Below, one piece after another: positions 1-64,000 of a DNA stretch of 64,000 nt. The DNA lies in the NCBI GenBank assembly GCA_038025085.1, contig CM076140.1, positions 39,617,501 to 39,681,500 on the forward strand. Reading direction: 5' to 3'. The notes beneath the pieces were generated by a model that had not been told where the DNA came from, searched no databases, and saw nothing but the letters and a program-made list of their open reading frames with translations. The position numbers were made by a program, and so were the translations under genes. This DNA is from Tetragonia tetragonoides (lineage: Eukaryota; Streptophyta; Magnoliopsida; Caryophyllales; Aizoaceae). The stretch's first letter is position 1, and every line of letters starts with the position of its first letter.

Positions 1-2
1 GA

Positions 3-495
3 AAAGGTTAGTAGTGGGGAGAAATTTGAGAATTTGAATATAATGATCGCTGGGTGCGACTTACCAGCTGATTTCATTAAGCTCGACTTACAAGAGTTTG
101 ATGCCATTCTTGGGATGGACTGGTTATACAAATATAGGGCTAAAATTGAGTGTTTTGACCAATGGGTATCGTTGAAAGGACCCAAAGGACGGAGAGTTGT
201 CTACCGAGGTGTTGTGGTTAAACCTAAGTTGAAAGTAGTATCTTCCATGACGACTAAGGTGAATGATTGCGTGACTAAAGGAGAAACGATCTATCTTTGT
301 CATATTCGGGATACGAGTCGTGAGGTCGAACCCTCAACTCCTATTCCTATTGTGTCAGAATATGAAGATGTATTTCCTGACGAGATACCAGGGATGCCAC
401 CCCAGCGCATTATCAACTTCACAATAGAGTTAGTGCCAGGATCCGCACCTATCTCAAAAGCGCCGTATAGGATGGCATCAGCGGAAATGAAGTAA
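3..495 (+). pseudogene. Tekay pol: end of protease and linker to RT
   Basis: The frame encodes the end of a retropepsin-like domain, with the family's 'FDxILGMDWL' block around nt 100-125 and a following A-x-I-x-C segment. A linker leads into the RT start (blocks like 'FPDEIPGMPP' and 'APISKAPYRM'). The catalytic D-S/T-G would lie left of the window. The frame is cut by a TAA at 493-495, where the family normally has a glutamate codon. The same frame continues directly into RT, so this is one polyprotein broken by a point mutation. Confidence 0.85.
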
Positions 496-1683
496 CTCAA
501 AACTCAACTAGAAGAATTGCTGGAAAAGGGATACATTCGTCCAAGTGTATCGCCTTGGGGAGCACCTGTGCTCTTCGTGAAGAAAAAGGATGGTAGTATG
601 AGGTTGTGTATTGACTACCGACAGTTGAATAAGATCACCATTAAGAATAGGTATCCACTACCTAGGATCGATGATTTGTTCGACCAACTGAAAGGAGCGT
701 CAGTGTTCTCGAAGATCGATTTGAGATCTGATTATCACCAACTGAGGATTGCGGAATCGGATATTCCTAAAACTGCCTTTCGGACAAGGTATGGGCATTA
801 CGAGTTTACAGCTACGCCATTTGGGTTGACGAATGCGCCAGCAAAGTTCATGGACTTAATGAATCATACGTTTCAACCGTACCTCGATCAGTTTGTGGTA
901 GTTTTCATCGACGATATTTTGGTATATTCTAAGAATGCCGAGGAACATGCAGAACACTTGAGGATCACCCTAGAGATTTTGCGACGACACAAGCTATACG
1001 ATAAGTTGTCCAAATGCGAGTTTTGGTTGGAGAAGGTATCCTTCTTAGGACATGTGGTCTCTAAGGATGGAGTTGCCGTGGACCCAGAGAAAATCCGAGC
1101 CGTTACTGATTGGCCTAAGCCGACCAATGTGACAGAGGTTCGAAGCTTTTTGGGTGTAGCAGGTTATTATCAGAGATTTGTGGAGAATTTCTCAAAGATC
1201 GCTCAGCCAATGACCAATTTGATGAAGAAAACCACACGATTCCAATGTACGGAAAAGTGTGAAGAAGCATTCCAGGAACTTAAGAAAAGACTCACAACCG
1301 TGCCGATTTTGTCTTTACCTTCAGAAACGGACGGTTATGAGGTTTACAGTGACGCGTCGAAACATGGTTTGGGTTGTGTGCTAATGCAAAGTGGGAAAGT
1401 GGTAGCTTATGCTTCACGCCAACTCAAGAAGTACGAAGAGAATTACCCAACTCATAACTTAGAACTAACAACTGTGGTGTTCGCATTAAAGATTTGGCGT
1501 CACTATTTGTATGGGACGTCAGTCAAGATGTTCACTGACCATAAGAGTTTGACGTACGTATTCACTCAGAAGGAGCTGAATATGCGGCAACGGAGATGGT
1601 TAGAATTACTAACGGAGTATGACTTGGACATTCAGTATCACGAGGGTAACGCCAATGTCGTGGCCGATGCTTTAAGCAGGTAA
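496..1683 (+). pseudogene. Tekay pol: reverse transcriptase and RNase H
   Basis: This is the RT-RNase H part of a Ty3/gypsy polyprotein. RT motifs run in order: '[18 protein letters not shown]', '[10 protein letters not shown]', '[11 protein letters not shown]', '[10 protein letters not shown]' and the catalytic box 'FIDDILVY' (near nt 904-927). The thumb/connection block '[15 protein letters not shown]' follows, then a Ty3-type RNase H with '[14 protein letters not shown]', '[14 protein letters not shown]' and 'FTDHKSL'. The domain is nearly full length and its acidic residues are present. The frame ends at TAA 1681-1683 just after 'NVVADALSR', where the intact family reads on into integrase. 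Confidence 0.92.
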
Positions 1684-2832
1684 ACCAGGCACACGTTGAA
1701 CACAGCAATCGTCATTCCAGAGAATATCATCCCGGACTTGCAAACTCTTGACATTGAAGTGGTGTTGAGAGGTGATGTTTAGTGCGTACTGAACCACATG
1801 ACCATTCGCCTGACTCTATTAGACGAAATCAAAGGCACACAAGCCGACGACGTAGATCTTTTGCGGATTGTACAACACAAGAACGAAGGTCGTTCTGAGG
1901 ACTTCGACATAGGAAAAGATGGTCTATTGAGATTTCGCAATAGGATTTGCATTCCGAACGTTTCAGAGATCAAGAACAAGATTCTACGCGAAGCGCACAA
2001 CACGCCGTACTCTGTACACCCTGGCGGAGACAAGCTGTATAAGGACCTCCGATCCACGTTCTGGTGGAAAGGAATGAAAAGAGAAGTGGCTGAATTTGTG
2101 GCCAAGTGCTTGACATGTCAGAAGGTCAAAATCGAGCACAAGCGTCCAAGAGGGATGCTGCAATCACTGGACGTACCCACATGGAAGTGGACGTCAATTG
2201 CAATGGATTTTGTGTTGGGATTACCATTAACTCAACAAAAGAACAACGCTATTTGGGTAGATTTGGATAGATTGACCAAATTTGCAAGGTTCATTCCGAT
2301 GAATGACACGTGGGAAATGGAAAAGTTAGCTGATGCTTATGTACGGGAAATAATGAGACTTCATGGTGTTCCGGAGGATATAGTATCGGACAGAGATTCA
2401 AGATTTCTATCACATTTTTGGACAAAGTTACAATATGCTTTTGGGAGTAAGTTAAAATTCAGTACTGCCTTTCACCCTGCTACAGATGGACAATCGGAAA
2501 GAACTATTCAGACCCTAGAGGACATGTTACGAGCATGTGCATTGGAGTACCAAGGATCTTGGGATAAGCACATCCCATTGATCGATTTCTCGTACAACAA
2601 CAGTCACCATTCGAGTATCGACAGAGCACCGTACGAGGCATTGTACGGGAGGAAATGTAAATCACCTGTGTGTTGGAATGACATCAGTGATACAATAGTA
2701 ATGGGTCCGGAGTTAATTCAGGAAACTGTAGATGTCATCAAAGTTATTCAAGAAAAGATACGTGGTGCCCAGGATCTACAAAAGTCGTATGCGGATAGAG
2801 GTCGCAGACCTGAGGAATTCGAGGTACGTTAG
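1684..2832 (+). pseudogene. Tekay pol: integrase
   Basis: The frame contains the H2C2 zinc-binding region ('HNTPYSVHPGG' ... 'CLTCQKVK', about nt 1998-2130). The DDE core follows: first Asp in 'AMDFVLGLP', second in 'VSDRDSRF', and Glu in 'DGQSERTIQTLEDMLRA'. 'VWVDRLTK' of the family has become 'IWVDLDRLTK'. The frame is closed by stops upstream (in the 1684-1797 spacer) and by TAG at about 2830. Its catalytic triad is intact, so the stops are the main lesions. Confidence 0.9.
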
Positions 2833-2841
2833 AAAGTACTT

Positions 2842-3261
2842 TTGAGAGTATCACCTACCAAAGGAGTCATGCGATTTGGCCGTAAAGGAAAATTGAGCCC
2901 CAGGTATATTGGACCATATGATATCCTAGAAAGGATTGGAGAAGTGGCTTATAGGTTAGCTTTACCTGTGGAACTTGAGAAAGTCCACAATGTCTTTCAT
3001 GTGTCACAACTGAAACGATATGTGCACGATCCGTCGCATGTCGTACTACCAGAACAGAATTAACTTGATGAAAGCTTAACCTATGAAGAGAAACCGATTT
3101 GGATAGTCGACCGAAAAGATCGAGCTACGAGGACGAAGTCGGTACCGTTAGTAAATGTGATTTGGTCTCGACAGGGAGCCGAAGAAGCTACTTGGGAGGG
3201 CGAAGCCCAAATGTGTCAGAAATACCCTGAGTTGTTTGTCGAAGGTATTGATTCTGTCTGA
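2842..3261 (+). pseudogene. Tekay pol: integrase C-terminus and chromodomain
   Basis: The first part carries the conserved '[24 protein letters not shown]' region and '[13 protein letters not shown]' of chromoviral integrase tails. After a TAA at 3061-3063 the same frame continues to about 3261 and encodes a chromodomain-like block: a basic 'DRKDRATR' segment, a V-x-W strand and an 'EEATWE' motif followed by 'YPELF'. Chromodomains of this group target integration to heterochromatin. The domain is recognisable but was read past a stop, so it is not translated from this copy. Confidence 0.8.
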
Positions 3262-3262
3262 G

Positions 3263-3296
3263 TTTCGGGACGAAACTCCTTTTAAGGAGGGTAGAG
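3263..3296 (+). other. First polypurine tract (Tekay family 1)
   Basis: A purine-rich run ending in 'AGGAGGGTAGAG' directly precedes TGTCACGCC, the expected LTR start. It would prime plus-strand synthesis. A nearly identical block with another LTR start lies 210 bp downstream. Confidence 0.7.
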
Positions 3297-3470
3297 TGTC
3301 ACGCCTCAGATTTTCGCGTTTTGATTGAATTATTGTGATTAATTTCTTATTATATGCTGAAGCATTGCTAAACGAGTTAGAAAAACGCTTTGTGTCTACG
3401 AATGTGGTTCCTCAAAATGTTTTCTACCCTTGTATTGGGTAAACCTTTCTTCGTCCGGAGTAGTATCTCC
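3297..3470 (+). repeat. Truncated start of a different Tekay LTR plus 3' UTR fragment
   Basis: The stretch begins like a 3' LTR (TGTCACGCCTCAG...) immediately after a polypurine tract. It runs only about 100 bp before changing into sequence that resembles the 3' UTR upstream of a second polypurine tract (3474-3507). The exact junction, near 3390-3400, cannot be fixed by eye. This gives two stacked 3' ends in one element. Confidence 0.6.
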
Positions 3471-3473
3471 AAG

Positions 3474-3507
3474 TTTCGGGACGAAACTTCTTTTAAGGGG
3501 GGTGAGA
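3474..3507 (+). other. Second polypurine tract (Tekay family 2)
   Basis: The block 'TTTCGGGACGAAAC' plus a run ending 'AAGGGGGGTGAGA' precedes the LTR start at 3508. It closely repeats the block at 3263-3296. Confidence 0.7.
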
Positions 3508-3862
3508 TGTGATACCCCGATATTTTATATATTTATAAAAAGGATTTTCATATAATTAATCGTAATTATATTACGATTATTTGAATTACTAATTATGGAT
3601 GGATAATTCTCATAATTAAATAATAAATATTATGGATTTTAATTATTCAGATATTTATTTGGAGTTATTATATAAATAAATTGAATTATTTATGTGGGAG
3701 ATTTCAAAATAAAAATCTAATTTAGTGTTGAGTGATTTGTGCATAATTGATTTAATGTAATCAATTAGTATTAAGTAAGGGAGTGATATGGGGAGTGAAG
3801 CAAGCTTGACCAAGATTGACCAAGGGTCAATATAAGGAGGGTCACAACTGAGTCAAACCACT

Positions 3863-3903
<41 letters not shown>

Positions 3904-4073
3904 ACGGGTCTCTCTCTCCTCTCCCATTTCATTTTCTTCTCTTCCCTGTCTCTCTCACCGATCACTCTCTCCTTCCCCCTCCCCTTGCTGCTGCCATTGT
4001 CATCACCACACCACCGTGAAGGTGCGTCGCCGGCGACGTGGGCTCGCCCCACCGCCGCGTTCTCTCTCTCTCT

Positions 4074-4166
<93 letters not shown>

Positions 4167-6329
4167 TACCCTGTTTTCTGGTTGCGCCAATGAAGGTCGC
4201 ACCACCACCCAACCGCCATCTAATGGTCGGCCATGGTGGGTAGGTGGTTGACTAGGCCAAGGCGGCGGCGGTAAGCCGCTACCCACTACGTTCTCTCTCT
4301 ATCTCCTCTGTTTCGATCTCTCTCTCTCTCTCCTCTATTTCCGGTCCGAACAACGCCGGCCACCAAGGCAAGGCCACCGTCGCCTGAGGCCGCGTCATCC
4401 CTCGTTGGGGATGGCAACGGCGGCGCGGTTGCAGGCCGCCCTTGATGGCGTCGTCTCGCACTCTCTCTCTCCTCTGTTTTCCACTCTCCCGTCACTCTCT
4501 TTCTCTCTCCTGCCTTTCGCCACTAACGCCACCATCGGCGTCGCCATGGCCGGTGAGTGGTGTCCTGGTGATGGCCGAGCTATGGGCCCTTATGGGTGGC
4601 CATGGTCGTGACCAATTGGATGGAAATCGATTTTCGAAGTTTCAAGTGTTCTTGATAATTTCAGAATTAATTATTTATTTTCAGATTTAATTTTCGAATT
4701 TCAGTGAATTTGATTTTGTATTTTGATTGTTTAAAAAGTTTTACAAATCCGATTGTCAAATTTCAAAAGCCTATTTCGACTGGAAAAATGCAAGGAGTTT
4801 AATAAAAGTCTCAGATCTGAATTTAGAGTTCATTTGCACTTTCAATTCCGCATCTGATTATGTTTTTAATTAATATTAATTAGGAACCGAAGACCGCTCG
4901 TAGTCCCGTCAATAGTGAATGTTCTCGACAAAATCTCGGAGCGTAATTCAGTGGTAAGCTAACGAGCCTACCTTCTTCCTATCCCAAAACAAAATGTTTT
5001 GATGTGATATGTGTTAAATGACAATTTACGTTTAATTATGGAAAGCATGTTGAATTGCTTTAATTATGCAATTATGCCTTTAGTTATAATTACTATAACA
5101 TGTTTCAATTATAGCATGTTTAGATTTGAATTATATTGTGATATGAGAATTAAATGTTAATTGGGCTATTTGTGGCAATAGAATGTATTATGGCTTATGT
5201 CAAGCTAAATTGAATTAATTGCCTAATTTGAATCATTGTTGAATATGTTTCCTAATTGGAATGTGAATTATGCTAAAGGCATGTTAGAATCCTGATTAGG
5301 ATTTGGTGATGATTAATCGAGTGATTATGCTTAGCAATTCATAAAGTGATAGCTTGTATATGAGGAAGCATGTTGGCCTCTTAGTGCCTTAGTCTTTATT
5401 TAGACCCTTTGCATGTAAATGAATTAATAAGAGATTAAGACTCCTATTGGTTCCGTAGGAGTAGTCGAGCATCGGGACTGCACATGTATTTTGTGTAGTC
5501 CGGGGATGAGTGATTCCCAAAGTATCTATTTCATTATGGACACAACGATGTTTGTGTTCGGGACGGATCATTCCCCATTGTATAAGTCCTCTTGTTAACC
5601 ATGAGTTGCAATTGAGGTAGTGTGCACACTAGAGTCTTTAAGTCCATGGCATGATTATTAAATTAAGGTGATAACCTCCATAGATGTCGTGAGTGTACGC
5701 CCTCGATCTATTATCGCTCTCTTAATTCTCTTCAGATGACTTATTGTAATTATTGTGGTTTGATTACTTTAAAAAGATTATAATAATCTGACCGATTGTG
5801 TGTGCATGAACTATTTGATTACCTGCGTATGCAAATTAATTTCAATGATTCTTCTCAAATTCCAAGGTAAGGGTTTTCGAAATGTTTTTACTGGGTTTGG
5901 GCGTTAATTACTCAGTTTATCTGATTTTGCTTTCTCTCTTCTTTTTTTGTTTTCCTATTTCCGTCATGGAAATTAAATGTGCAGGTAATGTCCAATAAGA
6001 TTGTCTTTGGAGTTGGCTTAGATTTGCCTTTGAGATCACTTGTCTTTATTTTCCGCTGCTGGGTTTAGATATTCCTTTTGAAAGGATTGTAATAAGATTA
6101 CTCATGTTATCGCACCATTTAGACAATTTCAATTATTAATGTTTAAGTTTCCTTTTCAGTTTAGTAGGCGCTTTTATACCTAGCAATTTCTTTCTGCTTC
6201 GCATTTATTCCTTAGCGAAAAATGTGGCAGTGGCACAACCCCCGGGTTTGGGACGGTTCAGAGGCGCCGGGTCATGGATGATGACGCCGGGCGGCCCCGG
6301 AAATCGTTGTGAATTCGGGGGATGTTACA
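3508..6329 (+). repeat. Tekay 3' LTR (2.8 kb)
   Basis: The LTR starts TGTGATACCCC after a polypurine tract and ends GGATGTTACA, a terminus pair typical of Tekay LTRs. It contains (CT)n microsatellites at 3868-3900 and 4060-4162. No gene lies inside; the short open frames here are simple-sequence or chance frames. The LTR at 35984-38717 on the other strand is the same family: matching termini, a (GA)n tract and a paired ~2.7-2.8 kb length. Confidence 0.85.
4060..4162. repeat. (CT)n microsatellite
   Basis: Almost pure CT dinucleotide run of about 100 bp inside the Tekay LTR. It generates poly-Ser-Leu and poly-Arg-Glu open frames on both strands that are not genes. Confidence 0.98.
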
Positions 6330-7461
6330 CAACGGAAAGAAGATCAAGATCACAATCTCTGAAGAATCCAAGCCCGACATCGACACTGACACTGACTCCG
6401 ACAGGATTTAGTCTGATTCTGAAGACGAGTCTAATATAGTAGAGTCAGGTGGTCCACCCAAATCTATGTTTAATGATGTTTGCAAGTCTAATGGTGTTAA
6501 AGCCAATAGTAATGGCTCAGTTGATGTTCCAGTTTCCTCTATCAATGAAATGATTACTGATTCTGCTTACTTCTTGGATTACTTAGTAGCTAATGATTCA
6601 AAAGATGAACAAGAATTGCCCAAAGAAGTAACTAAATCACTATTAGAGCATGAACAAAAGACTTCAATTGTGGAAGAAACAGAATTAATCAATCTTGCAA
6701 GCGATCAAGAGCTGCGCCAAGTGCGCATTAGCTTATCGTTAACTCCTAAAGAGCGAGAAAGCTTGATAAATCTCTTAAAAGAATACATAGACGTTTTTGC
6801 TTGGTCCTACAAAGATATGCCGGGAATAAGTAGTAAGATAGCACAGCATACAATACCGCTCAATCCTGATTCAAAACCGGTAAAGCAAAAACTTCGGAGA
6901 ATGAAACCTGAGTGGACATTGAAAATCAAAGAAGAGGTACGCAAACAGCTCGCAGCAGGGTTTTTTAGGGTTGCTCAATGTCCAGAATGGGTTGCTAACA
7001 TAGTGCCCATTCCAAAAAAGGATGGCAAGGTAAGGATGTGCGTCGATTTCAGAGATCTAAACAAGGCAAGTCCAAAGGACGACTTTCCCTTGCTACATAT
7101 ATACGTACTGGTGAATAATACCGTGAGACATGCCCTTTTATCCTTCATAGATGGCTATGTAGGGTATAACCAAATACAGATGGCCGAAGAAGACATGGAG
7201 AAAACCACCTTCATAACCCAGTGGGGAACATATTGCTATACCGTCATTCCTTTCGGGTCGAAGAATGCGAGAACAACATACCAAAGAACCGCGACTTCCC
7301 TTCTACATGACATGATGCACAAGGAAGCTGAGGTGTACGTAGACGATATGATCATCAAATCCAAGGAGAGAGAAGGGAATATACCCTCTCTAAAGAAATT
7401 CTTCGATAGGCTTCGAAACTACAATATGAGATTAAATCCTCAAAGTGCGTATTTGGAGTAA
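6330..7461 (+). pseudogene. Tat A pol: linker and reverse transcriptase
   Basis: The frame opens at the Tekay junction with an acidic linker (one TAG near 6408). It continues through the Tat RT N-terminal block 'EYIDVFAWSYKDMPGI' and 'KLRRMKPEW'. RT motifs 'VPIPKKDGKVRMCVDFRDLN', 'FIDGYVGYNQI' and 'PFGSKNA' are followed by the catalytic 'YVDDMIIKS' near 7338. The Tat-typical 'FMDGFSGYNQI' and 'PFGLKNAGATYQR' are altered, so the polymerase is decayed. The frame ends at 7461 because one A is missing near 7440; the protein continues in another frame. Confidence 0.88.
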
Positions 7462-8060
7462 CTTCTGGCAAACTTTTAGGGTTCGTCATAAGCACAAGAG
7501 GCATCAAAATTGATCCTACCAGAATCAAAGCCATAAGAGATATGCCCTCTCCCAAAAATGAAAAGGAGATAAGAGGATTCTTAGGACGACTCCAATATAT
7601 CAGTCGATTCATATCCAAATTGACTATTACATGCGAGCCTATCTTCAAAAATCTCAAAAAGGACACCAAATCTACTTGGGATGATCAATGCCAACAAGCT
7701 TTCGACAAAATTAAGGAATACTTAGCTAATCCACCCGTATTGGTTCCGCCAATTCCGGGAAAACCACTTATGCTATACCTACCAGTCACAGAAACCACCA
7801 TGGGAGCTATGTTGGCCCAAAAGGTGGAGAATGACGAAAAGGCAATATACTACCTTAGCAAGAAATTCCTAGAATACGAAACACGCTACTCCACACTAGA
7901 GAATATATGTCTCGCATTGGTCACTACAACAAACGAGCTTCGACATTACATGCTACAACACTCTATCCATTTAAAATCAAGGATGAATCCACTAAAGTAC
8001 TTGTTCGAAAAACCCATTATTTGTGGAACAATAGCAAGATGGACTGTCATGCTTTCATAA
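7462..8060 (+). pseudogene. Tat A pol: RT thumb and Ty3-type RNase H
   Basis: In the shifted frame the expected 'GKLLGFVIS' and 'KEIRGFLGRLQYISRFI' thumb blocks appear. A first RNase H region follows ('LYLPVTETTMGAMLAQ', 'YYLSKKF', 'YSTLENICLALV'). As in other Tat elements this first RNase H has lost the typical Asp pattern. A TAA at 8058-8060 replaces the usual Gln codon of 'LLSQFD'. Confidence 0.85.
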
Positions 8061-8570
8061 TTCGATCTAACTTTTGAACACCAAAAGACGATCAAAGGAC
8101 ATGTCATTTCTGAACATCTCGCTGAAAACCCAGTTAATAGTGAAGATGACACACATGACTTTCCTGATGAAGGAATAATGAGTGTCGAAGAAAACACTTG
8201 GCAGTTATACTTTATTGGAGCATCAAACCAGAAAGGTTATGGCGTAGGAGTATTATTACTCAGCCCAGAAGGCGCACATACTCCCATAGCCGTCAAACTA
8301 GACCATGAGGTAACCAACAACGGCGCCGAATATGAAGCATGCATCATTGGTTTAGAAGCGGCAATAGAACTACAAATTAAGGATTTAAAGGTTTATGGAG
8401 ATTCCACTCTCATCATAAACCAAGTCTCCAAAAGTGGAAAGTGAAAAGCGAATCCCTGGCAGCTTACCAGGAATATCTTGAAAAGATAGCCAAATATTTC
8501 ACTCATGTCTGTTTCACATACCTTCCTAAAGATGACAACCAGTTCGCGGATGCCTTAGCAAAAATGGCTT
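8061..8570 (+). pseudogene. Tat A pol: archaeal-type RNase H (aRNH)
   Basis: The second RNase H that defines Tat elements: 'LYFIGASNQKGYGVGVLL', 'NNGAEYEACIIGLEAA' and 'VYGDSTLIINQ', then after a frameshift near 8438 'KSESLAAYQEYLEKI' and 'DDNQFADALAKMAS'. The first catalytic Asp is lost: the family reads Y-F-D-G-A-S where this copy has F-I-G-A-S (codon ATT near 8216). Later Glu and Asp residues remain. The enzyme would be inactive. Confidence 0.85.
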
Positions 8571-9929
8571 CCATGATAAATATTCCAGATGATGTAATCT
8601 CCATGCCCATTCACATTCAAAGGCGCACTGAGTCCGCCTATTGTAATGCACTTGAAGTACGCGCCAATGAGGAAGAAGAAGAGGAATGGTTTACCGACAT
8701 TCTCAATCTGCTAGCCAAAGGTGACTACCCTCCACAATCGACACCTAGGGCACAAAGAGCTTTAAGAAGACTAGCCGCACAATATATACATGTGCAGGGC
8801 AAACTTTATAAAAAGACACCACAAGGGCTAAGTCTTCTATGTCTAAAGGAACGTGAAGCAAGCAAAGTCATGAGCGACATACATAACAATGTATGTGGTC
8901 CTCACATGAATGGACTGACCTTGGTCAAGAAAATCGTAAGGCAAGGATACTATTGGACTACAATGGAGAAAGACTGCATTGAATATGTGAGAAAGTGCAC
9001 ACGCTGCCAATTTCACGCCAATTTACAACACAGACCTCCTACTCCTCTACATACATTCATTTCACCACGGTCATTCTCTGTATGGGGCAATGACGTCATA
9101 GGAAAAAATCTCCCCTACAGGAAAAGGAGGCCATGAATACATACTAGTCGCGATAGATTACTTCACCAAATGGGTAGAAGCTCGTTCGTATGCAAGAATA
9201 GCGTCGAAACACGTAGCAAAGTTCATCCATGACAACATCATTACCAGATATGGAGTACCCCACGAAATCATAAGTGATCACGGGACCCAATTCAAAAAGG
9301 ATGTTGCCAAACTCTTCACCAAGTTTAAAATTCAACATCGACAGTCTTCACCTTATAGGCCACAAACAAATGGAGCCGTAGAATCCGCAAACAAGAACGT
9401 AAAGCAAATGATAGCTAAGATGACGGAAAACTACGAAGATTGGCCCGACAAGCTACAATTCGCCTTGTGGGGATACAGAACTACTATGCGATCCTCAACA
9501 AGAGAAACGCCTTATTCTTTAGTATACAGAATGGAGGCGGTACTCCCAGTCGAGGTAGAAATCCCTTCCTTAAGGATAGCATTGGAAAGTGAATTACCCG
9601 AAGTGGATTGGGTCCAAGCCCAGTATGACCAATTGGTCTTGCTAGATGAAAGACGACTAAATACCCTACATTACAGTCATGTCTACCAAGCAAGGATGGC
9701 AAGACATTTTGATCAACGATTCAAGGCTAGAGGACTAAAAGAAGGAGACTTAGTCCTAAAAGAGGTAAGACCAATTCTAGTCGACCCTCGGGGAAAGTTC
9801 AAGCCTAAGGCCGGCCCATACATCATCAAAACAATATTATCCGGTGGAGCGGTAAAGTTAAAGAATTTAGACGGCAACGAGTTCACTCAACTCACAAATA
9901 AGGACCAACTTAAGCGTTTTTATGCATAA
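8571..9929 (+). pseudogene. Tat A pol: integrase
   Basis: After the aRNH comes the 'EEEWFTDILNLLAKGDYP' and 'ALRRLAAQYIHVQGKLYKK' region, then the H2C2 block ('HNNVCGPHMNG' ... 'CTRCQFHAN'). A one-base insertion in an A run near 9105 shifts the frame. The DDE core continues with 'AIDYFTKWVEA', 'ISDHGTQF' and 'NGAVESANK', so all three acidic residues are kept. The C-terminus reads 'DPRGKFKPKAGPYII' to 'DQLKRFYA' with stop TAA at 9927-9929. The end of pol is therefore precisely fixed. Confidence 0.9.
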
Positions 9930-10356
9930 ATGTTAAATTTTTGGAGAGCCCACTAAGGCACCAAATCCAAGTCAAAATCTGTCAAACCCACCCACGTGGG
10001 GCCCACGACCGGAAAAAAAATAATAAAAAAATTTAAAAAAAAAATTAGAGATTTGGTTTTACGAACTACATTGGCCTGATTCCGCATGGATATGTAGGTA
10101 ACCCACATAACTTGGGCCCCGGCCACTTCAATAAAATAAATCTCTAAGGGAGTTTTAATCCATTCGATTAATGCAAAAATAAGCAAGTCTTTCATTAATG
10201 TGGCTAAAGTCCATTACATGCTCTAATAAAAAAAAAGAAGAAGAAAGTGCGAGAAAGATAATAAATAAATAAAAGGGCAATTCTAAACTACATCTATTTG
10301 GGCATGCAAACCCGTTATTTGAATTATACTATTAAGCACAAAAAGAACAAGACTTG
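9930..10356. other. Spacer after Tat A pol
   Basis: This spacer lies between the pol stop and the tail of the antisense gene. It is AT-rich with A runs and contains the hairpin motif at 10063-10100. No other gene is visible. Confidence 0.6.
10063..10100 (+). promoter_or_regulatory. Post-pol hairpin motif, Tat A copy
   Basis: About 130 bp behind the pol stop, CTACAT (10066-10071) can pair with ATGTAG (10092-10097). Between them sit the conserved unpaired block GGCCTGAT and a small second stem, TCC/GGA. The same layout occurs about 100 bp behind the Tat B pol stop and at three further Tat B sites. Its function is unknown; RNA structure or paired ACGT-type protein sites are both possible. Confidence 0.6.
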
Positions 10357-11936
10357 CTAGACAACTAGAGGTGGACTACTCCTCCTTGTCCTTGCATTGA
10401 CTTCGAGCTCTTGGACGGGGTCGCTAGGCTCATCAAGTTCCATTCGTTCTTTTGGAGCACATCTTTCCCTACCATAGCTAGAAGAGGCCTCGTGATCATT
10501 GGGCCTAATTGGAGCTACTTGCTTGGCCGAGTGGGCCTGATTCTTCCTCTTCTTAGATTCGGCCTTTGCCTTACCTTTTCTCTTACCCTTAGTTTGGGGC
10601 TTGGAAGGTCTAGCGGGCCTATCAATGGGAGTTATCCTAATACCGTTTGGCTCATCATATTTGCGGGTTTTGAACAACTCATTTTCCTCTTCTAAGAGCT
10701 TTGGGTTAACTCAGTGATCGCCGCTCCAAATCCATTGCTCGTAAAAGATCGTCAGCCCATGAGATTCAGGAAATACTGGCTTAATCCATATTTGACGACG
10801 ACTCCAATATCGTTCCCAATGGGACACTAACTAAGGAGTCAAGGGTTGTTGACGAGGGCACACGCAGCTTACATTCAGGATTCTCTGCCGTAAACCATAT
10901 TGCCGCAAGAGACGATTCGGCAAAAAGGAAGTCAAGGTGCGTAAACCTACGATCCGGGTGATAGGCATATCTTCACTACATCCTACAATTTTGGTGGTAT
11001 GCCACCACGGAATAAACCAACCCATTTGGGTTTTGGGATAAACGAATTCCAACCATTCCTCACGGGAAGAAAGAGAAAAGCGCCGGCGTCGTGACGGAAG
11101 TTGCTTGGGAAGATACTTTCGGGTAGCTATGGAAGGCATTTCAAGAATATCAAGTCTCTCTTGAAGCCATATCTACACAAAAGCAACAAAAGAAAATTCA
11201 AGTCAGTACAAGATGAGAATTTCACCAAACAAAGTTAAATCCACAAAGATTAAGGCTTTATCACGAAACTTACTTGAAGGAGTAAAGGGCTCCCGGTGAA
11301 GGACTCTTGAGGATTGCTTTTGAACCTATCTAAAGCAAGGATTGTCTCTCCCACGACCAAGTGCATAGGAGAGCTATCCCGTTGAATTTGCTCGGTCACC
11401 CTAAGAAGGCAAGCTTTACCCCTATTAATGGTCATCTTCTTCTCGGAGGGAATAAGAACATCTTCGTTACCTCCAACGAACAAGTAACGATGGAGGAGGC
11501 AAAATACAAAGGCACGTTTCTTATACCTCATATCCATCGCATCCCGAGCCTTGGAGGTGAAGAAAGTCACAAGCTTGGCAAGATCAACATCCTCACCATG
11601 AAGCACTTGACCCACTTGACGGGGAGATAACCTGAGATACCTTTGAAAATCACCCACGAAAGCATTCCCCAAGTAAGGAACGGCGGGAGGACTTTCGGTT
11701 GGAAAGCCAATAATATCGAAGAACTCCTCCACCAAGGGGCACATCTCATGAGCACCAAAACGGACGACATGAAACTTAGGATCCCAGAACTCAATGGAAG
11801 CATGAAGAAAGTCCCACAAAATCTTAACTTGTTTGAGGTGAAAGAAGGCATTAAGATGGAAGGGAGTAAGCTCTAATCTCTCCTCTACTGTCATGGAAGC
11901 CAACCAAGCATCAAAGACATCATCAAAGTTCACCAT
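10357..11936 (-). pseudogene. Antisense DUF7745-like gene in Tat A
   Basis: This gene runs against the retrotransposon. The start ATG is at 11936. Exon 1 (11936-11274) ends at a GTAAGT donor (11273-11268). Exon 2 starts after a TGTGTAG acceptor at 11172, keeps the frame and ends at a GTAAGC donor (10872-10867). A likely exon 3 lies around 10830-10710 and a Lys-rich tail at 10677-10357. The product shows 'ASIEFWDPKFHVVRFG', 'EMCPLVEEFFDIIGFP' and 'LVVGETILALDRF', a pattern I associate with the plant DUF7745 family, whose function is unknown. A stop after exon 3 (near 10715) suggests decay, or an unmodelled intron. Exons 1 and 2 are intact. A homologous gene sits in the same place in Tat B. Confidence 0.7.
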
Positions 11937-12023
11937 TGTTAAGATTGAGGATTTTCTCTCAAGGAATTTTCTCTCTCTAAAGGCTCAAAGCAAGTGGTGA
12001 GAAGAAAAGAAAAAGAAACCCAA

Positions 12024-12243
12024 CTATATAGAGGCCACGGTTGGATTCTCGTCGAAAAATTAAGGAAATTCAGACAACCGATGAAAAGGGACCAGGCGGC
12101 CACGCAGCTAGTCCAGACGGCTAAGCCGCTAGGACAAGCGGCTAAGCCGCTTTGACAAACGCTTGACCGCTGGGACAAGCAGCAACCGCTAGAGCTCTAG
12201 CACAGCCGCTAGGAGCTCTAGCGGTCACCCTGTACAGGCGCCT
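12024..12243 (-). promoter_or_regulatory. Promoter-like module of the antisense DUF7745-like gene
   Basis: Upstream of the ATG at 11936 there is a TATA-like CTATATAG (12031-12024, minus strand). Before it lies a GC-rich cluster of short palindromes of the form AGCGGnnnnnCCGCT (about 12090-12235). Two landmark blocks, 12079-12111 and 12229-12243, match 17670-17700 and 17518-17532 of the Tat A LTR in the same relative order and orientation. The region is therefore homologous to the LTR promoter region. That it drives transcription is inference. Confidence 0.6.
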
Positions 12244-12299
12244 GGTGTGCTACTTCGCGAGATGCCTAGGTCCACCCGACCCCACCGTTTGACCGGGCT

Positions 12300-12740
12300 C
12301 TACTTTCCTAATTCCCACTTAGACAGATTTTGGAAGTCTTTTCTTATATTTTTCTTAGCTTAATTTTGGCTCTTGCCAATTTTCTATTTATTCCCTTTTT
12401 TATTTTCTTTCCTTCTTTTTATTTTGATTATCAAGTTCCATTTTTTTTTCCTTTTTTTTTCTGATTCTTTATTTCCTTTATTAATTTTTTTCCTTTTTTA
12501 ATTATCTTTTTCTATTTTTCTTTTCTTTCCTCTATTTTTATTTTTAGGGGAAGGGGTACCCCAAATGTGCTAAATTCTCGGAAATCCTAAATTCCCGAAT
12601 GTCGTGATTTGTGATTTCCCATTCGGAAATTAGTTGATTAAGTTCACATATGGGCATTTGCATGATATATTTTTGCGCGTAAATAAAATGCAATAATTTA
12701 TAGCAGGTTTAATACAAGCCCGAAAGTTCGAAATGCACTA
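12300..12740. other. Pyrimidine-rich spacer
   Basis: Long T- and C-rich stretch (about 12320-12545) between the two antisense genes, followed by ordinary AT-rich sequence. No coding potential or structured repeat seen. Confidence 0.5.
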
Positions 12741-15700
12741 CAACAAATATCACTGGCCATCTTCGCCAGTACTCGGACCCGCCTGAGGCGACTCTCCGGG
12801 TCCACTCGATGATGGAGCACCTGAAGGACCAGGCTGAGACATCGCCCAAGCTCTAGGGTCAAAAGCAAATAATGAACCCGTCAAGTAAGCGGGATCCAGT
12901 CAATGACGCTGTGGCTCCGACACGTCGTGATAGCCGCCATACCCCTTACTCTCCTGACTCCAAGAACCCCTTGGAGGGACTGGAGGATACATGGGTATAT
13001 GATAGCCCGGATACCCCATATAGGGAGGCGGTGCAGGCCACTGCGGAAGATAAGGCACTAGGGGCGGCTTCCCCATATCCACTCTAGCTCGAGGGGTCCC
13101 CTGACGCACCTCCGTACTCTCCCGCCTAGGAGGAGGACGATGCGATGTGGACACTGACTCCGGAGTACAAATAACTGGAGGCCTGGGAGGCCTCACCAAG
13201 GGAACAGGCTGCGAAATAAGCCCAAGGTCAAAAAATTACAAAAATTCAAATCAAGCACTATTACTTGAAATGAGCATACCTCTCGAACGTCGGAGCGACG
13301 ACTCGTGCATACACTCCGAGACGCGAACCTGGAAAACAAATTCTTAAAGGCTTGCATGCCTCTATAGATCTTTCGCGTCTCCGCAGCATCCAAATGTGCA
13401 CGTAAAATAAAAGAGTCAGTATAAATACAAAGAAAACATTGCAAGTTACAATGAATTCTCACTTACCCCCCTACAACCAGCTGGTAGAGGCAATCCCTCA
13501 ACCTCCTCATCGGGACCACGAAACTCAGGAATCAAGAGAACCTAAAGTGATCCATTCGCTCTTGTATTACTCACCGACATAGAAGGGAGAGTAGGGCGCT
13601 GAGAGGAAGCAGTCGCATGAGACGACGAAAAACTCGCAGCATTCTGCAAAGACCCAAAAAATATTAGACATATTTCTAAATTTCCAAACGAAATTAGGAA
13701 ACAAAGTACATTACTTACCGGGTCGGTAGAAAATTTGGGGCACAACCGAGCCTCAACAAAATCAGTATATGCCACCATAAGATCCACCTCAGGATCAGCC
13801 GGAAGCAAATCTCAAGGGCATTCGCCCCTACAACAGGCGCCCTTACCTGCTCCACGGTAAGGTGACGAACATAGAGCATGGAATCCGGAGGATCCAAAGG
13901 AATCCTCGGAGCCGGAAGGTCGGAGAAAGTCTGCCTAATCAGTGTCTCTCCCAAGAACCACCCAAAACTGAAAGGACCCTTAATAAGGATCCTCCTCTTG
14001 TCGTACTCCCGAGCACCCAAGAATCTGTCCGAGAGACCCGAAAGGTAATCCGTCCAAGGGAACCAGTCGACCTACAAAAGCAAAGATTGAGCATACAAAA
14101 GGGTAAAAGGACGATAAAAGCAGAAAGGTTAAGGATTTACATCCTGAGCGGTCAAGGGATATAATCGCCTTCCTAAGGACATGCAGCGTAGTAAATGGGC
14201 AAGATGCCCGTCCCTTCCAGTTCTGCATCGCTGGAAAGGACAAATCCCCTGTCTCGAGAAGAGGGGCAAGGTCGGAGAAATGCTCATAAAACCAAATCTA
14301 AGACATGCAAAGCACATGGGTTAGACACAAGTTATTAGTAAAAAGCCAAGAGCACAAAGTATAAGAAGGGTAAAAGGGAATTATCTCCATAACCTTCCAA
14401 TAACCGACTAAAGAGACGTGAGACACGCCCTCCTCTCCACTGAGGCGGTTGGACTACCTCAAACACCGTAGAAGACAAGAGTATGCAGGAAGACCCCAAA
14501 TGTACTCCGCAACTCTGTCCAAATCCCGCAAGCATGGGAAATAGCGAACGTGGTACCTACTAGCTTTATCCAAAAAGACGGAACAAGCTAGAACATAGGC
14601 CAAGAAAAGGCGAGCGTGCTGCTCCACCGTAACCATAACGTCAGTCCGGCCATACTCCCTACCATCCCAGTTGGCCCCAAAAAGGCCAAACATCTCCACT
14701 ATAACCTCCCTACTCACGTCTCCATAAGTGATAGGAGTACCGGTGCAAGGGAGCCCGGAAATGAGACCAAACTCGAAAGGGGTGATCATGATCTCACCCA
14801 TAGGAAAATGAAAAGTACTGGTAGTATCCCAGTACCGCTCCGCAAGACCTCTAACAAGCAAGCGGTCGGAGCGCTCTGCAGAAGTGAAATACGCTAAAAG
14901 TGACCGAAGCCACAACGCTCCACAATAGCGTCGACCGAAGGAGTCACGTACCTGCGGGCTTTCTCGATACCCAAAAGGCTACCATAACCCCGTATGGTAG
15001 TGTTGACATCCTATACAACACAATAATTGCAAGACAATTAGCTAGGTGATCCTAGTAACAACTACCAGTCTCCCGTTTAGTCCTAAATTTTTACAACTCG
15101 TAAAATTTAGCATTTTAGCTAAACCAATATGACAAGAGTGGATTTTGAAGAGAACGAATTTCACACAAGTTTATTCTCCACAAATATACTCGAAAAACCA
15201 TCAACCACCACAACAAAAATAAACTTCAATCAAGTTTATTTTCACAAATAAAAATATATGATAATTGCAACGAGAATAAATTTCATAAAATTTATTTTCC
15301 ACCATTAAAGATGAATTTCACGCAAATTCATTCTTCACATGTAAATATATATAATACAAGAAACCTACGGGAATTCACAAATTAGCAACAAAAACAATTT
15401 CACGCAAATTGATTTTTTCATATTTAGCTACACTACAGTTCTCAACCTAAAAGTTCTATGTTTGCCTACACATGATTTTCTAAGTGTAAGAGAGAAAAAA
15501 AAAATTAAAAAAAATAAAAAATAAAAATAAAAAAAAAAGAAGAAAAAAAAAGAAACCACGACATACCCGATATTTGGTACCAACGGTAACTAAATGCTTC
15601 TTCTTTTTGAAAACAAGATCGCTGGACTCCCAACGATCGTTAGGATGAAAATCACTACGAGTGAACTCATCCTGGACTAACAGGCTCTCACCCACCCAGT

Positions 15701-15806
15701 GATGGGGTATACCAGAAACAAAAACCCGAGTGAAAACATTCGGGGCCTCATGAACAACAATCTCTTGCCCCTTCCTTTTCCGACCTCCTCTAAGTTTAGG
15801 AGCCAT
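12741..15806 (-). pseudogene. Antisense plant mobile domain (PMD) gene in Tat A
   Basis: This multi-exon gene is antisense to Tat A. The ATG at 15806 opens exon 1 (15806-15567, basic N-terminus), which ends at a GTATGT donor. Exon 2 starts at 15010 after a TATAG acceptor and remains in phase, with 'GSLLGIEKARRYVTP'. A one-base slip near 14900 changes frame. The next frame (14915-14454) contains the PMD hallmark 'STFHFPMGEIMITPFEFGLISGLP'. Later exon pieces are visible at 14317-14129, 14243-13980 and 14020-13715, and a Pro-rich tail at 13199-12900. PMD proteins (MAIN/MAIL relatives) occur as host genes and on transposons. Frame breaks mark this copy as decayed; the exon boundaries after exon 2 are approximate. 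Confidence 0.65.
15011..15566 (-). other. Presumed intron 1 of the antisense PMD gene
   Basis: AT-rich sequence between a GTATGT donor (15566-15561) and a TATAG acceptor next to 15010. Splicing here would keep the reading frame between the two exons. No other feature is seen. Confidence 0.55.
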
Positions 15807-16066
15807 GGATGAAGAGTTAAAATGGAGTTTTTGAAAATTTGAGTGAAGCTCACAAAACTCACAAATTCACACAATTTTGAGTTTTGACACTCAAAAAAAC
15901 AAGAACAACTAGCAAAATCAAGTTCTATTAAGAATTTGAGCAAGAAAACCTCAAGATTTGGAGCTAGGGGCTTTGATGGAGGTTGAGAAACTTGAGCAAA
16001 AATGGAGGAGAGAGAAAGGAGAAGGCTCAAAATGGGGAAGATGACCCATTTCGGCCTCCCCCTTTT

Positions 16067-16262
16067 CTTTTATGCATACCCGTGAAAAAACCTAATGGCC
16101 GGTCAAACCGCCAAGGTGAACGGTCAGACCGCCCAGCTGGCGGTCAGACCGCAAGGCAAGCGGCTTGGCCGCTAGTCACAACGGCTTGACCATTTGGGTG
16201 AGTGGTTCAACCGCTCCACCTAGCGGTTAGATCGCCTGACGTGGCGGCTTGACTGCGTGGCC
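16067..16262 (-). promoter_or_regulatory. Promoter-like module of the antisense PMD gene
   Basis: About 260 bp upstream of the ATG at 15806 lies a TATA-like GCATAAAAG (16075-16067, minus). Behind it is a cluster of GC-rich palindromes such as GCGGTCnGACCGC and AGCGGCCnnGCCGCT (about 16095-16260). The palindrome type and one stretch around AGCCGCTTGCCTTGCGG are shared with the LTR module at 17518-17770. Similarity is weaker than for the DUF7745-like gene's module. Confidence 0.45.
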
Positions 16263-16488
16263 CACTCTCTCACCTCCGACATTTTTTGGGCCATTAGTTC
16301 AAAATCAGTGGGCCCCACACAAGGTCCATAGCAGTTATTTGCGAGCCAAAGTCCGTTTATGAAGGCAGGACTACTTTAAACCCACAGGTTTGTACAATTA
16401 AACTCGGCCAAATAGCATGGGCTCGCACCCGACCTCAGGTCTGAGCAACATTTTATTACCCTTTACCATAACATTTACTACTCACCTT

Positions 16489-17060
16489 ATTTCTAACGAA
16501 ATATTTTTATTGTGTAACCTACAGCACAGGGTTCCCATTCGACTTAAAATCGAAGGACATTTATTGTGTAACCTACAACACAGGGTTCCCCTTCGACGAA
16601 AAATCGAAGGACATTTATTGTGTAACCTACAGCACAGGGTTCCCCTTCGACTGAAAATCGAAAGATATTTATTGTGTGACCTACAGCATAGGGTCCCCTT
16701 CGACTGAAAATTGAAGGATTTTTATCTTTGATCTTATTTCTAACGAAATATTTTTATTGTGTAACCTACAGCACATGGTTCCCCTTCGACTGAAAATCGA
16801 AGTGACCTACAGCACAGGGTTCCCCTTCGACTGAAAATCGAAGGACATTTATTGTGTGACCTACAACACAGGGTTCCCCTTCGGCTGAAAATCGAAGGAC
16901 ATTTATTGTGTGACCTACAGCACAGGGTCTCTCCGTTCGACTGAAAATCGAAGGACATTTATTGTGTGACCTACAGCACAGGGTCTCTCTATTCGACTAA
17001 TAATCGAAGGATTTTTATTGTGTGACCTACAGCATAGGGTCAAACTCTCGGTCAAATAAA
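16489..17060 (+). repeat. ~54 bp tandem array in the Tat A 3' region
   Basis: About ten imperfect copies of a unit containing 'GTGTGACCTACAGCACAGGG' and a short palindrome TTCGACTgaaaATCGAA. The opening part (from 16489) recurs at about 16733, giving a higher-order duplication of about 244 bp. Arrays next to the polypurine tract are known from Tat elements and can seed satellite DNA. It ends about 130 bp before the polypurine tract. Confidence 0.9.
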
Positions 17061-17187
17061 CCGGGAAATTTATTACTTTAAAAATGATTGTTTATCTTTA
17101 ACTGATTGTCACCTCACTCAGTTTGCCTGTTTTATTGCAGGTATTCGCACAGGAATACTTTCACCTTCGCTCTATTCGAGCTCGGCC

Positions 17188-17201
17188 AAAGTAGGGGCTT
17201 C
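17188..17201 (+). other. Tat A polypurine tract
   Basis: AAAGTAGGGGCTTC directly precedes the LTR start TGTAGACACC at 17202. This is the expected plus-strand priming site and fixes the LTR boundary. Confidence 0.8.
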
Positions 17202-18740
17202 TGTAGACACCAAAAATTGTGTCTATAATAAGTCCCCGTAAAGATCCGATGATGAAAGGATTGGATTTTGTTCGAACTTGGGTTGCGAGAATAATACCCA
17301 GTTCACTTGAATTAACCAGTGGAAGCCTTTTGTACAAGTGATCCAAACCAGTTGGACTCAACTCAATTGGTGTCCAAAGCTGAGAGATAGGCCTCTTTGA
17401 ACCTAAGGGCCCGAAAGGGAACCCAAACCCATGAGTCAACCCTTGGTCAAACAAGGGAGCTTAGTCAATCCTGCGTGGACCCCCTCGGAAAAGCCTTCCC
17501 CTCTTAGAAAAGCAGTCAGGCGCCTATACAGGCATGCCGCTCCAGGTCCAAGCGGCCACGCTTGAGCTCAAGTGGTGGCCGTTAGGACAAGCGGCTTGAC
17601 CGCTTGCCTTGCGGCTAAGCAGCTTGCCAAGCAGCTTGACCGCTTGTTCTGCTAGCTCAGCCTCTTGGCCTAGCTGTATGGCCGCCTGGACCTTTTCTCG
17701 CGGATGGCGAATTCGAGGCTCATCACGATTTCCGTGCCAAATCTTGGAAGCTCCCCCTCTTTTGTATAAACAAACCTTAGGGTTCAGTGGAAGAGGTTGG
17801 TTGGCAATTTCTCTCTCAGGTTGGGAATTTTAGAGGTTGGAAATTCTCTCTCTCTCTCATATTAAACCAGAAATTCTGATCCTACTCCTTCTTTAGGTTA
17901 GCCCTAACACCACAAAATAAACCTTCACACTTCATAAGAGCATGAATTCAAGCATTATAGCCCAATAAGTTCAGTGTGAGCATCCAGGTAATCCAACCTG
18001 AAGGTTTTCAATAAATTTTTATATTGCTTGTTATTACTAACGACTTTGGTTTATGTGATATGTACATGCATGGCGCGTTTTGAGCAAAATGGCTTGTATT
18101 AAGCCTAATTAATGGATGAATGAATGTTGTTTTAATTTTGTTATTTATTGCTTCTTATGATTAAAGTATGCTTTGCTTGTGGATTGGTGGATGAATTATT
18201 GTTTTGTCTTCTAACTTGCAGGTTTTAGCATATTTATCATTTTTTCGCAATAAAAGCATGTAATTTGTTAAATTGTTAAAAGTGGTCACAATAATAATGT
18301 TTGTTCAACCCATTAGTTAAAACTAGGAATTTGGACAAATTGAACCTTGTTAGGAACCGTACCATTAATAATTATATTGAATCGATTAGTAAAGGCCGTT
18401 GTTGTCAATGGGCGAGTTGGGTGCCTAACACCTTCCTAGCTCGTACTCACGCCCCCGAACTCATTTATGAAGTCAATTTTCCCAACAGGGATTGGGGTGC
18501 ACAGGAATTGAGTTGACGTCTTTCTAGATTATCGACTTGATTCCAAGGTTTCCAAATTACCTTAAATTTGATGGCAACTTTCGACAATCTTAATCATGTC
18601 CTTAGGGCTAAAGGATAATCTTAATGTGCATTCACACTCAAGGGTTCACGAAAACCCGAACGACCGCGCTCTCCCAGGCTGCTCGGGAACCCGAAGGAAA
18701 AAGGGGGCGAAAAAGGGGAGAAAAAATACGGTAGCCTACA
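17202..18740 (+). repeat. Tat A 3' LTR (right end approximate)
   Basis: Starts TGTAGACACC after the polypurine tract. It contains a GC-rich palindrome cluster (17518-17700), a TATA-like box at 17765-17770 and a conserved-looking stretch around 18400-18700 with 'GCTCTCCCAGGCTGCTCGGG' near its end. No second LTR copy is present in the window, so the right edge near 18740 is an estimate. No gene lies inside. Confidence 0.65.
17518..17770 (+). promoter_or_regulatory. Tat A LTR promoter region
   Basis: The block AGGCGCCTATACAGG (17518-17532), AGCGG...CCGCT palindromes, a second landmark block at 17670-17700 and TATAAA at 17765-17770 form a plausible U3 core promoter. The same landmarks occur in antisense at 12024-12243, upstream of the antisense DUF7745-like gene. 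Confidence 0.6.
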
Positions 18741-19019
18741 ATGCTTTATTTCGTGTCCTGTTTTTTGGTTTCCTGTTTTTGTTTTTGTTTTTTTAGATGC
18801 CCTATCATCCGTTGGTTATATCTTCCTATAATTTGAGAAATAGTATAGGGATGGATGTGCTGTGGATAAAATCTTCATATACCTGGATGCCATTTATGTG
18901 GATGAGTATGAAATGACTGTTTTTTAGTTTAAACTTCAATGGTTATATGCAGTTAATGTACTTTAGTACTGTACTTGGTATGTTGTTTTAAGTACTTGTA
19001 TTGTCCTTGTAGTTTCAAA
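18741..19019. other. Spacer right of Tat A
   Basis: AT-rich sequence with T runs. I see no gene or repeat here; the true end of the Tat A LTR may lie in this stretch. Confidence 0.4.
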
Positions 19020-20352
19020 ATGACGCCAAAAAAAAGACAAGAAAGCAAAAACACAACATAAGTGAATCCTCAAATCACACCAAAAAGAGGAATCTTAGAT
19101 CTCATGGGGATGATGATCCAGAAGAAGGTAATGCTAATGCTTTTCCTGTAAAGCAAGTGAAAGATTCAACTTATCTTGATAAATTTTTGAAAATGTTTGC
19201 AAGTAGGGATATATGTAATGGTAGGCATATTAATTTCGAATCGTTCGCTGAAAATGGATTGTAATGTGTGTCATCTTGGTTTGAAGACTAAGGTTGGATA
19301 CCGTTAATGACCAGTGTCACTAATGTTTACCCGAATCTGGTTAGGCAGTTTTACACACATTTAGACACTTCGAATAAGGATGGTGCTGTGATTAAAACTT
19401 GGGTGCAAAATAAGGACATAGTAATTGATGCAAAGTTATTATCTCGCATTCTAAAGATTTCAAATGATGGTGTGTTTGATTTTCCTGGTAAAAAGTGGAG
19501 CAAGCACCCTCTTTGTTGGATGATGAAGATCTTCCACATAGGGAGGACAAGCCATCCATGGATGAACTTGACTGGGATGTGCGATTACTTCAGCTTATTC
19601 TTAGTAAGACCTTCATTGCCAGGGATGGTAATAAGAATTCCCTAACATATCTTGATGTCTTTGTCATTTACTGTGTTAAGAATAAGATAAAAGTGAACAT
19701 GCCTCTCATAATGATTCATTACATGTTCTCTGCCCAACATCAACGTAAGATAGCTCTCCCATTTGGGATGTGACTGACCTATGTATTTGAGCATTTTGGA
19801 CTTGATTTTTCCATTGAACCTGTTCTCCTTGTTGAGGACCTAAAAGGTCAGTCTGAGACTGTAATTGATATCAGGACTCTGACCAAAGATATGAAATATA
19901 AAAAGAATGAGGAAGGTCAGTGGGTCAAAATCAAATCAAAGAACACAGCTGCAAAAAATGTGAGATTGGATGATAGTGATGATGATTATGTGGGAATGGT
20001 ACCACCTTTGGAAGATAATGTTAATAGACAACCAGCTCCAGATAATCGTCTGATCAGGACTTTGTTGTACAACAACCACCTATTGCAGTTTACATTGCAA
20101 CATGTGTTTAAAGATCAGCTTCCCGATACTGTATTGGAAGAGTTGAGGACTAAGGCAATTGATTACGTAGAAGAAAGGTTGGAAAATAACTCTGGAATTA
20201 ACACTGCTGACAAGTCTCCGTTGAGTAGTTCAAGTAGTTCAAATAGGTCACTTAGGTCAAGTAGTGAAAGTAGTGACGAAAATGTGTTCGATGTTCCTAC
20301 CAAGGCCAAAGCAAATCCAAAGGCTAGTCATCAACATGTCAAGCTGTCTTGA
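19020..20352 (+). pseudogene. Decayed plant transposon-associated protein gene
   Basis: Discontinuous frames encode a protein resembling the 'putative plant transposon protein' domain (Pfam PF20167 type). An N-terminal block around 'KFLKMFASRDICNGRHINFESF' leads to 'VYPNLVRQFYTHLDTSNKDG' and a helix-rich middle, ending in an acidic and Ser-rich tail (19891-20352, with 'SSSSSSNRSLRSSSESSDEN'). A stop lies near 19263, a frameshift near 19490, and a TGA at about 19773, so the gene is broken. Function is unknown; the family is found with plant mobile elements. Family assignment is from pattern memory and is moderately sure. Confidence 0.55.
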
Positions 20353-20645
20353 ACTACTTTTTGATCAGTTATGTGTAATTTATTTATTTGTTTATCTATA
20401 TTTCAGGTGTAGCTAATCATTCTGAAGAACAAGATTGACTGACATGTTGGTGAAGCATAAGGGGAGATTGTGCTCAAAGATAATGGATGAAATTAGTTTA
20501 GCTATATCTAAACTTTTCAAAGGAAGCAACTGAAATTTTTTTGTAATATACACTTTCATTTTGCTGCTGCTGGTCTTTGACGGCTAATTTTTGGGATAAC
20601 AATATTGTGACTGAACTACCAATTGCTCATAACTCTAGTCTTAAT

Positions 20646-21640
20646 CCTTGGTATATGATAACTAATAAATCTGTTAATTACAATGATCAAAGTTAGGTTC
20701 TCCTTGTGACTGATTTTCACATTAGCTACAATGCATTTGGTTCCGGTTACTAAAATGTATTAAAGAATAATCGCAACTATTAACATTATTAGTTACAATG
20801 TATAGTCCTTGCTCCATCTACATATCCCTTTGTTCCAACGTAACATCCATTTCAACTAATTCTGCACTGTTCAGTTACGATAATATAGTATGATACTTAC
20901 AATGATGGAGTCAAGGTATCATTATGATAGATTTTCACATTATCTAGATGAATTTAATTCCGCTCAGATGATTGTATCAATAAAATATGGTTGAATTACA
21001 AGGAAAATAATATATCGCAACTATTAAAGTTATTAGTTACAGTATTTAATCCTTGCTCCATCTACATATCCCCTTATGAGCAATATCCCCTGAGCAATGT
21101 GATTTTCGATATACCTTATTTCCCTCAGTCAGTTGCGAACTAATAAATTTGTTAATTACAATGATCAAGTTAGGTTCTCCTTGTGACCGATTTCAACATT
21201 AGCTACAACGCATTTAGTTCCGGTTACTAAATTGTATTAATATAATATGAAGTTTTATTACGTAAAGAATAATCGCAACTATTAACGTCATTAGTTACAA
21301 TGTATAGTCCTTGCTCCATCTACATATCCCCTTGTTCCAGTGTAACATCCATTTCAACTAATTCTGCACTGTTCAGTTACGATAATATAGTATGATACTT
21401 ACAACGATAGAGTCAAGGACTGATTATGACGGATTTTCACATTAGCTAGAGGTATTTAATTTCGCTCAGTTGATTGTATCAATAAAATATTGTTGAATTA
21501 CAAGAAAAATAATATATCGCAACTATTAACGTTATTAGTTACAGTATCGAATCATTGCTCCATCTACATATCCCCTTATGAGCAACATCCCCTGAGCAAT
21601 GTGATTTTCGATATACCTTATTTCCCTCAGTCAGTTGCAA
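20646..21640 (+). repeat. ~480-500 bp direct tandem duplication
   Basis: Sequence from 20660 ('AACTAATAAAT...') recurs from 21138, and from 20762 recurs at 21264, so two units of about 480-500 bp stand head to tail. Each unit holds two diverged sub-repeats around 'CCTTGCTCCATCTACATATC' about 250 bp apart. It lies just behind the decayed transposon-associated gene and may be its 3' non-coding region. Confidence 0.85.
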
Positions 21641-22230
21641 ATCTGAGCTGTATTTAGTCACAACTATAAATTCCATAAAATAGTTATTACTCTTTTAAGA
21701 GTTAGTCACAGCAATTACTACTTTGTTTTACTTAAATTGTTAAACAATTTAGTTGTTTTGCATCTACGGAGCTGACCCACTTAAGCCCTACGCGCGTGTA
21801 CTGCATTTGCGGGTCGCCCATTATTCAATTTTCGAACCATACCCGATTTACATTCACATTCACACCCATACCTTCCATGCCTGAATAACTCAATCAATTC
21901 CTCTATCTCACTCAACAACGGCTGTCTACCGCCATTGGAGAAGGCTCTACCTCACTCAACCATGGCCATGGAGAAAAACGACATTGATGAAGCCTCTACC
22001 TCACGCATATACAAACAGCCAATTCTATCATTAGTATCTAACACAGATAACTTTAACATAAAACTTCGAAATACATGATAAGCAAGAATAATTTCCGGCC
22101 ATGGATTTCGACATGAAATCCAAGTAAGTACCAATATTATGAAATATTGACCTCCAATTAAGTTCTAAAACGATGGTTCATCTTAGTTTATTATACAAAT
22201 CATTGAATTTTTCTTATAACAATTTTTCTA
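21641..22230. other. Spacer without visible gene
   Basis: Ordinary AT-rich sequence. I see no supported gene or repeat. Confidence 0.4.
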
Positions 22231-22231
22231 G

Positions 22232-22385
22232 CCATGAAAATGGTGGTCTCAATGTTCATGATGCTTCCAGCCATGAAAATGGTGGTCTCAATATTCATTG
22301 TTCAAAATGAAAATGTTGGTCTCAATGTTCATGTAACTCATCTTAATTTTCTCAGCCATGAAAATGGTGGTTTCAATGTTCATAT
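22232..22385 (+). repeat. Short minisatellite, four copies
   Basis: Four imperfect copies of a ~30 bp unit containing 'CATGAAAATGGTGGTCTCAA' followed by 'TGTTCAT', irregularly spaced. No coding role apparent. Confidence 0.8.
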
Positions 22386-22837
22386 AAGTACTTGTTATTC
22401 TTTCAATAAAAACCGTTGATGACAAAGTATGATGGTGGTGCATAGTAGTGTATTGTAGGAAGATATGCATTAGATACTAAGTGACCGCTTTTTAAAATTA
22501 ATTTCGCATATTAGAAAAATAATATTAGGCTAATTTATTGCATTTCGGAAATTAATTATGGGCATTTTTTTGGTCAGAACAATCAATGGTGGAGATGGAG
22601 ATCTACGGTTCTCCTTCATACTTATGGTGATTACATTTTACTGGTAGCCACCATACAAATGGTCTCTATTTTCACAAACTTGTATAATACCGTCTCACTG
22701 TAACAAACAATGACTTATAAACCGACATGATTTTTTATACGGATCAGAGAAATTGTATATTAAAACACGTATACATTTTTCCTTGATTAAGACCCTTATA
22801 ATTATTCCAATGAAGTCACCCTAAGATAACAAAGACT

Positions 22838-23190
22838 AATTTTATTTGACTACTCAAAATACCTAACCAAAACTTTGATAACAAATATCAAAAATTGACA
22901 TAACAAGTTACAAAGTGTGTCTACTACTGATTAAATTGTGCATATTTTAGTGTCTTGATGATGTATCTAGATATTTAGTCCAAACCACCAGTTGTATCTC
23001 ATGACTTATTGATTAATGAAATCTCTATCTTATTAGCCAAAAAAACAAAACTTTCATATACATCCTACCTTTCATTTGCTAAAGCCGCCTTACAACACCG
23101 ACTAATTTTCTTTGACTACTCAAATGAATACCTAACCAAGATGTTATGAAAACAAGTATCCGAATTGACACAACAACTTACAAGTCAACA
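22838..23190 (+). repeat. Diverged duplication upstream of the GT34 gene
   Basis: About 80 bp at 22838-22920 (with 'TTGACTACTCAAAATACCTA') recurs diverged at 23098-23185. Between the copies is unique AT-rich sequence. The second copy lies about 490 bp before the GT34 start codon and may be part of its upstream region. Confidence 0.65.
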
Positions 23191-23339
23191 TCACATGTTA
23201 GAAAGATGCCTCTTCAAAAGAAAAAGAAATTTAGAAACAAAAATATTTAATTTTTTTATTTTTTTATTTTTTTATTTTTTATAACAGACGCGATGCAATC
23301 CATGGACAGCAAAAACACATACAAAGATACACAATTACA

Positions 23340-23676
23340 AGCCTTCTTTAATATGGTCAATTATTACTAACGTGTTTTCGTGCAAGAACTATGCCATAAA
23401 CTATACCAATCTCACATTTTAAAATTCCATTTTTCTTCCCTTCCTCTTTCCTTCCTTCTTCTTCATCTCCACCTTCTTGTTCTTCTTCTTCTACCTCCAT
23501 ATTCTCTCACCTCTCTCTCTCTCTCTCTCTCTCTCTCCCCACCGACAACCAATTCTTACAGAACACAAAAAACCCAGAAAAACCCATATCTCCAAATCAT
23601 AAAAAAAAAAAAAAAAAAACCCAAAAACCCATTTTTTCAAATCAAGAAACAACCCAAAAAAAAACCCACAAAAAAG
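23340..23676 (+). promoter_or_regulatory. 5' UTR/promoter-proximal region of the GT34 gene
   Basis: Pyrimidine-rich leader with a (CT)n run at about 23512-23537 and A-rich blocks before the ATG. CT-rich 5' leaders are common in plant genes. The reading frame of the gene is open upstream to 23380, but that part is low-complexity (poly-Ser-Leu, poly-Lys) and is judged untranslated. I found no convincing TATA box. Confidence 0.5.
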
Positions 23677-25032
23677 ATGCTAAACTGTTGTATAGGTCAA
23701 CGAAGAGTTGCCCAAATCAAGAGAGGTTTTCATGACATGAAAGTTACAATCTTTTGCCTTGTAATAACCATTATCATGATCCGTTCTATGATAGGTGCTG
23801 GTGATTTTGGTACCCCACAAACTGACATATCTCTCTTAACCAATTTTCATTCTCGCCGTGTCCTTGAAGATTCTGCTTCTCTTGACACAGATGCTGACGT
23901 CAAATCGGACACGGATGACGACACCACTAATCCTAAGAGCTATGAGTCTCTTGATATTAGCAAGATCCTTGTTGATGAAGAACCTGAAGATTACAAAGAC
24001 CCAAATGTGCCCTATACTTTGGGACCCAAGATCTCTGATTGGGATCAACAAAGAGAAAATTGGTTGAAAGAAAACCCTGAATTTCCTAATTTTGTTCAAA
24101 AAGGGAAACCTAGGGTTCTTCTTGTAACTGGGTCATCTCCAAAACCTTGTGAGAATCCGGTAGGTGATCATTATTTGCTTAAATCAATTAAGAATAAGAT
24201 TGATTATTGTAGGATTCATGGGATTGAGATATTTTATAATTTTGCTTTGTTGGATGCTGAAATGGCTGGGTTTTGGGCTAAATTGCCTTTGATTAGGAAA
24301 TTGTTATTGTCACATCCTGAGATTGAGTTTTTATGGTGGATGGATAGTGATGCTATGTTTACTGATATGGCATTTGAGCTACCATGGGAGAGATATAAAG
24401 ATGTGAACTTGGTTATGCATGGTTGGAATGAAATGGTTTATGATGAAAAGAATTGGATTGGTTTGAATACTGGTAGTTTCTTGTTGAGGAATAATCAATG
24501 GGCTTTGGATTTGTTGGATGTTTGGGCACCTATGGGTCCTAAGGGTAAGATTAGGGATGATGCTGGGGCGATTTTGACTAGGGAACTTAAGGGTAGGCCG
24601 GTTTTCGAAGCCGATGATCAAAGTGCAATGGTGTATTTGTTGGCTACTCAAAGGGATACATGGGGTGACAAGGTTTATCTTGAGAACGCGTATTATTTGC
24701 ACGGTTACTGGGGGATTTTGGTTGATAGGTATGAGGAGATGATTGAGAATTACCACCCAGGGTTGGGTGATCATAGGTGGCCTTTAGTTACTCACTTTGT
24801 CGGGTGTAAGCCTTGTGGGAAGTTCGGGGATTACCCTGTTGAGAGGTGCTTGAAACAGATGGATAGGGCCTATAATTTCGGAGATAATCAGATTTTGCAA
24901 ATGTATGGCTTTAGTCACAAGTCGTTGGCTAGTAGGAGGGTTAAGAGGGTTAGGAATGAAACGAGCAATCCGCTTGATGTTCAGGATGAGCTTGGTTTGC
25001 TTCACCCGTCGTTTAAAGCTGTGAAGGTATGA
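23677..25032 (+). CDS. GT34 family glycosyltransferase (galactosyl/xylosyltransferase, Golgi)
   Basis: Intact, intronless 451-codon gene. A short basic N-terminus is followed by one hydrophobic segment (about residues 23-41), the type II signal anchor of Golgi enzymes, and an acidic stem. The GT34 domain starts near 'PRVLLVTGSSPKPCENP' and contains the sugar-nucleotide/metal-binding D-S-D at residues 223-225 within 'WWMDSDAMF'. 'LNTGSFLLRN', 'EADDQSAMVYLL' and 'HFVGCKPC' follow. The family adds alpha-1,6-galactose to mannans or alpha-1,6-xylose to xyloglucan. The overall pattern recalls the Arabidopsis At4g37690/At2g22900 (MUCI10) clade, hence galactomannan-type activity is likelier, but the substrate cannot be fixed by reading. 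The ATG at 23677 was chosen because it directly precedes the conserved basic and anchor region. This is the only clearly functional host gene here. Confidence 0.9.
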   Translation: MLNCCIGQRRVAQIKRGFHDMKVTIFCLVITIIMIRSMIGAGDFGTPQTDISLLTNFHSRRVLEDSASLDTDADVKSDTDDDTTNPKSYESLDISKILVDEEPEDYKDPNVPYTLGPKISDWDQQRENWLKENPEFPNFVQKGKPRVLLVTGSSPKPCENPVGDHYLLKSIKNKIDYCRIHGIEIFYNFALLDAEMAGFWAKLPLIRKLLLSHPEIEFLWWMDSDAMFTDMAFELPWERYKDVNLVMHGWNEMVYDEKNWIGLNTGSFLLRNNQWALDLLDVWAPMGPKGKIRDDAGAILTRELKGRPVFEADDQSAMVYLLATQRDTWGDKVYLENAYYLHGYWGILVDRYEEMIENYHPGLGDHRWPLVTHFVGCKPCGKFGDYPVERCLKQMDRAYNFGDNQILQMYGFSHKSLASRRVKRVRNETSNPLDVQDELGLLHPSFKAVKV

Positions 25033-26208
25033 TCTTGACCATGATCAGTTGTTAGAAGGTTGAGATGATACTGCCCTGCTTTTAAGCTTTTGTTCTTTGT
25101 CATAGATACATGTTATTCATTTGTTATGTACCTTTTGATCGTGATATGTAACTTTGTTTTTTGTTGTAGTTACTGATGATTGTAAACCAAGGTTATGTTG
25201 TCCAATTGTTTATGTTAGTATTGCTTCCATTTTATTGATTCAAAGGAGAAGAAGAATCCAGCTTGTCAATTGGCGATTATTTTTGTTGTTGGTGTCTTCT
25301 CCATACTAGCATTTTGGCTATTGGCAATTGAAATTGGGTTATATTTCTGCGTTCCCTTTTGTTTGCATTTCAATGGTTTCTCTTAGCAAAATGCAAAAAT
25401 CTGTAACTCCCATGGTTTCAGATTGCAATCATTATAGTTGTAGTTGTAGTTGTATACCTTACTAGACAGAGGGTAGCACGAAGAGTAATCACACACTGAT
25501 TAAACTGACGGTGAAAACCTGAGTTTGAATTGCTGAAGTTCGTGAAAATAGTTCATATTTTCTATACATGTACACTTTATGCACGAAGATTCTTGCGAGA
25601 GTCGCATGAAGTTTTCCGTTTCATAGAATGTTCAAAGGACTATTTTCACTAAAAGTCGTGTTTTTGTGTTTTCTGTATCGTGTATTGTTTCCATGAAAGT
25701 GATAACATAGCTTGCATAACTCTGTAGTCATGCATAGTAAGCCACATCATGTATATCTCTTTCTATTTCATCTGAATTGCTTTGATTTCCAAGTTTGCTA
25801 CTAGTTAGTCCCATCGAATCGGAGTCTACTTACTAACCCCGTCCGTCGCTGTCAGATTGTTAGAAACGAAGGATATTGAAAATGATATTGTGACTTTGAA
25901 GTGTTATATCACTGTTTATTAACTGATGTTTAGGTGACCCTCTTACCCATCACCATCATTATTCTATTGTTATGGAATACTACTTGCATAGTTGCATATA
26001 GACGATATAGCTTGTATTTGTTTTATCAAAGTTATATTGGGATTGAAGGACCTATACCCACCTAATTTTAAATTTCACCATAATACAATTGAATCTCGTT
26101 TTAAAGGATATTTCATACTCTTTCCAATGGTGGAGGAAGTAAAGTTATATGCTACTTAAAATCTAATAGTCTACTCTTTAACGATTTAGGAAAGTACAAC
26201 TTTAGTAT
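25033..26208. other. 3' UTR and unique spacer right of the GT34 gene
   Basis: The first ~200 bp are T-rich and probably form the 3' UTR. The rest shows no gene, repeat or transposon signature that I recognise. It ends where the Tat B 3' LTR begins. Confidence 0.45.
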
Positions 26209-26637
26209 TGTGGAGTCAGATTCTCGGGTTTTCTGGATTAAGACTTGGGAATCGTCGCGTTACATGCCAAAGGGCATGTCCCATGGTAATCGAACGATTG
26301 AAAAGGGGTCAATTGGCAAGGAATCATCATAAGGTTCGAAGTCGCCACCTTGTTAAACTGTTGCACCCATGTTTGTGAAAAACTATGTTTTACTATGTTT
26401 GCTCGAGTTAAGATGATTTTGGTGTTGTCAACTGTTGTGGCATTTTTTATTTTTTATTTGAAGTTTTACGACATGAATGAACAACTACGAAGCTTGGTAC
26501 TTGGTAGCTTAGCAATACACCTTGCCCACATATAGCATCATTCAACTGTTGCAGCAGTTATCAAAAATTTCTAGTAGTCCTCAGTTGAATGCAAATTTGA
26601 CTAAGAGCTTCTTTTTTGGGTGGTTGTTGCCCATGAT

Positions 26638-26795
26638 GTGAAATTGGAGATTCTTGACATTTTGGGTGATCATGAAAGTAATTTACCATTGAGGAATGTG
26701 GGGGTGCCTTTATCTTTATAAAAGTTGAGCACCATACATAATTTAAAGCCTTTCATTGACAAAATTGAAGCAAAGCTGACAATTAAAAATCTAGA
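26638..26795 (+). pseudogene. L1-type LINE reverse transcriptase fragment
   Basis: The short stretch translates to a decayed version of the plant L1 block 'LPLRYLGVPL' followed by 'PLIDKI'; here 'LPLRNVGVPLSL', a stop, and 'KPFIDKIEAKL'. It is a remnant only. Confidence 0.6.
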
Positions 26796-26799
26796 ATAA

Positions 26800-27013
26800 A
26801 CCAAGGAGGTGTGGTTGAGACTTGAGTGGTATGGACTCATCCATTCTTAATCAAGGTCGAGGATTCCAATTTCGCCTTAGGTATGGAGCAGCTTCAAATT
26901 CCTTGGCCAGCTGTCCCGCCTTTTGAGGTACCTACAAGCGAGCGCGGGAAAATAGTCATTGTGGTCGACAGTGAATACCCTGATTGTGAATCCAAAAAAA
27001 AAAAAAAAAACTA
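26800..27013 (+). repeat. SINE-like unit with poly(A)
   Basis: A box-A-like 'GACTTGAGTGG' (about 26818) and a box-B-like 'GGTCGAGGATTCC' (about 26858) are spaced as in tRNA-derived SINEs. A 16-17 base A run ends the unit at 26996-27012. No clear target-site duplication was found, so the call is tentative. Confidence 0.45.
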
Positions 27014-27948
27014 ACATAATTTTCCAAGCACTCTATTTGTTATGATGAGTTGCAACATGAGGATATACCTTGCATTTGGTATGATTTTTCACTTGTTTCT
27101 CCTTTCATGAAAAATCATGAACATTTTAAGTTTTTGCTAAGACTATAAAACAGGGGTCAGGGTATAATAGCATCATTTGTGCAGAATACAAATACAAAAT
27201 TGAATGCTGCTGCATTGCTTGTTTTGATTAAAGGGATAGTTATAGTAATGAGGCTCTCTGAATTGAATTCTTGCGCACATAAATGGTGTATCAAATGCCA
27301 AAGAAAGATTAGCATTAAAGTAGTGTTTATGCTTCATTGAAGATACCAGTAACTAAGCAAAGCAATGGTATTAAAGGCTAATGGGCTCAACTTCATGATT
27401 GCGTGCTGCTGTGTCATTGTGTCTTTGGTTGCAAAAGAGACGGTTCTTCATCCTAGTCATACTCATTGTAACAAAAGTTTTGTGCATTGTGATTACAAAG
27501 CTGCGATTGTCATATGGAGCAAATATCTAGTTGTTTAAAAGGACTAGTATAGAATAATGAGAGCTCTTATCGAAAAACAAAAAAACTAAAAAAAAAAAAA
27601 CTAAAAGAGAGTTGTTTAATTGCTGGACTATGCAAGTATCTCCAATGTTAGAGATTAAACAGGTTTATATGGTTGTCAAATCATCCCTTTTAAAACCTCA
27701 CTTCTACAAATATGTATTTCTCTATCCTAATAACTCTTTAAGATAATTGAAGTCTATACAACATGAAAATCCAAAATTCAGGTTTACCTATCCAAATCGA
27801 TTTGTGTGACATTAAGCTTTAATTTTTAGCTTAATCACCATGCAGAAGATATTTTTAACTTAATCACTAGGTGGATGCTCGTGTGTTGCACGGACTGTGA
27901 TTATATAATAAAATTAATATAACGTGATTATCAATCTCATCGAAAAAT

Positions 27949-28096
<148 letters not shown>

Positions 28097-29353
28097 CCCA
28101 TTTAATATCATGAATCCCATATAATAAGATTACTAACACTTCAGAGGGGTTTTTTTTTATATAAATTAAACTCTTATCACCAATTTCAATTAATTTTTAA
28201 TTAACTCACTCATATGTTACATGATCCAAGAGGTTGTAGTTTCAAAGTCTTTTATACTTGATGTTGGTACGCCAATACTCCTATGTTGATATAAGTGTAC
28301 AACTAACTTTTTGAAAGTACGATCCTTGTTCTATGCTATAATCAGGTTAAATGTGTAATGTATATATAACTACTTTTCAAAAAATAGAGAAGTTTAAGAC
28401 TTAAACCTTAGAATAGCAAAACAAATTTTAATGCTTGCTTGACTGTTTTTTCAAACTGGTATACATTAATAATTATAGAGTTGAATTGAACATAAATTGG
28501 AACCCTAATTAACATGGGGGATCAGTCTATTACATAGAGTTATAAAAGTATAAGTTATAATGGTGAAGTTTCCTATTAAAGATTAGATCTAGAATCAATT
28601 TAGATTCATTATTTATTTCTTTATTCTACCCATACTCTTTTTATTATATTATACCACAGATTCTTGCCTAATCTCATGATTAGAAAGGACCCTAATCTCA
28701 TCATGGGATGACATTAAGTGTGCAAGTGGGGGAGGGAGAAGGAGAGAGAGTGGTGAGGAAGGAGAGAGGAAGGAAGAGGAAGGAGAGAAAGAGTAGGGAG
28801 ATTCCAGCTCTTGAGATTATGATTTAACCATTGATATTATACTTTGAGATTGCTTTTTATATTTTCTCTCTTTTTTATATTGCAACTCTTTAGTTATGTC
28901 AAACTAATTACCTTTTTTTATGAGAAAAATAATTACTTTTTTAGGTGGACGCATCATATGTTGTAAAAAATCATCCATCTTTTATGTACTCATACTTTAT
29001 TTTTTTAATCAGTGAATAAGGGTTCGAAGACGCCACCTTGTTATGACCCAAACAAGGACGGGTTCCAAAAGAAAAGGGTTTTATAAAAGATTTAAAATAA
29101 AATCATTTAAGAAACCCAAAATTGACTCCATTGCGATAAGGCACGAAAATTCTTGTGACTGGCCTTCGAATGCAAAGATTTGGGTTCGGGGTCTAGGTTA
29201 GAAGGTGCGTACGTCATTCGGACCCGTCTCCTCCTCTGTGTAGAGTACGGGCTCTTTACTAATACGTCAAATCCCATTAAAAGCTTCGAATTTGGTTACA
29301 TTATGCCTAAAAATGAAAACACATAAGTTCATATTGTCACACAACATGTTTGC

Positions 29354-29967
29354 TGGGCCTGCTCTTTTGGTTGGTTGAAATTTAATTTGGATGGTTCATC
29401 CCTTGGAAAACCTGGGCCTGCTGGTTGTGGTGGGATTTTAAGAGGCTGTACAGAGGAAATTTGCGTTGTCGTCTCCGTTAAGCTTGAGGATATGGATTCT
29501 AATGCTGCAGAACTTCATGCATTTAGTTATGCAGTTGATTTACTAATGAAACATCCAAATTGGCTGCATTTTCGAATAGTCTTTGAAAGTGATTCTTGTA
29601 ATGCTATTAATTGGGTGCCGAAGAAAGAGGATAGACCGTGGAATCGGTGGCGTATATTCAACAAATTGGACACTCAGTTATATCAGTTAGATGGTGTACA
29701 AATACAACATGTTACTAGAGAAAAGAATAGTGAAGCTGATAGGTTAGCTAAACAAGCGGTGTATATAGGGAGGATAACATGTTAATATGGATTTGATTCT
29801 ACCATGTATAAATTGGGGGTTATTCTTTTGTATAGTCAGAAACCTGAGTAGAGATAGTCTGAATGTGATAGGTAGGATCTTACCGGGCCTAAAAACCTTT
29901 GTATGATTACTTTGTGGCAATTAGTTGCCTAATAAAATGATTATTTTGCTGTTCAAAAAAAAAAAAC
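29354..29967 (+). mobile_element. 5'-truncated L1-type LINE in the Tat B LTR
   Basis: The insert is absent from the matching LTR at about 61130. It is flanked by 13 bp duplications ACAACATGTTTGC (29341-29353) and ATAACATGTTTGC (29969-29981), one mismatch. It ends in a 12-base A run preceded by an AATAAAA signal. It carries only the LINE's terminal RNase H and 3' UTR. This is classic target-primed integration with 5' truncation. Confidence 0.9.
29375..29785 (+). pseudogene. LINE RNase H domain (RVT_3 type)
   Basis: The frame encodes an RNase H with 'FNLDGSSLGKPGPAGCGGILR', 'NAAELHAFSYAVDLL', 'FESDSCNAI' and 'EKNSEADRLAKQAV', so the D-E-D-D acidic residues are all present and the frame is open to TAA. 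It is the C-terminal end of a plant LINE ORF2. The upstream RT and endonuclease are missing because of 5' truncation, and no promoter is visible. It is a fragment, not a host gene. Confidence 0.85.
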
Positions 29968-32900
29968 ATAACATGTTTGCACGCAAATCAAGGCAAATAC
30001 CTAAAACCGATATATTCACATATGTACAACGGGCTTGGATACGCTTATACTTCACTACATACCAATCATCGTAGGACTTGAATCTACTCATGGATCAAAA
30101 CCCTAATCGTAGTTCTTGAACGGGGAATTTTGTCATTAGACTCTTGGGTGCCACTAAGGCGGGTGTGTTTGTTCTTTCCCATTAGAGGGATATAATCGAG
30201 AAACTTATAAAATGACTCGCTACTAGAGTCGAATTGATCCGAGGAACCTCCCACTACCCTAGCATGGAGCAAGAAATGGTTCAAAATGGGATGATTTGCC
30301 TACTCCTTCGAGGCGTTCAACCCAACAACATCTGGTGATATACGGGGATCAACCCAATTCTTCACTGGGGAATAACTTTCACTGGGGTTGGATAAATGGA
30401 TGATTTGAGTAGAGTTTGGTTATGGGTTGGGTGAATAATGGTTCGAAAGAGTCTTAGATAGAATTCTCCGAGATGGCCCAAAGCCAAATAAGAGAGGATG
30501 GTCAATTATTCATTTACATTCAATCATAGGTATTCCACCTAGGAAGGCAGTTTTCGACCGTGGGATAGTCCGATAAGAATTCACGCCACTGGGGAAATGT
30601 CCACTAGGGATTGATGAACGAAATCAATTTTGAATAGTGGTAGGTGAAATGCACATGATCGCGCATAAGTGAATAAGTGATTCAAACCTCGAATTTGATT
30701 TTGGGCTGGTTTTGTAAATAAGTGAATATACCGGTCTTTATCAACAATAATCGTATAAGTATGCAAATCTCATGGTTAAGTTAAATAATAATTTTTATTA
30801 TGGTGAGTTGAATTATTTAGTGGAAATACGCGTACGCAAATATGTACAAAAACAAAGTTATAATGTCCTTAGGGAGACGAATTACATCATTGAAAAATAT
30901 ATACATTAAAATGATACAAATATATACAAGTCCTACAAAAATAAAATATCACTCAGTCTTGATATCCATTTATACTCCGGGGCTCGGGATTGGGTCCTGT
31001 CTTCGAAAGATCAGAAAACCGATGTTGAAATCGTTATTTTTAATGAATTAATCTAAAAATTGATTATTTATAGCACACTCTCACGAATTTGGACAAGGGA
31101 ATGGTCCAAGCTCTTTTTTTTATTCATGAAATTACTTTTAAAATAAACTAGACTCATTAAAGAGCTAGACTGAAGAGTTTCATATTTTTATCTTTTCATT
31201 TGATAATTAAACAAAAATCCTCAAATGAGGAAAGGAAAACTGTTTTTGTGCAAGTCTGGACAGAACTTCGAAAAATCATAACTATGTCTTAGAGTAAGCA
31301 AATGGAGTGATTTAAAGCCTAACCTATGTCATTTTGGGTCCTCTTTCTGCTGTAAAAATCTGGAGTTGATACAGTTCGTGAGTAGGACATTATCGTCAAA
31401 TTACAAGGTTCTGGAATGTAAATTCAGACTTGCGGTTTTCGACTTAACTGAAATTAGTTACAAGGATTTAGTGTCCAACATATTCACAAATTAAACTAGG
31501 TTGTTTGTGATTATGTACACAAAGTATCGAGAATTATCGTGGACGTTAAGACAATTCACGAAATTAAACAAAAGTCCAGCACTTCGTTCATTATTTCAAG
31601 GTTGACAGAAACATTTCTCTTTTGGAAGATTATTGCTCAATTTTGTTTAATTCGTTAAAAATACATTAGAAGTCCAAATCGAGTAATTCCAAAGTTCAAA
31701 ATGGTCCAAAATTTATTCTAGTATCCAGTCCAAGAGTCACTTTGCATTGAGGTAGTGCAAATCACCATGTTATTTACAGGTTATCAATTTTGGACATTAG
31801 CTCATTTATTCAATTTTAGCATTTTTTATACTCATAATAATTTCATCATTCTTAGCAAGTGTCAAGTATACATACATTGAGGACTGTTAAGAAAAATTAT
31901 AAAAAATTATTAATGTCCGTAAGTGAGGTAATTAGGTCATTGTTTAACAAGTTAAAAATGTCAAAAATTCAAACTGTCAACATAAAGTCATCACTAAATA
32001 TATCATGGTAAATTCGTTACTTGTCCAAAATAAGCAAATGCAGTCTCTGTAGAACCGCGAAAATGTCCTTTACAAATTGTCCAGAAATGGATTAAGTCTA
32101 AATCATTCATTTTCACAAGTTATAGCTAATTTTATCCTTGAGGGTCAGATCTAGAAACCTCAACTTCGAATCATTATAACTAAATAATTAACCGTTGGCT
32201 CTTGGTGAAACGTATGTCATTTTAAAGATAACAAACCAAAGTTCTGTTTAGAATTAATTCACTCAAATCTAACCATTGGATCATCCACAAAGTATAAAAG
32301 AAGTTGATACTTATGAAACTATAAAAAAATCCGAGATTATTACAACAAATAATTATTTCTCCTCTAAGGCCATTATTTCGTTTGATATGCAAAATGAACA
32401 TTTTTTTACCATTTTTGATGAAGAATATATCAAGGTAGTGAGTATAACAACACAAGTAAAAAAAAACATAAAGTTAGCACTCACTAAAAGAGCTTCTTTT
32501 TTTTTTTTTGGTGTTTGTGTTTGTTTTTTTTTTTTTTTGGGGGGATTTTTCTTAACTTCTAAAAATTCTAAGTCAAGACTACTAGAAACTGAGTAGTAGA
32601 GATGGAATATGAGAGAAAATAACTTAGAAAAAATTCACTAGGCAAACACCCTTTGTAAGTGGGAATATAGGAGATATTTATAGGCAAATGTAAGGGTAGG
32701 GGACTAGGGTTGTGGGTTAAAAAATCAGAATTTTAAGTTAATAAAAAAAACTAATTATAAAGTTAAAAGAAATTAAAAATAGGTTGTTAGGGGGCAAGTT
32801 AGGAGTCAACCTTAGGTGGGTGGAAGAAGTAATAAAAAGAAAGCATAAAAAATATAATTTTAAAATAGGTTTGTTCAAATCGGGTAAAAATGAGACAAAT

Positions 32901-33031
32901 AAGATATTTTGTGATTTTGTAAGAGTAAAACAAAATTAAAGATAAAACAAATACTAGCAAGAGAGAAAGAAAGGAAAAAATAAAGAAGTAAAAAAAAATG
33001 CTGATTGTTTGTTTGGGAATGGGAACCCAAC

Positions 33032-33034
<3 letters not shown>

Positions 33035-33066
<32 letters not shown>
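33035..33066. repeat. (GA)n microsatellite
   Basis: Pure AG dinucleotide run within the Tat B 3' LTR. Confidence 0.95.
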
Positions 33067-33068
<2 letters not shown>

Positions 33069-33294
33069 TTGGGGTGGGGGTCCCACGAGGGTTAGTGGGA
33101 GAGAAAAAAAATAATAATAAAATAAAAGGGGGGAAATGGGGGGCTACTTAGACAGGGGAATGAGAATTTTTGTTTAGTTTCCCTTTTTTTTAATTTCAGT
33201 GGGGTCCATTAGTGAGATAAAATCAGATTTTTTTTTTCTTTTTTCTTTTTTTCTTTATTTTGTTATGAGTTTTGGTTTGGGTGATTATAACTTA

Positions 33295-33445
33295 AAAGTG
33301 TCCTTTATTTACATTAAAGTGACCCAATTTGACACTAAGAATGACTCTTGTCTACACTAAAGTGATCCATATGTACACTAAAAGTGATCCCGCTTAAATT
33401 GAAAATGACCCACATTTAAATTATAATGACCCCTATTTTTTGTAA
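33295..33445 (+). repeat. Cluster of AAAGTGACCC-like motifs in the Tat B LTR
   Basis: About seven variants of (A)AAGTGACCC/TGATCC are spaced 15-30 bp apart. The same motif recurs over 52.1-55.0 kb inside an unrelated element. No role is known to me. Confidence 0.65.
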
Positions 33446-33505
33446 ACCAAAAAAAAAAAATGAAACATAAATAGCTAAAACGGAGTCAAAATTCCAGCGT
33501 CTACA

Positions 33506-33520
33506 GGTGCCCCTCATTGG
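33506..33520 (-). other. Tat B polypurine tract
   Basis: On the minus strand AATGAGGGGCACC immediately precedes the LTR start TGTAGACGC. This fixes the inner boundary of the 3' LTR. Confidence 0.75.
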
Positions 33521-33599
33521 TCGAGTTCTGTGCAAACGATGACCAATGACAAAAGGACGCTAAATTTTGACTCGGGGTAGTAAAAATCCAACACAAAAC

Positions 33600-34060
33600 A
33601 ATTCTTGACGTAGCTGTACAAAGCCGTAGTTATCGATTTATGTGACTGTCTAAAGTCTCAACCGATAAGTCGTGGTGTAACTGATTAAACAGTTTTAATC
33701 GATTGAGTCTGAGCGTAGCAATTTAATGCCTTAGCTATAGGTCTCGGCGTAATTACTACGAGTCTTAACCGAAAGGTTGTAGTGTAACTGATTAAACAGT
33801 CTAAACCGATTGAGTCCGTGCAAGTGTTAGCGTAGCTCTGGTGAAGCCATAACCCAATAAATATTCTGTGCAGTTCGCGGCGTAGCTATCGAATAGTCTT
33901 AGCCGAAAAGACTTGTGCAATTCTTGGCATAGCTACCGAAGCCTTAACCGATTTTTTTTCCTCTTGGCGTAGCTCTTACAAAGCTTTAACCAATTTTCTC
34001 TTGTGCATCTATTAGTGGCGTAGCTTTTATAAAACCGTAACCGAAAATCTGAGGTCACAA
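33600..34060 (+). repeat. Degenerate ~45 bp tandem array next to the Tat B polypurine tract
   Basis: About ten diverged copies of a unit built around 'GGCGTAGCT', 'AAAGCCTTAACCGA' and 'TTGTGCA'. Its location, next to the polypurine tract inside the 3' region, mirrors the array of Tat A, though the sequence is unrelated. Confidence 0.75.
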
Positions 34061-34645
34061 ATTTTATTCTTGCCTCACTTCTTTTGAGGACAACAAAGTT
34101 TATTTTCTCTCTCCTCTTTTTTTTTTATGAATTTTTTATTTATTAGGAATATATGTTTGCATGCATGCAACATGAGGAAGCTTTTTTTAATTGAAAAATC
34201 CCTCTAGAACTTAAAATTCATTTTGAACATCAAAGTCAATTTTTTTTCGGAATTTTATTTTCATCTCTTTCTTTGATGATTTTTGTTTTTTACATTGAAA
34301 TTTTTCACAAATAATATGATATCATCACTTCTTGAGTTAAACCTTCATGAATAAGTAATAAGATGTTTCCCAAAAGGGTTTATCACACTACTAATCCATA
34401 TATTTGAATTTAAACACATGGAGACAAGTTGTCATTCAAAGGCTAAAAAAGGAATGGATGAGTATTTGGTTTTGAACATGTGCTTTAACCAAATTGGGAA
34501 ATTGATGATGGTTTTGTAAAGTTGAACACTCCATCTTCTTCTTTTAAATGGATTAGATTGCAAGAGTGTGAGTTACACCTTTCATACTTCATCTTCATCT
34601 TCATCTTTTTTTTATTTCCTTAGCCAAATTTCAAGATTCAACATC
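34061..34645. other. Spacer before the antisense gene of Tat B
   Basis: AT-rich sequence with T runs. It would hold the promoter and leader of the antisense gene, but I see neither a convincing TATA box nor the GC palindromes found in Tat A. Confidence 0.4.
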
Positions 34646-35691
34646 ATGTTTCCAAGTAATGATATTGATTCCAATTTCAAAACTCTACTTATACATGTTA
34701 CTCAAGCCAAACCCAAAGAAACCAATTTTTCTTCTCTTTTTCTTAACTCACTTATTCCTTTCATAAGGTTCCCCATAAATTGGGACATTATAAAATCATC
34801 CCTCAAATATTGGGACAAAGATGATCATGTCTTTAGGTTTGAGAGAGAGGGGGGGCTTTGTCCACTTGACGAGGAAATTGAAGAGCTTCTTAGTTTAAAT
34901 AAGAAAGGTTTTCTCGTAACTCCAAGCACAAATAGGACTTATGAAGATAGTTTAAACACCCTCCTAGGTTTACCCTCCACTATCTCTAAATATCTTCTAT
35001 TAGGGGATATTGTTCTTCTACTTCTTCACTTGGTTAAAATATTCGAACCCGAGAATCCCGATTTCTAAATGAGTGGGAGAGTTTCTTACAACCAATATAG
35101 ACTTGATGCAAGTATCTTGTCCATGTTAGTCTTTTTTCTCTTAAGGAAGGATAATTCATTATGTAGTACAAGGTGTATCAATCTTGTTAAAAAAATTGGT
35201 CTGGAAGGTAGCTTAGGCCCTCTTGTTCTTGGGGAGACCTTGCTTGGTCTTGACAACCTTAAGGGTAATCCCAACTGCTTCATGAGGGGTTGTCCCTTAG
35301 TTTATACATTTGATTGTGTGAGAAGTTCCAACTCATGAAGCCTTCTACAACCAAATTTAGGCCAAAGAGTACCTTCGAAAGAGGCAAATCCACAAAATAC
35401 AAGATTCATGAGGTGAGTGGGGCTTGGGATGAAGTCTTTTGTGGGCAAATTGATTGGGTTCAAAGTTTCTTGAACCTTGGCAAAGTGGTTTATTCCACCG
35501 AGGGCCACAAAGGTGTACTCCTACCGAGTATAACTCATGTCACATTCTACCTTCCTTGGCGGTGCCTCCGCCAAATAGGCCTCAAGCAAGTCATGCCGAA
35601 TCTCCCTTCACAAATTTGCTACTCAAAACCGGCGGGGTACTCCAATTTTCGACACATGGCATCAATTTGGGGTCACCCTTTGGTTTTTTAA
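34646..35691 (+). pseudogene. Antisense DUF7745-like gene in Tat B
   Basis: Antisense to Tat B, between pol and the 3' LTR. The ATG at 34646 starts a frame to 35068 with 'SLKYWDKDDHVFRFERE' and 'GLCPLDEEIEELL', matching the DUF7745-like protein of Tat A ('EFWDPKFHVVRFG', 'EMCPLVEEFFDI'). After a TAA, 35069-35338 continues the same protein: 'LGPLVLGETLLGLDNLKGNP' corresponds to 'MHLVVGETILALDRFKSNP' in Tat A. 35314-35691 corresponds to Tat A exon 2 ('LRQIGLKQVMPNLP' against 'LRQYGLRQRIL'). The in-frame stop and the lack of a clean splice junction at about 35330 make it a decayed copy. Function unknown. Confidence 0.7.
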
Positions 35692-35699
35692 GCTTCTCC

Positions 35700-35983
35700 A
35701 ATACTTCATGACGATATTCCCGAAGTCGGGTACCAAGCATGATTGATTGACGAAATAACAAAGAGCGGGAAACTTTAAATTGGTGAAAACATGCAAATGG
35801 GCCAACTTGGCCTTGTTGAAGGGAGGTATGGGCTGGTTTGGGCTGCTGGTGGGCCAAGACGGACCGGGTCAGGTGGTTGGGTGGGTCCCGTGGACTGTAG
35901 GGAGGTTTCGGGCAGCGGTGGCGGACCCTACAGTGGCTCTGGCTGGCTGGTCATTGGAGTCGGGTTGGTTGGCGGGCTGCAAG
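35700..35983. other. Tat B 3' region, left of the solo LTR
   Basis: G-rich on the plus strand with many GGGCTGG/GGGT runs from about 35800. It continues in similar composition right of the solo LTR (38718 onward). No supported gene. Confidence 0.45.
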
Positions 35984-38169
35984 TGTAACACCCCTGAATT
36001 CGCAATGATTTCCTGGGAACTATCGACGTCGTTGTGCACGACTTGACACCGCTGAACCGTCCCGAACCCAAGGGTTGCTACTGCAACATTTATCACTAAG
36101 GAGTAAATGCTAAGCAGAAAGAAAGACTAGGAATCAAAAGGAGCTTCTAAGGAACTAAACAATCTAAAACAGTAAATATATCAGAGTTGTCTATATAGTG
36201 AGCTAAAACCATTAAACCAATTTATTACAACTTGCCTTCAAAGGGCTAAATCCAATAAAAATCCCAACGATCTAACTGAACAAAAAGAGTTCTAAAAATC
36301 CGACGCCAACTCTACCTTCCAAGCTGTACGTCCTCAATCAACTAAACCTGCACTTTGCTTTCCGTGATGGAAACAAAAATACAGAAGTAAAGAGAAACAA
36401 AAATAAGATAAACTGAATAAACGTCATCCGTATCCAGTAAAAACATTTCGCAAACCTTACCTGAGGTTTTAGAAGAATTATTGAAATTCATTTGCATACG
36501 CACATAAGCAGATAATCAAGCATACGCATAACGACATTCTTTTATATACGATTCTTGTATAGTGATCATACGAAATACGACATACACAATCCGTCTTGAT
36601 TAGAGAGGTGTAAGAGAGCGAATAGAACAGTGATTACCCATACTGTTCATCGAAGATACAATCACGCCATGGACTTAATGACTCTAGTGTGCACACTACC
36701 TCTAGTACAATTACACGAGCCTAGAGGACTTAATAAATGGGGAATGATCCGTCCCAGACACACTATGAGGTGTCCATAAGTAACTTGGGAATCACTCATC
36801 CCTTGAACTATGCCATTAGGTGCAATCCCTATTGCTCGACTACTCCAAGGGATCCATTAGGAGTCTTGCTCTCATTTTATTCAATTCACATAATTTGCAT
36901 TGGTTGACATAGTGGTACTACGAGACCACGACATACTAATTCATTTCATGCTCTTGACAATGAATAGTAGATAACGACGATAATGATAATTCAATACGAT
37001 GAGAATTAAACATGCTTTAATACAATAACGACGATAATTCAATGATGATGACAAGTAATGTCTAGCCGAATTTCGGCAGCACTTCGATAGGGTAATATGA
37101 TATCCAAAAATTCACAAATCATCCAAGACATTCAACGATAATATATAGGTGCTCACAGCACTCAATAATACCCATACCATTTAGCATATAATTAATTGCA
37201 TAATAATACTAATAATTCACCATTCAATAATTGTCCAATAATCATCATATGGACTAATTAATTCCCAACAAATGATAACATCAACATGCTAACTATAAAC
37301 GATATTTACAGCAGTGAATCATGCTGAATTACTTCATAATAACGACGATATAATTTAATCATGCTTTGCATATTAAATTCACAATAATTTCCCAATTAGC
37401 ACATAACACATCAAAGTAGTTTTGATGTGGCTTTGGAAGAAGGTAGGTATGAGAGTTTACCACTAATATGCTACCAAACAGTACGTAAGCTCCACATACA
37501 AAGATTTTCACGCTTGCTTGTTAGGCCCTAATTAAAAACAATTACCGAAATTGAATTTATTAAATACGAAAATCCAAATAGTATCGAAATATTAATATGA
37601 TATTTTTATTATATTTCTTGATTTATTCCAACCAATATATGCTTTTAAAAATCCGAATTCGGGTTCCAAACGAGTGCAGAAAAATTAAAACACGAAATTA
37701 AATCTGTATAAAATCGGCTAAAAACCTGCACGAAATCCGCGATAGTGCGAAACTGGAAAACGATTTGCACACCCCATGAACCACCACCAAGACCACCACC
37801 TAGGGTGATCCGGTGACCCCCACACCACCCACCAGCGCCGGTGGTGGTGTTGGGCCCACCGTGGTAGCTCACGGCCAGTCACAAGAGAGAGCGAAAGAGA
37901 GAGAAAAACAAAGCGAAAGAGAAAGAAAGAGAGAGAAAGGTCGGGGCTTTGCAACCAGCCCGAGTACTCACCGGAGAAGACAGTAGGTGGCCGGAGCTAG
38001 GTGTCTCCATGGTGGTTGTGGCTGTAACAGAAGAGAGAAAGAGAACCCATGGAAAACGAAGGAATAACGTGAGAAAGAGAAGAAGAAAGAAAGAGAGAGA
38101 AAGAAGAGGAGAGAGAAAGCTTACCGGTGGGGATGGCGGCGGCCTGGTGGTTTCCGGCGACTGGCAGGG

Positions 38170-38229
<60 letters not shown>

Positions 38230-38717
38230 CGGGTGAGAGAGAGAAGAGATGATGAGGGTTTGATCAAAGTGTGCAAACTGAATAACTCCTTATCTTTTTC
38301 TATATATACTCACCCACAAGGGTTTTGGTCAATAAAAGTCAAGGTAGGAATAAAAGAAATATTCCCATTAAATTAATTGAATAAAATGCTCACCGAATAA
38401 ATAATAAAAAGAATATGAATTCTCTCGATCGTTAAAATCATTTAATTATAACTTTCAAATAATTTTCTGATTTAAATAGCTAATTAAAACTAATTTAAAC
38501 AATATGAATAATTCTTATTCATATAAAAAACATTTTAATTAAACTCCTTAAAGTTAATAAATGCATTTTATGAAAGTCCCATAATAATAATTAATATTAT
38601 TATGGCTTTAATTGAATAAATTGAATCCTTAAATGAATATACGATTTAATCTCCGAAACTATTTATAAATCATTTATAAATCGATATAATAATTATAGAA
38701 AATATTGGGGTATCACA
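35984..38717 (-). repeat. Tekay solo LTR
   Basis: On the minus strand the sequence runs TGTGATACCCC... to ...GGGGTGTTACA, the same termini as the LTR at 3508-6329, with a similar length (2.73 kb) and a (GA)n run at 38165-38226. No internal retrotransposon sequence adjoins it, and similar Tat B sequence continues on both sides, so it is a solo LTR left by recombination. The flanking 5-mers GCAAG and ACAGG agree at only three positions. Confidence 0.85.
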
Positions 38718-39560
38718 ACAGGTGGGTGCTACTGGGCTTGGGTCATTGGGTGTAGGTGTGCTGTGGGCTAGAGGTAGTGAAGTAGGAAGGGAAGTGGTGA
38801 TGGATGGGGGTAGTAGTACTTGGGCTGAAAAGGAGGCAGAAGGGAATTGAGTTGGTTATGCGGAAGAGGACTCAGGAAGCAAGTGGGCTGGTGGGGATGG
38901 TTCATGGACCAGAAAATGGCAAGGGAATGAGGAAGATTGGGCTAACAAGTTGTGAGGGAATTTGGGCTAAAAACAAGCTATGTGATTAGGTGTGAGTTAG
39001 GTTGAGGTTTGGGTGGGGTTTGTTGTTTTGTTGTTTTTGTTGTTTTAGTTGTCATTTGCTGTTTAATTTCTTTTTTTTCCTTTTTTGTTGTTTTCGTTTT
39101 TTTTTTGTACCACCCTTCTAAAAGAATTAAAAGGGAATTAATGAATCAAGGCTCTAAGGTTGATGAGAGGAAAAAGAAAGTTGTAATTTTTTCTCATTTT
39201 CTAATTTTGTAATTAATGCCTAATTATTAGAGGAGGATATTATTTGCGGTGAAACTATGTCGCTCAATATATTTATGTACAAAAATATGATCATGATTAT
39301 GAATGCACCACAAATGATAAACAAATGCCCAAAATATTTAGATCGCCAATTTAGAGTTCAAGTCCAATATTAAACCACTTATTTTTTACATTGGCAACGA
39401 AATAAATTAAGAAAAGGAAATAAAATCCCTTTCTTTTTTGTGAACTCTCCTTTTTCTTTATCTCTCTCTTTTTTTTACTCATTTTTTGTTTGAACTCTCT
39501 TTTTTCTATTTCACTCATTTTTCATCATTTTTTTTGCATTCTAAATGTCACTAGAAGACA
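38718..39560. other. Tat B 3' region, right of the solo LTR
   Basis: G-rich then T-rich non-coding sequence between the solo LTR and the post-pol hairpin. I see no supported gene. Confidence 0.45.
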
Positions 39561-39593
39561 AATATACCGTCTTTTGACCGAATCCTTGCGGAT

Positions 39594-39635
39594 TGCCTAC
39601 GTATCTCGCATTGAGAATCAGGTTGAGCGTAGCTC
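39594..39635 (-). promoter_or_regulatory. Post-pol hairpin motif, Tat B copy 1
   Basis: On the minus strand CTACGC (39632-39627) faces ACGTAG (39602-39597), giving five pairs. They enclose the conserved CCTGAT block and a second stem TCTC/GAGA with loop AATGC. It lies about 100 bp behind the pol stop at 39734, the same position as in Tat A. Confidence 0.6.
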
Positions 39636-39733
39636 GGGCCTGCCCCGAGGGTCTTTGATTTTTATGGCGTTTTTTTTTTTCTTTCGTCATCGTAAAATAA
39701 GACTATTAAATCAGTTGATTACAAAAATAAAAT

Positions 39734-39884
39734 TTAAGCATAAAACTTCTTCAGCTGATCCAAGTTCGTGAAACTGGAAAATTCAATCCTGTCGAGGTCA
39801 GCTAACTTGACTGCTCCGGCAGGGGTGAGCTCCTTAACATAGAACTGGCCTGACCAATTAGGACGAAATTTGCCCCTAGGATCA
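39734..39884 (-). pseudogene. Tat B pol: integrase C-terminal tail
   Basis: Open minus-strand frame with 'DPRGKFRPNWSGQFYVKEL', 'AGAVKLADLD' and 'NLDQLKKFYA' plus stop TAA (39736-39734). It is the direct counterpart of the end of Tat A pol. It is separated from the rest of the integrase (47066 onward) by the copia insertion, and roughly 150 residues between the two parts are missing altogether. Confidence 0.88.
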
Positions 39885-40492
39885 TGTTGGATTTGCCCTA
39901 TGAACTAATCATAATAAGAATTAATAATTGCATTATTGGTTGGACTATGAAAACCGGTCTTTACTTAATATGGGTAATCGTAATGTTTTGCTAGAAACAA
40001 ATTACGGTTTGTGTGCCCGAAAAGAGTTTTGGACTTACTGCCACATTAAGTAAACCAACATGGTCGCACACTTAACAGGGTCATTTTACTAGAAGGGTCT
40101 AATTCGGATTAGGCCCATCACACACTTAACCTAATAAGCCCTCCTGCCTCCCTATATATATCGTGACTCCTGATCAGTTAGGGTTACACGTGATAATAAG
40201 TTTTCACGAAACCCTAACTGTGTGTCATTAGAGTAAGGAGAGAACGGAGGTTGTGAACGGGATCGCTGTACTAGTATACTGACGTGTGGATTCGAGCCTG
40301 TGTGTGGATACCAGTTGAGGCACGACATCTGACGTGTTAATCCATACCCAATTACTGTTCATCCAACCAGCGACCAAAGGAGTGAGGTAGGATTTCGATT
40401 TGATATTTAATTACAGTAATCACATATTTTTATGGGTTAATCGAATTTCTATTATGCATGTGTGATCATGTTAGTAGTTAGAAATTCCTTCA
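39885..40492 (+). repeat. Copia 5' LTR
   Basis: Starts TGTTGGATTTGCCC, ends CTTCA just before the PBS. 608 bp. It contains CTATATATA near 40153, a likely TATA box. Confidence 0.9.
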
Positions 40493-40493
40493 G

Positions 40494-40506
40494 TGGTATC
40501 AGAGCT
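40494..40506 (+). other. Copia primer binding site
   Basis: TGGTATCAGAGC is the usual complement of the 3' end of plant initiator tRNA-Met. It lies one base behind the LTR. Confidence 0.93.
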
Positions 40507-41783
40507 GCTTGTGTTTTACTGTCTTTGAATATATGATATATGGTAGATATATGAGTAAGTTCGAAATCATGATATGTGTATAATAGATGTGTATGTGTGA
40601 TTCGTTTTCTGTTTATCCAATAATCGGATCTGAGCATGTTAGTATTTATCAATCTATGAAAGCATGTCTGTATGAATAGTTCATATGTTAAAATTCGTAT
40701 GTTACAAATACCATGTTGTTTGAATACAAGTCGTTGTAATTTGTATGTTACCCTTCGAACCCCGCTCGCTGTCCGGCCAGCAAGACTGTCGCCAGGGGCA
40801 CTGCGCCTTGCACCCCGCGAGGGGCGCTGCCCCCTTGACCCCTGCATGGATCCGCGTGTTTGTGCGAATGATGTTTTATTTTTGTGCCATTACGAATCTT
40901 TGATGTTTGATGTTTGATATATGATATCTTAGTTCACATTATGTTGAATGGTATGGTATGGTGAATAGTATGACCCATAATTTTACTTTGGTTTAATATA
41001 CGGCATGCGTGTCGTTTATTTGAATGTAATTATTAAATACGACATGCATGTCGTTACTTTGAATATAATAATTAGATTATTGCTAGTGTAGTAGTATAAC
41101 TTTTATGATATAGTTAATTGTAAGATCAAGTTCATGAAGGTCAAAGGATATCACGCAGATGATCATCCAGCTGCTATATGGAAGAAGGAAAGTGTGGAGA
41201 TTAGATCATCATAGCTTAGGGGGCCATACTATATCACATGTGTTGTTATTTATGCTTCCGCTTATTTACTGTTGATTATATTTATTGTTATGTTTGCATG
41301 AAACTAAACTCCATATAATCAATCATATCCCTCAGTAATATTAAGTTAACTTGATGCCTTTCCAATCTAATACACCTATTAGGACTTGGTTCATTAAAAT
41401 GTGTCTGCAAAAGTAGAGTATCCTTAATTACTCAAGTCTGTTAGAATGAGTAACAGTTACCCATATGTATAAATTGGTTTACTTAATAAGGCTATCAAAA
41501 CAGTTTTGGCCCTTAAGGCATAGAGTTGGGAGCCGGGACATATGATGTCATCCCAACAACCAGGAGTTGTATAGGATACAATTAGTAAAGGGTTACTTAC
41601 CTAAATAACTAAGTGTAAAGTGATAAGCCAAATATTACTTGATACTTAGGAAATATGGATCTTGGCTCCACTATATTTTATAGGGCTATTTGTCACATTA
41701 ATATAATGGATTTATTTTGTTAAATTGTTAACAAAATATTTATGAAATAAGTCACTAAAATCTTTGTACATTTGTTGTAGATA
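40507..41783 (+). other. Copia leader (PBS to gag)
   Basis: 1.28 kb untranslated stretch. It includes a sharply GC-rich block at 40750-40850 that can fold back (GGGGC... with ...GCCCC). No open frame of note. Confidence 0.7.
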
Positions 41784-42680
41784 ATGTCAAACCCTACATC
41801 ATCACACTCATTTTCACTGCGATCCGTCCTTGAGAAGGACAAATTGAATGGAACCAATTCCTTGGACTGGTATCGAAACTTGAGAATTGTTCTTAAACAA
41901 GAGAAAAAGGAATATGTCCTTGAGAAACCAGTCCCCAAGAAGGCTCATGCTACCAATGCTCCTCATGCTGAGAGGAATGCTTATCAGAAGCTCAAAGATG
42001 ATTCAATTGATGTCAGTTGTCTCATGCTGGCCACCATGAATTCTGAGCTTCAGAAGCGATATGAAACTATGGAGGCTTATGAGATGATTGAGAGCCTGAA
42101 AGGAATGTTTCAGGAGCAAGCACGAACTGAGAGGTATAACACTGTGTCTGACTTGGTTAAGTGCAAGATGGGGAAAGGAAGTTCAGTTAGTCCTCATGTA
42201 ATCAAGATGATTGGTTAAGTTGAGTACTTGGAAAAACTGGGCTCCCCAATGGGTCAAGAGTTGGCTACTGATATCATCTTAGTGTCATTGACTAATGATT
42301 ATGACACTTTTGTTATGAACTATAATATGCATAATCTTAACAAGTCATTGGCTGAGCTGCATGGGATGCTTAAAACTGCTGAGAAAAACGTCAAGAAGGA
42401 CCCAACTCCAAATGTTCTAATGGTTAGAAAGGGGGCACAGTTTAAGAAACATGGTCAAACTAAGGATAAGGGAAAGGCTAACATGAAGGGTCCGATTGTG
42501 AATCAACCCAAAGGAAAGCCTAAGTTCAAACCCTCGTCTGTTCCTAATGATGAAGCCAAGTGCTTCTACTGCAATGAGCTTGGGCATTGGAAGAGGAATT
42601 GCAAGAAATATTTGGAGGATCTAAAGAAGAATAAGGGAAGTGTTCCTTTAACTTCAGGTAAATGTTATGTTACAGAAGTA
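41784..42680 (+). pseudogene. Copia gag
   Basis: The ATG at 41784 opens the copia gag, with N-terminal 'LEKDKLNGTNSLDWYRNLRIV' (UBN2-type gag domain). It ends with the zinc knuckle 'CFYCNELGHWKRNC' near 42562-42603. A TAA at 42216 interrupts the frame once ('MIG-stop-VEYLEKLG'). The layout otherwise matches full-length plant copia gags. Confidence 0.9.
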
Positions 42681-42968
42681 AATGTATTTACTTCTTCAAA
42701 TTCTACTTCTTGGGTATTAGCTGCCGGATGTGGTACTCACATTTCTTCAAATGTGCAGGGACTAAAGAAAAGTAGGACTTTGGCAAAAGGTGATGTGGAC
42801 TTGCACGTTGGAAATGGACCAAGAGTTGCTGCGTTATCTGTAGGAACATTTTATTTAAGTTTGCCATCTGGATTGGCTTTAGAACTCAATATTGTTATTA
42901 TGTACCTGCCATTAGCAGGAATATTATTTCTGTTTCACTCTTGTACTTGGAAGATTTTGTCTTTGTGA
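42681..42968 (+). pseudogene. Copia protease
   Basis: The region after gag carries the copia protease start 'SWVLAAGCGTHISS'. The family has the catalytic D-T/S-G where this copy has A-A-G, so the active-site aspartate is lost. The frame closes at 42966. Confidence 0.78.
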
Positions 42969-44342
42969 TTAAGAACAAATGTTGTTCCTTTTATAAAGAT
43001 GATATGTTTTATGGTAGCGGTCCAATGAAAAATGGCTTTTATGTTCTAGGCCTTAAAATTCCAGTTTATAACATAACTACAAAGAGGCTGAAATCAAATG
43101 ACTCTAACCCAACTTACCTTTAGTATTGTCGTCTTGGACATATAATCGAGAAGCGTGTTCAAAACCTCCATAATGATGGACTTTTAAACTCATTTGACTT
43201 TGAGTCATTTGAGACATGTGAGTCTTGTTTATTAGGGAAGATGACTAAAGCACCGTTCACTGGTCATATTGAAAGAGCAAGTGATTTATTAGGCCTCATA
43301 CATACTGATGTATGCGGACCATTAAGCACAGTTTCTAGAGGAGGTTACCATTACTTCATTACCTTTACAGATGACTTCAGCAAGTATGGTTATGTCTACT
43401 TAATGAGGCATAAATCTGAATCCTTTGAAAAGTTCAAGGAGTTTCAGAATGAAGTACAAAATCAACTTGGAAAAAAGATTAAAGCCCTTCGATAGATCGA
43501 GGTGGTGAGTATCTAAGCCAAGAGTTCGATAGTCATTTGAAAGATTGTGGAATTGTTTCACAACTCACCCTCCAGGTACACCACAATGGAATGGTGTATC
43601 GGAGAGGAGAAATCGAACTTTGTTAGACATGGTTTGATCAATGATGAGCCTTACTAGTCTTCCAATATCTTTTTGGGGATATGCTCTTGAAACAGCAGCG
43701 TTCACACTTAACAGGAGTCCATCAAAATCAGTAGAAAGGACACCGTATGAGAAATGGACGGGAAAAGTTCCCAGCTTGACTTTTCTAAAGATTTGGGGTT
43801 GTGAAGCTTATGTAAAACGTTTACTCTCTGATAAGCTTGGACCTAAATCTGATAAATGCTTCTTTGTGGGATATCCTAAAGAAACTAATGGATATTACTT
43901 TTACCATCCCACCGACAACAAAGTGTTTGTGGCTCGACACAGTATCTTCTTAGAAAGAGAGTTTCTTTCTAAAGGAACCAATGGGAGTAAAGTGCAACTC
44001 GAACAGATTCGAGAGCCACAGGAGAGTACTTCAATTTCTGAGGAGGCTCAAAGTAGTTTACAAGATGTTGTAGTAGCTGCACCTGTGGCACCATCCCCTC
44101 GTAGGTCTGAAAGAGTGCGCCGAGAACCCATTAGATATGGTTTCTTGGTGACTGAACATCGTCATATATTATTAATAGAGCATGATGAGCCTACGACCTA
44201 CAAGGAAGCAATGATGGGCCCAGATTTCGACAAATGGCTTCAAGCCATGAAATCTGAAATGGATTCCATGTATGAAAACAAAGTATGGACTTTGGTAGAC
44301 CCACCTGATGGCATAAAAACCATTGAGTGTAAATGGGTTTTC
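42969..44342 (+). pseudogene. Copia integrase
   Basis: Frames in sequence give the H2C2 block ('CRLGHI' ... 'CESCLLGKMTK', 43126-43255), first catalytic Asp in 'IHTDVCGPL', second in 'DRGGEYL' (frame broken near 43491) and Glu in 'NGVSERRNRTLLD'. The C-terminal 'LNRSPSKSVERTPYEKWTGKVP' and a 'GCEAYVKR' block follow. Stops at about 43121, 43491 and 43635 interrupt it. Confidence 0.88.
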
Positions 44343-45216
44343 AAGAAGAAAAATTGACATGCATGGGAATGTTTATATATTCAAGGCACGGTTGGTGGCA
44401 GAAGGTTATAATCAAATTCATGGGATAAATTATGATGAAACCTTTTCGCCCGTCGCAATGCTTAAATCCATTAGGACATTCCTTGCCATTGCTGCATATT
44501 ATGACTATGAGATATTGCAAATGGATGTGAAGATAACTTTCCTTAATGGAAACCTAGAAGAGGATGTGTACATGACACAACCAGAGGGCTTCCCATCACC
44601 AGGAGGAAAGGTATGCAAGTTTCAACGATCTATTTATGGATTGAAGTAGGCATCCAGGAGTTGGAATCTTCGCTTCAATGAGGCAATCAAAGAGTTTGAC
44701 TTCCTTAGATGCGAAGAGAAACCTTGTGTTTACAAGAAGGTTAGTGGGAGCGCTGTGGTATTCTTGGTCTTATATGTGGACGACATATTACTGATTGGAA
44801 ATGATATTCCTACATTTCAGTCAATCAAGGCCTTTTTGGGAAAGTGTTTCTCAATGAAAGACATGGGAGAGGCAACCTATATCTTGGGGATTAGGATCTA
44901 TAGAGATAGATCAAAAAGACTCTTGGGCTTAAGCCAGAGTAGCTATATAGATAAGGTGTTGAAAAGGTTCAACATGCAAGATTTCAAAAAGGGTAATCTT
45001 CCCATGTCACATGGCATAACTCTTAGCAAGACTCAGTGCTCTTCGACACAAGATGAGCGAGATCGCATGAGTAGAATTCCTTATGCTTCTGCTACAGGGT
45101 CTATCATGTATGCCATGATGTGTACTCGTCCTAACGTTGCTTGTGCTTTGAGCATGACGAGTAGATACCAATCTAATCCAGCTGGGTCGCAGTCAAGAGC
45201 ATCCTCAAATACTTAA
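44160..45216 (+). pseudogene. Copia reverse transcriptase
   Basis: Pieces read 'EAMMGPDFDKWLQAMKSEM', 'WVFKKK', 'KARLVAEGYNQIHGINYDETF', 'MDVKITFLNG', 'YGLK' and the catalytic 'LYVDDILLIGND' (near 44773). A frameshift lies near 44350, a TAG at 44647 (normally Gln of 'GLKQASRSW'), and the frame breaks at about 45190. Confidence 0.9.
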
Positions 45217-45757
45217 GAAGGACTAAGGATGTATTTCTTGTCTATGTGGTGAAGAGGAACTCACTGTAAGTGGTTACACTGATGCAAGCTTCCAAACGGA
45301 TAAGGATGATTTCCGATCGCAGTCAGGATTTGTATTCATTCTGAATAGAGGAGCAGTTTGTTGAAAGAGTTCCAAACAAAATACAATTGTTGATTCTACG
45401 ACAAAAGCCGAGTATATTGCTGCTTCTGAAGAAGCAAAAGAAGCAGTGTGAATTCGAAAGTTCATCATTGAACTTCGGGTGATACCTAATAGTTCGAATC
45501 CAATAGACCTTTATTGTGACAGTAATGGGGCTATTGCACTAGCGAAGGAGCCTAGGGATCATCAGAAAACTAGGCATATACTCAGACGTTACCATTTGAT
45601 ACGAAGTTTTGTACAAATGGGAGATGTCAAGGTGTGCAGAGTATCATCGGAGATGAACATTGATGATCTGCTGACTAAGCCTCTACCACAGGATAAGCAT
45701 GAGCGTCATACTATTACACAAGGACTTAGATTCATGAATGATTGGTCTCTTCCCTAG
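45190..45757 (+). pseudogene. Copia RNase H
   Basis: After a frameshift the terminal domain continues: 'GYTDASFQTDKDD' region, 'KAEYIAASEEAKEA', 'YCDSNGAIALAKEPRDHQKTRHI' and 'NIDDLLTKPLPQ'. TAG at 45755-45757 ends pol. A TGA near 45450 breaks the frame once more. Confidence 0.87.
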
Positions 45758-46494
45758 TGGGAGGTTTACCTTGTGACTTATATTCGATTTATTTATTACT
45801 GTCCCAATGAATAATTTATATGATGTAGATCAACAAGTATGTGACTTGATTGTGAGACTCTATTGTTATAAATATAATTATTCTAAAATTGTCCGTAGTC
45901 AGTTATCATTATTTGTAGGAATTTGATAACTATTGAGACTATCATGTGGATTGATTGATGACCAAGTTTCACAGGTCATAATTATGAGATATGAAATTGA
46001 TCACATGAATAAATGTTAGAGAACATTGTATTGGACCGGCTCGTTTCAAAACATTGAAAGGATTGTTATATAAGTGTCATCAATGTTTTCATATGCAACT
46101 TTTAATTTGATCCTTTGACCTGAACTCACCATGGTTTCCTACATGATGTTTAGCATATCTTGATATTGCCAAACGTTAATCCTTAATCGGATGACTATAA
46201 AGATAATTGAATGATGTGTTGTAAGTCATGCGGAGGAATGTGAGTGAGCAAGATGGGATTTGTCACTTTCATATAACGGGAGTAAGATATCTGTGGGCCC
46301 CTCGACGAGTTTAAACTGTGAAATGCATGGCCGTGCTCAAATGGATTGAAAGTCAATCGTTTGTTTTTAAACAGTTTAACTGCGAAATCGAGAAAGTCAT
46401 AATTGAACTATATAGGGATGACAATACTCCTTCCTTATGGTCAATTTAGGTATCACATGACAAAGGGATCATCGGTGTATGATTAGCTATAGTG

Positions 46495-46506
46495 CAAGTG
46501 GGAGAT
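46495..46506 (+). other. Copia polypurine tract
   Basis: AAGTGGGAGAT directly before the 3' LTR start TGTTGG at 46507. Confidence 0.8.
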
Positions 46507-47052
46507 TGTTGGATTTGCCCTATGAACTAATCATAATAAGAATTAATAATTGCATTATTGGTTGGACTATGAAAACTGATCTTTACTTCATATGGGTAAT
46601 CGTAATGTTTTGCTAGAAACCAATTACGGTTTGTGGGTCCGAAAAGAGTTTTGGACTTACTGCCACATTAAGTAAACCAGCAGGATCGTACACTTAACAG
46701 GCTCATTTTATTAGAAGGGTCTAATTCGGATTAGGCTCATCACACACTTAACCTAATCAGCCCTCCTACTTCCCTATATATATCGTGACTCCTGATCAGT
46801 TAGGGTTACACGTGATAATCAGTTTTCACGAAACCCTAACTGTGTGTCATTAGAGTAAGGAGAGAACGGAGGTTGTGAACGGGATCGGTGTACTAGTATA
46901 CTGACGTGTGGATTCGAGCCTGTATGTGGATACCAGTTGAGGCACGACATCTGACGTGTTAATCCATACCCAACAACTGTTCATCCAACCAGCGACCAAA
47001 GGAGTGAGGTAGGATTTTGATTTGATATTTAATTACAGTAATCACATGTTTT
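46507..47052 (+). repeat. Copia 3' LTR, 3' truncated
   Basis: Matches the 5' LTR from its first base to about 47052, then stops. The last ~65 bp, including the normal terminal CA, are missing. Confidence 0.9.
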
Positions 47053-47079
47053 CTGGCCTGACCAATTAGGACGAAATTT
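47053..47079. repeat. 27 bp copy of the left copia flank at the right junction
   Basis: This stretch is identical to 39845-39871, on the other side of the copia element. It joins the truncated LTR to an internally deleted integrase. It looks like templated filler DNA from break repair. Confidence 0.75.
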
Positions 47080-48160
47080 TGATCGGGAGCATAGGTTCCA
47101 TACCGTAGAACAGTGAGTACGGTGTGGCCCCGGTTGGTGTGCGGATCGAGGATCTGAAACCCCAAAGAGCATAAGGAAGCTTCTCCGACCATTCCTTCGA
47201 TTTTTCAATCATCTTGGAGAGGATCGACTTGATTGTTTTATTAGCAGCTTTTACGGCTCCATTGGTCTGGGGCATATAAGGCAATGATTGGTCTTGTTTC
47301 ACCTTATATTTCAGAAGAGTGTCTTTTAGATGCCCCTCGAATTGTGGACCATTATCTGAGATCAGCTCAAAAGGCATCTTATCGACAAATAATGTTATTA
47401 ATTACGAACTTTGATACTTGTTTTGCCCCGAGTTGTGAGAATGCCGCAGCTTCAACCCATTTCGAGAAGTAATCTATCGCCACTAAAATATATTGGTGCC
47501 CATTGGAATCTTTCGGGTGAATTTGTCCTATGATGTTAATGCCCCAAGTAGAGAAAGTCTATGGTGAGGTGAGGTTGTGTAGCTCTACCGAAGGCATATG
47601 ATTCAAATTTGCAAATATCTGGCATTTCTTACAAGCTCGTACAAATTTGTGGCAATCGAGCTCCATTGTTGTCCAATAACAGTCCGTTCGCAGAGTTTTC
47701 TTGGCTAACATTCTTCCGCTCATATGTGAACCACACTCTCCACCATGTACATCCGTCATAATTTTCAGTGCTTTGATGGAGTCAACACATCGTTGAAGGG
47801 TATCGTCCAATCCTATATGGTACAGTTTATCATGTACAGAGAAAATTGAGCAGCGAGACGGCGGATAGCCAATTGATCCTTTCGAGAGCTTCCTGGAGGG
47901 TAGGAGTGATCATGAAGGTATTTCTTGATATCAGTGTACCAAGGCTCGTTGTCAGGGTCGTAAATGAGATTGGCATAGTCACACTCAATAGCAGGCTCCC
48001 GACGTTCTTCCAGAGTTATCGATTGTGCACGGATGCCGTCTTCCCACACCAATGTAGTTTGCAAGTTAGCAAGAGCATCTGTGAAGGTAGTCTGTTCTCG
48101 AGCCAGATGTCGGAATGTTATATCATCGAAGCAAGGGATAAATTGCTTCGAACACTTGGT
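47066..48160 (-). pseudogene. Tat B pol: integrase (N-terminus and core)
   Basis: Minus-strand frames give the pre-integrase block 'EPWYTDIKKYLHDHSYPPG', the H2C2 region ('HGGECGSHMSG' ... 'CKKCQIFAN'), 'AIDYFSKWVEA' with the first Asp and 'ISDNGPQFEG' with the second. The third position reads 'NGAVKAANK' where the family has Glu, so the catalytic triad is broken (Glu to Lys). Stops lie near 47561 and 47380. The coding sequence stops at 'PMLPIK', where the filler copy begins. Confidence 0.88.
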
Positions 48161-48429
48161 GTAGAGTTGTAGACGCTCGTCTATAACTCTCCATGGCCCA
48201 ATGGTCTGTGAGATTATGAGGTTCGAATCACCATATACAGTAATATATCGTGTCCTGCTTCCATAGCAACTTTAACACCGTAGATGCAGGCCTCATATTC
48301 CGCAGTGTTGTTCGTGGTAGGGAAGTCTAGTTTGACTGAAAAAGGGACATGCAAACCCGCGGGGCTGATTAACAAGACTCCCACTCCGTTGCCTCTACGG
48401 TTGGATGCCCCATCGAAATACATCCTCAT
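48161..48429 (-). pseudogene. Tat B pol: archaeal-type RNase H
   Basis: Minus-strand frame with 'MYFDGASNRRGNGVGVLL' and 'NNTAEYEACIYG', the first two catalytic blocks of the Tat aRNH. The frame is lost after 'AGHDILLYMVI'. A later piece, 'AREQTTFTDALANL', lies at about 48065-48120. Unlike Tat A, the first catalytic Asp is kept. Confidence 0.85.
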
Positions 48430-48542
48430 CGATCCTCTCGAATTGCATGAATATGCTCATCGGGAAATGCGACATCACATTCTTCCTCGACCATAGGTCC
48501 GTCAGGGAGAATATCAGCCATTACTCGTCCCTTCACCGATTT

Positions 48543-49984
48543 CTAATTCAGACATTGAATGTCGAATTCTGACAAAAGTGCCTGCCACCGAGCAATCCTT
48601 TCACTCATGATTGGCTTATTGAAGAGATACTTAATAGGATCCAATCTCGAGACAAGATATGTAGTGTGAGCTTCGAGGTAATGCTTTAACTTTCTCGTGG
48701 CGTAAACTAGAGATATGCAGGTCTTCTCGAGCGGGCTATAGCGGACTTCATATTCAAGTGATTTCTTACTCAAATAATAGATAGCAACCTCTTTCCTCGT
48801 TCCTTCTTCATGAGCCAAGAATGCTCCCATAGCTGTCTCTGTCACCGTGAGGTACAAAATCAAAGGCTTTCCAGATTGCGGGGGCATTAATATTGGAGGA
48901 TTCGAAAGGTAACTTTTCAATTTATCGCACGCTTTTTGACATTCATCATTCCAATGATGAGACGTGCCTTTCCTGAGCAGCTTGAAAATTGGCTCACATT
49001 TCGTTGTAAGCTGAGAAATGAACCTACTGATGTACTGAATTCTCCCAAGAAATCCTTGAATCTCTTTTTTAGACTTTGGGGCTAGCAACTATGATATTGC
49101 TTTTACCTTGTCGGAATTGACTTCAATGCCCCTCTGACTTACCACGAAGCCTAAGAGCTTACCCGAAGTTACTCCGAATACACACTTCTGAGGGTTGAGC
49201 CTAAGATTGAATTACCGGATGCGATTGAAGAACAATTTTAATGAGGAAAAATGATCTCCTCGATCACGGCTCTTGACTATCATATCGTCCACATAAACCT
49301 CGAGATTGTCATGGCTCAAGTCGTGGAGGATGGTAGTTGCAGCTCTCTGATATGTGGCACCTGCGTTCTTTAACCCGAAAGGCATAACTTTCTAGCAATA
49401 CGTCCCCCAAGGAGTAATGAAGGACGTCTTGATCTGATCCTCTTTCGCCATATGGATTTGGTTATAACCCGAAAACCCATCCATGAATGAGAACATAGCA
49501 TGTCTTGCTGTATTATAGACCAACATGTCGATGTGTGGCAAAGGGAAGCAATCTTTCGGTGAAGCAGCATTCAAATCACTAAAGTCGATGCACATTCGCA
49601 CCCTTCCGTCTTTTTTGGGGAATACCATGATGTTGGCAAGCCAATGGGGTGTTTCACAGCTTGTAGAAAACCAGTGGTTATCTGTTTTTGAACCTCTTCT
49701 TTAACCTTGAGACTAATCTCTGGTTTCATGCGTCGGAGCTTCTTTTGCTTAGGCTTGCAGTCTGGCACTAAAGGAAGACGATGCTCGGCAATGTTGCGGT
49801 CAACCCCAGGCATATCAGCATAGGACCAGGCAAATACATCCACATATTCTCTCAACAATGCGGTAAGCGACTCTCGCTCTTCTGGGGACAATGATGACCC
49901 TATCTTGACTTCCCTTTTACTTTCTTCGGTGCCAATATTTATTATTATTGACTCTTCAATTGGTGATATGCATGTTTGTGGCAA
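48543..49984 (-). pseudogene. Tat B pol: reverse transcriptase and Ty3-type RNase H
   Basis: From 49984 downward: 'LREYVDVFAWSYADMPGV', 'KLRRMKPE', 'DGRVRMCIDFSDLN', 'FMDGFSGYNQIHM', the catalytic 'YVDDM' (near 49290), 'KEIQGFLGRIQYISRFI', then RNase H with 'LYLTVTETAMGAFLA' and 'YYLSKKS'. Frames change near 49625 and 49085, and stops occur near 49390 and 49210. The order and spacing match Tat A. Confidence 0.9.
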
Positions 49985-50212
49985 TTCATTATCATATGAT
50001 GATTCATCATGCTCAAAATCAAGTTCTTGTGCACATATATGCTCGGAGACACATGTAGGGTTGAGAATTTCAAGGTCGGATAGGTCGTCTGAAGAGGGAT
50101 ATTCTGTGGTGAAGGTAGTAGATCCTTCGGATTCAGAATTAGTGGTGGTAGGGCCCGACAGATGGTTAGGAGGGGAATTTGAGTTTGGGTCAGTGCTCGA
50201 GTCAGGGAATGA

Positions 50213-50827
50213 CTAGGAGTTGGTTGATGTGTTTGTGTCGCTGGTTAGAGTTTCTGGGGGATGGCTGCCCACATAGATCTGCACCTCACGATCTCCTTCT
50301 TTTATCCGATGTTCATAGCTCCATTTTCTCACAATATGACTTGGCTCGATCAAATTAGTTGGGTCAAACTTGTCGTCTTCACATTCGAAGGTCTTGAAGA
50401 GTCGATTGAGGACTCTATAACGAATGTTCTCCACCCAGTCATCATTCACTATGTCACCTTCTTCTGGTTTTCGGACATCATCTATCATAACCTCATCTAA
50501 CTCATTGAAGAATATTTCTAGACCTGGTAGTGTCTTCTACCCCTGCTAAGCAAACCATGGCTCGGGAAAGCCGTTGTATAGTTCATTCTCTTCGGGTTGA
50601 ACAAATTGGTCGTTCAAAGTCTTAGAGAAAGACTTATTTGTTTCTTGTCCGTCGTTCGGGTCGTAACCTAACCCGGATCGGTTCTTGTTATCCATTGAAA
50701 TGATGGGTTCTTGAATTCCTCGGCCATGCTTTCCAAGCTCGGTTCCTGGTACATGCCCCATTTTCATCATCACTCTGGCTCCATGCAAGTCAGCTTTCAT
50801 CATCCATGAGGATTGGCGGTTGGCCAC
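50213..50827 (-). pseudogene. Tat B: G-patch and linker before RT
   Basis: The frame 50827-50546 contains the G-patch-like 'GHVPGTELGKHGRGIQEP' ... 'RSGLGYDP', a short glycine-rich putative nucleic-acid-binding motif known between protease and RT of some Ty3/gypsy elements. The acidic linker frame 50488-50213 follows and leads to RT. A stop separates the two. Confidence 0.75.
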
Positions 50828-51177
50828 AGGTCTGGCGGTTCACTTGACAAAGGAACTCGGTATCTGGTTCAAAGAAGCGGGTGAATGGTGAGGGTATTTT
50901 TGTGGTGATAAGGGTGGGCAACATATGTATATGCACAATTCCTTGGAATGACAAGATGTCCCAGACATTATAATCAAAACTTGAATTTTTTTATTTTATT
51001 TTCAATTTAAGAGGTAGGACTTTCCCAAAAATCATTTCAAAAATAAATTTCAAAGAAAATCATTATTTTCCAAGATATATACAGAAAAATTAGTTTCAAC
51101 CAATCTCGATGATTTACGTTTTCAATGTCATTTCAATTTCCTTATTCTTCTTCTTCTTCTTTTTTTTTTTTTTTTTC

Positions 51178-51210
<33 letters not shown>
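50828..51210. other. Tat B spacer and AT-rich junction
   Basis: Non-coding Tat B sequence, T-rich tract (51142-51182) and an (AT)n tract (51183-51209). The TIR element begins at its edge. Confidence 0.5.
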
Positions 51211-51213
<3 letters not shown>

Positions 51214-51310
51214 AGAGTTCAGGTGAGATGGGTAGTTACGTTGAGATGGTGAGAAGTGATCTAGACCATTGAATAAAGTAGATCCTACGGCTAGAAAAAT
51301 CGCGCATGTT
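51211..51310 (+). repeat. Left terminal inverted repeat
   Basis: Contains TTGAGATGGTGAGAAGTGAT and TAGATCCTACGGCTAGAAAA, which correspond to TTGAGAAGGTGAGAAGGGAT and CGGATCCGACGGCTTAGAAT on the minus strand of the right end. Confidence 0.65.
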
Positions 51311-51399
51311 TTCAGCTGACCCTCATTTATTGTTTTTTTCTTTTCAGCCCACAAAAGTCAAATGTCGTCAAATTCTCATTCTTTTTCCTCGTCAGTTCC

Positions 51400-51496
51400 C
51401 TCTCTCTCTCTCTCTCTTCATCATAGTTGAGTAAAGCCCTAAATCGAATTCAATTCTTCATGATCAATTTGCTCCTTTGGAAGGCATGGCAAGGTT

Positions 51497-51534
<38 letters not shown>
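51400..51534. repeat. (CT)n stretches
   Basis: CT dinucleotide runs at about 51400-51416 and 51500-51534. Mirrored by GA-rich runs at 55485-55610. Confidence 0.9.
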
Positions 51535-51537
<3 letters not shown>

Positions 51538-52396
51538 AAATTTTCCGAATTTTGTTAATTTGAGAAGTTAGAGTTGAGAATTATTTCACAGTGGTAGGAT
51601 ATGGAAGTAGTTTATTCGCGTTTTGTTTCATGGAATTGAAGCTAATACGATATATTTTGTGCCAATTACATTGAAGAAAGTTGAATGATTTTGGAATTGG
51701 AATGGATGTGTACCTGTTAGAAATTTTGCCATCATCTTAGTTTGAAGATTGTGTTTTCAGTGATTCGTGTATTGAATATTTTCGGAGGGTTTGAGGTAAT
51801 TCAATTAGGTTTTGTCTCTGTTTTTTTTTTGAGGTGAAATTTAGTTGCTTAATAATCAGAGAACATCTATCTTTTTTCCCATGTGCATTTGGTTCTTGAT
51901 GACCTACTACTGTTAGGAATGGGAAAGTGTCTTATTTAGGATGAATGTATGATAGAAAACAATTGCAATTGCCTAATTACTGACCTGCACCAATTACGTA
52001 TACATTTCTGAGCAATGGTTTGGGAGTTATATGCACTTAACACAGTAGTGATTTTAAAAAGTCATTCATATGCCAATGTGAGTTTTTATTGTAAGTGACC
52101 CCTAATTTCATTGGAATTAAGTGACCCCCTTATGTTCCTTATTAGTGACTCGTTAAGCTTAGCCACAATGTAAATAAACACCTTATTAGTGTTTCATTGA
52201 GTGTGCTTATTTCATATAGTGCAAAATGGTCCACGATGCACACACTCATTGCCCTTTGACAACTTAAAGTGACCCCTTGTACAACCAAAAGTGACTCACT
52301 CAAAAACATAAAATGACCATTATGTGCATGATCTTAGAAATGTTGATAAGGTGTAGAAAGCTAAATTACTTGGTTTGTGACATTTAATATTTTGAA

Positions 52397-52430
52397 ACCT
52401 ATTAGCTCAAATGGTAGATTATTCATGGTG
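52397..52430 (+). repeat. 5' half of a degenerate tRNA-like sequence
   Basis: 'CCTATTAGCTCAAATGGTAGA' matches the acceptor and D-arm part of the tRNA-like sequence at 53077. The 3' half is not recognisable. Confidence 0.55.
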
Positions 52431-53076
52431 ACCTGGGTTGGTAGCATGGTACCACAATCGGGAGGAAAAAGAATAACATTATTCGGGTGTTATTTTCAGT
52501 GGTGATGGATGAGGGTTTGGATAGAGATTATGCTGGCTTCTGGTGTAGAAGTGTTGTTGCTATACAAATGCTAATTAGTGTAGCTTGGCAAAGCTGTTTG
52601 TTACATCCTTTGTCTCCAGAGTAACTTGACTCAGGGGACAGTCAGGCATCCTGAAAAGTGAAGTTTGGTGAGATTTAGGGGTTTGGTAACTGTCTTAAAA
52701 CGGTCACAAGGTTTGTACGACATGCGTTCGTTTATCATTCTATAAGTGACCCAACAGTGTTAAAAGTGACATCTCTTTCCTTTTAAAGTGACCCCTCATT
52801 TCTCGGTTTATGTTTTACACCGAACCCCCTTGAGGTTTAGGGGTATCAGTGTAAAATGCCCTAGAATCTAATTGTACTCTCTCTAGTGAAGTATCTAGAA
52901 CATGAGTTGTGTTCCTAAGAATTACATGAACATATGGAAGCTAGCTTTTTGTTGCACCCATCACATTCTTATATTGCCACTAAGATAGTTGTACGTTAAA
53001 GTACATCCAAGTATCTGTCATTTATTTTAACTTCTATGTATGTATTATTTTTCTTGATTGTCCTCTGTATTTTTCT

Positions 53077-53147
53077 AGCCTATTAGCTCAATTGGTAGAG
53101 CAATGTGCAAATGCACAAGAATGTAGGTTCGAATCCTACATAGGCTA
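53077..53147 (+). tRNA. tRNA-like sequence (pseudo-tRNA), plus copy
   Basis: Acceptor stem AGCCTAT pairs perfectly with ATAGGCT. The D-arm GCTC-AATTGGTA-GAGC and T-arm GTAGG-TTCGAAT-CCTAC are perfect. The anticodon arm is abnormal: TGTGC/GCACA with a four-base AAAT loop, two bases short overall and without T33. Promoter boxes A and B are present. It cannot decode as drawn, so no anticodon is assigned. It is either a decayed tRNA or a selected tRNA mimic. Confidence 0.6.
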
Positions 53148-53440
53148 TCAAATGGGAGAATACAAATTGCATGTTAAACTGAAAAGTGACCCCTATTTAG
53201 CTTAAAAGTGACCGCTACTTAACTAAAAGGTGACCGCTACTTAACTAAAAGGTGACCCCTCTCTCTTTTTAACATGACCCCTAGAATTGCTCTTTACTTG
53301 TAATGTTTAGTTTGTTAATATTACCATTTTTCCTTCACTATGTAGTGTTTGCTTTTAAATTTTCGTTTGTAGATATTGAAAGATACTGTCCTATAAGGCA
53401 TCCCTCATGCAACCAAAGGTGACTCCAATTATTAAGTAGT

Positions 53441-53466
53441 AGCCTATGTAGAATTCGAACCTGCAT
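53441..53466 (-). repeat. 3' half of a tRNA-like sequence
   Basis: Minus-strand T-arm and 3' acceptor strand (GGTTCGAAT...ACATAGGCT) like those at 53077 and 53977, without the 5' half. Confidence 0.55.
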
Positions 53467-53975
53467 TCACTGAAAAAGAGACCTGCAACAACCAACACTC
53501 AAGAACATAGCCAACACTAAAGTAATAAGGGTCAAACCAACAGGTCCCTTCTTGATTTTCTGAATAAGTGATAAAGTATCACTTTCCAGCTGAACTTTCC
53601 TGTAACCAAGCCTCTGAACCACCAGTATACCAAAACAACCAGCTGTATACCTTCGGACAGTTTGGCGGACCCCCGGGACTTCATCTGATTGGCTTCCACA
53701 ACCACAAGCTTCCCGTCACAAATCTGATAATCACCCCCGATTCCACAAACTTCCCGTCAAACACCGCCACATCAGAATTTATTTTAACAGTACCCGACTC
53801 AGGTGACACTCTCATTTACTTATTTATGACTAGAAGTGACTGTTTGTACAAGCAAAAGTGACCTCTTGCACAACCAAAAGTGACCCATTCAAAAACAAAG
53901 ACTGACATGTAAGTAGCATAAGCTACTCAAAAAGTGACCCAAAAAACAAGAGTCACACTCCAATATATAAACTCA

Positions 53976-54048
53976 TAGCCTATGTAGGAATCGAACCTAC
54001 ATCCTCATGCGCAATTGCACGGTGCTCTACCAATTGAGCTAATAGGCT
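53976..54048 (-). tRNA. tRNA-like sequence (pseudo-tRNA), minus copy
   Basis: Minus-strand sequence of 73 nt, canonical tRNA length. Acceptor AGCCTAT/ATAGGCT, D-arm GCTC/GAGC and T-arm GTAGG/CCTAC (loop TTCGATT) are all perfect. The canonical anticodon stem (positions 27-31/39-43) does not pair; a register-shifted stem CGTGC/GCATG with a six-base AATTGC loop does. Position 33 is A instead of T. It lies in inverted orientation to the copy at 53077, symmetric about the centre of the TIR element. Confidence 0.6.
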
Positions 54049-54699
54049 ACATTATTATCAGTGCTACTTACATTGACAAACTTAACAAAAGTTATACAAT
54101 GTTTCAAACTCATAGTGTACAAAGAGTTGGAGGTCAAAATACATAAATCCTACAATACTAGCAAAAGTAAAAAACTATGTTGCAGATTCTCCTAACAAAA
54201 CATTAGAGTAACAATAAAAGTGACCCTAAATTCTCATACAAGTGACCCTATATTCTCATACAAATGACCCAAAATGTGTTACAGTCATCCCAAATTATGT
54301 CAAGTAAAAGTAATCATTACAGAATCAAATATTTTGGATCTACCTACATCCCAAATATTAATCGCGGTCCTTCTCTATTAGTTTTTTTCTTTCTTTCTAT
54401 TGAACTAACTCTTTTGCTGGTTTTCTCTAGAAGCAAAATCAGAGTTAAAGAAATCCCCCTAGATCTTGCAAAGATGTTCCAGAATAATTTTTTTTTGTAG
54501 ATGGCTGTAGTGGTAGGTGTACAAAGATCACAGATACAAAGGGAGCAGAATGTGCGCACATTGACAGAATACAATTGGGTATTACTCTATGAATGCCAGG
54601 ATGCACACATGCATTATTCCCTCAAATTACTGGCTTTCGATGCACAAACAGCGGTAATACATAACCAAGGGCATCCAGATGCTTACTAAATTTACACAC

Positions 54700-55660
54700 A
54701 CTGTTATCTAAGTTGCATACGACATTGTAAAGGGATCCAAGAAAGCAGTATTTAGAAGACACACATGAAAAAAAGAAAGCAATGTCAAGCTATCAAGGAC
54801 TTAAGTATGCAATTTCAGCTTTCCCTCAAATTTCATAAGTTAAAAGTGACCCCTTACATTTGATTAAGTTACCCATTACATAACATAAAGTGACCCTTAA
54901 AATCTACTATTTTAGATCAGATGAACTACACTAAATCTTGGAATCCTTAAAGTGACCCCTAATTTCTTATAATAAACAGATTGATACATTACAAAATCCA
55001 CCATCACATTATCAAATCTCTAGTCCATTGGCATTTCAGTGTAAACACCAAAACAATACAGTAAGGGATAGAAAGCAAGCATCCATCAATTCAAAGGTCG
55101 TGGTCATAACCATCAGCAGCACCTCACCATCCCTTACCCAACCACTACCTCACAAATTAGCAATTCAATGAAAAAAAAACACAATTATCCTATTATTTCT
55201 CAATTGAAGTTCATAGAAGCAAACCCTAAATTAGCAAATTTTCCACTAACTGATCACAACAACAATAGATGTGGAGAATTAAAATTCAAACTCAAGCAAA
55301 AACAATTAAGAAGCAAAAAGTAAAATAACAGCATCAGACCTTTGGTAATTTCATGCTCTAAAGCTTGAAAACTCGTTCATTGAACACGAATTCCAAACTT
55401 ATGGCGTTTAATTGGAAACCATACAAATTGAAACATCGAAGAAAAGAGCGAACGGGAGGAATCCATAAATTGTGAAATTTGATGGAGAGAGAGAGGAGAG
55501 AGAGAAAGGGAGGGAGAGAGAGTGAGAGTGACGTATGAGAAGTTGAGAACTTCTCATTGAGAAGTTAACACTGTTACAAAGCGGGAGAGAGAGGAGGAGG
55601 AGGAGAGAGAATGAGATATGCGATTGGAAGTGAGAAAACCAAGCAAGATGAAAAAGAAAT
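54700..55660. other. Right interior of the TIR element
   Basis: AT-rich sequence with some AAGTGACC motifs and a GA-rich part (55485-55610). No supported gene. Confidence 0.45.
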
Positions 55661-55905
55661 TTGCGGGTAATTCATTAATTGCACGGGATTATTCTAAGCC
55701 GTCGGATCCGCAAAATTGAACGCTCACGATCCCTTCTCACCTTCTCAATAGTAGCATGCCTTCTCACCAGATCCAGCATGTGCATGGCACATGACCTCAC
55801 TAATGAATGGATCAAATTAAGCCATCCATTTATTTTTGATCTAATGGCCACAAAGTGCTCTCATGGTAAAACTGATCTCATGTTGAACCCGACCCTTATA
55901 TATAG
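55660..55905 (-). repeat. Right terminal inverted repeat, partly duplicated
   Basis: The inner part (55660-55768) matches the left TIR in reverse complement. The outer part (55769-55905) again shows a TATATATA end and a '...GTTCA..TGAGAT' segment similar to the left tip, so the end seems duplicated or extended. Confidence 0.55.
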
Positions 55906-55951
55906 TTCCATTTTTTGGATTTCATCTTCTTTGTTGAAGCGCACCCGAAGG

Positions 55952-56045
55952 CTGCCTACGTATCTCCAATGCGTATGAGCAAACATTTTCGAAAATAATG
56001 GATATTTTTAAAATGTACATTGGAGAATCAGGTCCACGTAGTTCT
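55952..56045 (-). promoter_or_regulatory. Hairpin motif, Tat B copy 2
   Basis: Minus strand: CTACGT (56041-56036) pairs with ACGTAG (55961-55956). Inside are the conserved CCTGAT block and a second perfect 9 bp stem TCTCCAATG/CATTGGAGA, enclosing a ~40 nt loop. Same layout as the copies at 10063 and 39594. Confidence 0.65.
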
Positions 56046-56104
56046 GGATAAAAGCTGATTTTTTATTTTTTTACTTTATTGTTTTTAGCCGAGCTCGGAA
56101 AGAG

Positions 56105-56188
56105 CTGCCTACGTACCCTGGTGCATGTGAGTACAAGTGTGTCTAGATGTTGTCAAATCCTACGGGGATCAGGTCATACGTAGTTCTA
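56105..56188 (-). promoter_or_regulatory. Hairpin motif, Tat B copy 3
   Basis: Minus strand: CTACGTA (56183-56177) pairs with TACGTAG (56115-56109), seven pairs. They enclose the CCTGAT block and a short CCC/GGG second stem. Confidence 0.6.
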
Positions 56189-56239
56189 CTACAAAGTGCT
56201 TAAGGAAAAGATTTACTTCCTATGGTCGAACTCAAATGA

Positions 56240-56345
56240 GATGCCTACGTACCCCAAGTGCTTGAGCTTACATGTGTATCTATTCTGGATCATCAAAAGT
56301 GCACTTTTAAGTCTTGTTGGGGATCAGACCATGACGTAGTTCTCG
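56240..56345 (-). promoter_or_regulatory. Hairpin motif, Tat B copy 4
   Basis: Minus strand: CTACGT (56339-56334) pairs with ACGTAG (56250-56245). They enclose TCTGAT in the conserved position and a 6 bp CCCCAA/TTGGGG second stem. Copies 2-4 stand in tandem about 140 bp apart. Confidence 0.65.
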
Positions 56346-56479
56346 GCATACAAAATATTACATCTTTCAAGACTTAAATGAAAAGACTAGTCTTGATTGC
56401 CCCTTTATTTGAGATGTGCCCGGGCAATTGGTCAACTGGTGTGACGTCTTCGATTGCCGGAGATGACTTAACCCTGTCT

Positions 56480-57170
56480 AGGCGAGCTCTTCGGTCTTGA
56501 GGCGTAAGGGTAGACAATTATCAGTCATATGGGCAAACTTCTGGCAGTAATCGCAGTATTTGTTAACGTCCACGGGAAGTGGTGGTTCTTGAGTCGGAGG
56601 AGGTAATGGTGTTATCAACCTCTGGCACATAAGCCGCACAAATACATTGCTCAAGGGCTCCTGCAGTGGTTCAAGTCGACAACGAGGTTAGGGAATCTGC
56701 GATGCCTGAGGTTGAGGCATGACTCCATCACATATGTAGTGACTGTATGGAGCAGGTGCTTGCCTCATCATTTTGATGTTTTGAAGGTCAAGAGCGTAAC
56801 TGTGAGCTTAAATATCTTCTAGGTCGTGAACAATTCTCCGGGAAGTTGTTTCATGTTTTCGAGCTTAAGCTTTTCCACCATGTTGCTTGACCCGACATTT
56901 ACCCAATCAATTAAAGCAGTCGCCAGATTCTGCCAACATCCAAACAGATATGGTACAAGGATGAACTACCATTCACGGGATCTTTCTTCGAGACTCTTCC
57001 CGAAATAATAAGGGTACAACTCCTCACTAATTTCCAAAGGGTGCAGGCCATGCACAAAGTGTTGCAGATGAGTATGAGGGTCACCTCTTCCATTGAACTT
57101 TTCAAATTCAGGAATTTTCACATTATGAGGGATACGAAGCCCCGGAAACATAATTAGTGGTTCCGTGTCG
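56480..57170 (-). pseudogene. Tat B: second, unrelated gag fragment
   Basis: Directly downstream of the protease region the same frame enters a gag capsid-type start: 'NVKIPEFEKFNGRGDPHTHLQHF' with 'LYPYYFGKSL'. After frameshifts a zinc-knuckle-like 'YCDYCQKFAHMTDNC' follows at about 56500-56550. This gag differs in sequence type from the one at 58830-59801. It is either a recombination product or a remnant of another Tat element. Confidence 0.6.
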
Positions 57171-58467
57171 ATCTTTTCTTTTGCAGCGAACAGTTCCAAA
57201 TCGGAATCATAACTGGGTATATAAGGTTGATGCACACGAGCAGGGCTACCACTTCCCGTGCTAGAGTACGTGCTGACTTCATATGAAGATGAACCTGGCT
57301 CGATTTCATTAATGAACTCTTCCATTCTGTCTTTGTGTCCCACAAACTCGTTGTTCCCTGCTAACATAACTCCAATCAAGAAACCATTAAATCCATCTCC
57401 CATTTCTTCATCCAAATGTAATACGAGTTCGCTAGTGGATGCGATGACCATAATTTCTGGATCACCCTTCAATGTGACAACACCATGCGGGCTTTGAAAT
57501 CGCACTTTTTCGTGAAGTGTGGAAGCAATTGCTCTTGACTGGTGAAACCACGGCCTACCCAATAGAAGATTGAAACATGTGGGGATATCGATCACTAGAA
57601 ATTCTACATCACGGACCACAGGTTCATACTCAAGTAGTAATTCGATTGTCCCCATTATGTTTCTTTTTTCATTATCGTAGCCTCGCACCACTTGATTGGA
57701 GGGCTCAACGTTTTTAAGGGAGAATCCAAGCTTGTTGAGTGCTCGGAGAGGACAAACATTTACAGCTGACCCATTATCGATCAAGACTCGGGGAACTCTC
57801 TTTCCATTACATTCCACATTAATGTGGAGAGAATGATTATGATCGATGTCTTGGGGAAGGTCTTGATCAGAAAATTGAAGTATTTGAGCTGAGCCGTAAA
57901 CCATTTCGACCATTTCATCTGGGGATATATTTGAATTTACAGCTACTTCATTGAGATGCTTGAGAACTGCGGCTCTGTATGGTTGGGAGGTCACGAGCAA
58001 CTTCCAAATGGAGACATTGGAATTGACTTCTTTCATCTCTTGATTGCTTCGTCATCGGCGTCTTCCGTGGTCACTACTTCTTTTCCTTTCTCTTTTCTGC
58101 GCAACGCATCTAATGGGTTCTCCTCTTCTAAATGTGATGGCTTCAAATGCCTTCCAGCTCTTGTGAGGTGAGCCACTGTGGTGTCTTCACCATCACTAGC
58201 GAGGTCTTGTAGACGTATTGCCATGCAAGATTCATGAGTATGCCCCGAGCCTTCTCTCTCGATAATTTCTATCACCGAAGCATCTTCTTCTTCCGCTTCA
58301 TGATAAAGCATCCGGAACCCTCCATCGCATTCCAGAGCTGAATATAGATTGGAGAACATCTTGTCCTTAACCTCAAAATGCCTAATAGGCTTCAACATTA
58401 CTCGTGATCTAGTGGACAAGTCCAATTTAAAACTTTCGAGGTAGGAGATAAATAAACCTCCATTCAT
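57171..58467 (-). pseudogene. Tat B: protease region
   Basis: The minus-strand frame 58036-56966 carries the retropepsin block 'PRVLIDNGSAVNVCPL' with the active-site D-N-G-S (family D-G/S-G-S), then 'LLGRPWFHQSRAIASTLHEKV', the usual strand behind the flap. The frame 58467-58033 upstream is a linker of unclear function. A frame change near 58035 separates them. The frame reads directly into the second gag. Confidence 0.8.
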
Positions 58468-59801
58468 CTCGGCTGGATGTCGGTTATTGACTCAGTCGGG
58501 TCAATGCTTGTTGTAACTAGAGATATCGCAGAAATCTGGTTTTTCTGATGGCTAGGGAGCGGGGTCTTTGTGATGTTAGGAGGGTTATTGCTGGTTTTGG
58601 AGGTGTTAATGGTAAGCTTTCCTTCATCGATCAGGTCTTGGATCTTGTGCCTTAAGGCTAAACATGAATCGAGCGAGTGCCCAACATATTGGTGAAACTT
58701 GCAAAGATCATTCGGATTCTGACCGGGCCTTAGCGATGGTGGTGGTCTAACCGCTAAAGGCTGAATCATTCCTACCTGGGTCAACTTTTCAAAAGTTTGA
58801 GTCAATGACATGCCCAGAGGGGTAAACTCTCACCTCGGGGTAAGCTGAAATGTCGTAGAGTATGCTATGTTGCTGATTTCTGCAGGCTTTCCCGTACTCT
58901 GAGAAGGCAAATTATAAGGTCCCTTTCGGTACCTCGAGATTGACACTGGTTCTTCTTTCTTTGTCTTTGTTCTGAGAGAGTCCTCAATTGCCGATCCAGT
59001 GGAAATTAAAGCTTTGAAAGAAGGGAAATACTGAAACGTCATCTTTCTTTTCAAGTCTGATGTGAGGTTCCGAACTATCATCTGAATCTGATCTTCCTCT
59101 GTTGGTCGGTTTATCATTTGAGAAGCCTTAGCCCTCCTTCTACTGATGAAAGTAGAGAAAGTCTCAGTAGGGTACTGGTAAGTTGTTTCAAGATCTCTCC
59201 TGGTCACATCAACCTCTTCGTTATTCCTGTATTGTCGTATGAATTCCCTGATAATACTAGACCAAGTAGCTTTCTTTGAATTCTCGAGTTGGAAAAACCA
59301 CTGGGTTTTTGCCCCGTCTAGGTATTGCTGAAAGAGTTGAGCAATCAACTGTTCTGATACACCCCATGGACTCATTGCCCCTACATACATCTTGAGGAAA
59401 GTCGTGGGACTTTTCGTTCCATTGAACTTCGATATGTTGGGCATTTTGAACCCTGCCGGTAGGCGAGCTTGAGGGAACAGAGTTAAGACGTGGATGTCAT
59501 GCCATGGTTCTGTTATAGTCATACCCTTCAGAATTTCCTTCATCTTTATAACGTTTTCACTTAGCTTATCGTCTTCAGCTACAGAGCCATTTTCGATGTT
59601 AAAAGGAATGCCACCAACCGGTGATCCCTGATCAGGTTCCCTATTCATATGAGTCATAGTCTGTTCAATCATGTCTTGTCGGGACAATAGCAACTATATC
59701 ATTTCCCTCACTTCAGTAAGGGAATCTGGAGGAGGAGGAGGACGAGGACGAGGACGAGGAGGAGGAGGAGGTGGAGGGTTCTGGTCTGGGATATCAGCCA
59801 T
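58464..59801 (-). pseudogene. Tat B: gag
   Basis: The ATG at 59801 opens a Pro/Arg-rich N-terminus. A TAG near 59696 breaks the frame, which resumes as 59693-58830 with a retrotransposon gag domain: 'FKMPNISKFNGTKSPTTFL', 'FQQYLDGAKTQWFFQLE', 'FIRQYRNN', 'FSTFISRRRAKA'. The frame 58811-58464 adds a knuckle-like 'CKFHQYVGHSLDSC' followed by 'IQDLIDEGKL'. Order and composition are standard for Tat gag. The 5' repeat coding for the Pro/Arg run (59724-59775) is a trinucleotide-rich tract. Confidence 0.85.
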
Positions 59802-60621
59802 TTTTGGTGGTGTTGAGAAGATTTTACGAAATATGTTATAAGGAGTAGGTACTGAGGCAACACTGGAAAGTGAAGATGAACTGAAGATTGGAGAATGAAG
59901 TTCGAACGAGCCTGGTGGCGGGACGGATCCAACAGGAAGTCCTGCACAATGAAAATGGCAAAGTTAGGCAATGTGATAAAAAAAAAATATTTTCCGTATA
60001 TAGCTTTGGAGAAATAAATCTTTTTTATTTTTTATGAAAACTCAGTTTTTCGATTTACTTTTTTTTTATCTTTTTTTTTGAAAATGGTGGGATTTTGGGA
60101 AAGTCCATAATGAAGAAAAATAATTTAATTCAAAAGAGGGATTTTCTTGAAAAATATTTTTCAGGGTTTTCGGAAAAGAAATTTCATGATATGCACATGA
60201 GATGCATGAATGCATGGTGACAGAAGAGTTACTCAAATATAGTGCAAATCAAGCATGCATCGGTCCAGTGACTATACATTCACATCTTTAGTTTCTCTGA
60301 GTTTTGGAGTACACACACAGGGACTGGCACTCGTATGAATGCAAGTATGTGTCGTAGCTTCCTTAATATTTTATTGGTTTGCTAGTCTGGAGCTCACTCG
60401 ATGATCGAGACACCTGCTTAAGAAAATGAAAAAAATAAAATTGTTGTGTGTGTGTGCAGACCATTTGTTCAAACAAGCATTCCAAACACACGTAATTGTA
60501 CGTAATTACAAGATATAAACAAAATAGGCATAACGAAAACATACATTAAACCTAAATCAATTTCGAAAAGCTTTCAAGGGATATGACGTATTTTCGGATT
60601 TAGACCTCTTATAAACATTAT
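59802..60621 (-). other. Tat B leader between PBS and gag
   Basis: Non-coding, T-rich in parts on the plus strand. No upstream gene of the Ogre ORF1 kind is visible. Confidence 0.5.
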
Positions 60622-60640
60622 TCCCCAGTGAAGTCGCCAG
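60622..60640 (-). other. Tat B primer-binding-site-like sequence
   Basis: Minus-strand CTGGCGACTTCACTGGGGA follows the LTR end (...CCCACA) after two bases. Sites of this TGGCGAC...TGGGGA type are usual in Tat elements. The cognate tRNA was not checked. Confidence 0.65.
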
Positions 60641-60642
60641 TC

Positions 60643-62350
60643 TGTGGGGCCAGATTCTCGGGTTTCTGGATTAGGACCCGAGAATCGTCGCGTTACATGC
60701 CAAAGGGCACGTCCCACGGAAATGGACCGATTGAAAAGGGGTCAATTGTCAAGGAATCATCATAAGGTTCGAAGTCACCACCTTATTAAAATGAATATAA
60801 ATAAGGGTTCGAAGTCGCCACCTTGTTATGACCCAAACAAGGACGGGTTCCAAAAGAAAAGAGTTTTATAAAAGATTTTAAAGAAAATCATTTAAGAAAC
60901 CCAAAATTGACTTCATTGCGATAAGGCACGAAAATTCTTGTGACTGGTCTTCGAATGCAAAGGTTTGGGTTCGGGGTCTAGGTTAGAACGTGCGGACGTC
61001 ACTCGGACCCGTCTCCTCCTCCGTACTGAGTACGGGCTCTTTACTAATACGTCAAATCCCTTTGAAAGCTTTGAATTTGGTTACATTATGCCTAAAAATA
61101 AAAATACATAAGTTCACATTGTCACATAACATGTTTGCACGCAAATCAAGGCAAATGCCTAAAACCGATATATTCACATATGTACAACGGGTTTGGATAC
61201 GCTTATACTGCACCACGTATCAATCATCGTAGGACTTGAATCTACTCATGGTTCAAAGCCCTATCGTAGTTCTTGAACGGGGATTCCGTCATTAGACTCT
61301 TGGGTGCCACTAAGGCGGGTGTGTTCGTTCTATCCCATTAGAGGGATATAATCGAGAAACTTATAAAATGACTAGCTACTAGAGTTGAATTGATCCGAGG
61401 AACCCCCCACTCCCCTAGCATGGAGCAAGAAATGGTTCAAAATGGGATGATTTGCCTACTCCTTTGAGGCGTTCAACCCAACAACATCTGGTGATATATG
61501 GGGATCAACCCAATCCTTGGCTTTGAGTATAAGTATTAGAATTCTCGAAAATATCCGTTCTTCACCGGGGAATAACTTTCACTGGGGTTGGATAAATGGA
61601 TGATTTGAGTAGAGTTTGGTTATGGGTTGGGTGAATAGTGGTTCGAAAGAGTCTTAGATAGAATTCCCCGAGATGCCCCAAAGCCAAATAAGAGGGGACG
61701 ATCAATTATTCATTTACATTCGATCATAGGTGTTCCACCTGGGAAAGTGGTTTTCGACCGTGGGATAGTCCGATAAGGATTCACGCCAATGGGGAAATGT
61801 CCACAAGGGATTGATGAGCGAAATCAATTTTGAATAGTGGTAGGTGAAATACCCATGATCGCGTATAAGTGAATAAGTGATTCAAACCTCGAATTTGATT
61901 TTGGGCCAGTTTTGTACATAAGTGAATATATCGGTCTTTATCAACAATAATCGTATAAGTATGCAAACACTCATGGTTAATACAAATAACATTTTTTATT
62001 ATGGTGAGTTGAATTATTTAGTGGAAATATGCATACGCAAATATGTACATAAACGAATTTTTAATGGAGTTAGGGAGACGAGTTACATCATTGGAAAATA
62101 TATACATCAAAATTATACAAATATGTAGAAGTCCTACAAAATAAAATATCACTCGGTCTGGATATCCATTGTTGCTTCGGGCTCGGGATTGGGTCATGTT
62201 TTCGAAAGATCAGAAAACCGATGTTGAAATCGTTATTTTTAATGAATTAATATCAAATTTGATTATTTAAAGCACACTCTCACGAATTTGGACAAGGGAA
62301 TGGTCCAAACTCTTCCTTTTATTCATGAATTATTTTTAAAATAAACTAGA
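60643..62350 (-). repeat. Tat B 5' LTR, inner part
   Basis: Matches the 3' LTR pieces 26209-26357 and 29006-31140 in the same orientation, without the two insertions found there. It has about 45 bp near 61510-61560 that the 3' LTR lacks. It is interrupted at about 62350 by a copia-type LTR. The outer part would lie beyond the window. Confidence 0.85.
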
Positions 62351-62355
62351 TTTAA

Positions 62356-62558
62356 TGAAATATATTATATGGGGATGTACAATATATTGTAGAGATACTG
62401 TACTTCGATAATTACCATATACTGTACTAGGGCTCTTGCTCTCCAAGCGAAATCTTAGCCCCTCTTGTACTATATATATCCCTCATATGTGAATAATACA
62501 GTGATGTCTCTCTCCCATTTTACTCTCTACTCTCTATTACTTTAATTGTTTCACAACA
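62356..62558 (+). repeat. Short copia-type LTR in the Tat B 5' LTR
   Basis: Starts TGAAATATATTATATGG and ends CACAACA, about 203 bp, with CTATATATA near 62470 and a T/C-rich leader. It is followed at once by a PBS-like TGTTATCAGCACC. Target flank at left is TTTAA. It is the 5' LTR of an element extending right. Confidence 0.7.
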
Positions 62559-62571
62559 TGTTATCAGCACC
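62559..62571 (+). other. PBS-like site of the short-LTR element
   Basis: TGTTATCAGCACC resembles the initiator-Met type copia PBS (TGGTATCAGAGCC) with three differences, a variant seen in some copia families. Confidence 0.55.
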
Positions 62572-63510
62572 AGTCTCTAACCCTAGCTAAAGTAAGTACT
62601 ATTGGTTTGCCGCTTTGTTGTCTGTCCTGCTCCCCAAGGCTATAATCTCAACTTGATCCATCTCATTACTTTGATCACCTATTATTCATTCCAAGCCCGC
62701 ATCTATTTATCAGCGATTGAAAAGATGAGATAAATGCTTTCACCAATTGAGTATTTGAATATTCACTATTCAGGTATGTAATATTACCATAGGGTCTTCC
62801 CAAGTTTAATACCTATTTTTGAGTTGATCAACTGAGAAGAAAATGAATACTCTTTAGTAGGTTGTTATAGTTATATAACCTTACGATGCTGAGAAGGAGA
62901 TTAGGTATACTCTATTAGGTATGTTTACATGATTTACCCTAGTTTTGATTTACAGTGTTTTTATATGGTAATATTGCATTAATTGACTTACTTCCATGGA
63001 GAAATCGATTAACGGCACGTGGCACATTGGTCACAGAAGTATATTAGAATAGATTAACTCTTTCTACATGATCCTTTGTTGATCTGTACTTTGCCACGTG
63101 GAAACTTTACTTTTGCAATTTAATTGTACATAGCAACTTTGCTTGTCTTTTCTCATCGTTTACTATATGGCGTGAACATACGTATTGATAACTTTTTTAG
63201 AGAAAAGTCAATATTTCTTTCATATGAATTGTTAGTATATTTATATGTGTATGTTACGGCATACAAGTAAAATATAGTGAAACTTGATTAGTACGTTTGA
63301 GCATATGAAGCTGTGTTTGAGTGGATCTATATATTTGGATATATATACCTATCAGTACGAGATTCGATCATGATTTGCGATTAAAATTTCAGTACAAGTT
63401 GTTTCGCCCAATTTTGAGGGGGTCGAACACTGGGAAGATGTTTAGTTCTAGATACGAGGGTATGGGTTGCTGTCTGCCTTCTGAATCGACCTGGTGAACC
63501 TGCACAATGT
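62572..63510. other. Interior or flank right of the short LTR
   Basis: AT-rich sequence without a recognisable gag. The element may be non-coding or decayed, or have its gene beyond the edge. Nothing else supported. Confidence 0.35.
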
Positions 63511-63514
63511 CAAC

Positions 63515-64000
63515 AAATGTAAACTACCTCGGGGGATCGACTCGAGAAGACCCCTCCGATGATAAAGTTAGGAAGTTGTTCGTACGTGAGGTACTTTTAT
63601 GTAAGAGCAGGTAGAGCAGGTAGGGTCGAATTAAGGGCGTGGGGATTTGATTGAATGATTGATTGCGAGGATCACGCCTGAAGGATGCAATGTCAGAGCA
63701 GAATGTTAGAGGATTCTCTCTTTGTTGCTCAATCAGCGTGAATGTTCTCTGAATGGAAAAGCTTACCTTTGCCTTGATTTCAGTGCAGGTATTTATAGGG
63801 AAAAAGTCGGCTAGCCTCGTCGAATGAGCAGTAGCCACGTAGCCTCGTCCGTACGCTCCTTTCTAAGTCGGCTTAGAGAGGGAAGTCACGTGAGTTTTGG
63901 TACGACCCCCTGAGGGAGCTCCACGTCAGGGGTAGCACAATTGATGTCGTCACTGTTGTCCTTGGGGCCTAGAAAGAGATGGCGCCAAGGCATTTGCCCG
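63515..64000 (-). repeat. Partial LTR of another retrotransposon
   Basis: On the minus strand a TATA box (CTATAAATA, about 63801-63793) is followed by a transcribed-leader-like region with CT-rich blocks, 'ATCGGAGGGGTCTTCTCGAG' and an end near TTTACA. This resembles the R/U5 part of Ty3/gypsy LTRs. The rest lies outside the window. Confidence 0.45.

What the first reader, a model, noticed from the sequence alone, without database searches (positions are those of the whole stretch)
10063..56345. A hairpin motif with covarying stems recurs at fixed places in two Tat retrotransposons
Five copies (10063-10100 plus; 39594-39635, 55952-56045, 56105-56188, 56240-56345 minus) share one plan. An outer stem CTACGT/ACGTAG encloses an unpaired (C/T)CTGAT block, an inner stem and a variable loop; one T follows the inner stem. 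In Tat A the outer stem is CTACAT/ATGTAG, a compensated change. In Tat B copy 1 (39594-39635) the outer stem has five pairs. The inner stem is completely different yet paired in each copy: TCTCCAATG/CATTGGAGA, CCCCAA/TTGGGG, CCC/GGG, TCTC/GAGA, TCC/GGA. Loop length varies from 4 to over 60 nt. One copy lies 100-130 bp behind the pol stop in both elements, and three stand in tandem behind the protease/gag block of Tat B. Paired but changing sequence argues for selected RNA structure, perhaps for packaging, translation or RNA stability. Alternative: paired TACGTA/ACGT-core protein sites at the DNA level.
Basis: partly seen in the sequence, partly recalled or inferred. Interest (0 to 1): 0.85.

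Follow-up and report, generated by a model that had tools for sequence, protein, structure and literature searches.

The report
Pseudoknot RNA domain in plant retrotransposons
Five copies of a 60- to 120-letter RNA fold, a pseudoknot whose shape is kept while its letters change, sit in non-coding stretches of two plant retrotransposons and recur in hundreds of related copies in the same genome, which points to an RNA signal that these jumping genes need.

Summary
All five copies are at the stated places. The same unnamed plant genome (752.8 Mb) holds 735 exact matches of the CTACGT form (control 1) and 559 of the CTACAT form (control 8). CTACAT/ATGTAG is the state of the whole Tat A family (93 of 100 listed copies), not decay of one copy.

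A second variable hairpin follows, then a short block that pairs back to the letters in front of TGAT: a pseudoknot. Conservation begins at a GAA before the outer stem and falls to near background behind this block. Against a tree-aware null, covariation has P=0.0025 (the floor) for the whole structure, the inner stem and the second hairpin, 0.017 for the pseudoknot and 0.047 for the outer stem. In the window itself only 2 of 5 copies keep all five pseudoknot pairs.

Copies stand behind pol and, in Tat B, behind a gag-like frame. They are kept in elements with gag but no detectable pol, so the domain probably acts in cis on the genomic RNA. RNA protection is my first guess for its role (about 38%); packaging and nuclear export are close rivals. 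Rfam has no match and ten paper searches showed no description. Other species could not be tested.

The parts
10063..10125 (+). Copy in Tat A, whole unit: GAA 10063-10065, P1 10066-10071/10092-10097 (CTACAT/ATGTAG), PK 10072-10076/10121-10125 (TGGCC/GGCCA, 5 of 5 pairs), TGAT 10077-10080, P2 10081-10083/10088-10090, P3 10102-10105/10113-10116
   Evidence: read; helix places; model match
39575..39635 (-). Post-pol copy of Tat B: P1 39628-39632/39597-39601 (five pairs), PK 39621-39625/39575-39579 (CAACC/GGTCA, 3 of 5 pairs), TGAT 39617-39620, P2 39613-39616/39604-39607, P3 39590-39594/39581-39585 with GCAA loop
56223..56342 (-). Tandem copy M1 of Tat B: P1 56334-56339/56245-56250, PK 56327-56331/56223-56227 (TGGTC/GACCA, 5 of 5 pairs), TGAT 56323-56326, P2 56317-56322/56252-56257
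56086..56186 (-). Tandem copy M2 of Tat B: P1 56178-56183/56109-56114, PK 56172-56176/56086-56090 (TGACC/GGCTA, 4 of 5 pairs, one of them G-U), TGAT 56168-56171, P3 56102-56106/56092-56096
55936..56044 (-). Tandem copy M3 of Tat B: P1 56036-56041/55956-55961, PK 56031-56035/55936-55940 (GGACC/GCTTC, 4 of 5 pairs, one of them G-U), TGAT 56027-56030, P2 56018-56026/55963-55971
9102..9929 (+). Integrase frame that ends pol of Tat A (stop 9927-9929), 136 nt before P1 of the copy
   Evidence: Pfam rve
39734..39736 (-). Stop codon that ends pol of Tat B, 101 nt before P1 of the post-pol copy
   Evidence: read
56478..56600 (-). End of a gag-like frame with zinc knuckle (CDYCQKFAHMTDNC) and its stop TAG 56478-56480, 138 nt before P1 of M1

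Best explanation
A discrete cis-acting RNA domain of Tat-lineage Ty3/gypsy genomic RNA. Plan 5' to 3': GAA; P1 5' arm; 0-2 nt; pseudoknot 5' arm; TGAT; variable hairpin P2; T; P1 3' arm; G; variable hairpin P3; usually C; pseudoknot 3' arm. SHOWN: the unit and its edges, covariation of P2, P3 and (more weakly) the pseudoknot, a family-wide compensated pair in P1, sense orientation, several copies per Tat B element, retention in elements with gag but no detectable pol. INFERRED: it acts as RNA on the element's own transcript, through a protein that reads the constant letters (GAA, TGAT, T, G) held by the fold. Structural part about 0.9. MOST LIKELY MECHANISM (about 0.38, inferred): protection of the long RNA behind the gag and pol stop codons from decay, as the Rous sarcoma virus stability element does behind gag. 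The confidence given is for structure plus this mechanism.
For: 735+559 genome matches against 1+8 in controls. Pseudoknot partners differ together between families: TGGCC/GGCCA, TGACC/GGTCA, TGGTC/GACCA, TGGCC/GGCTA, GGACC/GGTCC. 86.3% of cells paired against 79.0% after shuffling (0 of 500) and 36-38% with partners slid by one column. Tree-aware null: covariation P 0.0025 whole, P2, P3; PK 0.017 and 0.005 for paired cells; P1 0.047; none of 150 random five-pair helices passes. Sharp edges. Same strand as gag or pol in 8 of 8 ten-kb loci. Six of these 8 have gag and the domain with no pol match between them; L067 is complete between 95% identical repeats. For the mechanism: a pol stop begins 64-139 nt before P1 at 5 of 7 post-pol loci looked at, and the tandem set follows a gag-like stop in the window and in L063; RSV has such elements behind gag and perhaps behind pol and src (abstract of PMC2925335).
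Against: In four gag-only families the gag stop is 0.94-1.04 kb before the domain, and M4 copies have no consistent frame before them, which weakens the stop-codon idea. In plants an unstructured stretch behind a stop protected an RNA and a stable hairpin there abolished this (passages of PMC6277124). G-U cells do not outnumber A-C cells (61 and 57). A model-free ranking has 14 of its top 20 pairs outside the structure, PK pairs at best rank 51. RNAalifold unguided finds P2 and P3 but puts CCTG/TAGG in place of P1. Only 1 of 7 single sequences folds with z below -2. Only 2 of 5 window copies keep all pseudoknot pairs. One genome only.
Confidence: 0.38

Rival explanations
1. Same RNA domain, but a packaging or dimerisation signal read by Gag, which marks genomic RNA for particles.
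For: Kept in elements that have gag but no detectable pol; several copies per Tat B element; Ty1 has a pseudoknot near its dimer interface and primer site (passage of PMC5767303).
Against: Known signals of this kind lie mostly near the 5' end (recalled); here the copies lie behind gag and behind pol. The ACGT palindrome that could kiss is lost in Tat A.
Confidence: 0.25
2. Same RNA domain, but a nuclear export element (CTE/MTE type) that lets unspliced RNA leave the nucleus.
For: The MusD transport element of a mouse LTR retrotransposon needs a pseudoknot and a kissing loop (passages of PMC5767303 and PMC12786077); Ogre relatives have introns (PMC12786077); copies lie between pol and the 3' LTR.
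Against: No similarity of sequence or exact fold was shown; export of plant LTR-element RNA has not been studied directly (PMC12786077), so there is no plant precedent.
Confidence: 0.2
3. Paired TACGTA/ACGT-core protein sites at the DNA level.
For: CTACGT and TACGTAGG are palindromic or nearly so and strongly conserved in most families.
Against: Tat A lost both cores yet stays paired; P2, P3 and the pseudoknot change together; TGAT and GAA are conserved outside the palindromes.
Confidence: 0.04
4. Splice acceptor: CTGAT as branch point and GTAG as acceptor, with hairpin P2 shortening the distance.
For: TGAT and the AG are near invariant; the tandem copies lie between gag and RT, where Ogre has its intron (position recalled).
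Against: Does not explain P3 and the pseudoknot arm behind the AG, nor the post-pol copies; the AG would lie inside P1.
Confidence: 0.04
5. Self-cleaving ribozyme: the order of helices is that of the HDV ribozyme (recalled).
For: Order P1, PK, P2, P1', P3, PK' is the same.
Against: No Rfam match; the linker before the PK 3' arm is mostly one to three letters and the P2 loop is not conserved.
Confidence: 0.03

Closest known systems
[quoted passage not shown]
   Same: Stands behind the gag stop of a long unspliced retroelement RNA; more such elements suggested behind pol and src (abstract of PMC2925335)
   Different: Minimal RSE is 155 nt; pyrimidine-rich and PTBP1-binding (passage of PMC6277124); here a 60-120 nt pseudoknot module, and in gag-only families about 1 kb behind gag
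MusD transport element (MTE)
   Same: LTR retrotransposon RNA element that needs a pseudoknot (passages of PMC5767303 and PMC12786077)
   Different: Different architecture with a kissing loop; animal host; export not tested here
ENE triple-helix elements of plant transposons
   Different: ENE needs U-rich internal loops that bind poly(A); this domain has none
HDV-like ribozymes
   Same: Order of helices (recalled)
   Different: No Rfam match, no long linker before the last pairing arm, variable loop
Retand/Tat 3' non-coding region as surveyed in PMC11963269
   Same: Same lineage and region between pol and 3' LTR, with antisense ORFs and tandem repeats (abstract)
   Different: Main text holds none of the words hairpin, stem, secondary structure; supplements not seen

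Membership tests
Tat lineage of Ty3/gypsy (host elements) | RT-RNase H-second RNase H-integrase in one pol | tested here: met
   Pfam: RT_RNaseH and rve in Tat A, RVT_3 and gag in Tat B; RT frames named by eye, the one RT frame sent to Pfam (49574-50212) gave no match; in L065 tblastn shows RT, RNase H, second RNase H, integrase in order. No RT tree was made.
Tat lineage of Ty3/gypsy (host elements) | Antisense ORF between pol and 3' LTR | tested here: met
   Tat A: PMD above cut-off at 14457-14978 minus, DUF7745 below cut-off (22.2 of 26) at 11253-11984 minus; that both lie inside Tat A is inferred
HDV-like ribozyme | Match to a known ribozyme family | tested here: not met
   Rfam 15: none (whole window at gathering threshold; 10040-10160 up to E 10; three loci up to E 2)
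HDV-like ribozyme | Self-cleavage | not testable with these tools
   needs a transcript
ENE | U-rich internal loop strands | tested here: not met
   copies read have no such pair of strands
CTE/MTE-type export element | Structured RNA with pseudoknot in the genomic RNA | tested here: met
   with the limits stated
CTE/MTE-type export element | Promotes export of unspliced RNA | not testable with these tools
   needs a reporter
RSE-type NMD insulator | Close behind a stop codon of gag or pol | tested here: inconclusive
   yes for post-pol copies at 5 of 7 loci and for M1 in the window and L063; no in four gag-only families
RSE-type NMD insulator | Protects from UPF1-dependent decay | not testable with these tools
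   needs an assay
ACGT-core DNA site pair | ACGT core kept in both arms | tested here: not met
   absent from both arms in 93 of 100 listed of 559 CTACAT copies

The most novel reading that the evidence does not exclude
An undescribed pseudoknotted RNA domain common to Tat-lineage retrotransposons, present in up to five copies per element and kept in elements without pol, read by a host or Gag protein to protect, export or package the genomic RNA: the first such transport or insulator element of plant LTR retrotransposons.
Probability: 0.3. Interest if true: 0.85.

Novelty: new variant of a known kind. Interest (0 to 1): 0.65.

Why it matters
Tat elements make up large parts of many plant genomes (recalled), yet a 2025 review says that RNA export of plant LTR retrotransposons has not been studied directly (passage of PMC12786077). 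A compact, well delimited RNA domain with a testable pseudoknot gives a handle on how such RNAs are kept, exported or packaged. It would also explain short non-coding stretches that survive between families whose surrounding non-coding sequence no longer aligns, and give a marker for gag-only relatives.

Tried and rejected
CpG decay of a single copy as the source of the compensated outer stem in Tat A was my own idea; rejects it (family-wide state). Rfam: nothing relevant. Copies in other collections: viral contigs gave 2 and 2 matches; the first two lie in phage-like contigs and all four lack the rest of the motif. GTDB contigs gave 0 and 0. So other plants are untested. Papers holding TACGTAGGCA or GATACGTAGG: 11 and 11; two were opened and are maize actin primers, the rest look unrelated from the listing. 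Papers with both ACTACGT and TACGTAGG: 34, 20 listed, unrelated by title. An inner stem starting with a purine: 10 hits, control 2, six of them look like mutated members of known families. Single-side change CTACGT with TATGTAGG: 50 hits, control 0. Wobble test for the strand: inconclusive. RNAalifold offers a competing CCTG/TAGG helix. A rule 'always about 100 nt behind a stop' fails for gag-only families and M4 copies. Family-level permutations: 16 hand-made families PK 4, P2 1, P3 0, P1 281 of 5000; 9 coarse clusters PK 169, PK core 32, P2 22, P3 163, P1 1146 of 10000, where single linkage lumped 63 rows. Upstream flanks allowed to shift reach 0.501 identity against 0.445 shuffled, so they are not wholly random.

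Rows dropped or chosen: the 22 rows of A1, the 30 sources and the 14 representatives were my choice. One search used the window and 93 of 102 plant loci; seven left out repeat loci already used (L063, L064, L066-L070); L019 (second hairpin and pseudoknot partner deleted) and L091 (one pseudoknot mismatch) were left out too. A fragment (L073:3376-3414) was dropped, and rows at least 93% identical before the last three (75 of 122 rows kept). Two M3 rows (L058, L065) are misaligned in A2 and A3 and count against the pseudoknot. The tree is built from the motif columns themselves.
Full report
What was checked. A covariance model built from 22 copies (two from the window) gives these five and then only noise (M1 is weak there, E 0.08, but scores 45.1 bits with default filters). 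The window lies in a 752.8-Mb plant genome that can be searched. Exact patterns of outer stem plus CTGAT occur 400 times with four bases between them (reversed-pattern control 1), 335 times with five to nine (control 0) and 559 times in the CTACAT form (control 8). The tool says such counts can be lower bounds.

The outer stem. I suspected that CTACAT/ATGTAG in the window was two methyl-CpG decays in a dead copy. It is not. Of the 100 listed CTACAT copies 93 have TATGTAGG, 6 TACGTAGG and 1 TATATAGG (counted by eye), and CTACGT with TATGTAGG occurs 50 times. The double change is the state of an amplified family.

Behind the copies stands a second variable hairpin (for example AATCC-GCAA-GGATT), then a short block that pairs with the letters in front of TGAT. 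The partners change together: TGGCC/GGCCA in Tat A, TGACC/GGTCA in the L040 type, TGGTC/GACCA in M1, TGGCC/GGCTA in M2, GGACC/GGTCC in the M3 copies of L073 and L088. In the window the pseudoknot keeps 5 of 5 pairs in Tat A and M1, 4 of 5 in M2 and M3, and 3 of 5 in the post-pol copy of Tat B; single old copies are decayed. Several P2 and P3 hairpins end in GCAA or TTCG loops.

Edges. In 14 representatives (91 pairs) identity is 0.28-0.32 up to 4 nt before P1, 0.905 in the three letters before it (GAA), 1.0 in TGAT, in the TA before the second P1 arm and in the G behind it, 0.70 in the pseudoknot 3' arm, then 0.356 in the next five letters and about 0.3 beyond. The conserved unit ends where the pseudoknot ends; the model holds no pseudoknot pairs.

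Statistics. In the model-fitted alignment of 122 distinct rows 86.3% of cells pair, against 79.0% after shuffling (0 of 500 as high) and 36-38% with partners slid by one column (smaller sets). The number of pair types and of pairs with a double change does not exceed the shuffles. The alignment leans towards P1, P2 and P3, not towards the pseudoknot. Against columns evolved independently on a tree of 75 of 122 rows, covariation has P=0.0025 (0 of 400) for the whole structure, P2 and P3, 0.017 for the pseudoknot and 0.047 for P1; paired cells give 0.0025, 0.017 (P2), 0.030 (P3), 0.005 (PK) and 0.022 (P1). Slid structures give P above 0.1 and none of 150 random helices passes. Weaker results: a model-free ranking is dominated by clade signal, 6 of its top 20 pairs being in the structure and the best pseudoknot pair at rank 51 of 2038; RNAalifold unguided misses P1; G-U cells (61) do not outnumber A-C cells (57); 6 of 7 single sequences fold no better than z -2.

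Anatomy. Pfam finds RNase H and integrase in Tat A and a second RNase H and gag in Tat B; antisense PMD and (below cut-off) DUF7745 frames lie behind pol in Tat A. Repeats at 26227-31142 and 60660-62341 are probably the LTRs of Tat B (inferred). Tat B has three tandem copies behind a gag-like zinc-knuckle frame and one behind pol; the related L063 element, without detectable pol, has five copies. The stop of pol begins 64-139 nt before P1 at five of seven post-pol loci looked at; L006 has a broken frame and the L063 copy has no pol before it. For M1 a stop begins 105-141 nt before P1 in 4 of 5 loci, the frame being shown gag-like only in the window and L063. In four gag-only families the gag stop is 0.94-1.04 kb away. 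Of eight 10-kb loci two have pol before the domain and six have gag and the domain with no pol match between them at E 1e-5; L067 is complete between 95% identical 1.2-kb repeats (L066 has an RNase H match upstream of gag at its edge, L068 a weak RT match on the other strand). The domain has the strand of gag or pol in 8 of 8 loci. An element that keeps the domain without pol most likely needs it in cis.

What it does. Shown: constraint on pairing, in sense orientation. Inferred: a protein reads the constant letters. Candidates are RNA protection behind stop codons, as for the Rous sarcoma virus element (abstract), nuclear export, as for MusD, and packaging. The gag-only spacing weakens the first; sequence cannot decide. 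I give them about 38, 20 and 25%.

Known or new. No Rfam family fits. Ten paper searches (open-licence papers, listings and some passages) showed no description; the 2025 Retand survey does not use the words hairpin, stem or secondary structure in its main text. It is a new structural family within a known kind, cis-acting RNA of retroelements. I recall similar letters from other plant repeats, but no call tested that.

Noticed in passing
56478-58051 minus; L063:6793-7308 minus: Tat B seems to carry a second gag-like domain with its own zinc knuckle behind the protease (gag-protease-gag order); L063 shows the same order (weak gag match, E 7e-19, behind the protease).
   Followed up: partly
53077-53147 plus and 53976-54048 minus: Two tRNA matches above Rfam's gathering score, 0.8 kb apart on opposite strands, inside the Tat B interval between gag and RT.
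   Followed up: no
27951-28095: Perfect inverted repeat, arms of 72 nt with no spacer.
   Followed up: no
16460-17041: Array of roughly 54-nt tandem repeats behind the antisense ORFs next to Tat A, of the kind described for Retand 3' regions.
   Followed up: no
39885-46806: A 95% identical direct repeat (39885-40184 and 46507-46806) brackets frames that look copia-like: probably a copia element nested in the end of Tat B pol.
   Followed up: no
L063:3701-3770 and 4881-4950 minus; L059:252-322 minus: In elements without detectable pol there are a fourth and a fifth copy of the domain about 1 kb apart behind M3; what lies between them is unidentified.
   Followed up: partly
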